From assembly GCA_031213475.1 (NCBI GenBank), contig JARUPZ010000006.1:868001-932000 (forward strand): a stretch of 64,000 bases of DNA. The letters are read 5' to 3'. This stretch comes from Nereocystis luetkeana. Taxonomy: Eukaryota; Sar; Phaeophyceae; Laminariales; Laminariaceae. A program made the position numbers and the translations under genes. This document shows positions 1-64,000 of this stretch, in pieces; position 1 is the stretch's first letter; every line of letters starts with the position of its first letter. Under the pieces are notes generated by a model. That model made no database searches, was not told the origin of the DNA, and saw nothing but the letters and a program-made list of their open reading frames with translations.

Positions 1-479
1 GAGGAGCAGGAGGAGCAGGAGAGGGAGGGGGGAGGAAAACAGCAGCAGGAGGAGCAGGAGGACGAGAAGGAGAAAAGTGAGGGGGCGTTTGAAGACTGCC
101 ACTACAGCAGCAGCAGCAGCAGCAGCAGCGGTTGTGAGGAGGGAAGCGTAGCTAGGCTAAACGACCCCCGCGCGCCTGCAGCTCTTCCCACGCCCCAAGC
201 TTTCTCGGTACTCCCGCCGCTTCCAGCACCCCCAGCGCTCCAAGCTCTCCAAGCGCTCGAGCAGCCAGCAGCGACCGCAGAGCTCTCGGAGTCGGCGGCG
301 GCAGCGCCCCCAGAAGACTTGAGGGAGCCGCTGTTTTGCTTCGGCGCAATCGCAGACGTTCAGTACTCAGACCGCGAGGATGGATGGAACTTCGCGAAGA
401 GCCACAGGCGGTACTACAGGGGAGGGCTGGTGCAGCTCAGGCGGGCCGTGGACTCCTGGCTGCGAGACGGAAGCATCAG
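1..479 (+). CDS. ADPRM: ADPRM exon 1 (5' partial in window)
   Basis: Open in frame 1 from the first base. The first ~105 codons are low complexity: Glu/Gln-rich, then a Ser run from AGC repeats at 106-129, then Ala/Pro-rich. The conserved domain starts at EPLFCFGAIADVQYSD (codons 109-124) and continues through HRRYYRGGLVQLRRAVDSWL. The exon ends with CATCAG before gtgtgt and leaves a 2-base codon remainder (AG). A 3' splice site inside the low-complexity part (for example before the Ser run, ctacag at about 102-107) cannot be excluded, so only codons from about 108 on are certain. Confidence 0.85.
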
Positions 480-3400
480 GTGTGTTTACCGTTTGGGAAG
501 GAGAAGAGGAAGGTACAGAGGGGGGGAAGGTGTACTCATATCATGCATGGCCGCAATCGTATGACCATAGACCCTCGCATCCCTACAATGCCGGGACGGA
601 GCACGTCGGGTTTTTACCAACCAGGGAGGGGGGGGGGGAGGGGAGCATGGAGTTTTAGTTACGTAGAAATGGATGAGAAGCATCCGGGTTTGTTGGGGGT
701 GAGCCGGAGGGCGTTACGCGGGGGGGTGGGTGGGCGGAGGGGTACGGGTTTTCGTTGGCCGGAGGAGGAGGCGGGGGGGGGGTGGTCATGTCACGCATGG
801 CGGTAGTCGCATGAGGGCGGGGTTGGCTATGTAGGCGGGGGGTCGGCTGCCGCAGTTGAGGCGGACGCTTGACACCTGGCTGCGGGCTGCTGGACGGAAG
901 CACCAGGTTTGTTTGGGTGTGGAGGCAAGGGGGGGGGGGGGGGGTACTCCATATCATGGAGGGGGGAAGTATGAAGTTTGTTTGGGAGACGGGGACGGAA
1001 AACATTCGGGTTCGTTGTGGTGGTGGCCGAAGGGGGGGGTGTACACGATAGGAAAGATATACTCGACCTCATGCATAGCCGTAGTCGTATGACCATAGAC
1101 CCTCGCACCCTTACAATGCCGGACGGAGCATGTCGGGTTTTCACCGACCAGGCAGATATTGCTTGCACCAAGCGCGAAGCGCCGTGAGGTGTCTGGTGAG
1201 TCGCGTGAAGGGTGAGCTGCATCCTACTAAGAACCGCTTGTGAGGCGGACTTGCATATGGATGACGGCTTCAATGAGTTGATTTAATTTCCGGTGTAGGC
1301 ACTTCCAAAGACAGCCAGCAATGAGAGTACTATGTAACTGCCTCTTGGCTGCCTTACCATAAACGCTACGTGATACGATCATTCCCACTTGTGCGGAGTA
1401 ATGATTTGTTCACCTCGCACAAACGATCTAACTCGACAACCAGTTGTGACCGACCGCCAGGAGAAGAAAAAAAAAGCGGTATCCTGATTGTCTAGCTCAA
1501 GTAGTGAGCGGCATGTTTTACAGTGTCGTTGCCAACCGACGCCAACCCAACCTATATATAAAAGGGAGGGGGGGAAGGGGGGAGGGTCTGGCTTGGTGCA
1601 GGGGTTGGGGTTTCGGTTGGCGGGAGGGGGAGAGGGGCGAAGCAGTGATCAACCCCAGATTTCTGCGTGATGAAATGCAGCATCCAGCACACCTGGTATC
1701 CAGCGAGAGTTTCCAGTACGTATCACAAATTATCGAGACAGAAGACTTGGATCACGTATTGATAGTGAATCTCGGAACCCTATGCCCGTGATTAGTGCTA
1801 TGTAGGGTGCTGTGCTTGGCAAGACTCTCGTGGTAGACGTTGGTTCGGCCGGCTTGGCTGCTGTGCTTGGAAATACTCTAGAGGTTGATTCGGCCGTCTC
1901 AGAATGCTGTGGCCTGGAAGCACTCTAGGTTGATTGGGCAGAGTAGAATACGCCCCCTAGCCAACCAGTTTGCGCAAATAGCTACCTTTGAAAGATCCAC
2001 TACCAATATGCAGGTACGATTCATATTAACACTGCGAAAGCCTACGACGCCGTCAGAGGCTTACGTGATCACATACGTGCGTACGTACCTATCCCGAAAA
2101 CCCGGATACAGCAGTAGCTGTAGTGGTATGTACGTACGCACCTGGTAGTTGTGACAACTTGGAGCCCCACCCCCCGGCTTTCTTGCTGCTGGTGCTGCTG
2201 CGCTGCTGCCAGTAGAGTTGAACAGTTATTCGACACTACTATGGTTGGAGTAGACTGGGTACGAGGCAATGGTTGATTGAGTCTGATTGACAGTTACACA
2301 TCTCGTAAACAGTCTGCGATAACCATGGTGTTGAGTAAGCAAAGTGGTACTGGTGAGCTCCACTATATATATGTGGTGATGATGTTTATTTTGCTTGTTT
2401 CTGTGTTTTCTGCCTCATCTCCCGAGGGGAGCGACACTTTTTCGTTTCTTGCAAGAGTATGTTTGGTGCGGCATACCTATACCCGGGTAAGTTTTCGAAG
2501 TCGTACGTAACGTACCTAACACTTGGGTATGGCCCTAATACTTGCGTAAAGTATCGAAACCCTTACCTAACGTACCTTGAACTTAGATAAGGTATTGATG
2601 TCGTCCCCAGGCTTGTACACGTACCTAAACCCGGGTATTTTTTCGACGGGTTTACCCGACACCCGGGTGAGTATTGGAGCGACGTACCTGTCGTACCTGA
2701 AACTTAGGTAGAGTATCAAGGCCCGTACCTAACGCACCTATTTCTTGCTGTAGGTAAATTTTCGGGCTTCGTGCCTGACGTACCTAAACCTTGGGTAAGG
2801 TATTGAGGTCGTCCACAGGCTCTAAACCCGGGTATTTCGTCTACGGGTGTATCCGATACCCTGGTAAGTATTGGTCGCCGTACCTAGCGTACCTAAGCTT
2901 AAATAAGGTTTTTGAGGCCGTGCCTAAGTGCGGGTATGGGTACCCACGCGGGTAACTACCCGGGCACACGTCCGTACAATAAACGTCGAATTGATGGGGC
3001 TGGGCACTGCAGTAGAACAGTGTGTACTGTGCAGTAGTACTCTACTGGCAGCATCTATCTACTGACTGGGCCTGCCAGTAGATGCTGCTACTAGTGTAGT
3101 ATGTTTGATCTCACGCACACCCAAGAAACACGTCAATTTCCTTTTGTCGAAACACCATACCGGTGCTGGGTGAGAGCCCACTTCAACACCACCTTGTACC
3201 GCAAGGGCTGGCGGAGCGATGGAGTAACACACAATGCCAGTTGTTTGTGACAGCTGGCTCGGGAGTCGGGAGTGTCCTGTGTGCTGACCCCCTCGCTCGG
3301 TGAAGCTTGAGCTTCGCGGTCTCCGCCAGTGGTTTCGCTCATATTGATAGTCCACACCGCTACTCTGTCCCCTGGGTTGGGCACGTCCATTAGGCGGCAG

Positions 3401-6400
3401 GTGTCCTGGGTGTGTTCCCCAGGTGGCGTAGATGTCCTAGGTGTGTGGCAGGGAGACCGCACGCCGAATTTGCACTTTTGAATTATTTTTCATCGCAGAT
3501 TTCTCGCAGTGCTTCGTATTACGTACACATTTCGGGTAAGGTATTTGAGTTCGTACCTATACCCCGGCATTACTTCGACGGGTACACCTATGCCCTGGTA
3601 AGTATTGGAGCGACGCACCTATCGTACCTCAAACTGAGGTGAGGAACCGAGGTCCGTACCTAACGTACCTAACACTTTGGTAAGATATCGGGGCCCGTAG
3701 CTAACGTATCTAAAACTTAGGTAAGGTATTGGGGTCATCCCCAGGCTCGTACCCAAACCCGGGTATTTTGTCTACGGGTATACCCGATACCCGGGTAAGT
3801 ATTTGAGAGGTGTACGTATCGTGCCTGAAACAGGTAAGGTGTCGTGGTCCGTACCTAACGTACCTAACACTTACCTGATAGGTGAGGTATCGAGGTCCGT
3901 ACCTAACGTACCTATGCGTCGGGTACGGGTACATACCCGGGTATACTTACCTTACCCAACATACCCTCGATTTTTTGTCATTCCGGTATGTTTTCCTTCG
4001 TTTGTTTCGGTTGTTCTCTCTTTCATAAATTGTTAATGCCATTCTGGTCGTACCCGGTACGATGATATGGCATGGAATTGCTCACTGTGTAGCGATGAGA
4101 TATCTCCGTGTCGTGGTTTAGTGAGCACATACCTTGTATCTCTCCACGATTGAAGAATCGGCACGGACACTGGTTGTGCTGGATGTCGACGGGCAGAAAG
4201 AACGGTTTCAATGTGAAGAGAACAGACACCGCAAGTATTTTATACTCATTTAGGGCCCCGTCTTAACGAGAAACTTTTTCGTGATATTCGAATAGGAAAA
4301 AATGAATTTGATTTGATTTGAATAGAATTTCATGAAAACTATGTCTTTGGGTCCTATCGAGGACTATAGCGTATTTGGAAAATAAAACGAATACCTGGTA
4401 GCGCACAAGGGCCAACGAACACCCGAGGGCAACCAACGAGGCGAGCGACGGCCCGCGTCCTCCCCGGGGCGCCGCGGTCAGCGGCCGATTGTTTCTGCCG
4501 GCACCGCCGAAAAGACTATCGCTCTTGGGACGTCTTGGGTGGTCGGCGCAGGCCCGAAGCCCCACGCAGGCAGCAGCAACGGGGATACAGCGATCGAACA
4601 TCTGAGCAAGGTCGTGACCTGGTCGGCGCTCGCGTGGTTTGCAAGGCAAAGAGGGATGAAAAGCTGGGTTTGCGACGGCCCTGTAAAGTTTGAGGCGCCG
4701 CGGATGGTCTACTCTGTGCTGCGGGCCGTCGGACCTCACGCTGCGGCTACTCCAGTGGCCCAGTCTCTCGGGAATGGTGGATCTCACTTGTAAAGCAGTC
4801 GACGACACGACTCAAGTTTGCGTGGCTTGCTTCGGTTTCAGGAACATGCCACGTCGAGTTGAACAAACTCCCCAAATTGAATAATACGAAGAGCAAAATA
4901 AGTCCCAAAATACTTCTTGTCGAATCGTATTGTTTCGTTTTATTTGAATCAAGAGTCAAAATGCCTGCTTGGTGATTCACTTTTCGACCAATCAGATGCA
5001 AATCAAATCAGACGCAAAAACAATTGGCGGAGTATCATGAAAACAAAAATCTCCCATTAAGATGGGCCCTTAGACCATCCCATTCATCAGTTATTCGACA
5101 CTATGGTTGGCACACACTGGCTGTGTACGAACGACAAAGGGACTAACAGTAGTGCTAGATGACCAATGGTTGATTGGGTGTGTTGATTGATCTCTAAAGG
5201 TATAGACGCAGCTGGCACGGGAACGCGTGGTTGACTCCGGACAATAACACGGAACTCCTCTTATATATTATATACCCGACCTGTCGAGCCGACTCGTCTC
5301 ATATGGAGCTACAGCTAACGAGTGGCATTGGTGGGGTACACATTACCCCGATATCCCAATACCCTACTACCAGAATCCCTTTCCAGCATGGAACTCCTCA
5401 AACTGCGATGGATCTTTATGGATCGTGTTCTTGGGTACAATGTTACAGGGTCTGATTGCCTTTGAGGGTTTTGGGTGTACCAGGTATACAGGAACCCTCG
5501 ACAACCATATGGTGTCACTCCCCCTCGCCGCTGCTATCCCTGCCTTTGTCCTCAAATTATGCCTTCATTCATTTTTTTCTGCGGTGCCACTTTTCCCGGC
5601 CGTTCATTCCCGGTTACAGTACTTGGTGCTACTGCTGCTATTGTAGTTTTTTCATGTTGCTACGCTGATGCGCTGTTGTTGCTGCTTCATCCTATCTGCA
5701 TTTTTCCCCTATCACGGGGGACCATAGTAAATAGGACCAAATAGTGTTATAATAGTAAAAATAGGGAAATATGTAGGTTTTTGAGCGTACCGTAGGTCCT
5801 ATTTAATGTGGTTCCCCCTAATAACAGGTTGTTCCTATAAACATGGTTGCAGTTATTCGTAGTGAGGAGGGTTGCTTTCCGTTTATTCGACAAAAATGGT
5901 TGACACACACTGTGTACGAGACGAATAGAACTCACCCGAAGTATAAGCCAATCAGAGCAACCCTAGCCCTGAACCCAAGCCAATCAGACCAAATCTCGCA
6001 TAAGTGGTAAGGTCTACTGGTAGCTAGAACAGTGGTCGTTGAAGATTGTTCACCCGAGTTGCTTGCTGGTGCTGCGCTGCTGCTGTTTTGTTGTTGGTGC
6101 TGCCGCTGCCGCTGCCGCCGCTGCCCCTCCTGGTTTGTGTTGTATATGGTGTCCAGCATGCCGACATATCATAATATCGGGCTTCGACGTATCGCATCGA
6201 GCACCTTGTGCCCTCCCATGTATGTACCAGGTATCTCCTGTGGCATCCCCGTGTTTTATTTATTTGTGCTGGTCCTGGACGAAAAAATCGTCATGCCAGG
6301 TATACCAATCTGATGTTTCATGTGTAAATATCCTTTCGAACTCGATTCTCGCTCTACATAAATTATATCATACTCGATCTGATGTTTTAGTATCGATATC

Positions 6401-9400
6401 GTATCGAACTCGATCCAAAAATCAATCAATCATATCGTATATCAAAAGTGTCTGATGTTTTGTTTATCGATATCGTATCGAACTCGATCCAAAAATCAAT
6501 CAATCATGTCGTATATCGAAAGTGTCTGATGTTTTGTTTATCGATATCTCATCGAACTCGACCCACAATCAATCATCTATATCGTGGAACTCGATCCTAG
6601 ATTTTGTTTATCGATATCGCATCGAAGTCGACCCACAAATAATCTATTATATACCTGGTAGTAGAACTCGATAATATATTTTGCTGTCGATATCGTACCG
6701 AATTCGGTCCACAATCAACCAATTATTTAGTGGAATTCGATAATATATTTTGCTGTCGATATCGTACCGAATTCGGTCCACAATCAACCAATTATTTAGT
6801 GGAATTCGATCATGTGTTGTGCTGTCTGTATCGTATCGAAATCGATCCACAATCAATCAATCATATCGTATACCAGGTACCAGGTATCAAACTCGTGTGG
6901 TGTTGTGCTGTCGATATCGCATATCGTATCCCCAGGTACCAGGTATCCTACTGGTGTGATGTTTGCTGTCGATACCGGATCGAAATCGATCTGATGTTTC
7001 ATCGATATCATATCGAGCTCGTCATGACGTCTCCCTGATCGATATCGTATCGGTCTCGATCCACACTCGATCAACCGTATCGTATATCAAACTTGTCTGA
7101 TGTTTTTGATGTTTTATCTGTCGATATCATATCGCAGTCGACCCACAATCAGTCAATATTGATAGAATATCGAACTCGGTCGGGATCTTCATTTATCGGC
7201 GTCGCATTTTATTTTTGGTCTTCCTCTGTCTCTCAGTCTGTGACCACAGAATCAGTATCTCTCTAGGATAGGGGATCAGGACGGACACTGGGTGTGGTGC
7301 TGATGAAGCTGGGTAGAAAGGACGATTTAATGTGAAGACAACAACATGTCGAACTCGATATGATACTGACTTATCGATATCATTCATAACATGACAACTA
7401 TTACTACTGCACTGTCACCGCTGTCGCCCCTCATAACCGTTTTTATTGTATGTTTTTTTAATCTAATCAAAAGGTTCGCGTTGCAGCTGGGTGACGTGAT
7501 CGACGGGTGCAACAGACATGGGCAGTCCGAGCAGGCGCTGAGGAACGTGAAGGGGGAGTTGGACCGCCTTGCTGTGGGGCTGCCGCTGGGCGTCCTGAAC
7601 AGCTTGGGGAACCACGAGCTGTACAACTTTTCGAAGCGGCATTGGGCGAGAGAGGTGTGATTGGCGGTGGGCATCATATAAAAACTTTCGAACATATCGA
7701 TAGGTATCGAGCTGTCGATTGCGGGTGTTGGGGCATCGTATCGTCGAAAGTGTCGATACATTCGATAGGTATGGAACTTTCGATGTATCATATAAGACGT
7801 GTTTGGCCCTCCTACGATGGCATATCGTGTCGGACGCGCTCGGCTCTCCTATGAAACACCCCCCGGCATCCATCGGGTTTTCCATGCAGACACCGAACGA
7901 AAGCTTCGATGTATATATCTAATATCCAAATGGTATCGATTCGTTTTTTTTTTTGTTATCGGTATCGCATCAACTCATTTTTTTCATCCCGTGCTTGGCG
8001 CCGAGAATCGTACTTGCGAAAACAGACGAGACTCACCCGTGTCGTTTATCACCCCGCGATGAGTCATGACCACCCCGAGGCATCTTATCACCACCCGAGT
8101 TATCACCTTCCGAGATATCAACTTCGCGAGTTATCAATCACGACCCGAATGATCACAACCCGAGTTTTCACCACTCCTAAGTTATTAACTCGCTAGCTAT
8201 CACCACGCGAGTTATCACGTTGCGAGCGTTATCACCACCCAACTTATCGCTTCGCGAAATTGTCACCATCCGAGTTATCACAACCCAAGTGATCACTGCC
8301 CAAGTTATTAATCACCACCCGAGATACCACTTTGCGAATATTACCGCCACCCGAGTTGTGTCATCACCCAAGTTATCGCTTCGCGATGTTTTACAGTCCG
8401 GTTTACCACTACCCAAGTGATCACCACCCAAGTTATCACTTCGCGAGTTGTCACCATCCGAGTCATCACCTTCACCACCCAAGCAGTCACTACGCGAGTT
8501 GTCACCATCCGAAATATCACCGGGTTACGATTCGCACGGCTTCTTCCTTCATCCACCACGCCGATGACTATACCCCCCCCCCCCCCCCCCCCCGCCCTGT
8601 CTCGAAGGAGATGCGTGGTCAATGGTCAAATGCCTTAAGGCAAGCAAAACGTGAGTACGCCCCCGCCCCCCCCCCCTCTACCCGTTTCAAACATGCCTCT
8701 TCCAGATAGACTGCTCGACCCGTGCTAGAGCTGTCGCCCTTGCCCCAAGCACCATCGCACCGAGAGCACCCCTCGATGATGCGTCCCCGCCTCCTCCTCT
8801 TTCGGCTACGGCGGGTATCGTCAAGGAGGAGGTGGAGGGTCCGGGAAGCTCGACCGACTCGGACGGCGGCGGTGCGATTCCGAAAATGTCGAAGGAACGT
8901 TTCTACTACAGCTTTTGCCCCCACCCTCTGTACCGATTGGTGTCGCTGGACACGTACGATGTCAACGCCATAAGGGGGGGGCGGACAGAGGAGGGGCAGG
9001 AAGTGGTGGGAGAGGAGTGGGGAGGGGAGCGAGGGAGGGGAGTTAGTGATATGCCGCCGGAGAGGGGTGCGGTGGAGATACTGTCAGAGCAGAACCCGAA
9101 CGAGGATAAGAACGACTCGGAGGGCATGGAGGGTTTAAGCACAAGGTTTGGTGTGGAGTGGTGATGTGCGTCGGTTAATCAGCCAATCAAGCAATCAATC
9201 GACCAATCAATCAATCGATCGATCCATCCATCCATCCATCAAGCTTTCAAACACAATCCGTAAACATCAGATAATACAAAAAATCAATTAATGGATAAGG
9301 ATCAATCAATCGAATTCAACCGGTCGTCCAGTCAACCAAACGCACTGAAGCGATCAAAAACGATCTAAACCAGTCAATCAGTACATCAACCTCTCAACCA

Positions 9401-12400
9401 ATCGATCAATCGATCAGTCGACCAATAAAATTCAACCAACCCACCAATCAACGAGCCAATCGCAACCTTCCCGTCCGCCCATCCCAAAACATTGGCTCTG
9501 TTCCCGCACGTTCGTGGGTGTCAAGGTTTGTGCTGTACAACGGAGGGGTGGGCAAGGAGCAGCTCTTGTGGCTGGAGAAGGAGCTAACAGAGGCTACCGC
9601 GGCGGGCCAGAGGGTTATCGCATTCGGGCACGTTCCGATTCATCCCATAGACGCGCCTTCCAACTGCCTCGTCTGGAACTACAAAGATGTGCGTATGGCA
9701 TCGAACCGACCGCCAACGCTAATGTTTGGGATTTTTTACTACCCTGTATGAACCTAGAACCGTCAGCACTGGTCCAGCTCTCGTTTCTAAAAGTGGGAGT
9801 CGGCAAGAATTTCACGACTGAAAACGAATTCGGTGAGCGAGCGCCGTCAGGTAACTAAGTGACTTTCGTCGGTACGTCGGCTGACGAAGCCAGGTGATGG
9901 CCAGCCGATGTGCCGACTTAGGCCAGGCGAGCGAAGCAAGGCGAACCACCCGAGGGGGTCATAGTTAATGGGACCTATGGTACACACAAAAACCTATATA
10001 TTTCCATATTTTTACTATTAGTACTTGGTCCTATTTACTATGGCCCCCCGTAATAATAGAAGTGAAAAGAATGTATCCGTAATTGAACAATCCTTCCTAC
10101 ACCCAATAAGCCAGTAAGCCGCATAGTCGGCACAAACGACTAAACTATTATTATTAGCCCGACTAATCACTAGTTGGTGGCTTGACTCTTATAGGGAAAA
10201 ATGCAGTGCCGTTGTGCGGGATCGAATCACTTGAATTCTAAGTACAGACAGTAGTTTATCCTCAAAACGGGATTGCACTATTAAATGGGTGAAATCGTCC
10301 CGATTGACAGCTCTACTCGTTCCGGTGTACGGAGTAAGAATTGGATGCTCCAATCAAAATATATCCCGACGTGTGCTCATGAGCAACACTGCAGTTTTAC
10401 TGCTTCAAGTTGTGTCTAGCCAGCGATTGTGATTTTTTCCGTGGAAGCGTCGTTAACAGTGTTGGGTATGGCATCGATACATCTACGTCCTGCTGCCGCC
10501 TTTGTACCGAGTTGTTGAAACTCTCGGTGTGTCGTGTCGAACGCGTTTTTTGCCCTCCATGCCCTGGCGTCCCTGTCTACTTCGTTGTGCTCGTGCTGAA
10601 CGTCGTTTTTTCGACGTGTGTACCGACCATCGACGTTTTGTTGTATCTTAATCGGTGTATTCTGACAGATGCACCACGACAGCCGTCGACATAAAGGCAA
10701 CCAACTGAGGGTTTATTTCGGGATCGGTGTAGCGGTATGTTTCTTGCTGTGGCCGGGAACATATTGACCGTCTGGAGTCTGGGGTCTGGGGTCAACATCA
10801 AACGGGGATTGTTTATTCCACCAGGTTGATATTGGTTGTTTGCGAGTGTCATGAAAAATCGTAAAAGGTGTGTTACGTTGTTTGTCATGAAGCCGTCACC
10901 ATTTAATGGTCGCTTCGGCTTATTGTGCCATAGAAGCGTGAAAAAATACTTTGACGATCGTCTTGACGCCGTCAGGAACCATTGACGATTGACGATTGTC
11001 CTAAGACAAGCATTAGCTCGACGATAACATTTAAACCGCCAGGTTGCCGCCCCCCCCGTTCGTCCCCTCCCCTTCCGCCTTAAAAGCGATGCACAAGCAA
11101 GTCACAAGCCCTTGGTGCAAGCACTATCTTCCTGGTCGTTCAAAACCCGACGTGCTCCGTCCCGGTATTGTAGGGATGCGAGGGTCTACGGTCATACGAC
11201 TACGTCCATACATGATCTCGAGTACCCTCCCACCCCCAAGCCCCCAACCCCTCTCTATCTCCACCCCCCCCCCCCCCCCCCCCCCCCCCTCAGCTTCGCC
11301 CGGGAATAAAACTAGCAGAAACAATATAGGTAAGATATGGATACAACGTATCGAACGCCCAACTGTTGAAGTTCTCTGTTATTACGGGGGACCATAGTAA
11401 ACAGGACCTACGGTACAGACAAAAACCTATATAATTCATTATTTTTACGGACAACATTTGGTCCTATGTACTATGGCCCCCCGAAATAGGAGTAGGAAAG
11501 GTGCTCCGTCTATTAATAGCAAGGGATGCGTGATCAATGGTCAAATGACTACTGTAGGACAAGCAACAAACGAGTACGCCCCACCCCCCACCCTGCGTTG
11601 TCGGTCTCGGAAGGTGTTGGAAGTGATGCATCAGTTTGACTGCGTGGCAATGTTCCTCTCAGGGCACCGACACCAAGAGAGCTACTGCATCGACAACAGA
11701 GGGGTGCACCATGTCTCGCTCGCGGCCGCTCTCGAGGCTCCTCCGGACCAGGCGAGTCTCCTCGAAATGTTTCTCGGCCCGACCGAATTCACTCAACCCT
11801 ACCGAATAGGCTATTATGATATAACCCTATGCTTCGAAATAATATATTTAGAACACAAACCCCTCATCGTCTGTGCTGCGTAGTGTGTTGTTCGTCTCTT
11901 TTCAAGGTAGAGGTCGCCTCAATCAGTTGATTCCACCTCTCGGTCAGATGCTCGATTCCCCACAGTCTTGACGTCGTAGATTTTTTTCAAGGCAGATTTT
12001 GTTGCCGGGTGGGAACCATAAGAGTTTGGAGGATCTAGCAAACACGTTTTTGCTGAGTTGGATCTGTGTACTGCACAGATCCTGCACAACCTCTCACAGC
12101 GGCAGGTGAGGAGGAACTAGACCATCTACTGTATACAGATTGGTCAGATTGATCAAGATAGATCGTCGTCTGACTGAGGTGTGAAATATTCGACTTTGGA
12201 GACCGCTGTTCTTGAGCGTTGCACGGCAGACCCCCCGCGCCACGCCTCCCCCAAGTCTGGTCCGTAGAAGGGCCCCCTTTGCTGACCGTCGCCCCCGTGC
12301 GCCCATGTGGCATCCACCGGCCGGTGCCGCGCAGTTCCGCCTCTGTTTCTTGTATCACAGCGTCCTTCCTCCTTTGAGAACACGCCATAGATGAAGAGAC

Positions 12401-14307
12401 CTAATGCTTACCTGGTAAGAGATTTATTACGTACCATGTATACCGCCTCGAGTTCTTGTCTCTCGCCCCCCCCCCCCCCGTATGTACCCCCCCCCCCCCC
12501 CCCCCCCCCCCGCCCATACGACTACGGCCATGCATGATATCGAGTACCCCCGCCCCCCTGCCCCTCAGGAAGTGGCTACACGCGAAAATTGAATGAACTC
12601 ATTGAAGCTGTCATCCATAAGCAAGTCTGCCTCACAAGCGGTTCTTAGTAGGATGCAGCTCACGCTTCATGCGACTCGCCGAACACCTCACGGCGCTTCT
12701 AGTTTAGCGCAAACAATGTCTGCCTGGTCGGTGAAAACCCGACGTGCTCCGTCCCGGCATTGTAGGGATGAGAGGGTGTATGGTCATACGACTACGGCCA
12801 CGCATGAGGTCGAGTGCATCGCTCCTATCGAGTACATCCCTTCCCCCCCCCCCCCTCCGGTCCCTCTTCGGGATTTTTCCCGGAAGGGAAAATTCGTGTC
12901 TCGGTATTCGTGGGGGTGGGCGGGGGGGGGGGGGGGATAGTTTCCAACAACTTTCCCCGATATTTGTACGGAAACTGACCGCACGCACAGCTGTATCGGC
13001 TGGTCTATTCATGTTTACCCGGTGGGCTCCGCACAAACGTAACCGTCACATCGTTTTTTGACACACGTACCTGTCTGGTCGCGAAATCGTTGCGTGCCAA
13101 AAAAACTGTCAGAATTTGTAGACCGCTCTGAAACCTACACGCCCAGTTGTAAGACGTTGTGCTATTAATAGATATGTAGGTCATACGGCTTCCACACGGC
13201 AACATGAGCTACAGTAGCTAGATCATACTCGTACGGGTAAGGGATCTATTTGCCCTTAGGGGTCTAGATCATGAACTGTGGAATAGATGATCTGTAGATG
13301 ATCTGTCCGATTTATGGAACGTAGGTGATCTGTAGATGATCTGTCCGATTTGTGAAACGTTTCGGCTTGACCTTTTTCAGGACAAAAGCTGCGATTTCGT
13401 TTTTGGACACAGACCACTCTTGAACGGAAGTGCTGCAGCCCTATTAACAGAAGTTTTTTTTGCAGTCATCCTTGGAAATAGAACCGCGTCCTAAGAGTCT
13501 AAAGTGTGCTTTAAGGGGGGGCATACTATTGCGGGGGGGCAAAGTAAATAGGACCTACGTTACACACAAAAACTATACACTTCCCTATTGTTACTGACAA
13601 TATTCGGTCCTACTTGCTATGGTCCCCCGTAATAGGCGCAATCTAGAGACCAGTCGGCGTGGCAAGGGAGGAAAGGGCTGAAGTCTTCCCGCGATGAAAG
13701 TGTATAGCACGGACCGTAGTAGTGGGGAGGGCCTGCTCTGTGACCCTGGATCTCAGTTGCCACTACTAATAATAATGTTGATAGGAGGGAGAGAGGAAAG
13801 AAGGGCAAAGATAGTAAATGGGACGGAAAAAAGCAAACGAAGAAACAAAACGATCAGACCGGTAGAATGACGCGATGTTTTGAGTGAAAGCCCATCCCAC
13901 CGGCGCTCTATTGTGACCTGGCCTATAGATCTATCCCCCCCCCCCCCCTCTACGGGTCGTCGGTCATACGACTACGGCCGTGCATGAGATCGAGCACATC
14001 TCTCCTGTCGAGTACACTCCCCCCCCCCCCTCCATGGGTCATACGACTACGGCTATGCATGAGATCGAGTACATCTCTCCTATCGAGTACACCCCCCCCC
14101 CACCCTCTGCTCCGTCTCGAAAGGGATGCGTGGTCAATGGTCAAGTGACTAAGGCAAGCAACAAATGAGTACCCCCCCCCCCCCCCCCCCTTGCCCCCTT
14201 GCCCTCCGATCGCGCAGGAGGCTTTCGCGCGAATCGAAGTGCACGCGAACTGTCTGCAGCTGCGGGGACACGGGATCGTCGAAAGTCGAACCATGGCCCT
14301 TGTATGA
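1..14307 (+). CDS. ADPRM: ADPRM-like metallophosphatase gene (6 exons seen, 5' partial)
   Basis: Spliced gene, exons 1-479, 7474-7654, 8730-9145, 9526-9688, 11614-11751 and 14218-14307. They join in frame to 489 codons with a terminal TGA. All calcineurin-like metallophosphatase signatures appear in order: IADVQY (D119, Q121 of the window protein), LGDVIDG (D167, D170), LGNHELYN (N206, H207), GHVPIHP (H394) and SGHRHQ (H431, H433). The family, Mn-dependent ADP-ribose/CDP-alcohol diphosphatase, hydrolyses ADP-ribose, CDP-choline and related pyrophosphates. The match to it includes family-specific context: RRYYR after the first motif, NGG..KEQL.WL, LVWNYKD and HV.L. The N-terminus is longer than usual and Gln/Glu/Ser-rich. 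The reading frame is open to base 1 without a clear ATG, so the start lies upstream. Function is by family; splice sites are by eye. Confidence 0.9.
518..628 (+). repeat. Intron-edge repeat A (G-run + GTGTACTC), after ADPRM exon 1 donor
   Basis: GGGGGGGAAGGTGTACTCATA, CATGCATGGCCGCAATCGTA, ACCATAGACCCTCGCATCCC, CGGGACGGAGCACGTCGGG. It begins about 40 bases past the donor at 480, in the sense of the gene. Same element as at 1034-1255, 53853-54130 and the minus-strand copies in the PP2C introns. Confidence 0.8.
640..1033 (+). repeat. Degenerate copies of the exon-1 junction plus repeat A
   Basis: Around 672-700 (GATGAGAAGCATCCGGGTTTG), 852-912 (CAGTTGAGGCGGACGCTTGA, CACCTGGCTGCGG, ACGGAAGCACCAGGTTTG) and 990-1020 (GGGACGGAAAACATTCGGGTT) the sequence resembles the last ~50 coding bases and donor of ADPRM exon 1 (CAGGCGGGCCGTGGACTCCTGG ... 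GACGGAAGCATCAGGTGTG). Each is followed by a G-run and a piece of repeat A. Confidence 0.65.
1034..1255 (+). repeat. Intron-edge repeat A, full-length copy
   Basis: GGGGGGGTGTACACGATAGG, CTCGACCTCATGCATAGCCG, TAGTCGTATGACCATAGACC, TTTTCACCGACCAGGCAGA, CGCCGTGAGGTGTCTGGTGA, GCTGCATCCTACTAAGAACCG. About 220 bp, no coding content. Confidence 0.8.
1260..2479. other. No gene seen (ADPRM intron 1)
   Basis: Short open frames only. GCTGTGCTTGG..ACTCT.G..G.T..TTCGGCC is repeated twice near 1810-1920. Nothing else recognised. Confidence 0.5.
2480..2975 (+). repeat. Tandem array, GTACCTAACGTACCTAA units
   Basis: Degenerate ~40 bp units inside a ~210 bp higher-order unit marked by GTATTGATGTCGTCCCCAGG (2591), GTATTGAGGTCGTCCACAGG (2800) and CCCGGGTATTTTTTCGACGGG. 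The same array resumes at 3520-3966. Confidence 0.85.
2976..3519. other. Unassigned insert between two halves of an array
   Basis: A different sequence, with a 109-codon open frame on the minus strand (3462-3133) that matches nothing I recognise. It includes an imperfect inverted repeat around 3045-3100 (TACTGGCAGCATCTAT / CAGTAGATGCTGCTACTAG). Probably an insertion that split the array. Confidence 0.4.
3520..3966 (+). repeat. Tandem array, GTACCTAACGTACCTAA units (second half)
   Basis: Same units as 2480-2975: GTAAGTATTGGAGCGACGCA, GTCCGTACCTAACGTACC, GTATTGGGGTCATCCCCAGG, CCCGGGTATTTTGTCTACGGG. Confidence 0.85.
4135..4235 (-). repeat. GTCGACATCCAGCAC family copy
   Basis: CACGGACACTGGTTGTGCTGG, ATGTCGACGGGCAGAAAGAAC and TTCAATGTGAAGAGAACA match, in reverse, copies at 7235-7345, 36128-36240, 42465-42525, 44005-44110, 55905-56010 and 59530-59650. 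A ~110 bp non-coding dispersed repeat. Confidence 0.65.
4253..5069 (+). mobile_element. 817 bp inverted-repeat element with TTA target duplication
   Basis: GGGCCCCGTCTTAACGAGAAAC at the left matches the reverse of the right end (GGGCCCATCTTAATGGGAGA) over about 40 imperfect positions. TTA is repeated at 4250-4252 and 5070-5072. A TWA target suits PIF/Harbinger-type elements. The centre (4400-4800) is GC-rich, with an 84-codon open frame at 4539-4793 and a 181-codon frame opposite; neither resembles a known transposase. Non-autonomous by appearance. Confidence 0.75.
5712..5821 (+). mobile_element. MITE family F1 copy
   Basis: About 110 bp, near-palindromic, TCACGGGGGACCATAGTAA at one end and ATTTAATGTGGTTCCCCCTAA at the other, with TA directly repeated on both sides (5710-5711, 5822-5823). 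No coding capacity. The TA target points to a Tc1/mariner-type source. Confidence 0.85.
6330..7190 (+). repeat. Tandem array, TCGATATCGTATCGAACTCG units
   Basis: About ten degenerate 75-85 bp units: GTTTATCGATATCGTATCGA, ACTCGATCCACAATCAATCA, TATCGTATATCAAA, TGTCTGATGTTTT. A near-exact pair lies at 6667-6735 and 6736-6805. Individual units carry CCAGGTA insertions at TA (6652, 6871, 6937). Confidence 0.88.
7235..7345 (-). repeat. GTCGACATCCAGCAC family copy
   Basis: GTGACCACAGAATCAGTATC, GGACGGACACTGGGTGTGG, GCTGGGTAGAAAGGACGATT, TAATGTGAAGACAACA. Near the end of ADPRM intron 1. Confidence 0.65.
7474..7654 (+). CDS. ADPRM: ADPRM exon 2
   Basis: Carries the second and third metal-binding motifs, LGDVIDG and LGNHELYNF. 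The acceptor is aatcaaaag before G; AG from exon 1 plus this G gives Arg, followed by FALQLGDVIDG, which keeps the family spacing. The donor is GAGAGAG before gtgtga, phase 0. The 6,994-base intron before it holds several repeat arrays, and its 3' end is T-rich with no G/C-run repeat. Confidence 0.9.
8040..8530 (+). repeat. Tandem array, TTATCACCACCCGAG units
   Basis: Roughly 25 degenerate 15-20 bp units (GAGTTATCACCA, CTTCGCGAGTTGTCACCATCC). In ADPRM intron 2. The 125- and 115-codon frames across it are by-products of the repeat. Confidence 0.85.
8595..8665 (+). repeat. Intron-edge repeat B (GAGTACGCCCC end), before ADPRM exon 3
   Basis: CTCGAAGGAGATGCGTGGTC, AATGGTCAAATGCCTTAAGG, CAAGCAAAACGTGAGTACGCC, then a C-run. 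It ends about 65 bases before the exon 3 acceptor. A separate C-run lies at 8573-8593. Confidence 0.75.
8730..9145 (+). CDS. ADPRM: ADPRM exon 3 with a low-complexity insert
   Basis: Encodes KERFYYSFCPHPLYRLVSLD and TYDVNAI, the strand and loop between GNHE and the C-terminal motifs, then an acidic/Gly-rich stretch and ILSEQNPNEDKN...GLSTR. The usual family has a short linker here, so about 30 Glu/Gly-rich residues are extra. I place the start at 8730 (gtgctag before AGC) because the frame has a stop at 8727. 8751 (ccccaag before CAC) is an equally in-frame alternative. The donor CACAAG before gttt leaves two bases. Confidence 0.8.
9160..9480 (+). repeat. CAATCAATCGATC-rich array filling ADPRM intron 3
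   Basis: Degenerate CAATCAATCGACC units, with CCATCCATCCATCC at 9223-9239. The whole 380-base intron is built of it. Confidence 0.8.
9526..9688 (+). CDS. ADPRM: ADPRM exon 4
   Basis: Encodes FVLYNGGVGKEQLLWLEKEL, then VIAFGHVPIHP and CLVWNYKD. The His of GHVPIHP is the fourth conserved metal-binding motif. The acceptor is gtgtcaag before G, restoring Arg with the AG of exon 3. The donor is AAAGAT before gtgcgt, phase 0. The intron before it is short (380 bases) and made of CAATCAATC repeats. Confidence 0.93.
9952..10053 (+). mobile_element. MITE family F1 copy
   Basis: GAGGGGGTCATAGTTAATGG ... CTATTTACTATGGCCCCCCG with the internal ACACAAAAACCTATATA core shared by the family. Lies in ADPRM intron 4. 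Confidence 0.8.
11090..11290 (-). repeat. Intron-edge repeat A, reversed copy in ADPRM intron 4
   Basis: CTTGGTGCAAGCACTATCTTC, GTCCCGGTATTGTAGGGATG, CGGTCATACGACTACGTCCA, ATGATCTCGAGTACCCTCCC, then ~25 Cs. Confidence 0.75.
11383..11487 (+). mobile_element. MITE family F1 copy
   Basis: TTACGGGGGACCATAGTAAAC ends against GTACTATGGCCCCCCGAAA, flanked by TA. In ADPRM intron 4, immediately before the GAGTAC repeat that leads into exon 5. Confidence 0.85.
11498..11592 (+). repeat. Intron-edge repeat B, before ADPRM exon 5
   Basis: GGTGCTCCGTCTATTAATAGC, AAGGGATGCGTGATCAATGG, TCAAATGACTACTGTAGGAC, AAGCAACAAACGAGTACGCC, C-rich end, then the acceptor at 11613. Contains TATTAATA and TACTGTA (11550-11556) where the 14.1 kb copy and others have TA. 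Confidence 0.8.
11614..11751 (+). CDS. ADPRM: ADPRM exon 5, with a GC donor
   Basis: Encodes VLEVMHQFDCVAMFLSGHRH, the last catalytic motif (H431/H433), then HVSLAAALEAPPDQ. The acceptor is ctcggaag before GTG. Reading on past 11751 keeps the frame open to a stop at 11881, but those residues no longer fit the family. The junction CCAG before gcgagt, a non-canonical GC donor, joins in phase 0 to exon 6 and gives APPDQ-EAFARIEV, which fits the family's APP..AFG.V segment. Confidence 0.87.
11975..12185 (-). mobile_element. F3 copy
   Basis: Reverse orientation: GTTGCCGGGTGGGAACC, GGATCTGTGTACTGCACAGATC, GCGGCAGGTGAGGAGGAACTA, then CATCTACTGTATACAGAT. In ADPRM intron 5. Confidence 0.6.
12480..12860 (-). 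repeat. Intron-edge repeat A, two reversed copies in ADPRM intron 5
   Basis: A short copy at about 12512-12565 follows a 24-base C-run. A full copy at 12635-12860 runs AGTAGGATGCAGCTCACGC, CGCCGAACACCTCACGGCG, TGTAGGGATGAGAGGGTGTA, TATCGAGTACATCCCTTCCC, C-run. Followed by a G-run at 12917-12936. Confidence 0.78.
13190..13345 (+). mobile_element. F3 copy, 3' part duplicated
   Basis: GGCAACATGAGCTACAGTAGC, TAGATCATACTCG, AGGGATCTATTTG, then two tandem GATCTGTAGATGATCTGTCC ends (about 13285 and 13328). Contains TACAGTA at 13210-13216 where sisters have TA. Confidence 0.6.
13529..13633 (+). mobile_element. MITE family F1 copy
   Basis: TTGCGGGGGGGCAAAGTAAAT ... CTATGGTCCCCCGTAA, flanked by TA on both sides. 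In ADPRM intron 5. Confidence 0.85.
13937..14104 (-). repeat. Intron-edge repeat A, two tandem terminal fragments
   Basis: Two copies of GTCATACGACTACGGC(C/T), (G)TGCATGAGATCGAG, ACATCTCTCCT, TCGAGTACAC plus a C-run, at 13965-14032 and 14037-14100, directly before repeat B. Confidence 0.78.
14105..14192 (+). repeat. Intron-edge repeat B, before ADPRM exon 6
   Basis: TGCTCCGTCTCGAAAGGGATG, CGTGGTCAATGGTCAAGTGA, CTAAGGCAAGCAACAAATGAG, TAC and a ~20-base C-run ending 27 bases before the acceptor. Confidence 0.82.
14218..14307 (+). CDS. ADPRM: ADPRM exon 6, C-terminus
   Basis: After gatcgcgcag the frame reads EAFARIEVHANCLQLRGHG, then IVESRTMALV and TGA at 14305-14307. The pattern AF..V.V....L.L.G.G.V..R is the known C-terminal strand pair and Arg of the ADPRM family. 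A long C-run (14172-14190) ending the GAGTAC repeat lies directly upstream of the acceptor. Confidence 0.85.
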   Translation, partial: EAFARIEVHANCLQLRGHGIVESRTMALV

Positions 14308-14329
14308 CGAAAACGAGCGGACGCCGCGC

Positions 14330-14415
14330 TTGGTTGGTTTCTTTCTTGGTTCGTTGGGTGGTTGATTGACTGACTGACTGATTGATTGATGGATTGGTTG
14401 GTTGATCGTTGATTG
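14330..14415 (+). repeat. GATTGACTGACTGATTG simple array
   Basis: GGTTGATTGACTGACTGACTG, ATTGATTGATGG and similar, just 3' of the ADPRM stop codon. Confidence 0.8.
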
Positions 14416-14459
14416 ACTACTCGACTGGTTTGCTGATTCTTGGGGGCGTCGTGTAACGG

Positions 14460-14725
14460 TCGACAGAGACCACTATCCCCCAGTGGTTCCGACAAAGTGT
14501 CCGAACGGATTTTTCCGGGAACGTTTTGTACCTCCCTTTTACTTGCCTTGAGGGGCAAAACCGTGACCGGGAAAAAAAAAAGTTTGTGCGTTTTTGTGAT
14601 TGTTGATTGAGACCAAGTAGCCCCCAGTACCAGTAGTTCTTAAAAAGCGTGTGAACGGAAGTTTTCCGGGAAGTTTTTTTTGGGTGCTCCCTCTTGTTGG
14701 TCAGGAGGGAGAATCGTGATCGGCG
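14460..14725 (+). repeat. Diverged ~125 bp tandem duplication
   Basis: CCCCCAGTGGTTCC, GTGTCCGAACGGATTTTTCCG, GGAACGTTTTGTACCTCCC at 14475-14540 matches CCCCCAGTACCAGTAGTTC, GTGTGAACGGAAGTTTTCCG, GGAAGTTTTTTTTGGGTGC at 14620-14690. Confidence 0.6.
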
Positions 14726-14919
14726 GATCGAACAAAAGACAATCTCGATCAATGCGGTAGCGGCACAAGGTTGGGTGTAAGGTTAGGTAGGGGGGGGGGG
14801 TGGGGCCTTCGCCCGAACCTTGACCCTTACAAGGGGCTACTTGATAAGGGAACAGCCCGAGCTTGGGGGAGGTCCGTTCAGACACGTTATTAAAAGGGTT
14901 TCTTTGTTTGTTTTAAGAG

Positions 14920-15995
14920 GCAATGCTGGTTTGTGCGTTTATGTTATGGTTGACAGTAGAACCCTGCTCGGTATCCCTCCCTGTGTTTCAAGAAAACTCT
15001 TGGTTCGTTGGTGCGTTTTGTCATCGTCGACAGCGACTGCTGCTGCGTAGTTTACTCTGCTGTGTGTTGAAAACTCCTGGTTCGTTTGGCGTGCTTTGTC
15101 ATGGTCGACAGCGACTGCTGCTCTCACTGCTGCTCCCACTGTTGTTGTACACCATTGGTAGACACTTTGCCAATGCCTCTCCACCGGGCACGTTATTTTA
15201 TTTAGGGTGGGTGCTGATTGGTTGGGTGTTGTGTTTCGTGGCAGGCGGTCGGTAGAACCTTGCCACAAGTCTGATCAACTTATTTTGGGGAGGTGTTGAT
15301 CGGCTGGATTGTTTTGTGACGATCGGTGACAAAATTGTCCCCAACGTTTTTGTCTGTTCAGGGACCGAAGAGCCCTGGCTAGGCATGTCCCCGCGCTGAC
15401 GCTTTAGCCCGAAGAATTCACGCCCGGAGTATCGTCATGAATCTCAATCGCCAGCCGGCCAGCTAGCTTCCCGATACGACTGTGGTTCTGCATATAGAGG
15501 GGTAGACAGCAATGCACTCGAGTCAAACCCGGTAATTTTCTCGCCCAGGTCAGCCTTAACTCCCTGAGCCCGTTCTTGGCAGTGCGTGCTTCACCCCGCC
15601 TGGCCCAAGTACTACCGCTGCAGTTGGTACTTAATCTTATTTGGGAGGGGGCTGGTTGTTCGGTGTGTTGGTGTGTGTTGTGATGGCCGGCGAGGTAGAC
15701 GCTTGCCACTGCCGTTGCTGCTGTTACACCGTTTACATTGGAGGGTAAAGGGTGCTGATTGGTTGGTGCGCTTTGCAAGGATCGAAACAGTGCTTCGTGG
15801 CCCTTTCACCTGGTACAGTACTGTTCCGGAGGGTCCTGGTTAATTTTGTGTGATTCTGTTTGGAGACAACCGCGACACGAGCTTTCTCTGTAGACTATGG
15901 GCAGTACCACCGCTGTGTTGCAAAGCTTGTTCCGGGAGGGTGCTGATGGGTTGAGGCGTGTCTTAACGGCCTGGTGGGTAGAGGCTGTCGCTAGT
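14920..15995 (+). repeat. Loose array of GTCGACAGCGACTGCTGCT / GTGCTGATTGGTTGG units
   Basis: Clear pairs: AACTCTTGGTTCGTTGGTGCG ... GTCGACAGCGACTGCTGCTG (14995-15047) and AACTCCTGGTTCGTTTGGCG ... GTCGACAGCGACTGCTGCTC (15068-15123). Weaker units near 15208, 15285, 15645, 15750 and 15935 share GGGTGCTGATTGGTTGG. Confidence 0.6.
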
Positions 15996-16036
15996 GAAGG
16001 GAGGGGCCTCGACGTCCGTGACGCCTTTCCACATGT

Positions 16037-16254
16037 GGGACAGATCATCCACAGATAGATCATCTAGCTCCCAACCCGCCGTTATGGTGTGTTGTGCAGG
16101 ATCTGTAAATTTACAGATCCAACCCGGGACATACGTCCTAGATCGTGCAGGTTCTACGGCTCCTACCCGGCCGCATGGGCTAGATCATACAGATCAGGGA
16201 TCTATCCGCTCTGAAAGATCTGGATCATGAAGTTGGAACCAATGACCTGTCCGT
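16037..16254 (+). mobile_element. GACAGATCATC family (F3), complete copy
   Basis: Starts GGGACAGATCATCCACAGATA and ends near GACCTGTCC. Internal landmarks GTGCAGGATCTGTAAATTTACAG, CCGGCCGCATGGGCTAGATCATACA and GATCTGGATCATGAAG recur in about 12 copies across the window. Non-coding, ~220 bp, with inverted ends. Other copies are listed separately. Confidence 0.7.
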
Positions 16255-17716
16255 GGTGTTGTGTGCGTTTCCATTCCTGGTTTGGTACCGCGGAATACGC
16301 GCCAGGTGTTGGGTAGGACCAGATTTTGTGTACGAGGAGCGTGACTTGATCCAACGAACAAACATACTTGTGTGAGGCAAGAGGTTTGGACGTACCAGGT
16401 AGCACATTTGTTTTTCCCGGTATTTTTATTGAAGGGGGGGGTGACTGATCAGCGTCTTGCCCACTTGGGGGTGAAGCTCAGCTTTATCCTTGAGCAAGAG
16501 CCCTGTCACACGTATTGTTACTTTTTACTTTTTACTCATTTTTTTTGGTGGTTTCCGTTTTTGACTATTTTAGAGTGTATTTTTTTTGTGATTTCCGTTT
16601 CTGATTATTTTAGAGCTTGTGCCTACAGGGCATATAGCGTTGCATACGGCACCTGTCGAGGTCCAGTGCAAGAAATATGGTGTCACAACTCGTCCAAGGT
16701 TTAAGAGTATACCGGTGTCTTTGTTATTGTTTATGGGGAGGACTGGCTGAGTTGCTCTGCTGCTGCTTGCTGTTGCTCGCTGTTGCTTGCTGCTGAAGTT
16801 CTTGCTTGCTTCTGCTGCTTGCTGCTGCTGGTGGTGCTTGAGTTTATGGTGGTAAGACGTGTATTAGCATAGCTGGGTTGAGTCCGCAACTAACTGCACA
16901 CGTCCCGCGATTACAGTACTACTGTACCATAGTCGATGCTCCCCCCCCCACGCAACTGCTATCAAAACAAAACGATACGGAGACGAGGGATTGGCTCTCT
17001 ACAGGATCTTTTCATTGCTACCTCCGAACCAGAAAGTGGAAGCCATCGTTACAGTTCGAGCCACCTATTTTTAATAGGAAACTATTATTGCTGTCTTATT
17101 TTGGGCCATGCACAACTTTTTACACATGTGAGGCAGGGTGTGTCCTACATGTGCGATATACAAATTAGCTTTGTTTTGTTTCGTGCAAGAAAGTTCGAGC
17201 CAAAACAATATCGGGTTCTTGAATCGACGGTTGCCGCTTACTACTGTCCTACTACTCGCTGTGCTGTCCCACTTACTGCACTCGTACTCAGTGTACCCGG
17301 TCGCACAGGATGGGCTTTGCTTCGTCGTGCTTGGCGTGCTCGCACGCTAAAATACTAATCGGAAAGTGGGTGCCTTCGGTGCTTGCTTAAGAAAAAGATG
17401 GATGATGTGCTATCAAGCGCGCTTGTTGTGAGAGAAATAAGAAAGGCTTTGCGTACGTACGTACAGTAGCTCTCGCTAGAAACTCCCGCTGTAGGACACT
17501 TTTTATGTGTAAACTGCCCTCAACTACGGTTACATACAAGGAGTAGCTGTGGGCGCTGGTGGAGGTGGATGGCATTAAAAATGACAAGAACTTTTTTTTT
17601 TTCGTTTTTTTGTTTCGTTTCGGTCGAAAGACGCGGATCTCTGAGTCAATTGACCTGTCCCCTACCAAATATATATTTTAGCGGCCGTGTAAGATAGCAA
17701 CAGGGGCCCCTATGGT
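16255..17716. other. No gene seen
   Basis: T-rich stretches, a GCTTGCTGCTGC patch at 16755-16835, and unassigned short frames (up to 140 codons at 16936-17358) without recognisable domains. TACAGTACTACTGTA-like sequence at 16912-16926. Confidence 0.5.
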
Positions 17717-19452
17717 GCAGGGCTCTTCACGGGCCAGGAAAGTTTTGAAACCTCATGGGTCGGGTCGGGTCAGGAGGCTCACGGGTCGGTGCGGGTCACA
17801 ACTCTCACCTAGGACAGATCACGATCTAGATCATCTAGATCATTTTTCACAGATACGTAAAAGTTGTGCACAAGACCTAGATCATACAGATCCCACCCAG
17901 CGAAACATGTGCAGATCATGCAGCTCACACAGATCCCATCAGGCAAACATATGCAATTCAGGCAGATCATAAAGATCTCACCTTCTGAAACATGTGCAGA
18001 TCACGCTCCCACCTGGCGAAACATGTACCAGGTATGTATGATCTAGATCATGCAGATCCCACCCACCGAAACATGTATGTAAGATCTAGACGAAACATGT
18101 ATGTAAGATCTAGATCATAAAGATCCCTCCGGGCATATATGATCTAGATCTCGCGGATCATATATATCCCACCAGGCAAACATGTGCAGATCAGGAATCC
18201 TACAGATCGTACCCGGGCAAACATGTATGCAAGATCTAGATCATGCAGACCCCATCTGGTGAAACATGTGCAGATCACGCACATCATACAGATCCCACCG
18301 GGCGAACATGTGCAGATCATGCAGATCATCATGAAGATCCCACCTACCTGGCGAAACGTGTTTGTAAGATCTAGATCATACAGATCCCACTCGGGCAAAC
18401 GTGTGCGTAAGGTCTAGATCATATAGATCCCACACGGGCAAACGTGTGTGCAAGATCCAACTCGATCGGTTCGCCTGTGAGATCCACCGAGGAATCCACT
18501 TCCGGCCCGCTGCCGACATCATATATCTGCTGCCCCAGTGCCACTATCGGAGCTGCCGCCCCCGACAGTTGTCATGCCGTACGTGGTTTGTATGCGACGG
18601 CGTGCTTGTGCAGCTGTGGCTGTGTGGTTGATGGGGGGGGGCTTGATGAGCTGCTAGCCACCACCACCACCGTGGGCTGCGATGTCGTCAGTGTATGTCA
18701 GATCTCGTACACAACGGTTCCGATATACATGAGCCAACGCAAATAATTGCCCGCGAGCAAACATAACGTGTACATCTTTATCTGCGAGTGAGTACAATGT
18801 GGCAGTTTGTACAGATCATACAGATCCCAGATGGCAAACATGTGCAAATCACCCAGACACCTGGCGAAACATGTACAAATCATGGAGATGATACAGATCC
18901 TACCCGGCGAAACATGTATGAAAGATCTAGATCATACAGATCCCACTTCATGAAACATGTGCAGATCATACAGATCTGCAGATCCCACCGTGCGAAACAT
19001 GTATGTATGATCTAGATCATGCAGATCCCACCCACCGGAACATGTATGTAAGATCTAGATCATGCAGATTCCTCCAAGCATATATGATCTAAATTTCGCA
19101 GATGATCGTATATATCTCACCAGTCAAACATGCGCAGACAGATCACACAGATCATGCCCGGGCAAACGTGTGTGTAAGATCTAGATCATATAGATTCCAC
19201 CCACAGAAACATGTACATAATATCTAGATCATACAGATCCCACCCAGGCAAGCGTGTACATTGGATCTAGATCGCACAGATCCTATACGGCAAACATGAT
19301 CTAGATCCCGCAGATCCCTGTAGATCAGGGATATGTCTGCCCCAAAAGATCTAGATACCGAAAATGGGATCTGATATGTCCTAGGTGTGCAATCTTACCC
19401 GACCTGACCTGGCCCTGGAGTTTGGTCTGCCCGACTCCGTGAACAGCCCTGC
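17717..19452 (+). mobile_element. GCAGGGCTGTTCACGG element split by a nested satellite-like element
   Basis: Ends GCAGGGCTCTTCACGGG (17717-17733) and CCGTGAACAGCCCTGC (19437-19452) are inverted. Inner arms are CGGGTCGGGT-rich, as in the smaller relatives at 46595-46803 and about 33400-33570. Between the arms lies the array at 17806-19387. Confidence 0.72.
17806..19387 (+). repeat. GATCTAGATCAT satellite-like array with perfect terminal inverted repeats
   Basis: About 1.58 kb of degenerate 40-60 bp units built on AGATCTAGATCATACAGATC, CCCACC.GGC and AAACATGTGCAGATCAT, in several tens of copies. The array is closed by CACCTAGGACA at 17806-17816 and its exact complement TGTCCTAGGTG at 19377-19387. 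Its units share words with the dispersed GACAGATCATC family, so it may be an internally amplified member. No spacers of equal length, so not a CRISPR array. Confidence 0.85.
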
Positions 19453-22180
19453 CGTGTAGTAAGTGAGCTAACTCGATTCGCTCGTACGCGAAAAAGCGGT
19501 CGTTAGTGTGCGCCACTTTTTTTTCAGTGGTGTACGATACGTGTTGCACGTTACACACAATGTATGTGCTGTTGATATAATAGTTTTTCGCGGAAGGCCT
19601 GCAGGGGTCCACAGGGTCAGGAAATCGAGGGGAGGTGACGGCGTGTGTACGCGTGAAATAACTCCAATTTCTCGAGTTTCCCTTGGGTTTCTTCCTATTT
19701 AGGGGTCATGAACAACGTTGGAGCTCATGCTGTACATGGTCGGATGGTAACCCCCGTAATAATATGACTGGCACGATATCATTTGTACGTACATACAGAT
19801 ACAATTCGTTGTGTTGTCTTTTTTATGGTTGGTTGTTGGTTACTGCTATGCCGCTTTTATGAAGATGACGAAGAGCATACATTTTTGGGCTGTGTCCAAA
19901 ATCTGGCACTCGTATACTGTATTTGATTGATTTGGGTCAAAATCAGGTACATACTAAAACCAAGTAAAAATCGCGCGCCACGAGCGGTGTTTTGTCCATG
20001 AAAACCCTCTTTTTTAAATAAATGCGCCTGGACATCAAGCGTGTGGCCTCCAAAATCTGAGTTGTTTGGTATTCTTTAGTGTATAGGCACCACGGGCTCC
20101 ACGTGGACCTGCAGATGGTCACTATTAGTAGGCTTCGTTTGTTTCGTTACGGCGGGAGCGCCAAAAGTATTTATTCTGGCGCCCCCCCCCCGTTGCCAAC
20201 TTTGAAGTTTCTCGACCATCCTCGCGGAACCGCCTGCTCGGCATGAAATATCTTGCCGTACCAAACCTGAGACCACCTCGACGCGGGGTGGGGCAAACGA
20301 ACTGCCGTGTTTGTCCACGATGCTGTTGTAATATGACTCCTATGACAGTGGAAAACAACAGCGTACACATCACAACAACTACTGAAGAACATCGTGCACC
20401 CTAAAGACGACAAAGTGAAATCAGCTTACTTACGTATGTATGAACAAGCGCTTCGCGTAGCGAGCGGTTGCGGGCGGTACCCCCACTGCTGTCAGACGAG
20501 GTCGGCGGAGAGAGCATTCAACAATTGGATGCTGTCAATAGTTACGCGCAATACTGTGCTAGTCTCTTTTGTAAGGCGCCTGGCATGTCATGGTCTTACT
20601 GAGGCTTGACGCTAAACCTTGCGGCAACATGTTGAACCCACGGAGAAGCGAGCATTCCGGTCAAGGCCCGGTAACAGTGTGCGCCTTCCTTAGTTCGGGT
20701 CCCCCGTTTTTCGTCGGCGCCCCGTCGCGGCACCCCCCCCCTACCCGACGCATAACTATCGTCAATGCAAAACGGGCATTCTGGTCACGGCCCGGAAACA
20801 GCGTAACCACACAACGGGTCCCCGTTCTTCCTCAGCACCCCGTCGCTGCAACAGAAGCGCCGTTTGAAAAAGAGGGCAGTGCCGTTTCAACAAGAAGAGG
20901 GCTTCACACTTCAAGTAAAAACATAGCACCGTTCAAGAAGCCAGCAACACAGACGCTAAAGTAGGAGACGCTATTTTCGGGAGCGTCAAGGCCTGTATTG
21001 GCCATGATATACTAGTTTTAGTGCAGGGGGGCGGCCAGTCGAGGGGCCAAGCCGCGGTCTCCTAGCATATTCGGTCAGCAAATGCTATTTTACCGGTTCG
21101 CATATGAATATAGTACTCGTACAATACAATAAATAAAGGCGGTCACACGCAATCCGCCTGGCGATCGGAGGGTAGCAATGGAAAAAACTAGATCGAAAAA
21201 AAAAAAAAACGTGGGTGGGGGTGATATTATTTTACGCACTACCTTGCCAGCAGGGTGTCACATTATGTAAGCATACATCAAACGAACAAGTATGATACGT
21301 TTGTCTGCTACTAATCGTAACAGGCAGGTGCCGTGCCGTAGCAGGTGTCGTGCTTAATTAATGCGCTATGGTCCGATATCGTGTACACCGTCTCTACCCG
21401 TATAGCCACAACAAAGACAACATCAGGAGCCCTGCCCCCATCGTTAGCTCCCCCCAACCCCCCCCCCTCCCCCCAAAAAACAAAGCCTGTATCATAGTAC
21501 GAAATAACGTATCTCAACCAAAGAGGGACAGCTAAACATGATTGATGCCGCCAACTGTACTGTTTACCACTAAAAAACCTTCCCGCCTTACTCGCTCCTC
21601 AGCATTAATTATTAGTCATTTTCGTTCATCGCGTCGGCGCGACAAAGGGCATGTCTGCTTGTCTGATTACACCAACAACGTGTACATCGATCGTGCACCG
21701 ACAATAAAACAAGAACAAAAATGTTTTTTCCTAAAACTTGAAGAACAACATGGGTGGAAGCTCACAGCGACAAGAAAAAGAAGAAAACAATACCAGATAT
21801 AGACTAAACACAATACATTATACTCCTCGTCGAAAATACATAATTAGGAAAATCAAACGCAACCTGAACATAACATATATATATATCCACCACCCCACCC
21901 CATCACACCTATCCGCAAGTATCAACACTGCGACAATAATCACTCCTTAGCTTCCTTCTTCGGGAGGGGGGGGGGGGGGAAGACACCACGGACATCTTCC
22001 CAACATTCAACAAACACAACAGAAATAAAGACACGTCGCTTCGATTCATCGCTCGTGTCTTGTTTTTCCCCCTAGCCCCGCCTCACCGTATGGCAGGTAA
22101 GGTGTAGGAAACCCTTCCCTTCCCTACCTTCGGGACTCCCATCCGCCCTAAATGCAACGGAAAACGGGCTGTAGTAACAC
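19453..22180. other. No gene seen; gene-poor space between the convergent genes
   Basis: Unassigned. Includes a diverged ~120 bp duplication (GAGCATTCCGGTCAAGGCCCG at 20651 and GGGCATTCTGGTCACGGCCCG at 20776), and AT-rich sequence at 21540-21960. A 124-codon plus-strand frame at 20590-20964 spans the duplication and is probably incidental. Confidence 0.5.
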
Positions 22181-22184
22181 CAGC

Positions 22185-22630
22185 GGCCGTGGCAGCAGCA
22201 GCAGTACCCCCCGACAGCAATAGCTTTAGCAGCAACAACAGCAGCCGCAATAGCAGCATCAATGGCAGCAACAACCGCAGCAGTACTACAGTAGTAGCAA
22301 AATGCTGCACGTCGCGACACCCCGGTCCATCTCACAGAGCAACTATTGTACGTAGAACGAAAGCTTCGCCTTACACCTATAATCGAAACTTGACTATCGC
22401 ACTATTCAATGGTACCCCTTAGGTTGTCACTTTATACTACACACAAGGACAACCACCGCCGCCGCCGCTGCCGCCGCAGCAGCAACATCAGCCACCGCAG
22501 CACCATATGTTTCAACAACAGCGGCACCCCCACCAGCAAACATCGCAGCAGCAGAGCAGTCACACCGCCACCACCACCATCACCACCGGACACTGCCGCC
22601 ACCGCCGCCGCCGCAGTATCAGGAGCGAGG
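22185..22630 (+). repeat. Trinucleotide-rich block (GCA/CAG, GCC/CCG)
   Basis: AGCAGCAGCAGTACCCC, AACAACAGCAGCCGCAATAGC, CCGCCGCCGCTGCCGCCGC, CACCACCACCATCACC. Open frames on both strands are explained by the triplet composition. Confidence 0.75.
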
Positions 22631-24145
22631 TATCATCATAAGTTGAAGCCATCGCTCATTTGATTTACGCTTCGTGCTTGCCCCCCGCCCCCTCGCGTGA
22701 CCCCTACCCGCCCCTCTCGGAAATCTCGTGAGGCGTTTCGACGTCGCACGCGAGGCCACCCACAAAACAAACACGCCATAGCAACAAACGACTTCTCGTG
22801 GGGTAGGGGGAGGGAGGGGGGGAAGGCGATATCAGGTGGTATCCTGGCGTGGGTGCCGCGTCGTCGACGCAACATCAAGAACAGCAACAAAAAACACCAC
22901 AAAAAACAACAAAAAGAGGGAAAAAAAAAACGGTCTGCGAGAGGTTCAATATTTTTCCCACCCCCCCTCTCAAAGTTACGTATGTATTGCAAAACGATAG
23001 TAAATGCCGACACGGTTGGACGGGACGGGGGGGTGCCTCGCGTCCTCCCCTCCTCCTCGTTGCTAAGGCAACGCACGGGCTAGAGTACTCATCGTCAGAG
23101 ATCAACGGGAGCAGGGGGGAGGGAGGGGGACGGAAGGAGGGGACTACCCGAAAAGAGACAAAACAGCACCACCACCAACGGCCTACCCGACACGGAAAAA
23201 AAAGGACGTGAAGGAAAGAAAGAAGAGAAAGGAAAAGAAACGAAAAGAACGGTCAGGAAATGAAAGAAAGACGGAACAAAAAAAACCCGTCCGTGACGGG
23301 TCGATCACTCATCATGGGATGGACGCGAGTTACCAAACAAGCGGCCACGACACTCCGGGCATTACCGGTTACAGCAAGGACCATTATCACTACCGCGTCT
23401 GTCCCGCGATCGATTGGTCCTTACGCGGGTGGGGATTTTACCTTGCGGCAAAGATGCTATAGCAGTACGAGACCGCGGTTTGACCCCTTTTGATGGAGGA
23501 CCGCCCCGACACTAAAACCAGTATAATACGGCCAAAAGAGGCCTTGGCGCGCCAAAAACGATCGGTCTCCAATAGTAGCATATTAGCCTTGCGGACGTGA
23601 GGCGGCCGCTTAATGGCCACTGCTGCCGCCGCCGCCATCAGCACCACCAACGCAGCCGCAGCCGCACCACCAACCAACCAACCTCTACAGTTGCGTGGAC
23701 ATCAACCAAGTAAATAGCGGGGGATAGTTTATATTCCGCCGACTTTTACAGTACGTAGAACTCCTTGTAAAGGGCGATACAGAACAGGCACATCCGGAAG
23801 CTATCCACGTCTCCCCGTACCCCCACTCCCCCTCCTCCCTCCCCCCGAGTAGGTGTGCCCGCGTGTATTTATTTTACTGACTACCCCGCGCAAGCGGCTG
23901 CGGCAAGTGCAAAACAAAAAACACACCGCCTTCTGTAATCGATCGGCGCAGATCAATCCCGATATACCCCGAACTCAACTTTTCTACCTCTCTTGCAAGT
24001 CTTATCTTCCTTCCTACGTCTGCGCCAGTTCTCCTTCGGTACAGCTTTGCGACCTTGCGCAGCCCACCGCCGCCAGTTCGATATACACCGGAGTCCACCC
24101 CAGCCTACCCCCAACCACACCTAAAAGGTTTTATGTATATGTGCG
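22631..24145. other. No gene seen
   Basis: Purine-rich (23100-23290) and low-complexity sequence. Open frames of 120-146 codons overlap on opposite strands and show no domain. Confidence 0.5.
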
Positions 24146-24149
24146 GGTT

Positions 24150-24895
24150 GGTCAGTCTACCGACAAAAGTCAGCCTACCGACGAAAGCCAGCCGACCGCC
24201 GAAATTCAGCCTACAAAAAAATCCGCCTACAGACGGATTTTCGGAGTACAGACTCAGTTTATTCCATATCGACTAAACTCAGTCTACCAACACATTGCAG
24301 TTTACGGACGAAATTCGGTCTACCGATCCAGTCTACTCGATATAGGCGAAAGTCAGCCTACCAACATATTTCAGTTTACTGGCGGGTTTCGGTCTACCGA
24401 CTGAGTCTACTTCGCGATTGACGAAAGTCAGGCTACCAATGATTTTCAGTTGAACAACGGAATTTGGTCTACCTACTCAGTCTACTTCATGCCGACGAAA
24501 GTCAGCTTACCGACGGAATGCAGTATACCGACACAAGCCAGTCTACTTCATATGGACGAAAGTCAGTCTCCTAACCTATTCCAGTATACCGACGGATTTC
24601 GGTCTCTTCCCAGTCAGTCTACAATTTTTCGACGAAGTCAGTCTACCAACCTTTTCAGTTTGCCGACGGAATTCGGGCTACCGATGGAAGTCAGTCTACT
24701 TCACACCGACGAAAGTTGTGTACCCACATATTTAAGGTTACCGACAGAATTCGGTCTTCCGACTCAAGTCTGCTTCATATCGACGAAAGCCAGTCTCACG
24801 ACACACTTCAGTTTACTGATGGGAACCAGTCTCCTTGATACCGATGAAAGTCCGTTTGCCGACATACTTCAGTGTACCGACGATACCCACTAACC
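24150..24895 (+). repeat. Tandem array, GTCTACCGACGAAAGTCAGC units
   Basis: About 25-30 degenerate ~25 bp units (CAGTCTACTTCATATCGACG, AAAGTCAGCCTACCGACGGA, ATTCGGTCTACCGACTCAG). 147- and 183-codon frames across it reflect repeat units whose length is compatible with the frame. Confidence 0.85.
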
Positions 24896-25079
24896 ATTGA
24901 TCCGGCTGGCTGGACCACCCGATGACCGTAGCATCGACCAACCAACCAAAACACCAACGGCTGGCCAATCACCGACAAGCCCCGCTTTGATAGTGAGATA
25001 GAGCCAGTGCCGGCGGAGCCGGCACAAGGCGCGGAGGCCCGCCTCATCTACGATATCCGACACTCACGCTGGAAATACT

Positions 25080-25320
25080 CCACGAGAATGAACCGATGCA
25101 AGAACAATATGATGACCATACGCATCATCATGATCACCATCATCATCGTCATCACTAACTGTGATCATCCTAATCATCAAAAGAACCACCGTGATCACGA
25201 TCATGATCGCGACGATCATCGTCATCGTCATACACCACAATCATGATTGTGACCACCATCTTCATCATCACAATGACCATCGCTACCATCGTGACCATAA
25301 TCCTCACGACCCCCACCACC
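25080..25320 (+). repeat. CATCATCATGATCACCATC simple array
   Basis: ATCATCATGATCACCATCATC, CGATCATCGTCATCGTCATA, ACCACCATCTTCATCATC. Lies ~540 bases downstream of the PP2C stop. Confidence 0.8.
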
Positions 25321-25539
25321 GCTCCTTACCATCTCCACCCCCCAAGCGCTCGCAACGCAAAACCCAAGCAAGAAAACGGGCAACACAAAACCTCTCTCGC
25401 GCGTCCCCTCGCCCAGCCCCACCCCCCCCCTTCACCCCACCCCCTTCCAACCCGGCGGCTCCGTGCTCACGCCTCGAACGAAATACGTTGCATGCCATCC
25501 CAACACGCGTGAGCGTAGACGCGCCTCACGACCGCTCGC

Positions 25540-25735
25540 GCCTGTCAACTACAGGTGTACTATTCAACCGGTACTTCAAGGGTTTGAGTCGGAACTCTCA
25601 AACCGGAATTTCAATCCGTACTTCGAGCGAAACTTCGTCATCGGTACTCCAAGAGGTACTTCAAGCTAAACTTCAATCGATACTTCCAAGTACTCCGAAC
25701 CGAATAGGTAGTTCAAGTACTCTAGCCGAAGCATC
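25540..25735 (+). repeat. Short array, GTACTTCAAG(C/G) units
   Basis: CCGGTACTTCAAGGG, CCGTACTTCGAGCGAAAC, GGTACTCCAAGAGGTACTTC, GATACTTCCAAGTACTCC: degenerate ~24 bp units downstream of PP2C exon 11. Confidence 0.6.
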
Positions 25736-25857
25736 TCCAGGCCTGCTCTTTGTCAGGCAAGTCACGAAGGCTTCAGGCAAGCCTCAGCCATGGCAGCGGC
25801 TGTGGAGGTGATAACGACTTAGGGAGGGGGGGGCAGGGTGCCTGCCTTTGGGTCTTC

Positions 25858-25911
25858 TCAGGGGTCCAGGGTGACGATGAGGTAACACGCCACGCAGGTG
25901 GAGTTGTCAGC
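25858..25911 (-). CDS. PP2C exon 11, C-terminus
   Basis: Acceptor cgttgcacag before GCTGAC, then ADNSTCVACYLIVTLDP and TGA. ADNST...V is the last metal-binding motif of the family (DN.(T/S)..V). Just upstream in sense are a C-run and the GAGTAC repeat end. Confidence 0.85.
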   Translation of the reverse strand, partial: ADNSTCVACYLIVTLDP

Positions 25912-28900
25912 CTGTGCAACGGACGCATAGTGCAAGCAGGGGGGCGGACACAATGGGGGGGGGGGACTCATTAGTTGCTTGCCTTAGTCATTTGACCACG
26001 GATCACGCATCCCTTTCGAGACGGAGCACCGTCGCTACTCCTAGTAGAGGCACCTCCAACAATTGGGCGCTTATTACGTCGTTTCCATATATTACACAGA
26101 AACATTCTGCTAGTCTTATCCCCTTCCTGTTTGGCCGCCTGTGGCCACCATCTATCTCCTAGGATCGCGATCGTTTTCTCGCTGCTATCTAGTACTCTGG
26201 TATCAAACTCCTCCATGCCACATTCGTCTATTTCCCTCATCTCGACGACGGGGGGCGCGGGGGGGGGGCGTACTCCTTTGTTGCTTGTCTTGGTCATTCT
26301 ATCATTTGATCACGGATCCCTTTCGAGACGGAGCACCGTCCCAACTCCGAATAGAGACACCTTCAACATCTGGGTGCTCAAAATACGTGTTTTCCACATG
26401 TTAATTTTTATTTAGTTTATCTTGTCCCCTTTCCTGAGTCCCTGCCTGTGCCCATCATCCATTTTATAGATACAGTAGTGTTCTCGCTAAAATCTAGAGT
26501 ACCCAAAGGGGTAGGTGGGGTCAGGTTAGCCGTCTCGACGGGCCGTATCATATACTGTACCACACCACACCATGCCATACTTCTCAGGAGGATGCAGCTC
26601 ACCCTTCATGCGACTCGCCAGACACCTCACGGCGCTTCGTGCTTGGTGCAAGCAATGTCTGCCTGGTCGGTGAAAACCCAGCATGCTCCGCCCCGGCATT
26701 GCAGGGATGCGAGGGTCTATGGTCATACGACTACAGCCATGCATGAGGTCGAGTACATATATCCTATCGAGTACACCCCACCCCCCCCCCCTCCACCTCT
26801 CTTTCCCCCCCCCCTTCTTACCTGCGAGCCGAAGTTGGCGTTGGCCCTCCTAGCATTCTCCCGCATGAACGCCTCCGTAACTCCTTCTGCGCTGTTGGTG
26901 GCGATAACCTCTGCCGCTCTCTCGGGGTCCAAGAAATAGGCCGACACATCCGGGTACAGCCAGTTGTCCCACACGCCGTCCGAAGCGGCTACCAGGCACA
27001 CCAGCTGCACAGATAATGACACGTCCATCATAAAATACGGAGATTTTGTTAGCGGGGGTGAGAAGCAAACAAGTAGAGTTACTAAGTGGTCAATGACGCA
27101 TTTTTATTAAAAGCAAATGGGACCAAAAACAGCTCCCGCGAGCTGAGAGCTACGAGTAGAAGGGTGGCAACAGTAAAACCAAACTAGAGCATCCCACGAG
27201 ATGAGCTGGAAATGAAAAGTGGAGACTACAAGAACAAAAACCCACAAAAAAACACGAGTGGGGCAGAAAAATAAGTAAAGTTAACTACGAGTACTACTAA
27301 AAAATACAATAAAAACCGAAAAGTTGGGCTGGAGAGTAAAAGTGACTACTAAAACAGAAGCATATATAGATGGAGGCGTTTTATTCTCACCATTTGCTCG
27401 GGAACGTCCCCCCCTTGCTCGCGGTGGAACAGGTGTTGCAGGTCCAGACTCATGACATCCGGCACGTGGCTCACGCCGTACGTCTGTGCAAGAGAGCGCG
27501 TTCAACAGGGGGGGGGGGGGGGGCAGTGGTATTCAGCACTTGGGTCAATACTCCACAAAATCTTTGATAGCCTACACCATTAAATAGCGCTTCACTATAA
27601 TCTTTATTCCGAGAAGTTTCCGAGAAATTTCCCACGCGATCAGGGTGAAGGCTAGGTATCACGAATACTTTAACCATCTGGTCCAAGCTAGGACAAGGTC
27701 CATACCAATCCGATCACGATGCATAGGATCAGGGTGAAAAAAACAAAAAAAACAAAAAAAACTGCGAAATCACACGGAGGGGCCACTCGACATTCGTCCC
27801 CCGAATTCCATACTAAATCACTATAACTAGTGTAGCATTCAGGACACGATATTTCCCGAATTTCCATTCAAAAACAACATAACTTCTTTAGTACATGGAG
27901 AACAAGGCTCGCATGAGCAGCTTTAATATTAAATAATGGTTAGTACCTGTTTCGATCGAAATGAATACGAGCAGCGAGCAAAGTGGAGGGGGAGGGGGAG
28001 GATCAGTGCCTGCCTGCTATGCCTGTCACCCCGGATCTGAGCTAACGAAGAGCGAAGACAACAAATGGTATGGGGGAAAAGTAAAAAGAGAAAAGAAAAA
28101 GTATGAAGAGTACAGCAGTAGTCCATACACCCCCCCTCCCTACAACGAAATGGTACGAGGAAAAAAACGGAAAAAAAAAATCAAGAGTACAGCAGTAGTA
28201 CAGCAGTAGGTGGCCCCTTTTGAAGTGAATCATTTCGAGGGGAAAAACGGTACACAAGCGACGTCAAACTTCGGCCCACTCGTTTCGACTTTTTGAGGGG
28301 CTGGTACCAACCCTGGTAAGGGAAGTTGGTATAAAAATGACCTCCAATGCCGAATGCAGACACTAGAGGTTCCCTGAAGGGCTTAAGGGGGCTACCAACT
28401 GCTGCACCTGCAAATGGAAGTCCCCGATGGACCTGGTGAATGCGAGAGCGTCCTGAAACCTTGCGCTGGTCGGGGTGGCCACCAGAGAGGCCCACTCCTT
28501 CCTCACGTTCTTGTAGTATCTGCGCGGGATGAATTGGGTTACGATTTGCATGGTCCGGTTCATCGATTTGGTGAATTTCGGGGGCGTTTTGTCGTCATCA
28601 GGCATGCCCGGTAAGTCGAAGCGTGTGCTACACACCACTCTGGCTGGAACGAATTATAATGAACGTTTATACATTAATGTTAAGACCAAGAGGTGCTTCT
28701 ATTTTCGGCCAGAGTGGTTCGGCATAGGGGTGGTACCTGCTACTGTAGTACGGGGGACCATAGTAAATAGGACCAAATATTGTTAGAAACAAGGAAATTT
28801 TTATTGGTTAACGCTGCCAGAGAGGCCCATTTTAATTCTGAGGCGTTTTTATAGTGCCTGCGCGAAGTGGATTGGGCTGCAATTTGATTGCCTCGACTGG

Positions 28901-31900
28901 CCGATTTGGTCACTTTTGCTCGACTCGGTTGATCGATTCGGTCACTTTCGACTATTTAATAGCTCCGTTGATCGATTCGGTAAAACACTGAAACAACCAA
29001 CCAACCGAACGCGAAAAAAGGGGCAATGACCAAAAAGGGGTGTTTTCGGTAAATTTAGTTTGCACTCACAAGCGGGTATATATAGCCTGGAATAATTTGA
29101 GAAAAAAAAACACCCCACGAGCCCACGCGATTGGACAAAAAAAAAACGTACCAGGTACCTGTTTTTGAGGGAATGTCCCGGATCCATCTATACATCTCTA
29201 GACTGCTATGCTAGGGTTTCAACCGTATTACATACAGTACGTAGGTTAAATTTGTTGAGCTCAACCACCTTTTGCCTATACACAGGGTGCCTTGTTCTTC
29301 ATTGCCGTCTGCAGCCGCTTGCTTCGCTTGTTTCCAAGCTCTGTTCACATCTCGCCACAATTTTACTCGCTTCGACCATTCTGCGCACCTGGGTACGCAC
29401 GTCTACACACTGAGACGCATAAACCATGCACACGCTGATACTGCCTTGCACTGTTTATCGGGCCTAACACAGGTACATGCCGAGACCAAGCAAAAACACA
29501 CACGCTTGCCGCCAGAGCTCTGGTTCTAAACATCCTGACCCTGCTCCCGCTTGGCACATGGATACCACCTGGATCTGAACCCTCCAACCACAACCTGGAT
29601 ACGTCCAAGTATGCATTTAGCCGCCGGCAACTGTCTCTGGGTGAGCATCCCTCAGGAACGGACATGGTGGGTTTTTGGCCGATCAATCGCGTGATGGCTC
29701 GCGGGGTGCGTTCAGACTCGTTTCCAGGCTGTACCCGATTTCGACTCCAATCGGAGAGCGAATGCACCCTTTTTAGGACTTCACCCAAAAAACATTCAAC
29801 CAACTAAAAAATCAATCAGTCCACCAACCTTTCGCAAGTCGGACAGATTATCCACAGATATATCCGACAGATCAGATACCTCGAAGTAGACCATCTAGAT
29901 CGTAACCTACCGTTGTGATATGTTTGTGCAGGATCTGTGAGGTACAGATTCAACCCAGCAAATAAGTCCAACGGTGCGAGAACATGGATAATGGTAGACG
30001 GTATATATAGCTCCTACTCGGCAACGTGAGCTACAGTAGATCAGAACCAGCACAAATCAGGAATCGATCTGCCGTCGAAATACGTATCTGGATCATGATC
30101 TATCTGAATCGGTGATCTGCCAGAGCTAAATCAACCCTCGAAAAACGAACGACGTGACTCACCTCCCCTTTCCCGTCACCCTTGGCTTGCCCATCAAATC
30201 TACATCGAACACGGGGGAGCACTTGAGCTTGTTGCTCGTGGGAGAGTCGTACACCACCAACAGGCTGGGCAAGCACAGCGTCGCGCTGGATTGATTAGCC
30301 GCGTCCCTCGTCCCCCCCGCCCCCCCTGCGCTCTTGAAACTCGGCGAGGTGTGATGCTGCTGTTGCTGCTGCTGCTGCCGCGGCGGCCCTCGCTGCGCCG
30401 GGTGCGTCATACGCATGCGCTCGAACTCGCGGATGCTTTCTGGCGAGTGGTCTGCCGTAACCAGCAGCGTCTGTTGTCGTGTTCAGAAGTTACGGGTACG
30501 CCACGAAAACAAAACAAAAAGCAAGACAGACAGGGACAGCAGACAGACAGACAGACAGACAGAGCACACAAACAGACCGAACATTAAAACAAAGTGTATG
30601 GCACAGTAGTACTCTGCACGCGACGAAAACGCAAGAACAAAGAAACAGACAGGACAGGACAGAAAACACATAAAACGACGAAACAGAGAATGCATCGGGG
30701 AGACATTTGCAGGACGCATCAGGGAGAGATATTTTGGGCGCTCGGCCAGCCACAATAATAATAATAAAAAAAAAACATGCAAAAAACCGCGATACCAACA
30801 CGCCGCTAACCTGGCAAGGAAATCCTTCCGATGCGGCGGAAGGACTCAAAGCCGGGTCCCCGACAGTCCCTGGCTCCGTGGCCGCCTCCATCACCCCTCC
30901 GCCATCTTTCCAGAAGCTGTGCTGCACCAAGTCATCCACCTGGGGAAAGAGCACAGGCAAGAAACATTTGAAAAAACGGCACCGTTCTTCAGGAAAAGAT
31001 GGAACAAAAAGGCACAAAAACAAAAACAAAAAAACGACAACACTACCGTCAACAGCAGCAGCAGCAGCCGCAGCAGCAGCCGCAGCCGCAGCAGCGGCAG
31101 TAGCAACAAAAGCAGCAGCAGCAGCAGCAGCGACACCGCCGAAGATGAGACGATCACCAACAACATCACCTCCACCAGCAGCACCAGCTGACACCCGCGC
31201 CAGCCAATACCACCACCAACACCGCGTCCACCACCGACACCACCACAGGCACCAAACGCCTCCACCACCTCCACTGCCAGCACCAGCACCGCACCACCAT
31301 CACCAACAACACCACCAGCACCACACCCACCACCACCTCCCTCCCCCCCTCCCCCTCTCCCTCCCCCCGGCATTGTAGGGATGCGAGGGTCAATGACTAC
31401 GCGACTACGGCCATGCATGACAGGGGTACACCTCTACCTCCACCACACCAGAACGCCCGCCCCCTAACACGAAACTTGAAAATCCTGGAACGACGAAATA
31501 AAAAATGAGCGCACCTCAAGCCGCCGCCCTTGCATGGCCAGCAGCGCGCTGCTGTCCCCGACGTTAGCCGTCAGCAGCGTCCTCCCCTCCAGCAAAGCCA
31601 CCAACGTCGCGCTAGTGCCTCCATGCACGCACGTCCAAGGCTGTGTCATGCTGCGACGCTTCATCAGGTAGCCTCCGTTGTCCTGCGACGGGTCACACGC
31701 CGCCGTATGGTGTGGGTATGGTTCGGGTACGAGCATGGTGTCGGTGTGGCATGCAGTCGGTGTACGTGCCCAATTTGAGGCCACCTCGTCAAGAGCCGGA
31801 AAACGCGGTCTTGATCTCCGTAATGTGGTCTCATCTTGTGTTAATGAAGGAAAATTCACCCTGATCCCAAAGTAAAATTTTCTTCTCGTGACAGCGCCGA

Positions 31901-34900
31901 TTTACCTGGTGTTATCTCCATGATTGTCTCAGGCCGGACAGCCTCAAAGTGTGCACAACACTAGCTGTGGTAGAGTAGGGCATGGCACGACTTGGTCTTA
32001 TATCTACTAAAACCTTAAACCGGATAGTCCTAAAATGGGAACACCACTAATAGCTGTGGTAGGATAAGGTATGGTATAGTTTGGTCTCATCTCTACCGGA
32101 TGGTCTCAAAGTGGGCATACCACTATTACGGGGGACCATAGTTAATGGGACCAATAGTACACACAAAAACCTGTACATTTCGCTATTTTTACTATTACGG
32201 GGGCCATAGTTAACAGGACCAAATATTGATGGTAAAAATGGTTAAATATATAGGTGTTTATGTATACCATAGGTCCTGTTAACTACGGTCCCCCGTAATA
32301 ACACTATTCAGTCCTGTTTATTATGGTCCCCCGTAATAGCAGTGGTAGGGTAGGTATGGTATGATTTGGTCTTGTATTGACCAAGGCCTTGGACCGGATG
32401 CTCTCAGAATGGCCATCCCACTGTGGTAGGGTACTTTGGTATGACTCAGGGCAGATACATTCCCGGTCTTGTATGATCCAGCTCATGTTCCCGGGAGGGA
32501 GCCGTATAATCCGCACGGTCTATCTACAAAGTAGCAACACATTTCTTGGGTCGGATCTACACATCCTGCACAACATATCATAACCGCAGGTCAGGACCTG
32601 TAGATGATCTGTGCATGTAGACAAATAGATAGTCATCTTGCCGAGGTGGGGGACATTTTGTCACTCAACAGTCATCATCAGAAAGGTCGGAGTCATTAAT
32701 AGTTACCTTGACAGTCCAACCCAGCGCCTGCAGGTGTTGGCGAAACGACCCCAGCATAGATTCGTGCGCCTGACAAAAAAAACAGGTTGAGAAAAAAAAG
32801 AGGTGGCAGAAGCGAGCGAGGGGGGGGGTCGGCTACACACCCTGCATGCAGCCACGCAGTATCTTCGCCTTGGCCCGGTCTCGACAAAACGGCTCGCAAC
32901 TCCGACAGATCATCGGTTCCTTCTTTCATGAACTACAGCTAGATCAATCTGTATTAGCTCGTGCTGCCGGGTGGGAGCGGTATAACCGGCTTGATCTACA
33001 GTAGGACATGATTCCTGCGTTGGATCTGTACTATACAGATCCTGCACAGCTTCTCACAAAAAGCAGGTGATAAACTAGATGATATATCTGCATATGATCT
33101 GTGCCACATGTGAAATGGTTGATACATGTCTACGCCATATATTTCCATACGTACAACTCATTTTTTCGATGAATTTCGCAGGGGTCGGGGTTTCGATTAT
33201 ACCTCGTACCGTACATCCTTGATAGAGCTGCAACTACGATTTATGAGGAAACCACTATTGAGGTTGGCATTCGAATGGGATCAACTGTGCAGTGGTAAAC
33301 GGCGAAAGGATTTGTCAAGTCAGGAACCAATCTGGCCGCCGATACGTTCCAGAACAAGCTTCGTTTGGTATTCACATCAGAGTCCACAGGGGGAATATAA
33401 TCAGGGTTCCTCACAGGTCCCTCACAGGTCATGACCCCACCCGAAAAAATCGCGGGTCGGGTCGGGTCGGATCGGGTCCGGGAAGGAGGTAATCCAGATC
33501 TCACGGGCCGGGCCAGGTCACCGCTGACCCCATCCGACCCGCGAGGTTTGAGCGAGGTTGACCTACCCGTCCTTATCATTTGGCGCGGTGTAAAACTAGC
33601 AACTCCCATTCGCTCGTGAGAAATACTGGTCAAACGAAACGACCCCCCCGCCCGCACCTCTTTGAAGAGCGTCCGGAACGCCTCGGCGGGGTTTGCCTTA
33701 ACCTCTCCCCAGCGCCGCGTCAGCCAGTCCTGCATGAACGCCTGTACCACGTGCGCCGCGAGCCGCCCCACATCCCGCCCGTGGCCCTATGTAGACAGGA
33801 AACGCCCACACAAGCGCCAACAAGAACAACCAGAACAACCGAAGGCGGCGTTAGCAGGGCGTTCGTTTCTCTCAACGAGAGACTCATGAAAATGAGGTGT
33901 TGTCGTTGTGTGGCGGCGGTGGCGGTAGCGGGTGGGGGGTGTTTGTTGCACCCAAAAACGAAGTACGAACAGAAGCCTCCCCTTTTTGTGCCATACCGGT
34001 TTATAGACCAGTACCAGGTATTGCTTCCGTCGTATATACATACACTACCACATATACATCCTGAATCAGCACTCCCAGGATCCCTTTTACTGTGTGCTCC
34101 AGGATGTCCGGCAAACTCTTCCTCGAGGCAAACTGCGATCACCCAAAAGAGCGCTTCACTAGCGTGCTTCTTGGGTGCTCGCATTTTATCCTACTGCGGG
34201 AAGAGCTTCCCGGATTTCTCGAGCACGAGCGCACAAAAGTGAGAAAGCGACAGGATTATCGTCGTCCTTGATGGAGTGGTCGGCGCGGCGGTAGTCGATG
34301 CACGATTCATGTATCCGATCCGATGGCGGTATGTTGATAGAATGCAACGAGCAGAAAAATAGGACGGAGCGCTACCAACAGAGAGCATACTGTAGTTGTA
34401 CAAGAAAACGAGTCTATTCAACAAACCACTCCCAAGGGAAGCCTTACGTGAATACTGCTATATATATTATATATATATATTATATATATATATACCTGGA
34501 GCCAGGTATTACTAGCAAATGACGCCTGACGAACGTTCTTCGCCGTAGTGGAGAGCTCCTGACGAATACTTCTTGCGGCAGGAAGTAACTCCCGACGAAA
34601 AAATTGTCGCACTACCCTAGCGCTATCAACTACTTCAGACAAAAACTCATGACGACTACTCTTCGCAGCAGTAAATAACTCCCCAAGACTGACATTTCTA
34701 CTTCCCGTAGACACTCTCTCGGCGGTGTGCAGTAAACTAACTCCTCATGGAACACTCTTTGCAGCAGCAAATGACTCCGAATGAGAAGAGTCGTGCTTTT
34801 GCAGCAAATACCCAAAAAACTCCTGGCGAACGAGTAGCACTTGCAGTACAGCAGAACCGCTCTTTCTGACGGGAATGTACTCTCTGTTTGGGTCATCATG

Positions 34901-37140
34901 TCAATGATACGCGGGGACTATATAACCGGCCTGAGTGGTAGGTACCAGGTAGTAAACAACTCCTGAAGCCTGCCCCCCCCACTCCCCCCTCCCCCATCCC
35001 ACCCCCCCTTCGCGCTTGATGCAAGCAATGTCTGCCTGGTCGATGAAAACCCGACGTACTCCGTCCTGGCATTGTAGGCATGTGAGGGTCTACGGCCATA
35101 CGAGTACGGCCATGCACTATATCGAGTACACTCCCCCCCTGCCTCCACCAAAATTCCGTCCCACAAGCGGTTCCTGGTAGGATGCAGCTCACCCAATATG
35201 CGACTCGCTCAACACCCTACGGCGATTCGCGCTTGGTGCAAGTAATTTCTGTCTGGTCAATGAAAACCCGATGTCCTCCGTCTCCGCATCATGCGGATGC
35301 GAGGGGCTATGGTCGTACGAATACGGCCATGCATGACATCGAGTGCGAGCCCCTGCCTCCACCATGACATGAGTTCATGAGCACACACACCCCCCAAGCC
35401 TCCACTTACATCGAGCACCCCAGTCACGGGGCTCCCACGCAACACACGCCTGCCAGGTATTGCTAACCCCTTGAGAACGCCATCCACATTTTTTGGGACG
35501 AATTACTTGGAAATATGTTTTTAATTTAATGCAGTGGGAATGAGGTTACCTTAACCTCATACAACTGCTGCCTTAGCCCTTAGCCCACGTTTCGGGGATA
35601 AAACACTTGGAGTTATAGTTGACTATTTTTTCGAGGACGAAAAAAGCGCTCACGGATTTTTAGAGTTGAATACTATTTTCGGAAACGAATTTCCTAGAAT
35701 GACAGTGTAATACTTTTTGCGGTACCGATCTGGCCGGGAGTGTTATCTCCAGCTTAAACTGATATCAGACACCACACGGGGAGTATATTCCCGGCCACAA
35801 TAGTGGTAGAGAATAGGCCCTCTGGTGCTTGCTTGCCCCCTCCACCCTTCACTCACATCAAACGCACCCCGATGACGGAGCTCCCTTTCGACACACGCCT
35901 GCCAGGGGCTGTCAAACCCATAAAACTGCGCCCGTGTCGGGTGCAAACTACGAGGGAAGTTGAGCTATAGTATCGACCAAGCGTTTGCAAAACCAGTGAG
36001 TACCTCCTGACGCTTGCCCCCGCCTACACCCCGCATCCAGCACGTTGGCACAGCACGGCCTGCCAATGCTTTGTCTAATATCCTGACGTGCTTCGTTTGT
36101 GATGCATCATCTCTTTGTCTCGTAGTTTTGTGACCACAGAGCCTGTGTGTATCCGGTACCTAGGGAGTACAACCAGCACAGGCACTGGGTGGGCTGCATG
36201 TCGACGGGCAGAACGAAACGTCCCACACCTATAGAACAGAACAGACCACCGATTCCCATTTCATGATCTAGATCTTTTCAAGAAAGAAAAAACCCGTCAT
36301 CTCGTATGATCTGTATGATTTGTATGATCTGGCTCATGTTGCCGCGTGGAAGCGGTACAACGCACATGATCTGTAGGACAGGTTCCTTGGGTTGGATCTG
36401 TACTGCACAGATCCTGCACAGCATCTCCTAACGGTAGGCTAGGAACTAGATGATCTATCTGTCGATGATCTATCTGTAGATGATCAGTCCGGCGGGTGAA
36501 ATGTCTAACTTGAACAAATACACACGGTCCACTCACATCGAGCACCCCGATGACGAAGCTCCCGGAAGGCTCGTGACGCCAGATGAAGCAGTTGTCCTGG
36601 TTCTCGGACATACCCCCAATGTCCGTCCGGAACGATAGCCGTACCTGCCGCAACGATGTGGTATCGATAAAAAATATAGAAGGTTTGAGTACACGTACGT
36701 GAGTTTTTATAGATATACTGAAGTATCCGGTGGGTACAGTATCGGTGAGTACGGGACGCAAGTATCTAGTGCGTGTATAGGTGAGTATTGATAGGTAAAT
36801 TGAAGTATCCGGTGAGTGTCGATAGGTACACTGAAGTATCAGGCAGGTACAAGTGAGTACACGACAGAAACACCAGGTGAGTATAGGTGAGTACAGCACA
36901 TAAGTATCGGGTGAGTACAGGTGAGCACAGGACAGAAGTATCAGGTTCAAGAGTATATATGAGTACAGGACAGAAATATCAGGTGAGCATAGGTGAGTGC
37001 AGGACACGAGTAAAACAAGTGAGTGTAGGTGAGTACAGGACAGAGGTATCAGGTAGATACAGGTGAGTACAGGACCAACACACAACTGAGAAACGAGCAC
37101 CAGCTACCGCTCTGGGGGTGAAGACAGGGAACGCCTCCAT
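25858..37140 (-). CDS. PP2C/PPM-type protein Ser/Thr phosphatase gene (11 exons)
   Basis: Exons in gene order: 37140-37108, 36644-36537, 33786-33658, 32769-32707, 31682-31515, 30939-30811, 30470-30163, 28639-28408, 27483-27391, 27004-26822 and 25911-25858. They sum to 1,500 bases (499 residues plus TGA), with every junction in phase. PP2C motifs appear in order: GGMSENQDN (residues ~21-29), VLDGHG across exons 2/3, VHGGTSATLV, TANVGDSSALL, VTADHSP, AFTRSIGDFHL, AASDGVWDNWL and QADNSTCVACYL. The metal-binding Asps of NQDN, DGHG, SDG and DNS are all present. The family dephosphorylates pSer/pThr with Mn/Mg. The substrate and cell compartment are not visible. No signal peptide or membrane helix was seen, and exon 1 is the weakest part. 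Confidence 0.9.
25950..26050 (-). repeat. Intron-edge repeat B before the PP2C exon 11 acceptor
   Basis: In gene sense: GGAGCACC/GTCTCGAAAGGGATG, CGTGATCCGTGGTCAAATGAC, TAAGGCAAGCAACTAATGAG, TCCCCCCCCCC, then the acceptor 40 bases on. A second copy lies at 26255-26345. Confidence 0.8.
26255..26345 (-). repeat. Intron-edge repeat B, second copy in PP2C intron 10
   Basis: Plus strand GGGGGGGGGCGTACTCCTTTG, TTGCTTGTCTTGGTCATTC, GATCACGGATCCCTTTCGAG, ACGGAGCACCGTCCC. Same orientation as the copy at 25950. Confidence 0.75.
26580..26815 (-). repeat. Intron-edge repeat A directly after the PP2C exon 10 donor
   Basis: In gene sense the donor gtaag is followed after a few bases by G-runs, then GTGTACTCGATAGGATATAT, CTCGACCTCATGCATGGCTG, TAGTCGTATGACCATAGACC, and the tail GTGAGCTGCATCCTCCTGAG. 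About 230 bp. Confidence 0.85.
26822..27004 (-). CDS. PP2C exon 10
   Basis: 61 codons after tctgtgcag. LVCLVAASDGVWDNWL is the metal-binding SDG motif; VTEAFMRENARRANANFGSQ is the last helix. The donor is CGCAG before gtaag. Eight bases into the intron a G-run starts, followed in sense by the GTGTACTCGATAG repeat. Confidence 0.95.
27391..27483 (-). CDS. PP2C exon 9
   Basis: 31 codons, acceptor cttgcacag before ACGTAC, donor CAAATG before gtgaga. TYGVSHVPDVMSLDL directly continues SIGDFHLQ, as in other PP2Cs, where GD.hhK is followed by V...P.V. Confidence 0.9.
28408..28639 (-). CDS. PP2C exon 8
   Basis: Ends in ALAFTRSIGDFHLQ, the PP2C S/TR.(F/I)GD motif, with donor TTGCAG before gtgcag. 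Two in-phase acceptors are possible: ...cagccag before A (28639) and gtgtgtag before C (28627). The first falls inside the end of a ~90 bp inverted-repeat element, so the transposon end would supply the splice site and a few residues. Confidence 0.85.
28633..28722 (+). mobile_element. ACCACTCTGG family (F4), overlaps the PP2C exon 8 splice site
   Basis: CACCACTCTGGCTGGAACG at one end and TCGGCCAGAGTGGTTCG at the other, with a perfect 10 bp inverted end (CCACTCTGGC/GCCAGAGTGG). The interior TTAATGTTAAGACCAAGAGG recurs at 37455, 49265 and 50330. About 90 bp. It forms the last bases of PP2C intron 7. Confidence 0.8.
28749..28795 (+). mobile_element. MITE family F1, half copy
   Basis: Only the left half remains: TACGGGGGACCATAGTAAAT AGGACCAAATATTGTTAG, then the family sequence stops. 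In PP2C intron 7, next to an ACCACTCTGG element. Confidence 0.75.
29842..30125 (+). mobile_element. F3 copy
   Basis: TCGGACAGATTATCCACAGA start, GTGCAGGATCTGTGAGGTACAG, CGGCAACGTGAGCTACAGTAG, GGATCATGATCTATC, end near GTGATCTGCC. Ends ~40 bases before the PP2C exon 7 donor. Confidence 0.65.
30163..30470 (-). CDS. PP2C exon 7 with Gln tract
   Basis: After acgacaacag it reads TLLVTADHSPESIREFERMR, the PP2C DHSP motif with its following charged helix. Then come a seven-Gln run (CAG repeats near 30365), a Ser/Gly/Ala linker, and LCLPSLLVVYDSPTSN...CSPVFDVDLMGKPRV. The donor GGGGAG before gtgagt leaves AG. The ~70-residue insertion between DHSP and the SIGDF motif is longer than usual. Confidence 0.9.
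30811..30939 (-). CDS. PP2C exon 6
   Basis: 43 codons between ttccccag/GTGGAT and CTTGCCAG/gttagc. Encodes VDDLVQHSFWKDGGG and a variable loop ending EGFPCQ. Such inserts between the GDS strand and the DH motif vary widely in the family. Supported by exact phase and splice signals. Confidence 0.8.
31050..31370 (+). repeat. CAG/CCA trinucleotide block in PP2C intron 5
   Basis: AGCAGCAGCAGCAGCCGCAGC (31053-31130) and CACCACCACCAACACC-type triplets (31200-31345). Produces a 223-codon frame on the plus strand and 234- and 175-codon frames on the minus strand, none of which is a gene. Confidence 0.8.
31355..31440 (-). repeat. Intron-edge repeat A fragment after the PP2C exon 5 donor
   Basis: In gene sense GAGGTGTACCCCTGTCATGC, ATGGCCGTAGTCGCGTAGTC, ATTGACCCTCGCATCCCTAC, AATGCCGGGGGG. 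It begins about 75 bases after the donor at 31514. Confidence 0.72.
31515..31682 (-). CDS. PP2C exon 5
   Basis: 56 codons after cgtcgcag. CVHGGTSATLVALLEG and TLLTANVGDSSALLAMQG are the PP2C core strands (GT.A.V and NVGDSR-like). The donor is CTTGAG before gtgcgc. About 75 bases downstream, in sense, lies the GTGTACCCCTGTCATGCATG repeat end. Confidence 0.93.
32126..32336 (+). mobile_element. MITE family F1: outer copy split by another F1 copy
   Basis: Left part 32126-32194 (TTACGGGGGACC ... CTATTTTTACTA), right part 32299-32336 (TAACACTATTCAGTCCTG ... CCCCCGTAA), outer TA repeats at 32124 and 32337. Removing the inner copy and one TA restores the family core TTTTTACTAACA exactly, giving a 105 bp element. 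Confidence 0.92.
32195..32298 (+). mobile_element. MITE family F1: inner copy nested in an F1 element
   Basis: 104 bp, TTACGGGGGCCATAGTTAAC to GTTAACTACGGTCCCCCGTAA, with TA at 32193-32194 and 32299-32300. This is direct evidence for a 2 bp TA target duplication and for element ends TTAC/GTAA. Confidence 0.92.
32440..32640 (-). mobile_element. F3 copy
   Basis: CCCGGTCTTGTATGATCCAGC, TCATGTTCCCGGGAGGGAGCC, GGATCTACACATCCTGCACAA, then GTAGATGATCTGTGC. PP2C intron 4. Confidence 0.6.
32707..32769 (-). CDS. PP2C exon 4, short
   Basis: Acceptor ttgtcag before GCGCAC, donor GTCAAG before gtaact. 21 codons read AHESMLGSFRQ then HLQALGWTVK. The fit rests on phase 0 at both ends and on the helix register before the GGTSATLV strand. 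It has no diagnostic motif of its own. Confidence 0.78.
32900..33115 (-). mobile_element. F3 copy
   Basis: GACAGATCATCGG, GCTGCCGGGTGGGAGCGGTA, TTGATCTACAGTAGGACATG, GGATCTGTACTATACAGATC, end ATGATCTGTGCC. PP2C intron 3, just 5' of exon 4. Confidence 0.65.
33400..33570 (+). mobile_element. GGGTCGGGT element, decayed
   Basis: AGGGTTCCTCACAGGTC, CATGACCCCACCC, then CGGGTCGGGTCGGGTCGGAT and CCGACCCGCGAGG match the 46.6 kb copy. The right end is degraded. In PP2C intron 3. Confidence 0.6.
33658..33786 (-). CDS. PP2C exon 3
   Basis: Begins GHGRDVGRLAAHVV after ctacatag, completing DGHG, then the amphipathic helix AFMQDWLTRRW and FRTLFKE. The donor is AAAGAG before gtgcgg. 43 codons, phase 0 at both ends. 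Confidence 0.9.
34515..34880 (+). repeat. Tandem array, AACTCCTGACGAACGTTCTTC units
   Basis: Degenerate ~45 bp units in PP2C intron 2: GAGCTCCTGACGAATACTTC, TTGCGGCAGGAAGTAACTCC, CGACTACTCTTCGCAGCAGTA. Preceded by an ATATAT tract (34460-34494) ending in TACCTGGAGCCAGGTA (34493-34508). Confidence 0.75.
34975..35355 (-). repeat. Intron-edge repeat A, two copies in PP2C intron 2
   Basis: In gene sense, one copy at 35355-35165 (CTCGATGTCATGCATGGCCG, TATTCGTACGACCATAGCCC, ending GAACCGCTTGTGGGACG) and one at 35135-34990 (GTGTACTCGATATAGTGCAT). Flanked by a G/C run near 34972-35007. The first follows a decayed exon-2 end at 35400-35470. Confidence 0.78.
35390..36075 (-). repeat. Three decayed copies of the PP2C exon 2 end plus donor
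   Basis: In gene sense: 35478-35405 (ACCTGGCAGGCGTGTGTTGC, GTGGGAGCCCCGTGACTGGG, GTGCTCGATgtaagtgg), 35912-35850 (CGAAAGGGAGCTCCGTCATC, GGGGTGCGTTTGATgtgagtg) and about 36072-36020 (ATTGGCAGGCCGTGC, GTGCTGGATG). They match the real exon end GGGAGCTTCGTCATCGGGGT GCTCGATgtgagtgg. All carry frame breaks, so they are not usable exons as they stand. Confidence 0.7.
36128..36240 (-). repeat. GTCGACATCCAGCAC family copy
   Basis: TGTGACCACAGAGCCTGTG, GGCACTGGGTGGGCTGC, ATGTCGACGGGCAGAACGAAA. PP2C intron 2. Confidence 0.6.
36265..36500 (-). mobile_element. F3 copy
   Basis: GATCTGGCTCATGTTGCCG, CGTGGAAGCGGTACAACG, GGATCTGTACTGCACAGATC, GATCTATCTGTAGATGATCAG. Sits 40 bases 3' of PP2C exon 2. Confidence 0.65.
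36537..36644 (-). CDS. PP2C exon 2
   Basis: Acceptor gcggcag before GTACGG, donor CTCGAT before gtgagt, 36 codons. RTDIGGMSENQDNCF holds the first PP2C motif, with its metal-binding Asp region. SFVIGVLD is the strand leading into the split DGHG motif completed by exon 3. Three decayed copies of its 3' end lie in the next intron. Confidence 0.9.
36690..37085 (+). repeat. Tandem array, GTGAGTACAGGACAGAAGTATCAG units
   Basis: About 14 degenerate units of ~25-30 bp in PP2C intron 1 (GTGAGTATAGGTGAGTACAGG, ACAGAAGTATCAGGTGAGTA). In gene sense this is a run of CTGTACTCACCTG, close to the PP2C exon 2 acceptor. Confidence 0.85.
37108..37140 (-). CDS. PP2C exon 1, putative N-terminus
   Basis: ATG at 37140-37138 opens MEAFPVFTPRA, followed by a possible donor GAGCG before gtagct. 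Phase 0 joins VRLSFRTDIGG of exon 2. The same frame is open upstream (LIGKLEEHLEIV before the Met), so the protein may start further 5', with an acceptor near 37190. Called on frame continuity only. Confidence 0.5.
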
Positions 37141-37900
37141 AACAATTTCTAAATGCTCCTCAAGTTTGCCGATCAGAACGGTACGTGTACTACACTATGA
37201 TACAAAGGAAAGCTGAGGTTTTCTGGAGGACAATATATTCCGGAGCCGTCGTGCTGGTTCCAGCGTACAAGCGCACCTTTTTTCCCGAAACACCACTTTG
37301 ACCGAAAAAACAATGCCCGCTTGAAGTCTGATATCATATTTCCACAAAACGTGGCTTATATTAACGGCTTTAGTGGTATTAAATTCGGCTTGGGCCAACG
37401 TTCCTGTTTCGGCTCCACTGGGTATAAATTCAAGGAGCGTTTAGTCCTTAATGTCAAGACCAAGCGGTCCTTATATTGTCGGTCAAACTGGTATACGCCA
37501 ACACCCTAGGATTAATCTCGGAAGGTTTGTGGAGGACGGGTTTTGGGAAAGGTTCATAGAACGGTCATCGCACATGTACCCGTGGAAGATACGCCAGGAG
37601 TGATATCAACATCTGAGAATCTTTCCGAGAACCGGGAGAACTCGGCTCAAAAACCCCCGCGCCTCCTTGGAGTCGAAGCGGGCCTTGTTTGCCCGTCCGA
37701 ACATCATTCGATCTCTCTCTTACCTTCTCCACGCTGCGAACCCAACGTGGAGGGCTCTCTCCTTGTCCTAAATACAAGAAAGGAAAAGTGCAGCCTTCGG
37801 TAGCAGGTCAAAGTCATCACATCACTCGGGACCTTTGTGACTCTACGCTATGCAAGTAGGGAGTCCACAGCTTCCCTGTCTCCAATAATCCTCTCCTATA
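37141..37900. promoter_or_regulatory. Probable 5' flank of the PP2C gene
   Basis: Lies upstream of the putative start. It holds an F4 element (37408-37495) but no clear TATA or initiator. The PP2C frame stays open for a few codons above the ATG, so the true first exon and promoter could lie further out. Confidence 0.25.
37408..37495 (+). mobile_element. F4 copy
   Basis: CGGCTCCACTGGGTATAAAT, GAGCGTTTAGTCC, TCAAGACCAAGCGGTCC, TCGGTCAAACTGGTATACG. About 270 bases 5' of the putative PP2C start. Confidence 0.7.
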
Positions 37901-37914
37901 GTATAGTTCCTCTG

Positions 37915-38017
37915 ACGGGGGACCATAGTTAACAGGACCTATGGTATACATAAAAACCTATATACTTAACAATTTTTACTAACAATATTTGGTCCTATTG
38001 ACTATGGTCCCCCGTAA
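37915..38017 (+). mobile_element. MITE family F1 copy
   Basis: ACGGGGGACCATAGTTAACA to GACTATGGTCCCCCGTAAG with the intact ACTAACAATATTTGGTCC core. Lies 5' of the PP2C gene. Confidence 0.85.
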
Positions 38018-38019
38018 GA

Positions 38020-38384
38020 AGTAGCGTGCCTCCTAATACGTGAAAAAGGCCCATTTCAAGGGGGTGGGCCATTTCACGACTGTCACAATTAGCCCACTAT
38101 AACTTCAAGTAGTTCGCCCACTCAGTCGTGGATAAGGCACTCTTCATGGGGGTCAACCATTTTACGAATGCCACATTTAGCCCACTCTAATCCCAAGCAG
38201 ATTGCCCTGCGAATCATAAGCTATTGAAGGGGTTAGGCTAGATACGACTGGATCAAAAAGCCCACTCTATTAAAAACTTCAAAAGTACTTATCTATCATA
38301 GATCATCTACTGCTAGAGTTCCTCGCGTGCCGTTATGATATCGTGTGACTTGTACCTAGGCCAAACTAAAGAATGTCTTGAATT
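38020..38384. other. No gene seen; short duplicated segment
   Basis: CCCATTTCAAGGGGGTGGGCC, TTTAGCCCACTCTAAT-type sentences repeat two to three times (38050-38280), e.g. AATTAGCCCACTATAACTTC and ATTTAGCCCACTCTAATCCC. Confidence 0.5.
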
Positions 38385-38386
38385 AT

Positions 38387-38491
38387 TACGGGGGGCCATA
38401 GTAAATAGGACCTGCGGTACACACAAAAACCTATATATTTTGCTGTTTTTACCAACAGCATTTGGTCCTATTTATTACGGTCCCCCGGAAT
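38387..38491 (+). mobile_element. MITE family F1 copy
   Basis: TTACGGGGGGCCATAGTAAAT to TTACGGTCCCCCGGAA, flanked by TA on both sides, no coding content. Confidence 0.85.
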
Positions 38492-38639
38492 AGTACCAAG
38501 CAGGAATCGTTGAAAAAAGGTAGCGTTGTATCGTAGACTTGTTGTGCATGTGTTCGACGGGGGGAGGGGTTCGCAAGAATACACCTATTTACAGTTGCCG
38601 CGGGAACATTCTTACACTTGTTTCCGTATAGGGCCGTGC

Positions 38640-38840
38640 ATGCATGTTGTGCAGGACAGGATCTGTGCAAGAAGAACAGGGATCTCACCCAGGAAATACG
38701 AGGTGGCTCGCGCAGACCGTACGGCCCCCAACCAGCAACATGAGCTATCTAATCATACAGATCACAGGTTAACTGCCCTGAACGACCCACGGCTATTGAT
38801 AGTAGACCATGAAGCGGGAATCGACGGTCTGCCCGATGTG
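38640..38840 (+). mobile_element. F3 copy, diverged
   Basis: GTTGTGCAGGACAGGATCTG, CCCAGGAAATACGAG, CCAGCAACATGAGCTATCTAA, TCATACAGATCAC, GACGGTCTGCCCGATGTG. Confidence 0.5.
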
Positions 38841-38867
38841 TGAACAATGCAGTCTTCAACGAGTTAA

Positions 38868-38986
38868 CTAACCCCTTTTAGGACTGCAGTCCCGTTTTGG
38901 CGATAAAGCACTCAAATTACGAGGAAGTTCTCCCCCAAACGGGACTGCACTCCTAACAGTCCTAAAAGGGTTACAACCACTACAGT
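38868..38986 (+). mobile_element. Palindromic AACCCCTTTTAGGACTGCAG element
   Basis: TAACCCCTTTTAGGACTGCAG and CAGTCCTAAAAGGGTTACA form long inverted ends. The centre reads GGCGATAAAGCACTC. Partial relatives occur near 35570-35640, 39600-39670, 42360-42400, 43826-43870 and 53470-53550 (shared words: GGGACTGCAGTCCTAAAAG, GACAAACCACTTGG). Non-coding. Confidence 0.72.
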
Positions 38987-39159
38987 CCGGATCAGGTACG
39001 TACGTGCGCAAGATATGATACGCATTTTTCGACCGCAACAAATTGGCCCACCCTAATTTCCAAGCGGTTTGCCTCAGAAAAGTGGGCGTCGTTTTTTACG
39101 TACCGCCCCGCCCAAAACAATGATGCCCGTTTTTATCTTCCCTGTCAGAGTGGTATACC

Positions 39160-41220
39160 CGGGGAGTACATACTGTAGTCAAAGAAGAGGAAATACGCGC
39201 CGGAAGCGCAACGTAAGGAAGCTGAACGAGCTGAACGACACGCAAGCAGCATGACGATTGAAACGCGTAAAAAAAACGCTCGGACGAAACCTGGGGTGCA
39301 CGCTCTTCCTGTTATTGGTAGACGCTTTTGCTGGTTGTCTAGTCGAATTGGCAGGTCCCAACCGACGTCGTATCAGACAGTATGTCTACGTTAGAGTATT
39401 CACAAGAGACGGCTCGAGAGCAATGCGACGCCACATAGGGGCCGTGCCTTATTTCCCTTGGTGCTAATAACAGTAGTACTAATAAGACACGGCTCATGAG
39501 GACGCGGTTCTCACTTGTTTTCGTCATAGAGTAGCCTCTGGGTCTCACAAAGGCCCATGCCCATCATGCTCGCATATCATTCAACATATTTTGTTTTTTG
39601 TGGACGAACTACTTAGAATTTCAGAGGTTTGTCCCCAAAGCGGGACTGCAGTCCTAAAAGGCTTAAAAGAGCATAAATTGGTATTACGGGGGACTATACC
39701 AGGTAGTTAATAGGACCAAATATTGTTAGTAAAAATAGCGGAAAATATAGGTTTTAGTGTGTGCGTAGGTCCCCTATTTAATATGGTCCCCCGTAATAGT
39801 ATATAATTGGGGGCTTTTGGGGCGCGAAAGTAGCATAATTGGATTACCTTTTTGAGGAGCATTACAGGCACAACTGGGCGAAAATTAGGACCACATCAAG
39901 CATAACACGATAGGAAAAAACAAACAAACAAACATAAACTCTATTTTTTGGAACAACCAAAAACAGAATGGATACACGCCTTGTCTCAAACCTCGTAAAT
40001 ATAAAATAACCAAACATGCCGGTTGCCGGTACTCTTGACACCAACGACGGACAGCCGCCGTGGAGCTTGCGGCGTCTGGGAACTATCCACTGGAATACCC
40101 ACGGGTTTACCACCGATATGTAGGCGTGAAGCTCTTACTTGAACCGTGACATGTGACCGACGCAGACACTTGGGGAACGTCATCGCTCAAGACGCATTCA
40201 ATCGCACTTCTGTTTCTCTCTTTGAATCGATCTGGGTCTAACAACCGAGAGGAGGGGTACAGCGATGCCAGCCCCGGGTCCTGCCGAGTTCAGGGTTGTA
40301 GACGTAGCGCTGGGGCCGAATCGTGTCCTCGCGACGACATCATAAACTCCCTGAACCATTTTTCGGGGGAACCTAGTAACATATACCAGGGTATGGTATG
40401 GTAGCATTGAGAACCAAATACGACGTGTTGATATAGGGGGATACATCGTTTTCGGGTCTATACATCGTGGGCTCCGATTAGTGCGCCCCCCTTCGCAACA
40501 GAACGAGTGCGTTAACTGAAAAGAGGCCTTAACCTTGACGGGTCCAAAACCAACACCGGGAAAGATAGCGGGAGACGGCGTAGACATCAGAACCAACAAT
40601 GGAGTGGAAACATTCTGGGTCCACCGTGGCCGCTGAATACTGTGGCCCTCCGCAGTACACAGTACACCGACCGTCAACCGACAGTTTCGATCTACCGTGC
40701 CCAAGAGGGTCGCGACCTAAACAACAGTACACCAAGAAAGGACAAGCCCGTACAACATTCATACCTTCATCTGCATCGGCTTGAGTGCAGGTGCTGGCTC
40801 GTCTGGCGGTGGGGGTTGCCCATATGTGCCAGAAGACTCGACGTCCGTAGCTGGGCGGACAAGAAACAACATAGAACAGATGGGGAAAATGTTTTCAACA
40901 TCGTGACGCAAGAAGTCGGGGGCGGGGGACGGCAAGCCACTGGTCAGAATAATGGCGACAGCAGCAGTAGCAGCAGTAGCTCTTTTTTATAGCAGCAGGT
41001 TTTTGTTGCATCCAGTGAAGTTATTTAGTCAGCAGTTGCGTTCTGATGTATCCCATAAGTCGACTGATTACATTCCGACTGCTCCCACATTTCCGGGATA
41101 CAGTATTAACACTTAATACCACTATACTATTGACATTTGAAACCAACAGTTTACTGCGGAGACAGCAACAAGGCACACCCCGGACATCTGATCGATGCCC
41201 ACGTGATGACCTACTCTGTA
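39160..41220. other. No gene seen
   Basis: Contains the F1 copy at 39684-39796, a GCAGCAGTAGCAGCAGTAGC patch at 40963-40982, and a 168-codon minus-strand frame (40704-40198) without recognisable domains. Confidence 0.5.
39684..39796 (+). mobile_element. MITE family F1 copy carrying a CCAGG micro-insertion
   Basis: Normal ends (TTACGGGGGAC ... GGTCCCCCGTAA). The segment that reads CATAGTTAATAGG in sisters reads CTATACCAGGTAGTTAATAGG here: TA has become TACCAGGTA at 39697-39705. Confidence 0.88.
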
Positions 41221-41224
41221 GGCC

Positions 41225-41440
41225 CTTCAAGGCAGACATATCTATTCCCGGTCTTGTACGATCTACAGTAGCTCACGTTGCCGGGTAGGGCCGGTATATT
41301 CTGCCTGATCTAGCTCATGTTTTCTGGTTTGGAGCTGTCCTGCGCAGATCCTCCAAAACCTCTCACAGCGGCTGGTGAGGAACTACAGAAGACCATCTAC
41401 TGTAGATAGATAGATAGATAGATAGATCATATCCGAGCTG
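41225..41440 (-). mobile_element. F3 copy
   Basis: CCCGGTCTTGTACGATCTACA, GTAGCTCACGTTGCCGGGTA, GCGCAGATCCTCCAAAACC, then CATCTACTGTAGATAGATAG. Contains TACAGTA at 41264-41270, where 55758-55759 has TA. Confidence 0.65.
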
Positions 41441-41837
41441 TGCAAAAATGGTTAACATCAGCAATACCAACACCAACACACCAACACTACCACCACTGCC
41501 ATCAGTCTCGTCAGTGCTACCACCAACAATAATAATCACAACAAAAACAACAAAAGGGCATGTATACCTGGCACTAAATAGGCGGCTCCAGAAGTGCTCA
41601 TGTGTCAAACAAAGGGTATGAAAACGAGGTGGAACATATCCAACATGCCTGGTACCACGTACGATCGAACGAGGCCACCTTGTTTAGCGAGCAGTCCCGA
41701 CACTCGGAACGTTTCAGACCGAGTGGTACCTACAATGAGAACCAACAGGGCATCTTCAGGACTGTCCCCGTATCATGTAGAAACTAGGGATAGTTGCCGC
41801 ATACAGGACATGGGGCCTGTATTATTTTATCACACTA

Positions 41838-41942
41838 TTACGGGGGGTCATAGTTAATAGGACCAAATATTGTTAGTAAAAATGGTTAAATATTTACTTT
41901 TTCATGTATACCATAGGTCCTATTAACTATGGCCCCCCGTAA
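41838..41942 (+). mobile_element. MITE family F1 copy
   Basis: 105 bp, TTACGGGGGGTCATAGTTAA to TTAACTATGGCCCCCCGTAA, flanked by TA on each side. One of the best preserved copies. Confidence 0.88.
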
Positions 41943-42144
41943 TATATGCCGTATCACACGCGCGATAAGACAACCCGCCCCCTGCGACGGATTTCCGAGA
42001 CGAATTTATCGGAAATAAAGGGGGGCACACACAATGAACATGACGGCTTTGGGAAGGTCTATCAATAGTCAAAATATTTCCATAGACACGTACATCGCTC
42101 GGCGTTTGCACCCTCCCCATTTGGGGTTGGAAGTTCGCCCGAGG

Positions 42145-42350
42145 GGATGTGTTATCATATCACCAGTGTGATACGGTGCGTTATTTTATCACCCGTGTGA
42201 TACATTGTGTTATCTTATCACCTGTGTTGTACGGTGTGATATTGGATCACCCGTGTTGTACGATGTGCTACCTTATCACTCGTGTGATACGATGGTGTTA
42301 TCTTATCACCCGTGTGATACGGTGGGTTATCTTATCACACGTATTGCAAA
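42145..42350 (+). repeat. Tandem array, CTTATCACCCGTGTGATACGGTG units
   Basis: Seven degenerate ~28 bp units, e.g. TATCACCCGTGTGATACATTG, GATCACCCGTGTTGTACGATG. Confidence 0.85.
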
Positions 42351-42604
42351 CGAGTTCATAACCCCTTTACAAGAGCACCCACGTTTCTGAGACAAAAATA
42401 TTATACTCGCAACTATTACGATGTTTGCAGGATTAAAATAATAGTGCCTGCGGGTCACTGAAACCGTTTTTTCTACTCGCAAACCCGTCGACATCCAGCA
42501 CACCCAGTGTCCATTCTGATTATTCATGCTAAAAGAAGGCACAAGCTTTCGGCTCACGAGTAACCCTTCTCATACTCTCCCGACGTTAAAGGCACAAACC
42601 ACTC

Positions 42605-42726
42605 TATTACGGGTCAATATATAAAGTAATCAGAACCAAACATGACGAGTAAACATCGGGGGACACGTTGCTTTTGGGCCCATCATAGCTTCTGAATACC
42701 ATGTATTACTATGGCCCCCCGTCATA
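42605..42726 (+). mobile_element. Diverged MITE F1 relative
   Basis: Ends TTACGGGTCAATAT and ACTATGGCCCCCCGTCA match the F1 termini. The centre (AACATCGGGGGACACGTTGC) differs and resembles 40430-40480, suggesting a subfamily about 120 bp long. Confidence 0.55.
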
Positions 42727-43214
42727 GTCGGAATTAAGCGTAGCATCATGCTTGCAGCAGCAGAGCAAACGGGTCACCCACCCCTTCCTTCACCGGAACT
42801 ACGGTACGTGGGATCAGTAGGATAAAGCTCGCAGTACAGTGGTGAACCCATATCAAGACCATCCGGGTTTAAGGCCACAGCACTGGTAGGAAAGACCACG
42901 AAAATCGGCTCGTCAGGGGAACAAAAGAAGAAGAAAAAATAGTTGGAAGTTGTTTGGCGTAGTTTTTTCAGTAGACCCACCCGGTTCAAGGCCACAGCAG
43001 CAGAGGTACGACCAAGAAAATCGGCTCGCCACACGAAGAAAAAATAATATATATATACTTGGAAGTTGTACAAGTATAGTGTGTTTTTTTCAGTAGAAAA
43101 GGGTATGCACATACAAGAGACAAGACCACGCTATACGTATTACAGCAGCGGGTGATGGGGTGGTCTTGAAACAGGGGCAAAACAGTGTAGTAAACGGGTA
43201 GAATTATTGTCGGC

Positions 43215-43360
43215 ATGCACTATTCCGAACTAAGAATAGGACAAACCGCTCCAAACTATGAACAGGACAAACTACTCCGAACCAAGAACAGGGCAAACCA
43301 CTCCCAAGTAAAAACAGGACAAACTACTCCGACTTCAAAAACAGGACACAATACTCCGCA
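43215..43360 (+). repeat. Tandem array, CCGAACTAAGAACAGGACAAACTACT units
   Basis: Five to six ~27 bp units: GAACAGGACAAACTACTCCG, AACCAAGAACAGGGCAAACC, AAAACAGGACAAACTACTCCG. Confidence 0.85.
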
Positions 43361-43499
43361 TTACGACTACTGTAGGGGACCACGTTTGGATTTGAGAAAT
43401 CTTCAGCCTAACCGGCAAGAGCTTCGTACACGAAATCCTACACAGTCGACTGTGCTGAAAGTTGCTCAGAGGATTGTGTCAAAATAAGGTTCGACAGCT

Positions 43500-43770
43500 C
43501 GGGTAGACAGATGATGATCTATCTGATCTGTCTACTGTAGATGATCTAGTTCTTCCTCACCTGCCGTTATGTGGGGTCGCGCAGGGTCTGCAATAGTACA
43601 TATCCAACCCAGGAAACATGAGCTAGGTCGTGCAGACTATACGGTTCCCATCCGGCAACATGAGCTAGATCCTACAGATCATACTTATCATACAGATCAG
43701 GGACCTACCTGAACTGACAACTCTAGGTCATGATGTGGGAATCGATTATCTGTTCGAGGTGTGTACGATT
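43500..43770 (+). mobile_element. F3 copy
   Basis: GATGATCTATCTGATCTGTC, TGCCGTTATGTGGGGTCGCG, CCGGCAACATGAGCTAGATCC, CAGATCAGGGACCTACC, CTAGGTCATGATGTGGGAATC. Has the plain TA at 43676-43677. Confidence 0.65.
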
Positions 43771-44004
43771 TCAAGGCCTTGTCAGATTAGGTTTATCGTT
43801 TGTCGGCGGGCCCAACTCTGCGCACTTTTAGAGGACAAACCACTTGGGATTGTGAGATGAATAGTACTGGTATCCCGTTTTGCAGTGGCAAAACGGGTCA
43901 TGGCTCGAACTGCAACCAATTTGTGGGGAAAAGGGTAACATCTACGTGGGAATACAGGAGGATCATGTTTTGCAGTAGCAAGCGGGTTAGGATGTGTGTG
44001 TGTT

Positions 44005-44110
44005 CTTCACATTGAACCGTTCTTTCTACCCGTCGACATCCAGCACGCCCAGTGTCCGTGCCGATTCTTCAATTCTAGAGAGATACAAGCTCTGTGGTCA
44101 CAAAACTACG
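44005..44110 (+). repeat. GTCGACATCCAGCAC family copy
   Basis: TTCTTCACATTGAACCGTTC, TTTCTACCCGTCGACATCC, AGCACGCCCAGTGTCCGTGCC, CTCTGTGGTCACAAAACTACG. Confidence 0.65.
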
Positions 44111-44654
44111 CCACAGAGATACCTCATCGTTATGCAGTAAGCAGAGCAGACAATTTCATGCCATGACCTCGTACCGGATTCGAGGTACGGTAGGCAAGAC
44201 ATACACATTTATATGAAACATAGAAAAATCGAAAGATGCTACGTGTCATCGTAGGATACACGTAGCATATTATAGGATAACGTATTTTGTGCAAGGCACG
44301 TCAACACGCGGCCTCGACAGCTCGCGAGGTGATCGATACACTTGCGGTACGCGTGAAAAGCATGGCCCAAAAAACCGAAGCATCACCCAGCTTAAGCATG
44401 CAAAGCTGATTACCATAAGAGCGTTCAGTTCGCACCGGGATGCGATCGTTTTATCTCAGCGCTCGATTATTTTAAAAAGGGAAGGTTGCCAGGACCTAAC
44501 AACGTTGATGAGGCGTTTTGGGAAAATTCTGGCCGAAAGAGTAGCCAGCCTTCTGAAAATATGATGTTCGACTTTTACCACCCTTAACATACTACTAATA
44601 TTATTACTATACAAGGGACAATTGGTGGCCGTATTCGTAATAGAAACCCCCGCA

Positions 44655-44945
44655 CAGATCAGACAGATCATCTACAGATCATCATGATCTAGATCTTTCA
44701 AGGCAGATGTATCATCTATAGTCCCGATCTCTTTGTATGATCTACTAATAGCTCATATTGCCGGGTGGGACCCGTACATTCCGCGTGATTTAGCGCTACT
44801 ATCCTCGGTTGGATTTGTACTACTGTACGCACATCTTGCACAACCCATTACAACGACAGGGCTCCTCCCGCACAGCCTATCACGACAGAGGGCGAGGGAC
44901 GCGATCATCTACAGTAGTGGACTATGATCTTTCGAGGTATGTAAT
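44655..44945 (-). mobile_element. F3 copy
   Basis: GATCAGACAGATCATCTACAG, GATCTACTAATAGCTCATATT, GCCGGGTGGGACCCGTACA, GGTTGGATTTGTACTACTG, CATCTACAGTAGTGG. Contains TACTAATA at 44743-44750 at the site that is TA elsewhere. Confidence 0.65.
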
Positions 44946-45124
44946 ACTTTCATACCAGAAAATAATCAACACGCGGCTTTTGCCTGCACGAGTCAGCGCT
45001 AATGGTTGTTGCTCTTCGATTCGTTCGCGAACGTATTGTAACTTTTACTTGCCGCTCTGATGCCAGTCAGCGTTCACGATGTATTTCCTGTCGTGCTCAT
45101 GTTAGTTAGTGCGTTTGTTGGTGG

Positions 45125-45260
45125 TAACACCTGGTGTTGCTCCTGTTGGCGATGCGCCCATTAATAGTGCTGCTGATGTCGTTGGTGTTCATGTTGTTGC
45201 TGTCGTTGGTATTCGTGTTGTTGCTGCTGTGTATTGTGTCTGGTGTGTTGTTGTTGAGGT
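45125..45260 (+). repeat. GTTGTTGCTGTCGTTGGTATTCG triplet-rich block
   Basis: TTGTTGCTGTCGTTGGTATTC, GTGTTGTTGCTGCTGTGTATTG. Triplet composition creates open frames on both strands (about 73-107 codons). Confidence 0.65.
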
Positions 45261-45624
45261 TGTGCTCATGTTGCGTCTGGCTGCTATGTTCACTGAACGG
45301 AGTATTCCCCGACACCACCACCAACACCACCGCGCCCACTTCGCCCTCGCTGTAACCAACATAGTAGTCAAACGACTTGACCCGCCATCGTGCGAATATG
45401 CGGCCGAAGTCACATAATACCAGGTACATGCAGCTGATGAAACAATGGTCTGAAATGTTTACGGATCATAATGAAAAAAAAATGTACCCGGTACCAACCA
45501 CTACAACTAATATAGTGGGATACGAATAATCTCGGCCAAAACGAGCGACAAACAAAGGAATGTGGCACAGGGAGAGAGAACATGACAAGGCAAAAATTAC
45601 CATTGCCATTTTTGCGATGGGTAA

Positions 45625-45758
45625 GGGTCAAATCTTAACGAGGGGTGTTCTTCAGTTTTTTTTCGGTATTTTCCTATAGGGAAAAACCGGCGAATACCGA
45701 AATTTCGTGAAAATACTGAAATAAACCTAAAAAACAGTCCTCGTTAAGATCGTGACCC
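45625..45758 (+). mobile_element. 134 bp MITE with TAA target duplication
   Basis: GGGTCAAATCTTAACGAGG and CCTCGTTAAGATCGTGACCC are ~20 bp inverted ends, with TAA at 45622-45624 and 45759-45761. It shares the TCTTAACGAG end core with the 817 bp element at 4253, so both probably used the same transposase. Confidence 0.82.
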
Positions 45759-45819
45759 TAAGGCGGTGCGGGGTGGGGCTACCTCCCACAGCATGCGGGG
45801 TGACGTTACTCCCAACAGC

Positions 45820-46485
45820 ATGCGCCAAATACACCGCACACACCGCACGCATCGCCGAAACCAACATAGACAACATATAACATCTACACCACAATCGATA
45901 GGATGCACGGCCTATACTACATACACAGCATACTTCACATACACAGTATACACCACATGAAGCGGCATACACATAGATCAGCATAGACCTCGAGCACATA
46001 TCATACACCAGCATTGACCAGGTACCGCACAGGAACACTACAAACGCCGCATAAGCCTTCTACACGAACATAGACCAGCATATACCAATGACACCGCATA
46101 CACCACATATTACTGTAGCACATACACCGCATACACTGCAACACTTCCTACATGAAGACAGTCCATATGCACCATATTACACACCATATACACCACGTAC
46201 ACCGCAGAGTGGCACATAAACCGCATACCCCACGAACACCACACGTCGATACATACTATTTAATAGGCATTGTGTATACCAGGTATAAATCATGTTTGGT
46301 ACGCCGCATACGCACACCTTGTTACGCAACATAGGCCGAACAGATCAACACATATTATTTACATGAATCACATACACAGCGCATACAAAACATACAGCGC
46401 ATACAACCCATACACCGCATACACATTATACAGACCTCGTATAGCACATACACCGCATACACAGAAGTATCGCCACATTCTGCGT
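45820..46485 (+). repeat. Tandem array, CACCGCATACACCACATACA units
   Basis: About 30 degenerate ~13-20 bp units (CATACACCGCATACAC, ACAGCATACTTCACATACAC). CCAGGTA sits inside the array at 46277-46285. Confidence 0.85.
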
Positions 46486-46594
46486 TGTACACAGATGGTG
46501 CAATTCTTACATTGACTAAAAGTAGTGTCAATACTACAGTAGACAAAACTGGTGTCAATACCACAGCACTAGACGAAACTGGTGGTGCCAATTT

Positions 46595-46803
46595 CTCAAG
46601 GTTCTTCACGGATCATGACCCGACCCACTCCCGACCCGCGGGTCGGGTCAGGAACTCCTCAAAATATCACGGGTTGGGTCGGGTGAGTCGAGCTGGGTCA
46701 GGAGGTCTTCCAACATATCAAGCGTCTTGTCGGGTCGGGTTAGGAGATCCGACGCGACCCGAACCGACCCGCGAGTTTTGACCCCACCCGTGAACAGCCC
46801 TGC
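46595..46803 (+). mobile_element. GGGTCGGGT inverted-repeat element
   Basis: Ends AAGGTTCTTCACGGATCATGA and ACCCCACCCGTGAACAGCCC pair as inverted repeats. The interior is alternating GACCCG/CGGGTC blocks. Same family as the outer element at 17717-19452. Confidence 0.75.
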
Positions 46804-47048
46804 AAATTTTCACACCGTGGACCGTGGACAGATCATCGACTCGTGCTGCAGAGTACTGGTCCCTCTACAGCAGTGCCGGCATGTATGCGTGTATGCGCCA
46901 GCCAAGAAAGGGGGCATTAACAGCGGCAACCGGCACCATACCCCACACTGCCACCCTGGTGAATCTCATTTGTGTCAAGCGATTCCACAGAACCTTTACA
47001 GCCGGCAACCAGCACTACTCAAGCGGCACTACAAGAGGGATCCACCAT

Positions 47049-47153
47049 TTACGGGGGACCATAGTTAATGGGACCAAATATTGTTAGTAAAAATGGTTAA
47101 ATATACAGGTTTTTATGTATACCATAGGTCCCATTAACTATGGTCCCCCGTAA
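47049..47153 (+). mobile_element. MITE family F1 copy
   Basis: TTACGGGGGACCATAGTTAA to TTAACTATGGTCCCCCGTAA, nearly perfect palindrome. The TA duplication is not clear at this copy (left CCAT, right AAGA). Confidence 0.85.
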
Positions 47154-47839
47154 AAGACCATTTGTACGTAAAAGATGGGAGGGGGGGGGGGGCATTCCGG
47201 CAGCAGGCGGGACTATCTCGCCAATGCCAGGAAAAAGGCCACCAGTGGACAAAATACCATGTACACTGGTAATATGGTTATACCGTATCGTGATATCACG
47301 TACCCGTATGATCGGCAACACCTCATGACAACATACCCGTGTGACTGAACGCCAAACGGATCTACCTGGTAAAGGCGGTTGGACCCCTTGATCGACGTCC
47401 CCCTACACTAAAACTAGTATATTGACCCCCTTGGGGCTTCAGAGGGAAAAGTGACCATAGCAAGGTGACGTCCACTGCGTGATTGGTGTCTGATACTGGT
47501 ACGTGATACTGATAGTGATATTATTCATAGTACGCCCCCGATACACAATGCAAGGACGTGCCCAGCACGAGCCCACCCGTACTGCTGTACTACTAACACA
47601 GACGGCTGGCAACACCAACTACATCATTTGCTTTGGGTCGCTATCGAAAAGGGGTGTACCAGACAGAGCGGGTAATGCCAAAAGAGGCCCTGTCTGACCT
47701 GCCCAAGAAGACTTGACCTGCTGTACGTACAAGAGACCCGTCTTCCAAGACGGGGGGTGATAGCAATACATAGTAATACATAGTAATAGATGGTAGACAG
47801 GTCCCACGATGGACCCGAAAAAATAGGCATCCCTCTTAT

Positions 47840-48000
47840 CACATTTTTGCGCGCTGTATTTTAAAATTACTACTGCTGTATACCTGGTATGTTAGTTACT
47901 ACGCGTTACTACTGTATCACATTTTTGCGCGCCGTATTTGATTAAAATTACTAAATTACTACGCATTACTATATATTACCACGTATGCTTGCGCACCAAA
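47840..48000 (+). repeat. Duplicated CACATTTTTGCGCGC segment
   Basis: TCACATTTTTGCGCGCTGTA (47840) and TCACATTTTTGCGCGCCGTA (47919), each followed by ATTAAAATTACTA. The first copy has TGCTGTATACCTGGTATG where the second runs on as AATTACTACGC. Confidence 0.7.
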
Positions 48001-48197
48001 TTTGGTTCTGGTTACCATTAATATGTTCCCCCGGTAGAGCATCGTTGAACGGAGTCACCTCGTATGTTAAACCCAGGGGACACGTGGCGTGAACATTTTT
48101 TTTTTTTTATTACTACCAGGTACCTGGTAAAAAAAAATTCTTTGTCTCATTTATTATCTTCGCCTGGCGTCACATGTCTACATACCAAAATACAGTA

Positions 48198-48301
48198 ATA
48201 CGGGGGACCATAGTAAAAAGGACCTAATATTGTGAGTAAAAATAGGTAAATACATCGTTTTTTGTGTCTACCGTAGGTCCTATACTTTGGTCCCCCGTGA
48301 C
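48198..48301 (+). mobile_element. MITE family F1 copy
   Basis: ATACGGGGGACCATAGTAAA to CTTTGGTCCCCCGTGAC with family core AATATTGTGAGTAAAAATAG. Slightly shortened on the right arm. Confidence 0.8.
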
Positions 48302-49225
48302 GGTAAGCTCTTGTCCTCCCTCCCCACTACGGTTCGTGCCTCGGTACAGCTTACCAGGTACCACCTTTAAGAGATTTGGTCTGATTGGCTCGGGGTCAGG
48401 GCTAGGGTTGTTATTATTGGCTTAGGGTTAGGATCAGGGTTACTGCTGTAGTTTGTATTGCTCTCCTATACAGCAGTTTATGTGTCAACCATTTTCTCGG
48501 ACAAGTGGGAAGCAACTTTCTCGCGCCTTGTCTGTTGGTGGCGAGAAGACAGCAGCAGTAGCCCTTATTCTTCCCTCGCCGGCTAGTGTCAGCTTGCATG
48601 CACAAAGAAATACATACTTACCTTACCGGAAGTACCACGACGTCAGGAATGTAAGGGCCGTTTGTGTATCAGTGTTGATACCTAAACTGTCCTTACAGTT
48701 CCGGCCGGAGGCACAGAGAAGGTATCAGATCAGAAAGTGGGGCGTGACACACCACTCTGTCCGAAAATTTAAGATACGTTAGGTTATAAACATAAACATG
48801 TAACCGGTCATTACAAATCCGACAAGTCCGGACAGACGTAGACCGGTCTGTCTACAGTCTCTCGATGCAGATGATAGACACAAGAGTCCGGAGTAGTGGC
48901 CGTCGACAGCGAAAAACAAACACACAAACGAACCAGGTAAGTACCAGTACTTGCGTAGGCGAGACTCGAATTAACTCTGATCGGAGGCAGAAAGAGAGTC
49001 CACACGCCCAACGTCACACGCTCAACGTCCGCCGGTTTTTTGTATCAAACCCCGCCCTGACTGACACCGATTTCGTATTCTTACGATAAATCCGTCAAGT
49101 TTCATTTCGTTTTTTGTTAGGGTCGGCCATTTCGTTTCTTCTTTCTCTGGCCGAGAATCATGTTACGCCTGCTTGGGTCTATGTTGGGGCTAAAAACTGG
49201 ATATACGGCCGAAAAAAAAACCCCA

Positions 49226-49313
49226 ACAAACGCCACTCTGGACGGAAATATAAGGAGCGCTTAGACATGAACATGAGGACCAAGGGGCCACTTTACTTCC
49301 GTCGAGAGCGGCA
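49226..49313 (+). mobile_element. F4 copy
   Basis: CCACTCTGGACGGAAATATA, GAGCGCTTAGACATGAACATG, GGACCAAGGGGCC, TTCCGTCGAGAGCGG. Confidence 0.75.
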
Positions 49314-49639
49314 TCATGTACGTAGTCCATAAGCTTCGGTCGTTTCAAGCGAGCGAAAAAAACGCCCGCGAAAACAGTCAGTCTAGACCACTAAAAACGA
49401 ACCAGGCCATAGCATGAATACAGCAGTAGCTAATACTCACACTACGTAATAATAATACTGTCCATAGTATAACCTCATATAATACCTGTCCTCGTAACCG
49501 GTCGCACTTGAAGCCTCCTTTTTCTACACCGACTGCCGCCACCAAATCTGAAACACATGTTGCGGGACCCGCCGCCACTCGCAGCGGCAAAGGGGACAGC
49601 CGTCTTGTTTCGCGCGTGCGAGATGGGTGTGATCGCCGG

Positions 49640-50095
49640 CACTGCTGCTACTGCCGCCCGCCGCTGCTGCCGCTGCTAGTCCTGCTTCTGCCGCTGCCGC
49701 TGCTAGTTCTGCTTCTGCCGCTGCCGCTGCTAGTTCTGCTTCTGCCGCTGCCGCTGCTGCCGCTGTCGCTGCTGCTCAGCTGCTGCTGCTGCTGCTGTTG
49801 CTGCAACTGTCGCAGCTACTGCTGCTGCTGTTGTTGTTGCTGCTGTGCTGCAGCCGCCGCCGCTGCTGCTGCTACTGCCGCTGCTGGCACTGCTCCTGCT
49901 GATGCTGCTGCTACTGGTACTGCTGCTGCCGCTACTGCCGCTACTGCCGCAGCTGCTGCTGCTACTGCTTCTACTACAACTACTGCTGCTAGTACTGCTT
50001 CTGCTGCTGCTCTGCAACTGCTACTGCCGCAGCTACCGCTCAGTGCTCCTGCTACTGCTGGTGCTGCTTCTGTTGCCGCCGCTACTGCTGTTCGA
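49640..50095 (+). repeat. 450 bp GCT/GCC triplet tract
   Basis: Nearly pure CTGCTGCCGCT-type triplets, with a 30 bp unit repeated three times at 49667-49756 (CTGCTAGTTCTGCTTCTGCC). It opens 261 and 157 codons on the plus strand (Leu/Ala/Cys-rich) and 95-113 on the minus strand (Ser/Ala-rich). No domain, so annotated as a repeat. Confidence 0.85.
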
Positions 50096-50294
50096 GACTC
50101 CCACAACTTTCTACGCTCAATTATTATGTACGTATGTATGCGTGTACGTACGTGCATACGTACGCATACGTACGTATCTCGCCTGCTTCCTTGTCAGCGT
50201 CGCCATCAAACAATCGCGACGCGGACAATCTGGAAGGTTATGGCTAGCAACAGCAACCCGTCGCGCTTACAGAATGCCGGCACTAACCGATAAC

Positions 50295-50380
50295 CACTCT
50301 GTCCGGACACGAATGTAAGGACCGTTCGGGTGTCAACATGAACACCAAAAGTCGCTTACATTTACGGGCCGAGAGTAGCT
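50295..50380 (+). mobile_element. F4 copy
   Basis: ACCACTCTGTCCGGACACG, GTAAGGACCGTTCGG, CAACATGAACACCAAAAG, ACGGGCCGAGAGTAGC. Confidence 0.72.
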
Positions 50381-50551
50381 GTAGCTAACCGTTTGGAAAA
50401 CTGCACTCACGTTTTTGGGGGTATACTACTTGAAATTAAGTGTACGATACGTTTTACAGCAGTGACTCTAAAAGGTAAAACCTTGCTGTACGAAACCTGG
50501 TACATGTGACATGAGACATACTATTAATATCACTATACAAATACCACGATC

Positions 50552-50633
50552 CCACTATGTCCGGTATTATAGTGTCCGTTTGACGTCTGATGTGTATATC
50601 AAACGGGTACTCTATTCCCGGCGAGAGTGGTAG
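50552..50633 (+). mobile_element. F4 copy
   Basis: CCCACTATGTCCGGTATTAT, AGTGTCCGTTTGACG, TCCCGGCGAGAGTGGTAG. Confidence 0.68.
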
Positions 50634-50689
50634 TTCCTACGTACGTATTGTTTCAAGTTTTTTGTCCGGATCAGCAGAGGTTGTTGTTG

Positions 50690-50810
50690 TTGTTGTTGTT
50701 CTCACATTAACTCACAATTCAATGCAGTCCGTGGTCGCAGGACAGGCTCCAATAACTCTGGAGTGGAAGAAATACCTCAAGTAAAAACAGAGGCAAAAAA
50801 AAAAAAACAA
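50690..50810 (+). repeat. Dispersed A-tailed repeat (GGACAGGCTCCA.TAA)
   Basis: After a GTTGTTG tract: CGTGGTCGCAGGACAGGCTCC, AATAACTCTGGAGTGGAAGA, then A-rich. Related copies at 57140-57270, 57408-57510, 60660-60800 and 60890-61000 share ACAGGCTCC, GGAGTGGAAGAATACAGC and the A-rich tail. The (GTT/GCT)n - body - A-rich layout is SINE-like, but no A/B box was recognised. Confidence 0.6.
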
Positions 50811-51183
50811 AAAACAGGCATACGCACTCCACCACTGCGGACACCAGGGAAGCAAAAAGGAGACTATTAATAGAAGACAAAAACCTAAAAAAAGAAGATG
50901 AAGCTAAGCAAAACAAAAACAAAAACAAAACTAAAACAGACGCAGATAGCAAAACGCGAAAAAAAAAAAAAAAAAAAGGCAAGGCAAAACGGACCATACT
51001 AACAAAGACACAAAGAGGTACAAACGGGAATGAAAGAAAAATGAAAACAAAGAAGGGACAAAAAGCGATAATCACGGGCGGGGGGGAAAGAAAATACCAA
51101 AGGCAGGCACTGGAGCATACAGACACGCAAAGTTGCCCAGATGGCACCATGCTAGTTACTTGGGTCCCAAAGAAAGGAGTGCA
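50690..51183 (-). other. 3' flank / possible UTR of the LINE
   Basis: T-rich on the minus strand, including a 20-base T-run (A-run at 50960-50979) and several shorter ones. No clean terminal poly(A) and no target duplication could be defined, so the element's 3' end is unresolved. It runs into a dispersed A-rich repeat at 50690-50810. Confidence 0.4.
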
Positions 51184-53457
51184 TCATGACGATGATGGCC
51201 ATAACCAGGCTTCAGTCTGTTGGGCAGACCGCCTCCCCTCCCCCCCCCCGCCATTCCCCCTCGTCCCCCTTTCGCCCCCCCCCTCTTCCCTGCCATTCTG
51301 CACACTCGCGTTGGCGTCAACGGCTGTGGTCGTGGTCGCAGCTATTCTATGCCGTTCTGCCGATGCCTCCTTCTCATCTGTATGCCATTTCCGCATGAAG
51401 GCCTCCGCCCCTTCCTCGACCCGTTGGAACCATCTGCCGGCTTTCTGTGCTGTCTCGCGCCACCCTTCGAGCTTGATGCCGAACTCCTTGAGGTCCTCCT
51501 CAAGGTACCTCATCCAGTCCCACTCCTGTCCTCCGGAGTAACCCTTACCCCCAACCATCTCCCCAAACATCACCCTCCTCGGCAGGCGCTCCTCTCCCAT
51601 TCGTGTCACAAAGCCCGCAAACAAGAGCCTACGTCTGCGTACCGTCGTCTCAACGCTTTCAGATGTTGTCCTGAGAAGCGCGCTAGCATAGGATAGAATG
51701 TGGTCTTCGCGCTTTCGTTTTCGCCACCCGATGCATCGGAGGAGCATCTTGTGGTGGACCTCCCGTAGCCTACCGTAATCAGTCTTGCTCGGGCTCCAAG
51801 TAACGCAACCGTAGAGCAACGTTTCGATCACCTCGGCTCTCAGCATTCGCACCTTCAGGCGTAGGCGCACACCCGGGCGGTCATAAATTTCCATCTTATA
51901 CCGTCCGAAGCATGCCCATGCCCTCTGGAGTCGACGCGTTACCTCGACACTTCTGCCCGTCCAATCTGCGCTGATAGCCCCGCCCAGATACACAAACTCG
52001 ATCGTTTGTTTGTACACTTGGCCGGCGGCGGTGACGGTGAACGGCACGTTCCCCCCATCTTTCGTTTGCAGACACATTATCTCCGTCTTGGCCTCCGAGA
52101 CCGTCAGGCCGAAAGCGGCACATGCAGACACGATCACCGTCATCATCCTCTCCAGGCCGTTGGGTGATCTCGATACTATGCCTGCATCGTCGGCATAGAG
52201 CATAGCCCACAGTGTCTGGGCCTCTTTATCATTCCCCTGTCCGTCGGCGTGCCCGACCCGTGCCTTCCCCCTCTTCTTTTTCTTCTTCTCCTGCTTTTGT
52301 TGGAGTTGCACCAAGCTGTCCGTGATGGCTTTATCAGCAGCGAAACGTTTCTCCGCCACACGCAGCACCGCTGTAAAAAACATGTTGAACAACAATGGCG
52401 CGAGCACACACCCTTGCCGTAGGCCCTGTTTCACGTCGAACATATCTGAGCACTCGCCGTCATCCAGCCGCACGCATGCTCGCATGCCGTCGTGGAATTG
52501 GCGGATAACGGTGAGCATTCTAGGTGGCACCCCAAAGCGAGCCAAGACAGCCCACAGGAGGGTTCGGTCGACGGAGTCGTAGGCTTTGGTGAGGTCGACA
52601 AAGCACATGAAGAGCGGAGTGTCCTTCTTCCTTGCCAATTCCTGCAAGCGTCGCACCACGAACATCATGTCGACCGTCGATCGTTCGGGCCTAAAGCCAC
52701 ACTGCTCCTCCGGCAGGATGCCTTCCCGTTCGCAATAGTCGCTGAGTCGGCGCGCGATGACTTTGAGGAGCACTTTGCCGGCATGCGCGACTAGGGAAAT
52801 GCCACGATAGTTACCACACTCCGTCCTGTCTTTCTTCTTGTGCAGCACCTTAATCGTTGCATCCTTCCATTGCTGCGGCACGACCCCTCCCCTCCACACA
52901 GCGACGATAATCTCGTAGAAGCTTCCCAAGGTGTCCGAGTCTCCCTCGTCGGCCAGGACCTTCAGAAGTTCAGCTGGGAGACCATCAGGCCCAACCGCCT
53001 TGCGGTTCGCCATCGCCCTGATCGCGTCTTCCACCTCGTATCTAGACGGGACGTCGTCCAGCGGACTGCACGAGGGCCAGACCTTGAGCTCATCGACGAT
53101 AGTCGGATCGAGGGTCGATGACCTTGTGTTTAGCAGCTTATGGAACCACCTTACCCATCGTTCCCGGATGAGGCCTACGTCTCGTAGTAATCTACCTTCC
53201 TCGTCCCTGATGTACTGCGAATGGAAAGTCCTCTTTCCTTCCACATTCATCCCCTTAAGGTGCTTGTAGAACCCAAACTGATCACCTTCTTGGATACGCC
53301 TTTCGAGTTGACGGACGTATTCCTCGAAGAACTTCTGCACTCCGTCCGTCCTCGCACGTTTGAGCTGTTTAGTGGCAATCTTCACAGCTTTTCGCAGATT
53401 TTTGTCTTCCGGGTTAGCACGTAGTTGCGTCCTCGCATTTTCCTTCTCCTGCCATAA
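51184..53457 (-). mobile_element. Non-LTR (LINE-type) reverse transcriptase, 5'-truncated
   Basis: A single open frame of about 757 codons, bounded by TAG at 53460-53458 and TGA at 51186-51184, with no ATG at its 5' edge. Reverse-transcriptase blocks run in order: [46 protein letters not shown] (first catalytic Asp), [23 protein letters not shown] (YADD catalytic pair), [12 protein letters not shown] and VYLGG. A Lys-rich insert sits between the GLRQG and YADD blocks. The C-terminal part ([34 protein letters not shown]) is the usual tail of algal/animal LINE proteins. No upstream endonuclease domain and no LTRs were seen, so it is probably a 5'-truncated but recent copy. Confidence 0.93.
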
Positions 53458-53852
53458 CTATTACCGGTGCGTTCAACCCCTGTAAAGACCATTCCACACT
53501 AATTCCAGGTGATTTGTCGCCGAAACGGGAGTACAGCAGTGTTGATAAGGCTCGAAATAAATTACAGTAGCGTCACACCGACCATCAAGGTAAGAGCCGT
53601 TAGGAATTCATACTCGTATGTAGCAGCATATATCAAAGTAGCACCCAAACGACCGTTACGTGTCCAGACAGGATAAACATACCAGGTAGAAGGTACATGC
53701 CTGGTAAACGCATAATATTAATTAAGATTACCTGGTAGTACAGTAGTAGTCAGTCTTTCCGATTCTGACCAAAAAAAGATAAATAGTACCAATACCTTGC
53801 TTCCAGTCTTGCCCCCCCCCCCCCTTCCTGTCTTGCTCCGACTGCTCTTGGG

Positions 53853-54250
53853 GGGGGTGTACTCGATATCATGCTTGGCCGTGGTCATACTTCGAAGTAT
53901 GACCATAGACCCTTGCATCCCTACAATGCCGGGGCGGAGCATGCTGGGTTTTCACCGACCAGGCAGACATTGCTGGAACCAAGCACGGAGCGCCGTGAGG
54001 TGTCCGGCGAGTCGCATGAAGGGTGAGCTGCATCCTACTGAAAACCGATTGTGAGGGGGTGTACTCGATATCATGCATGGCCGTAGCCGTGTGCCCATAG
54101 ACCCTCGCGTCCCCACAATGCCGGGAAGGAGCAGGGGGGGGGGGGCGTACTCATTTGTTGCTTGTCTTACAGAAGTCATTTGGCCATTGACCACGCATTC
54201 CTTTCTAGATGGGGCACCGCTCCTACTCCTAACAGAGACACCTCGAACAG
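53853..54250 (+). repeat. Repeat A (two copies) and repeat B outside a recognised gene
   Basis: GGGGGGGTGTACTCGATATC at 53853, a second start GGGGGTGTACTCGATATCATG at 54055, then a G-run and CGTACTCATTTGTTGCTTGTC (repeat B, reversed) at 54138. In repeat B, CTTACAGAAGTC stands where others have CTTAGTC. Just 400 bases 5' of the LINE. Confidence 0.75.
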
Positions 54251-54867
54251 TTGGGTACTCAATACGCTTTTCCATAGATTACATCAACACTTTTGCCTAC
54301 CTTTACACCCCTTCCTGTTTTGCCTTTGGTGGCCACCATCCATCTCCTTGGATGGCGATCGTTTTTTCGGTATTGTATATTAATAGTGTACCCGGTACTA
54401 ATTTTCTCTATTAATAGATCACATTCGTCGGCAGGTTTGGGTGACTTCAATATTTCGGACGAGACAACGATCAATCGTGTCAAGCAATATCTGTTCGTCG
54501 CCTTTATGTATTGCACCAGCTAAACACAGACAAGGGCCCTAAAACCGAGTGCCGCTTTTTTCTTCTACAGCAGGACAACCACAAAGAGGCAAGCCCCGCT
54601 TCTTTAATCAAGAGCAGAACACCCACACAAGGGCGAACCACCTCGTATCACACTCGTAAAATTCGCGGGAGTATCATACCATACGTACGTACATAAGGGT
54701 AGCCGTTTCCACTTCGATATACTTCGGGGGTTTCTAGAGAAATTGCCATCATACATATTCACATTTCCTTCCGTTCGCAGTGCTATCAGCAACAAGCCAA
54801 AAATCTGTCTGAGCTTTCCCATTGAGCTTTGGAACTATTTCCCTTCGTTCCTTCTTTCTTTCTTTTT

Positions 54868-54960
54868 TCGAGGCGGGGGGGGGGGGGGGGGGGGTGTACT
54901 CGATAGGAGAGATGTACTCGATCTCATGCATGGCCGTAGTCGTATGGGGGGGGGAGGGGG
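54868..54960 (+). repeat. Repeat A fragment between G-runs
   Basis: A ~22-base G-run, TGTACTCGATAGGAGAGATG, TACTCGATCTCATGCATGGC, CGTAGTCGTATGG, second G-run. Matches the double-GTACTC form at 1034 and 26760. Confidence 0.75.
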
Positions 54961-55299
54961 TTGAGGCGACATCGGGAAATTCGTTTTTTGTGACCGTCTG
55001 ATGTTCGGCGTTTCGAGCTTTGGAAGAAGGTATCGTAAAATTAAAATTTCATACCTCGGATCCTGTGGCGTGCCGAGTTTTTGTGAGTCTGTCTGAGCCT
55101 TGCGGTTGGACTTCGAGGCTTTGGGAGGAAGCCTGAACCTTGAAGCTATTCGCCCGCCATCCGCAGGCCGCAATCCATACCGCATGCGAAAGCTTGAGCC
55201 CAAACAAGTTGGCTGACGGCTTTGACGGTCTACTATAAATAATAGGGTGCGCAAGCGTGTTGACTACAAATCCTCCTAGAGGATCATACTGCCGTAGCT

Positions 55300-55455
55300 C
55301 CGGTATAGGGTCATCAGGGGACATCAGAGGTACACCCCCGGGTATACATCATAGGTGGATATGGATTATGCGGATGATACAACGGATGTGGTATACAAGG
55401 GACATCTTGGATACATCTCCGGGGTTTCATAGGTGTATGTGGATCATGTAGCAAG
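55300..55455 (+). repeat. Short tandem duplication, GGGACATC...CATAGGTG...GGAT
   Basis: GGGGACATCAGAGGTACACCC, CATAGGTGGATATGGATTATG and then GGGACATCTTGGATACATCTC, CATAGGTGTATGTGGATCATG: two ~90 bp diverged units. Confidence 0.65.
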
Positions 55456-55654
55456 TACAACGGCTGTTTCTTCTAATGTGGACTAGCACAGGTGACAGAG
55501 GCAAGGGTAGCAACCCTGTAACCCAGCAGCGACGGTTTTGCCATACAGTACGCGTGGCTAATGCTGTAACCGTCCTTCGTCTCGTCGCTTTGTCACATAC
55601 AGGGTTATCTAAACCGATACCCATCTGGTTTGCTGCTTTGCACATGCACCACAC

Positions 55655-55905
55655 CCTCAGACAGATCACCCACATATACTATATTCCCACTTGATGATCT
55701 AGATCCCCCAGGGAGGATACTCTCCTGATCTGTACGATCTGTACGATATGCATGATCTAGCTCATGTTGCCGGGTGGGAGCCGTACAATCTGCATTGATC
55801 TAGCACATATTTCCTGGGCTGAACCTGTTCGAAATCGATCCAGTACGACAACATCTCATAAACAAACGGCAGGTTATCATCTGTAGTATCTAGATCGTGG
55901 TCGGT
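55655..55905 (-). mobile_element. F3 copy
   Basis: CTCAGACAGATCACCCACATA, CATGATCTAGCTCATGTTGC, CGGGTGGGAGCCGTACAATC, CGGCAGGTTATCATCTGTAG. Carries the uninterrupted TA at 55758-55759. Confidence 0.65.
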
Positions 55906-57139
55906 CCGACGTGTCACCACGAAGCAGGTACGAGCTCTCTGGGATAAATATCCAGCGCGGGCACTGGGTGTGCTGATGCCGTTGGGGAGAAAAAAACTCC
56001 GAGGAACCCATTGTAGTGTATTTATAGATGCGCACACAGCAGTAGGCGTTTCGTCAAAATCTACAAACGACTTCGAACTAGAGTCAGTGATTTGCAAACA
56101 ACACCCGTTCTTCAAAATGCCAGTAAAAACTGCTGCACAGAAACAATAATCCAGAGCTTTTTACTACCTGGTAAACCCCCTCTTGCCCTTTTTTGGGCCC
56201 AATACCTCTCTTACTACCTCTCACGGGAACGTGATTTTGTTTTCCACACTTTTGTCGGTTACGTCAGCTTACTATTGATACTGTACTTCAAGGCGTCCGT
56301 CAGAAAACCGACATTTTTTTAGGCGAAAGCCGATTTTCATCTGTGATGTATATGCCCATAGTATAATATACTATTATTAAATAATAGGCTTCGACAGGTC
56401 AAGCGAAGCAAATCTCCACTTTTGCGGGGGGGGGGGGGGGTTGCTGCCGGCTCGCAACTTCGAGTTCGAGAAAAACACCCCTTGATTCGTTTTTGGCTGC
56501 CCACGATTGGTGTCTTGGCGCACCCGACGACTTTACACAACCCATACGGAGCGTGCTTCAATTCGGCGGGGCTGTGGTTGCTTGTGAGGAGCTAGAGTTG
56601 TCCGCAAGCCAAGGGCACATATTTAGCTGGGGATCGTTCATCGTCTCACTTTGACCAATTTTCGACCACTGGAGCACTCCAAGGTCGAGGTGTAGGTACC
56701 CTGTTGAGGGAGCGCGGAAGACCAATCTGGAGAGAATTACAAGCTGATGTGCATGACACGATGAGCTGATACAGTACACCCGCTTTCTGTTACTGTAGGA
56801 CACCAACCAGCCGAAGGTCCAAACGCAGTGTGTCAAAACAGCGGCGCGATCGACCGCACCGACAGAGCATTTAGACATGACAACCACCTGGAAACCCGGG
56901 GACGGGGAGTGGATAAGATCCTCCGTGGTCTTTTTGTGGAGACAGCACAAACACAGGCACGTGTATGATATTATATCACTGTTTTGGTATACTAAGTACC
57001 AGTACCAAGAAATACTGTTGGTGTTGCCGTTGCTGCTGTTAGTGCTGTTGCTGTCGTCGTTGGTGCTCGATGTGTTGCTGCTGTTGTCGTCGTAGTTCTG
57101 CACACTGCTGCCGCTGCCGCTGCTGCTGCTGCTGCTGGT

Positions 57140-57270
57140 GTTGAAGTTCTTAGATTAACTCATGGCCTTGATCTGCAGCCCATTAGTCAGAGGACAGGCT
57201 CCCACTAATGCTCGAGCGGTGGAGTGGAAGAATACAGCAAATCACCAGGAGAAAAGAAAAAAAAAACGAA
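57140..57270 (+). repeat. A-tailed repeat copy
   Basis: After GCTGCTGCTGCTGCTGGTG: TTAACTCATGGCCTTGATC, AGAGGACAGGCTCCCACTAA, GGTGGAGTGGAAGAATACAGC, then a 10-A tail. Confidence 0.65.
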
Positions 57271-57407
57271 GAAAAAATAATCACAGCCTCAACCGCCACA
57301 ACAATAAAGCGTTGCCTGACGGACCCAACGGTTTCATGTATTTTGTTGTTGCTGGTGGTGTGTATGTCGCTGCTGCTCTTCTTATATACATATGCTCGTC
57401 GCTGTAG

Positions 57408-57510
57408 TCAATCAAGTCCGTGGTCACCGTGCAGGCTCCAGTAATGGTGGCATGGCGGGTACGAAGAATACAGCGAACCGTTAGGAAAACGAAAAACAAA
57501 AAAAAACTTA
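57408..57510 (+). repeat. A-tailed repeat copy
   Basis: GTCCGTGGTCACCGTGCAGGC, TCCAGTAATGGTGGC, GAAGAATACAGCGAACC, A-rich tail. Confidence 0.6.
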
Positions 57511-57599
57511 CCGGTGCATATCATCGCCAAAACCATTTTACAAAGGAGTGCAAGGGCTCCGCATGGGTGAGCCGGCGTCCCCGGCGGCTTGGTGGGCGG

Positions 57600-58165
57600 A
57601 CCGCGGGCCTACTCGTACCGATTTCGTGGGTTAGAGTCTCCCCGAGTGCATACTCGGGGGGGCTTTTTCTTGCATCAAAAAATGGTGAGCGGAAAGCGCG
57701 AGAGGGTGAATTAGCAACAACCGATGAAAACCGACGAGCAGTGGGAATGCTCAACCCTCTGCGCGATGAAAATGAAGGCCCGTGGCGGGGGAGAGAAGGG
57801 ACGACACCTGTGACCACGCCTTGTCCAGAAGATGACCGCTGACGGTATAACCTCCTACTGGTACGAGTTAAGTTGAAGAGTAAAAGGGATGGTGAAAATT
57901 AAAAACTGAAAAAAAAACTGCTCTAGACGGGGGAAAAAACATCACGTGCTCGTGTTTACCGGAAGTAGATTCCACACCAGCTATACAATACACGGCGTAC
58001 CATTCACGTTTTGAGGCCTGATTACGAAGAGGCAGATCAAGTCAATGCCACGTGTCGAAGGACGAAGGCAATGCCGAGTTTCAGTTCTCAGTTTTTGCAT
58101 CTGTCAACCTCACATCATTTTTTTTTCCTCGTCTGTTTTCTCAATCTCGAAACTCTGGATCGCAC
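57600..58165. other. No gene seen
   Basis: Includes a CCCCGAGTGCATACTCGGGGGG hairpin (57641-57662; 9 bp stem, 4-base loop) followed by CTTTTTCTT. A 140-codon plus-strand frame (57420-57842) has no recognisable domain. Confidence 0.4.
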
Positions 58166-58170
58166 TTAAG

Positions 58171-58274
58171 TTTCGAGGGGCCATAGTTAACAGGACCAAA
58201 TATTGTTAGTAAAAATTGTCAAACATATAGGTTTTTATGTATACCATAGGTCTTGTTAACTATGGCCCCCCGTA
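58171..58274 (+). mobile_element. MITE family F1 copy
   Basis: TTTCGAGGGGCCATAGTTAA to GTTAACTATGGCCCCCCGTAA with the intact inner core. TA follows the right end. Confidence 0.82.
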
Positions 58275-58309
58275 ATAATAGCTGTAGAAGTAGTTGGACA
58301 CACTTGTAT

Positions 58310-58790
58310 ACCCGTAGTACAGAACCACCGGAAATGTTGCCAATCCTTGCAGTATCCGCCCGAAATACTGCCAAGTATCGGCAGTACGCGCAGTATCCGC
58401 CCGAAATACTGCCAAGTACCGGCAGCACGCGCAGTATCGCACCACGAAATACTCGAGAGTAGAGGCAGTAATCGCAGCAACGATCAGAATTACTGCGAGT
58501 ATGAACAGTATTGAATATTATCTGAACATCGATCCGTAAGGCAAAACGAAAACGCTAAGTACCGCAAAAATGCGATGGACAGCATTCTCATTGCGGAACC
58601 CCGAAATACCCAGACTGGAGTTAACACAGCAGTAACCACAGTGCAGAACCCCGATGTACTGCGAGTACTCGGCAGTGCAAGCAGTGTCGAACACCGAAGT
58701 ACTGCCTGTACTTGCAGTACCTTCAGTATTGCTCGCCCAGAATGATTCTACTCGTTCACCCGCCGCTGTTGGGAACATCCACAGCTGCAG
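58310..58790 (+). repeat. Tandem array, CCGAAATACTGCCAAGTA units
   Basis: CCGCCCGAAATACTGCCAAG, TACCGGCAGCACGCGCAGTAT and later GAACCCCGATGTACTGCGAG, TACTTGCAGTACCTTCAG. Early units (58350-58440) are a near-perfect ~45 bp pair; later ones are decayed. Confidence 0.75.
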
Positions 58791-59060
58791 CAGTCAGTCT
58801 AAAAGTGTATGCAGTGCATTTCACGTAGAGTTGAACCCAGATTGAGCCACGAAAATAAAGTTACTCGTAACTTGCCGAGTGTTAGTCATATTTGCTGCGT
58901 TTTACTGCTTGTGGTACTCGTATCTCAACCAGCTGATCCTAACCACGCGATTCCAGCCGTCGGATCGTGCAGCAAACAGCCTGGAAATGGATCACTAGGC
59001 CTCTCCTCGCAGTTTTGCGCTTCGATTGTTTGTATTGAACTCAAAAATATTATACTATTT

Positions 59061-59172
59061 TTAACTGGGGACCTTATCAAATACCTGGTAAGACGTACGG
59101 AAATACAAAAACCTGTATGATTCGCTATTTTTACCAACAATATCTGGTCCTATTTACTATGGTCCCCCGTAA
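59061..59172 (+). mobile_element. MITE family F1 copy carrying a CCTGG micro-insertion
   Basis: Left arm mutated (TTAACTGGGGACC), right arm intact (TACTATGGTCCCCCGTAA). At 59082-59090 the family's AAATAGGAC reads AAATACCTGGTAAGAC, i.e. TA replaced by TACCTGGTA. Confidence 0.85.
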
Positions 59173-59529
59173 TACGTTTACGACGCGAACAGTTCTGCTT
59201 GGTATTGTACGTAATGTAGTGTGTCGGTACAGTAGTTTGATTTTTGATCGCACAATAAAAACCGTAACTCTATTCGGATCTATTCTAAATTTCAGATAAT
59301 TGCCGGGTGCGGCCGAAGGTCACGAATACTGCTGTTGTATTGCTCGACTACGAGTACACGTCGAACTATAAGTTTTCGAGTTATTTCGGAAAAACGACGA
59401 TGGACCATCACAACCCTTAGGGTCGCTCGGTCGAGACAGGCACCGAACAGGGCGAGACTGAGGGATCGAACACGCCAAGTCCTGGGCAACCCCGACGCCG
59501 CGAGATCGAAGAGATAATGTGAAGATCGC

Positions 59530-59650
59530 AGTGTGTGTTCTTCACATGAAAACGTTCTTTCTACCCGCCGACATACAGCACAACCAGTGTCCGTGCCGAT
59601 TCTTCAATCAAATCCTGGAGAGATAAAAGTTTTGTGGTCTCACAAATACG
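59530..59650 (+). repeat. GTCGACATCCAGCAC family copy
   Basis: TGTGTTCTTCACATGAAAACG, TTCTTTCTACCCGCCGACAT, CACAACCAGTGTCCGTGCCG, TTTTGTGGTCTCACAAATACG. Copies at 42465-42525 and 55905-56010 are shorter. Confidence 0.65.
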
Positions 59651-59659
59651 AAAGAAAGC

Positions 59660-60500
59660 CCCAGGAACCTCATGTATTATTGGCCAAATATCACTTCAGC
59701 AGCTCAAGTACGTACTGCGGCTGGCTGTAGTAATCCCCAAGATCTGCCGAAGAGAGAGAGGTTCGATGCCGCCGAGGTAGTCGGGAAAAGCGGTGGCGAC
59801 TGCGAGAGGTGGACAGATCAAAGAGATAAAGCCTTGCGACAACTCGAGATCGCACAGCAGCAGCAGACAGCCACACGAGACGAATATACAGGGGCCAGAA
59901 AGAACCGTGCTGCGTTGAAGAAACAACCTCGATGTATCACCAGGAGCCAGAACGAACCTAGCCCTGTCGAAAATCAGAATCAAAAGCCGGTGCTGCGAAG
60001 GTCCAGAAAATCAGGCTTTGTGGGCGGCCAAAATCGAAGACGATCCGCAAATTGTGGAAGATCGAAGCGAGGCCTGACTAATTTTTCGTGTGTGATGGAT
60101 ACGCGTGCGAGTGCAAGCACAACAAACTAACGATTCTCGGCCGAGTTGCCATGGTGCACTCGATACTGCAGTACTCCTCTTGCAAAACGACCGCAGTACA
60201 CAACGGACAAGATTCAATCTCCAGCAGCTGAGGATAGTACCGGGCTCCTTCCCCCCTCGGTCTGCCACAGAGGGCGAGGTTCGACGCGGTCGCACTCTGC
60301 GGTCTCGGGGCCGCCTCCGGCCGGGCGCAGCGGGAAAGGCGCGGCGGAGGCCGGGTCGCGCGACCCGCCAAGAAAGCGGCAGAGAAAGCGACGTCAACCC
60401 TCCAATCCGAACGAATGTGTGTCCGGGTGGCCAAACTCCAGTACAAAGCTGGAGACCCCCACCACGCACTCAGGCTCCCTCTAGGAGGGCCGACGTTGCT
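59660..60500. other. Unassigned GC-rich region with long open frames
   Basis: Plus-strand frames 59672-60130 (152 codons, Gln/Arg/Lys-rich) and 60105-60509 (134 codons, Arg/Pro-rich), and minus-strand frames 60469-60011 and 60530-60078. None matches a family I recognise. The region differs from its AT-richer surroundings and could be a remnant exon cluster or transposon interior. Confidence 0.35.
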
Positions 60501-60599
60501 TGCGAATGACCCCATGTATGCCTGGTACATACGTACTTCGAAGGTATATTATGTGGGTGTTGGTCTTTTGGAATGGGCTCAACGGTATATGCAAGCGCA

Positions 60600-61000
60600 T
60601 ATATGTTGCTGTTGCTGTTGTCGTTGTTGTTCATGTAGTTGTTGGACGTTGTTCGTACTTCAACAGCTAAACGCCATAACCTATCAATAGTCCTGGGTGA
60701 ACAGGCAGGCTCTGGCAAGTAATAGCGGTGGGGAGTGGTGGAAGTGGAAAAATCTAGCAAATCAGTACCAAACAAATCAAACCAAAGCAAAAAGTACCAA
60801 CTGCTGTAAAAAAACGTCGCCACAACAACAGGGTGCGTGTCGCCTTTCGGGATGGACCCAACGGCATTTCTCGACATGATCTGTATAGGATGCGGTCACC
60901 AGACGGGTTCCAACAATACTGGATGGGTGGAGTAGAAGAATACACCAAGTCACTACTGAGAGGATGGAAAAAAAAGAAAAAAAAAAAAGTCGCTTCTCAT
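60600..61000 (+). repeat. Two A-tailed repeat copies
   Basis: GTTGCTGTTGTCGTTGTTG start at 60605, GGCAGGCTCTGGCAAGTAAT and GGTGGAAGTGGAAAAATC at 60705-60755. Then GGTTCCAACAATACTGGATG, GGTGGAGTAGAAGAATACACC at 60906-60950 with an A-run after it. Confidence 0.6.
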
Positions 61001-61185
61001 TGCCACCGCAACATGTCGTACCTGGTAGTGTGTATGTTATCCTACAGGATGAACCCAACGGTATCGGAAATCGCGCCCAAATCAGTGCGGAGTGCGGTCC
61101 ACTATTAACAAGAAAACACCACTACAGTATACAAACCCAGGAAATATTATCCCATTTCATCCTGACCCCAGAGTAGAAACGGTCA

Positions 61186-61276
61186 CTAAATTACGGGCCA
61201 AATATTTCAACATAATCCTCGTTCGACGTTCACACCAGAGATCGAATGGGGTATTGTATTTCCGGTCAAAGTGGTA
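61186..61276 (+). mobile_element. F4 copy, diverged
   Basis: GTCACTAAATTACGGGCCAAA ... TATTTCCGGTCAAAGTGGTA; arms match the F4 ends imperfectly. Further weak copies lie near 39090-39156, 48636-48720 and 53575-53675. Confidence 0.5.
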
Positions 61277-61540
61277 TGTCGGTTGACGGCCACGAAATAG
61301 TATTGACACGTCATGGCCCACGTAGAACTAATATACTATATTGAGGGCGGGGAATTCATTGACGGTTGTTTTTGACGGCTGTCCTTAACGGATGTCTTCG
61401 ACGGCTGTCGGTCAAGGGGCAAGAGTGCCGTTAACCATTGCACCATACCAGGGTATTTGCTTAATACACGCCGTCCATATATAATAAAAAAACGGTTTTT
61501 TTAATTCTTGATACAATACCTGGTACAGCAGCATATAATA

Positions 61541-61720
61541 GTGGGGTCGCGATATTGGATGGCAATACGACGACTCGTACTCATGCTGCCTGCGCATGCG
61601 CTGTACTGCTGTTCCTTGCATTCTACTCAAGTGGGGTCGCGATATTGGATGGCAATACGACGACTCGTACTCATGCTGCCTGCGCATGCGCTGTACTGCT
61701 GTTCCTTGCATTCTACTCAA
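61541..61720 (+). repeat. Perfect 2 x 90 bp tandem duplication
   Basis: 61541-61630 and 61631-61720 appear identical base for base (GTGGGGTCGCGATATTGGAT ... GCATTCTACTCAA). Contains CTGCGCATGCGCTG. Zero divergence implies a very recent duplication or an assembly artefact. Confidence 0.95.
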
Positions 61721-61899
61721 AGGGGCACAAAAAAATCACGAAATCCACTACTGCTGTAGTTTCATGCGGCTGATGCTGTAATCGTAAAAACATCTCGTCG
61801 CTTATGGCTGTAATCGTAAATCATTTCCGTTTCTTTCCAAGTCTCGAAGAGAAAATAAATTGATAGGGCCATGAGTGGGGTGACTATAACGGCAACCAC

Positions 61900-62003
61900 T
61901 ACCGGGTACCATAGTAAATAGTACCTACGGTACGCACAAAAACCTATGTATTTCCCTATTTTTACCAACAATGTTTGGTCCTATTTACTATGGTCCCCCG
62001 TGA
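61900..62003 (+). mobile_element. MITE family F1 copy
   Basis: ACCGGGTACCATAGTAAATAG to TTTACTATGGTCCCCCGTGA, TA on the right flank, family core CCAACAATGTTTGGTCC present. Confidence 0.82.
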
Positions 62004-62164
62004 TAGTTATTGCTTGGGGTAGGCATTACAGAGCAGTTGTTAGTTGCGCGCGGAAATTTTGTAGAGCACTGCGTCTTGGTATCTCGATCTGGCAGGCGTT
62101 CGTAGCTCCATGTAATTCTTTTTTATATGTGGTACGTCAGCTATTAATAGCTGGGCCTTGCCGT

Positions 62165-62425
62165 CACCGAACTAACAATTAGTTGGCTCACATCACCAAT
62201 CAACTAAGAATTAGTTGGCTTACTTCACCACCCAACTATTAATACTAATTAGTTGGCTTACTTTTCGCCACCAACCAACCAAATACTTGGCTGACGTCGC
62301 CACCCAACAAACAATTAATTGGCCTACCCTTTTCTTCGCCACCCAAATTAGTTGGCTTACTTCAACCACCCAACTCACAATTCGATGGCTTGCTTCGCCA
62401 TCCAACAATTAACAGGCCATCGAGT
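62165..62425 (+). repeat. Tandem array, AATTAGTTGGCTTACTTCACCACCCAACT units
   Basis: About six degenerate ~45 bp units (CAACTAAGAATTAGTTGGC, TTACTTCACCACCCAACTAT, ATTAATTGGCCTACC). TATTAATA at 62235 sits where others have TA. Confidence 0.85.
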
Positions 62426-62934
62426 CCAGTCAGCTCACAGCCCCCCAAAACAGAAAATGTCTACCAGGGTACTCATCAAAGACACGAAGCACAACCAGGG
62501 TCCGTACATACCCTCATACCCTCATATCAGATAGAAAAAGTGCTCGTGCGAACCTGATACGTACCTGGTAGTTCATACGGATTGTTCTTCTAGAAGAGAA
62601 ACAACTTCCGTGGAAAACAAACTCTTATTACCAGGTAATACTCTCTCATTGCTGCAACCTACCGTGCACCGTCTGTACCAGGAATGAATACTATTAATAA
62701 CATACCAGGCGCGACACACCAGATATTAATTAATTGAATACTACACGTACAGGTTATGGAGCAGTATTACATACCAGCACGAGGTACTCATACACTCGTA
62801 CACAACTCTGGAACGAAGCATAATGAGGATCGCTTATTCATAATGACGAAGATCAAATGATCCTTGACATCTCCGCCCTGAGAGCGAGTCGCTAAATTAC
62901 TAAATTACACGGCTATTACCAACACATAAACACA

Positions 62935-63425
62935 CCCTGCACAATAGGTTTCAGGCCAATAGGCAATCGATAGGTTCCTATTTCAGTAGAAGGGCTATTG
63001 TTGCTCGCGATAGGTATCGATTGGCATCTTCACTGATCTACTGTTCGGCCAGCAGCCTATTGTACCTATCCATTTTAACACGTAGGTTCAAAGAAATGCG
63101 TATCGATCGACAAAACCACACACTCGCCTGAGAACACTCGGGTGTTGCACAAAAACTCTGAACTTATTGATCAAATACATAGGTATCGATTGCCACGTCT
63201 CTGAACATACTGGTTAAATAAGTGGGTATCGATAGACAATTTCACATACGTGTCCATCCTAAGAACGATAGCCTATTGTACCTATTGCTCTGAACCTACG
63301 TACTGGTTGAATAAATAGGTATCGATAGACAGTTCACCCCCCCCACTGCAGGGGACAATAGGTATCGATATGCAATACCCCAACCTATCGACAGACTATT
63401 AGGCATATTCAATAGGTCATATTGC
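62935..63425 (+). repeat. Tandem array, AATAGGTATCGATAGACA units
   Basis: Degenerate ~60-70 bp units: AATAAATAGGTATCGATAGAC, AGTTCACCC, CTATTGTACCTATTGCTCTG, AACCTACGTACTGGTTG. Confidence 0.8.
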
Positions 63426-64000
63426 CCAAGGTGCCGGGTTTTGTGGCGTGGTATCTTAGATAGGTTCGTGGCTAAGGGCCGTTTTAAACGACCGAGTGAA
63501 CTAGCGAAAAACTTGTTATTTTGGCAAGACAAAAAATCCATGAAGTTGCCAAAAACTTCTATCGTGAAACGCTGCAAATGTGGCAATATTTGGCAAAAGT
63601 TCGCATCAGAACGCCCTCAGATTTGATTCAAACCCCAAATAGCAGCAGCACGTAGCCGACGGCACGCCGACGCTCTCTATGGAGTAAATGCTGCCGCAGA
63701 AACGACTCCAGGCACAGCCCACGTACCTCAGAGGTCGGCAGTCCTTCTAGCCCGGCCAAAATCCCCTGGGAAAAGCTGGGACAGCTGCTCTTTGTGATTC
63801 TGTTTTAACCCCCGCACGAAACGACACCCATGTTACACCAACACGGGGCTCACGGCCAGTGTCGCCAGCCCTATATATCATCACTGTGATCAATGCCACC
63901 GGGTATCCTTCCTATCTCCCTGTACTACACAAAGTTAGAGCGAGTCTACTGTCGGGCGTTGTGGGGTGGTCTGGTTTGCACAACCTTGCGTTGGCGTTAT
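63426..64000. other. No gene seen at window end
   Basis: A 61-codon plus-strand frame (63441-63626) with SELAKNLLFWQDKKSMKLPK is unassigned. Nothing else is recognised up to the window edge. Confidence 0.4.

Follow-up and report, generated by a model that had tools for sequence, protein, structure and literature searches.

Among the closest described systems are the Sleeping Beauty and mariner elements. They insert at TA and are released by staggered cuts, so that bases of the element remain as 3' overhangs; once the ends have been joined, these bases lie between two TAs (PMC7827188). The Sleeping Beauty footprint is given as TAG(T/A)CTA (PMC2874221). For Stowaway elements, inferred footprints keep 2-4 bp on one side and 1-2 bp on the other, and in one described case an element inserted anew into the TA of an earlier footprint (PMC1925063). 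The footprints of Osmar5 and Ppmar2 measure 1-4 nt (PMC9632168), those of the pogo element Passer 0-4 bp (PMC9976928) and those of ZB 0-3 bp (PMC7913693, which puts the Tc1/mariner range at 2-4 bp). In the brown alga Ectocarpus, Mariner-Tc1 comprises 17 families with 11,912 copies, or 1.43% of the genome (PMC12477816).

Here, we describe a short motif in Nereocystis luetkeana, TACCWGGTA, which was probably left behind by the excision of a TA-targeting, Tc1/mariner-like cut-and-paste DNA transposon, the putative source element. Each occurrence is referred to as a scar. The Sleeping Beauty/mariner footprint of the form TA-C(A/T)G-TA is a 3-nt version of TACCWGGTA.

Abundance of TACCWGGTA

The 64-kb window (the whole stretch of DNA analysed) contains 29 exact matches to TACCWGGTA, see Table 1, while dinucleotide shuffles yield 0.52 on average and 4 at most, and 0 of 100 shuffles reach at least 29. 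An earlier note had called this 9-mer massively over-represented, and the excess is larger still in the genome-wide count that it proposed, with 182,395 sites in 465,085,209 bp, or about one per 2.5 kb, versus 1,744 for a reversed-pattern control. Nearly all of the 28 copies listed there are exact; the one at 4392 had been missed, and the one placed at 62572 is really at 62562. In a 264-kb sample, 86 scars are seen versus 2.5 expected from a second-order Markov model.

TACCAGGTA is the reverse complement of TACCTGGTA, i.e., CCAGG and CCTGG represent a single motif on two strands. The 17:12 split between them in the window is therefore a matter of strand orientation only and is uninformative on mismatch repair; A and T at the centre are not a pair of alleles. 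In the 264-kb sample TACCAGGGTA/TACCCTGGTA is enriched too (10 versus 0.46), and one-mismatch variants of TACCWGGTA number 109 versus 46 expected, exceeding expectation at 5 of 5 symmetrised positions. No strong functional constraint on the motif is seen in these variant counts.

Table 1. Scars in the 64-kb window; every row is an exact match.
Feature	Position	Remark
TACCWGGTA scar	4392..4400	absent from the list in the earlier note
TACCWGGTA scar	5478..5486	
TACCWGGTA scar	6225..6233	
TACCWGGTA scar	6652..6660	7-bp insertion versus sister repeat units
two overlapping scars TACCAGGTACCAGGTA	6871..6886	both missing from sister unit 7043-7104
TACCWGGTA scar	6937..6945	
TACCWGGTA scar	12409..12417	
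TACCWGGTA scar	16393..16401	
TACCWGGTA scar in 43-bp tandem repeat	18026..18034	empty TA copy near 18997
TACCWGGTA scar	29149..29157	
TACCWGGTA scar	34012..34020	
TACCWGGTA scar	34943..34951	
TACCWGGTA scar within F1 MITE copy	39697..39705	plain TA in other F1 copies
TACCWGGTA scar	45418..45426	
TACCWGGTA scar	46277..46285	
TACCWGGTA scar	47363..47371	
TACCWGGTA scar	47881..47889	
two overlapping scars TACCAGGTACCTGGTA, opposite orientations	48114..48129	
TACCWGGTA scar	48352..48360	
TACCWGGTA scar	53680..53688	
TACCWGGTA scar	53729..53737	
TACCWGGTA scar	56165..56173	
TACCWGGTA scar within F1 MITE copy	59082..59090	best empty match 18/22
TACCWGGTA scar	61019..61027	
TACCWGGTA scar	61517..61525	
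TACCWGGTA scar	62562..62570	given as 62572 in the earlier note
TACCWGGTA scar	62629..62637	

Empty sites and flanks of the scars

The insertion at TA with a duplicated TA that characterises Tc1/mariner elements is seen in the aligned repeat copies, where TA becomes TA-CCAGG-TA with a net gain of 7 bp. A homologous copy was found for 10 of the 86 sampled scars, and 6 passed the clean-empty filter. The empty TA sites come from different repeat families (18026, 39697, 59082, 6871/6878, 6652 and L005:1888). Around the junction, the scar at 18026 and its empty copy match at 22/22 positions, as do L005:1888 and its empty copy; the scar at 39697 matches the best empty F1 copy at 21/22, and the matches are weaker, 17-18/22, for the scars at 59082, in L012 and in L001. 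The sister-repeat alignments on which the earlier note was built were re-made (18026 against about 18997, 6871/6878 against 7043-7104, and the F1 copies at 39697 and 59082), and all are 7-bp insertions at TA. The alignment of sister units adds a further such insertion at 6652.

The scars at unrelated sites are scattered over the loci and have no common flanks. No flank family is shared around the scars of the 264-kb sample except local tandem repeats, and the idea that the scars are element ends hidden among full sites was rejected on this sample. In the window, the bases at -1 and -2 of the scars are like those of all TA dinucleotides (p=0.996 and 0.93). The 264-kb sample deviates strongly at -6 (1.5e-9) and -7 (6e-11), and more mildly at -1, -2, -5, -8 and -9 (p 0.001 to 0.011). 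Thus, given the lack of common flanks and the decayed variants at every position, TACCWGGTA is not a conserved motif.

Target signature and proposed mechanism

The target has a symmetric signature, a second TA located exactly 7 bp from the TA of the scar. When offsets 2-30 are scanned, TA at 7 is found 58 times versus 12.9 expected, the highest ratio, and without tandem and scar-like neighbours it is still at the top of offsets 2-40 (37 versus 13.8). Counted per 1000 TA, there are 4.03, 17.5 and 66.7 scars at TAs with 0, 1 and 2 TA neighbours at 7 bp (57/14138, 29/1660 and 4/60). The signature repeats in the window (0.185 versus 0.086), in loci L001-L020 (0.34 versus 0.071) and in loci L021-L024 (0.186 versus 0.087).

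Each scar itself holds two TAs spaced 7 bp apart, and existing scars appear to be good landing sites for further insertions. Among 122 scars there are 11 tandem pairs. Three of these are of mixed orientation and were thus not made by slippage of a 7-bp unit, while the other eight have the same orientation, so slippage may contribute. We infer that re-hitting is the main cause of the tandem scars.

We read the motif as an excision scar because it is inserted cleanly at TA, the insert is nearly palindromic, the flanks are unrelated, the decay looks neutral and the target signature is symmetric. The putative element would insert at a TA, which is duplicated; upon excision, each flank would retain a TA and some terminal bases of the element, and joining of the flanks would then produce TA-CCAGG-TA with a net gain of 7 bp. 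The transposon origin, the end joining of the flanks and the type and length of the overhangs are what we infer from the scar. There are two options for the overhangs; (i) five-base 3' overhangs (CCAGG) could pair over their full length, or (ii) three-base CCA overhangs could overlap at the last base only, followed by gap filling. The 5-base overhangs proposed earlier fit the scar, but the second option gives an identical one. As for the excision scar of an abundant cut-and-paste transposon, also proposed there, the TA insertion, flanks, decay and target signature agree with it; the source element was not found in the 304 kb sampled.

The element would favour TAs with other TAs exactly 7 bp away, and the scar, by providing this spacing, would be hit again and give rise to tandem scars. 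It can be speculated that this is a self-reinforcing cut-and-paste transposon, possibly with 5-nt overhangs of unusual length, whose scar recreates the preferred target TA-N5-TA and seeds further insertions and scars, leaving ~182,000 scars and few or no visible full-length copies; we regard this extension as possible rather than probable.

Putative source element, alternatives and known footprints

The element with CCAGG ends predicted in the earlier note was not found in the 304 kb sampled, which hold 126 scars before masking and in which no element ending in TACCWGG...CCWGGTA was recognised. The scans for TA-CCNGG...CCNGG-TA inverted ends covered the window, the window plus L001-L020 (804 pairs) and the 304-kb sample (1406 pairs); any TA-flanked inverted ends gave 287 matches, with no source element recognised among the matches listed. 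The sole terminus candidate, L014:6568-9378, has 17/25 matches beyond CCNGG (chance ~0.006-0.03 over 804 pairs). Its terminal pattern, allowing at most 3 mismatches, has 320 matches in the genome (157+163) versus 0 in the control, and the left-end form of L014 occurs once among the 100 of these that are listed. Beyond its left end, L014 matches the other copies only over two short segments, one of 29 and one of 44 bp. On the far side of the supposed right end, ~145-150 bp are conserved between L014 and 4 fetched copies; this end is therefore an internal part of a larger repeat and not a terminus, and the candidate was rejected. Also discarded were L021:5156-5489, which forms the interior of a large palindrome, and a half-site family with three copies, a CAG-type repeat that by eye looks coding. 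The DDE/D transposase profile PF13358 has 0 matches in the genome and PF03184 has 28, and no CCWGG-ended inverted repeats lie near PF03184 at the 6 of 28 loci fetched, with 1.5 kb of flank each. The one F1 MITE pattern scanned has no match in viral contigs.

So many scars without a visible element are unusual and count against an excision footprint, as does the single dominant form when set against the mixtures in the footprints published for the systems above. Both features bear on the alternatives. CCAGGTA could be the inserted unit itself, added at TA by an enzyme that either copies an RNA template or is a transposase inserting just a remnant of an end, so that most sites would never have held a full-length element. 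The 182,395 copies, for which no full-length counterpart was recognised in the 304-kb sample, and the very uniform insert favour this; however, the near-palindromic insert and the symmetric target signature are expected of paired transposase ends, the element search covered a limited 304 kb, and we know of no enzyme that directly adds a 7-bp unit at TA, so we consider it rather unlikely. TA duplication is not exclusive to Tc1/mariner, and the scar could be the footprint of some other TA-using source, either a DDE element outside this group or a domesticated transposase with regulated excision. The single dominant form, as opposed to the mixed Tc1/mariner footprints in the relevant passages of PMC9976928, PMC1925063, PMC9632168 and PMC7913693, would fit such a source, but nothing found points positively to another superfamily, and a spacing of five bases between TAs is within some reported mariner-type footprints (PMC1925063); we judge this unlikely.

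A palindromic 9-mer is also what dimer binding sites look like. A protein-binding or regulatory motif, selected and spread through point mutation, is nevertheless very improbable given the clean 7-bp insertion alleles, the decay at all positions and the density of about one per 2.5 kb throughout the genome. Finally, tandem repeats are abundant in the window, but chance, base composition, such repeats or an assembly artefact can hardly be credited in view of the shuffles, the Markov expectation, the reversed-pattern control and the scattered loci with unrelated flanks.

If the motif is indeed an excision footprint, transposon excision made ~182,000 7-bp indels in one lineage. As no element is left at a scar site, excision would be a mutational force invisible to repeat annotation. 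The scars would then be countable and roughly datable records of excision, from which one could measure, with no data other than sequence, how often transposition occurs, which targets are chosen and how the excision sites are repaired. Cut-and-paste transposition in which the scar restores the target, and so attracts a further insertion, would be a novel variation on the known process.

Among the matches listed in a literature search, there is no report of TACCWGGTA as a footprint or of such a scar load, and of the 217 papers containing the letters TACCAGGTA/TACCTGGTA, the 20 listed have titles that look unrelated. The likeness to Sleeping Beauty and mariner lies in the TA insertion and, on the proposed reading, in the element bases kept between the TAs. 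However, three bases are kept there and the transposon is known, whereas here there are five, and the footprint passages of PMC7827188 and PMC2874221 mention no comparable load of scars across a genome. Ectocarpus is a brown alga rich in Tc1/mariner, and the words "footprint" and "excision" occur 0 times in the main text of PMC12477816. Passer and ZB are TA-targeting cut-and-paste elements with short footprints, as proposed here, but these are shorter than five bases. The five nucleotides between the TAs are above the 2-4 bp (PMC7913693), 0-4 bp (PMC9976928) and 1-4 nt (PMC9632168) given in these sources. The plant mariner elements Stowaway, Osmar5 and Ppmar2 leave end fragments between TAs, as proposed here, in variable forms, in contrast to the one dominant five-base form and the strong TA-at-7 signature of the scar; its five bases are within the reach of the inferred Stowaway footprints, with 2-4 plus 1-2 bp (PMC1925063).

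Abundance of TACCWGGTA and insertion at TA

The window, at C6:868001-932000 of the assembly, holds 29 copies of TACCWGGTA, the first-ranked of its near-palindromic 9-mers (shuffles: mean 0.52, maximum 4), and the whole assembly (465,085,209 bp, 1987 contigs) holds 182,395, against 1,744 for the pattern read backwards, i.e., about 105-fold more and one per 2.5 kb. The over-representation claimed in an earlier note is confirmed and extended. The density is patchy, 0 to 10 per 10-kb stretch, in twenty loci sampled elsewhere (L001-L020), which with the window form a 264-kb sample; four further loci (L021-L024) bring it to 304 kb.

The same note read the motif, here called the scar, as a 7-bp insertion at TA. 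CCWGGTA was removed in silico and the flanks were searched for empty copies, i.e., homologous repeat copies with plain TA. In the 264-kb sample a homologous spanning copy is present for only 10 of 86 scars, and 6 pass the clean-empty filter: those at 18026, 39697 and 59082 and in L005, L012 and L001. Judged from the empty copies at 18026, 39697, 59082, 6871/6878, 6652 and in L005 (see table), CCWGGTA is an insertion at TA; another copy of the F1 MITE, in L026, seems by eye to hold a scar at 2269. A central A and a central T represent a single allele read from either strand, since the motif is self-reverse-complementary except there.

TACCWGGTA is not a conserved motif: unrelated scar sites have no obvious flank sequence in common, and variants with a single mismatch occur 109 times in the 264-kb sample where 46 would be expected, with an excess at each symmetrised position (seen/expected 22/12.4, 26/11.7, 31/9.8, 17/10.5 and 13/1.8); by a hand estimate assuming that every scar started exact, decay is about 8% per base.

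Scars with their empty copies, and other features (window positions unless a locus is named)
Feature	Location	Strand	Observation
Scar	18026		sister unit near 18997 with plain TA; identical across junction, 22/22
Scar	39697		F1 MITE copy; related copies have plain TA; best empty match 21/22
Scar	59082		F1 MITE copy; related copies have plain TA; empty match 17-18/22
Scars	6871/6878		double insertion relative to unit at 7043-7104
Scar	6652		7 bp longer than neighbouring units
Scar	L005		copy without the 7 bp matches 22/22
Scars	L012, L001		empty matches 17-18/22; both in repetitive sequence
F1 MITE	39684-39800 and >10 further places		~110 bp; ends TTACGGGGGACCATAG; TA-flanked
TACWGTA (examples)	11550, 32997, 41264
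TATTAATA (positions include)	11511, 13163, 50865, 54409, 62142
Near-palindrome	L021:4560-6116		large; arm identity 96% in alignment; shares a 20-kb stretch of contig C1 with the next
Near-palindrome	L022:4637-9781		large; arm identity 94% in alignment; same 20-kb stretch of contig C1
Long open frame	51184-53385	-	reverse transcriptase domain PF00078
Open frame	L026:955-2157		around PF03184 (DDE_1) match

Target signature and tandem scars

Beside the scars of the 264-kb sample T is enriched at -7 (p 6e-11) and A at -6 (p 1.5e-9), with milder deviations at -1, -2, -5, -8 and -9 (p 0.001 to 0.011). When offsets 2-30 were scanned, TA lay at exactly 7 bp 58 times (12.9 expected), with weaker excesses at offsets 2, 3 and 4 (seen/expected 21/13.2, 27/15.2 and 26/14.6). 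A stricter set of 90 targets remains in the 304-kb sample once duplicate palindrome arms are masked and 21 sites in tandem, plus 11 next to scar-like sequence, are removed; here offset 7 occurs 37 times against 13.8 expected, and scars per 1000 TA are 4.03 (57/14138) with no TA neighbour at 7 bp, 17.5 (29/1660) with one and 66.7 (4/60) with two. Taken separately, the window, L001-L020 and L021-L024 each show the effect; the last group was picked for high scar density and is not a random sample. Such a two-fold symmetric signature would be expected from a dimeric transposase at the target.

Adjacent pairs number 11 among the 122 scars of the 304-kb sample (AA 6, TT 2, AT 3). There is one triple scar, in L020, and the first 100 sites listed on C1 include 8 tandem pairs, counted by eye, 5 of them within L021-L023. 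Hand arithmetic gives about 1.4 expected pairs from 244 scar TAs at 5.7 scars per 1000 TA, or at most about 4 at the one-neighbour rate. Slippage of one unit may contribute to the eight same-orientation pairs and cannot yield the mixed ones. Because the pairs exceed expectation, the mixed ones beyond slippage, the scar looks like a good target, in part through its two TAs 7 bp apart.

Candidate source elements and neighbouring repeats

No full-length CCWGG-ended element, as the note envisaged, was recognised in the 304 kb scanned out of the 465-Mb genome. Inverted-end scans gave one promising pair, at L014:6568-9378, whose terminal pattern TACCAGGGTCNANNNGACGATNNNACNTGTAC has about 320 genome matches at up to 3 mismatches; five compared copies (L031-L034 and L014) are 84-97% alike over aligned parts. 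The pair was rejected, since similarity among the copies compared runs on for about 145-150 bp beyond its right end, which is thus not a terminus. DDE_3 (PF13358) has no match in the genome and DDE_1 (PF03184) has 28; at the six DDE_1 loci examined no CCWGG-ended inverted repeat lies within 1.5 kb. By eye, the L026 frame resembles the Tigger/jerky type.

F1 MITE copies are numerous in the window and sampled loci. A second, weaker class, TACWGTA, has 39 sites in the window (7.5 expected) and 121 in the 264-kb sample, with strong C/G flanks (CTACWGTAG); some within repeats resemble 5-bp insertions at TA, which may point to a different element with 3-nt footprints. The 53 sites of TATTAATA in 264 kb, often in the form CTATTAATAG, are about 34 times the second-order Markov expectation and are possibly a third TA-X-TA footprint class, X being TTAA.

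The genome is eukaryotic and probably brown-algal, as the best species-labelled matches of the reverse transcriptase are in Ectocarpus sp. CCAP 1310/34; three higher-scoring matches carry no species label. Several close database relatives combine PF00078 with PF03372, as a LINE does.

A probable excision footprint, and known systems

Most simply, the scar is accounted for by a cut-and-paste element that targets TA and has ends from which five bases stay behind between the TAs. A five-base CCAGG overhang pairing over its whole length would explain the single dominant form; alternatively, a three-base CCA overhang with its last base overlapping would give identical letters. The enrichment of TACCAGGGTA (10 against 0.46 expected in 264 kb) fits joining that keeps one extra end base. 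That the scar is the excision footprint of such an element, whose overhang may be 5 nt or shorter, we consider likely: the insertion at TA and the target signature favour the earlier note's reading, while the predicted source transposon was not found in the DNA scanned.

The process would work like that of Tc1/mariner elements, which is not to say that it is one. Sleeping Beauty and mariner are nicked first three bases inside, the footprint being the 3' overhang (PMC7827188). Footprints reported for Tc1/mariner measure 2-4 bp (PMC7913693), those of Passer 0-4 bp (PMC9976928) and those of Osmar5 and Ppmar2 1-4 nt (PMC9632168). Five bases exceed these quoted ranges; however, the footprints inferred for Stowaway join 2-4 bp of one end to 1-2 bp of the other (PMC1925063), so that on this description five bases can be reached and are long but not unheard of.
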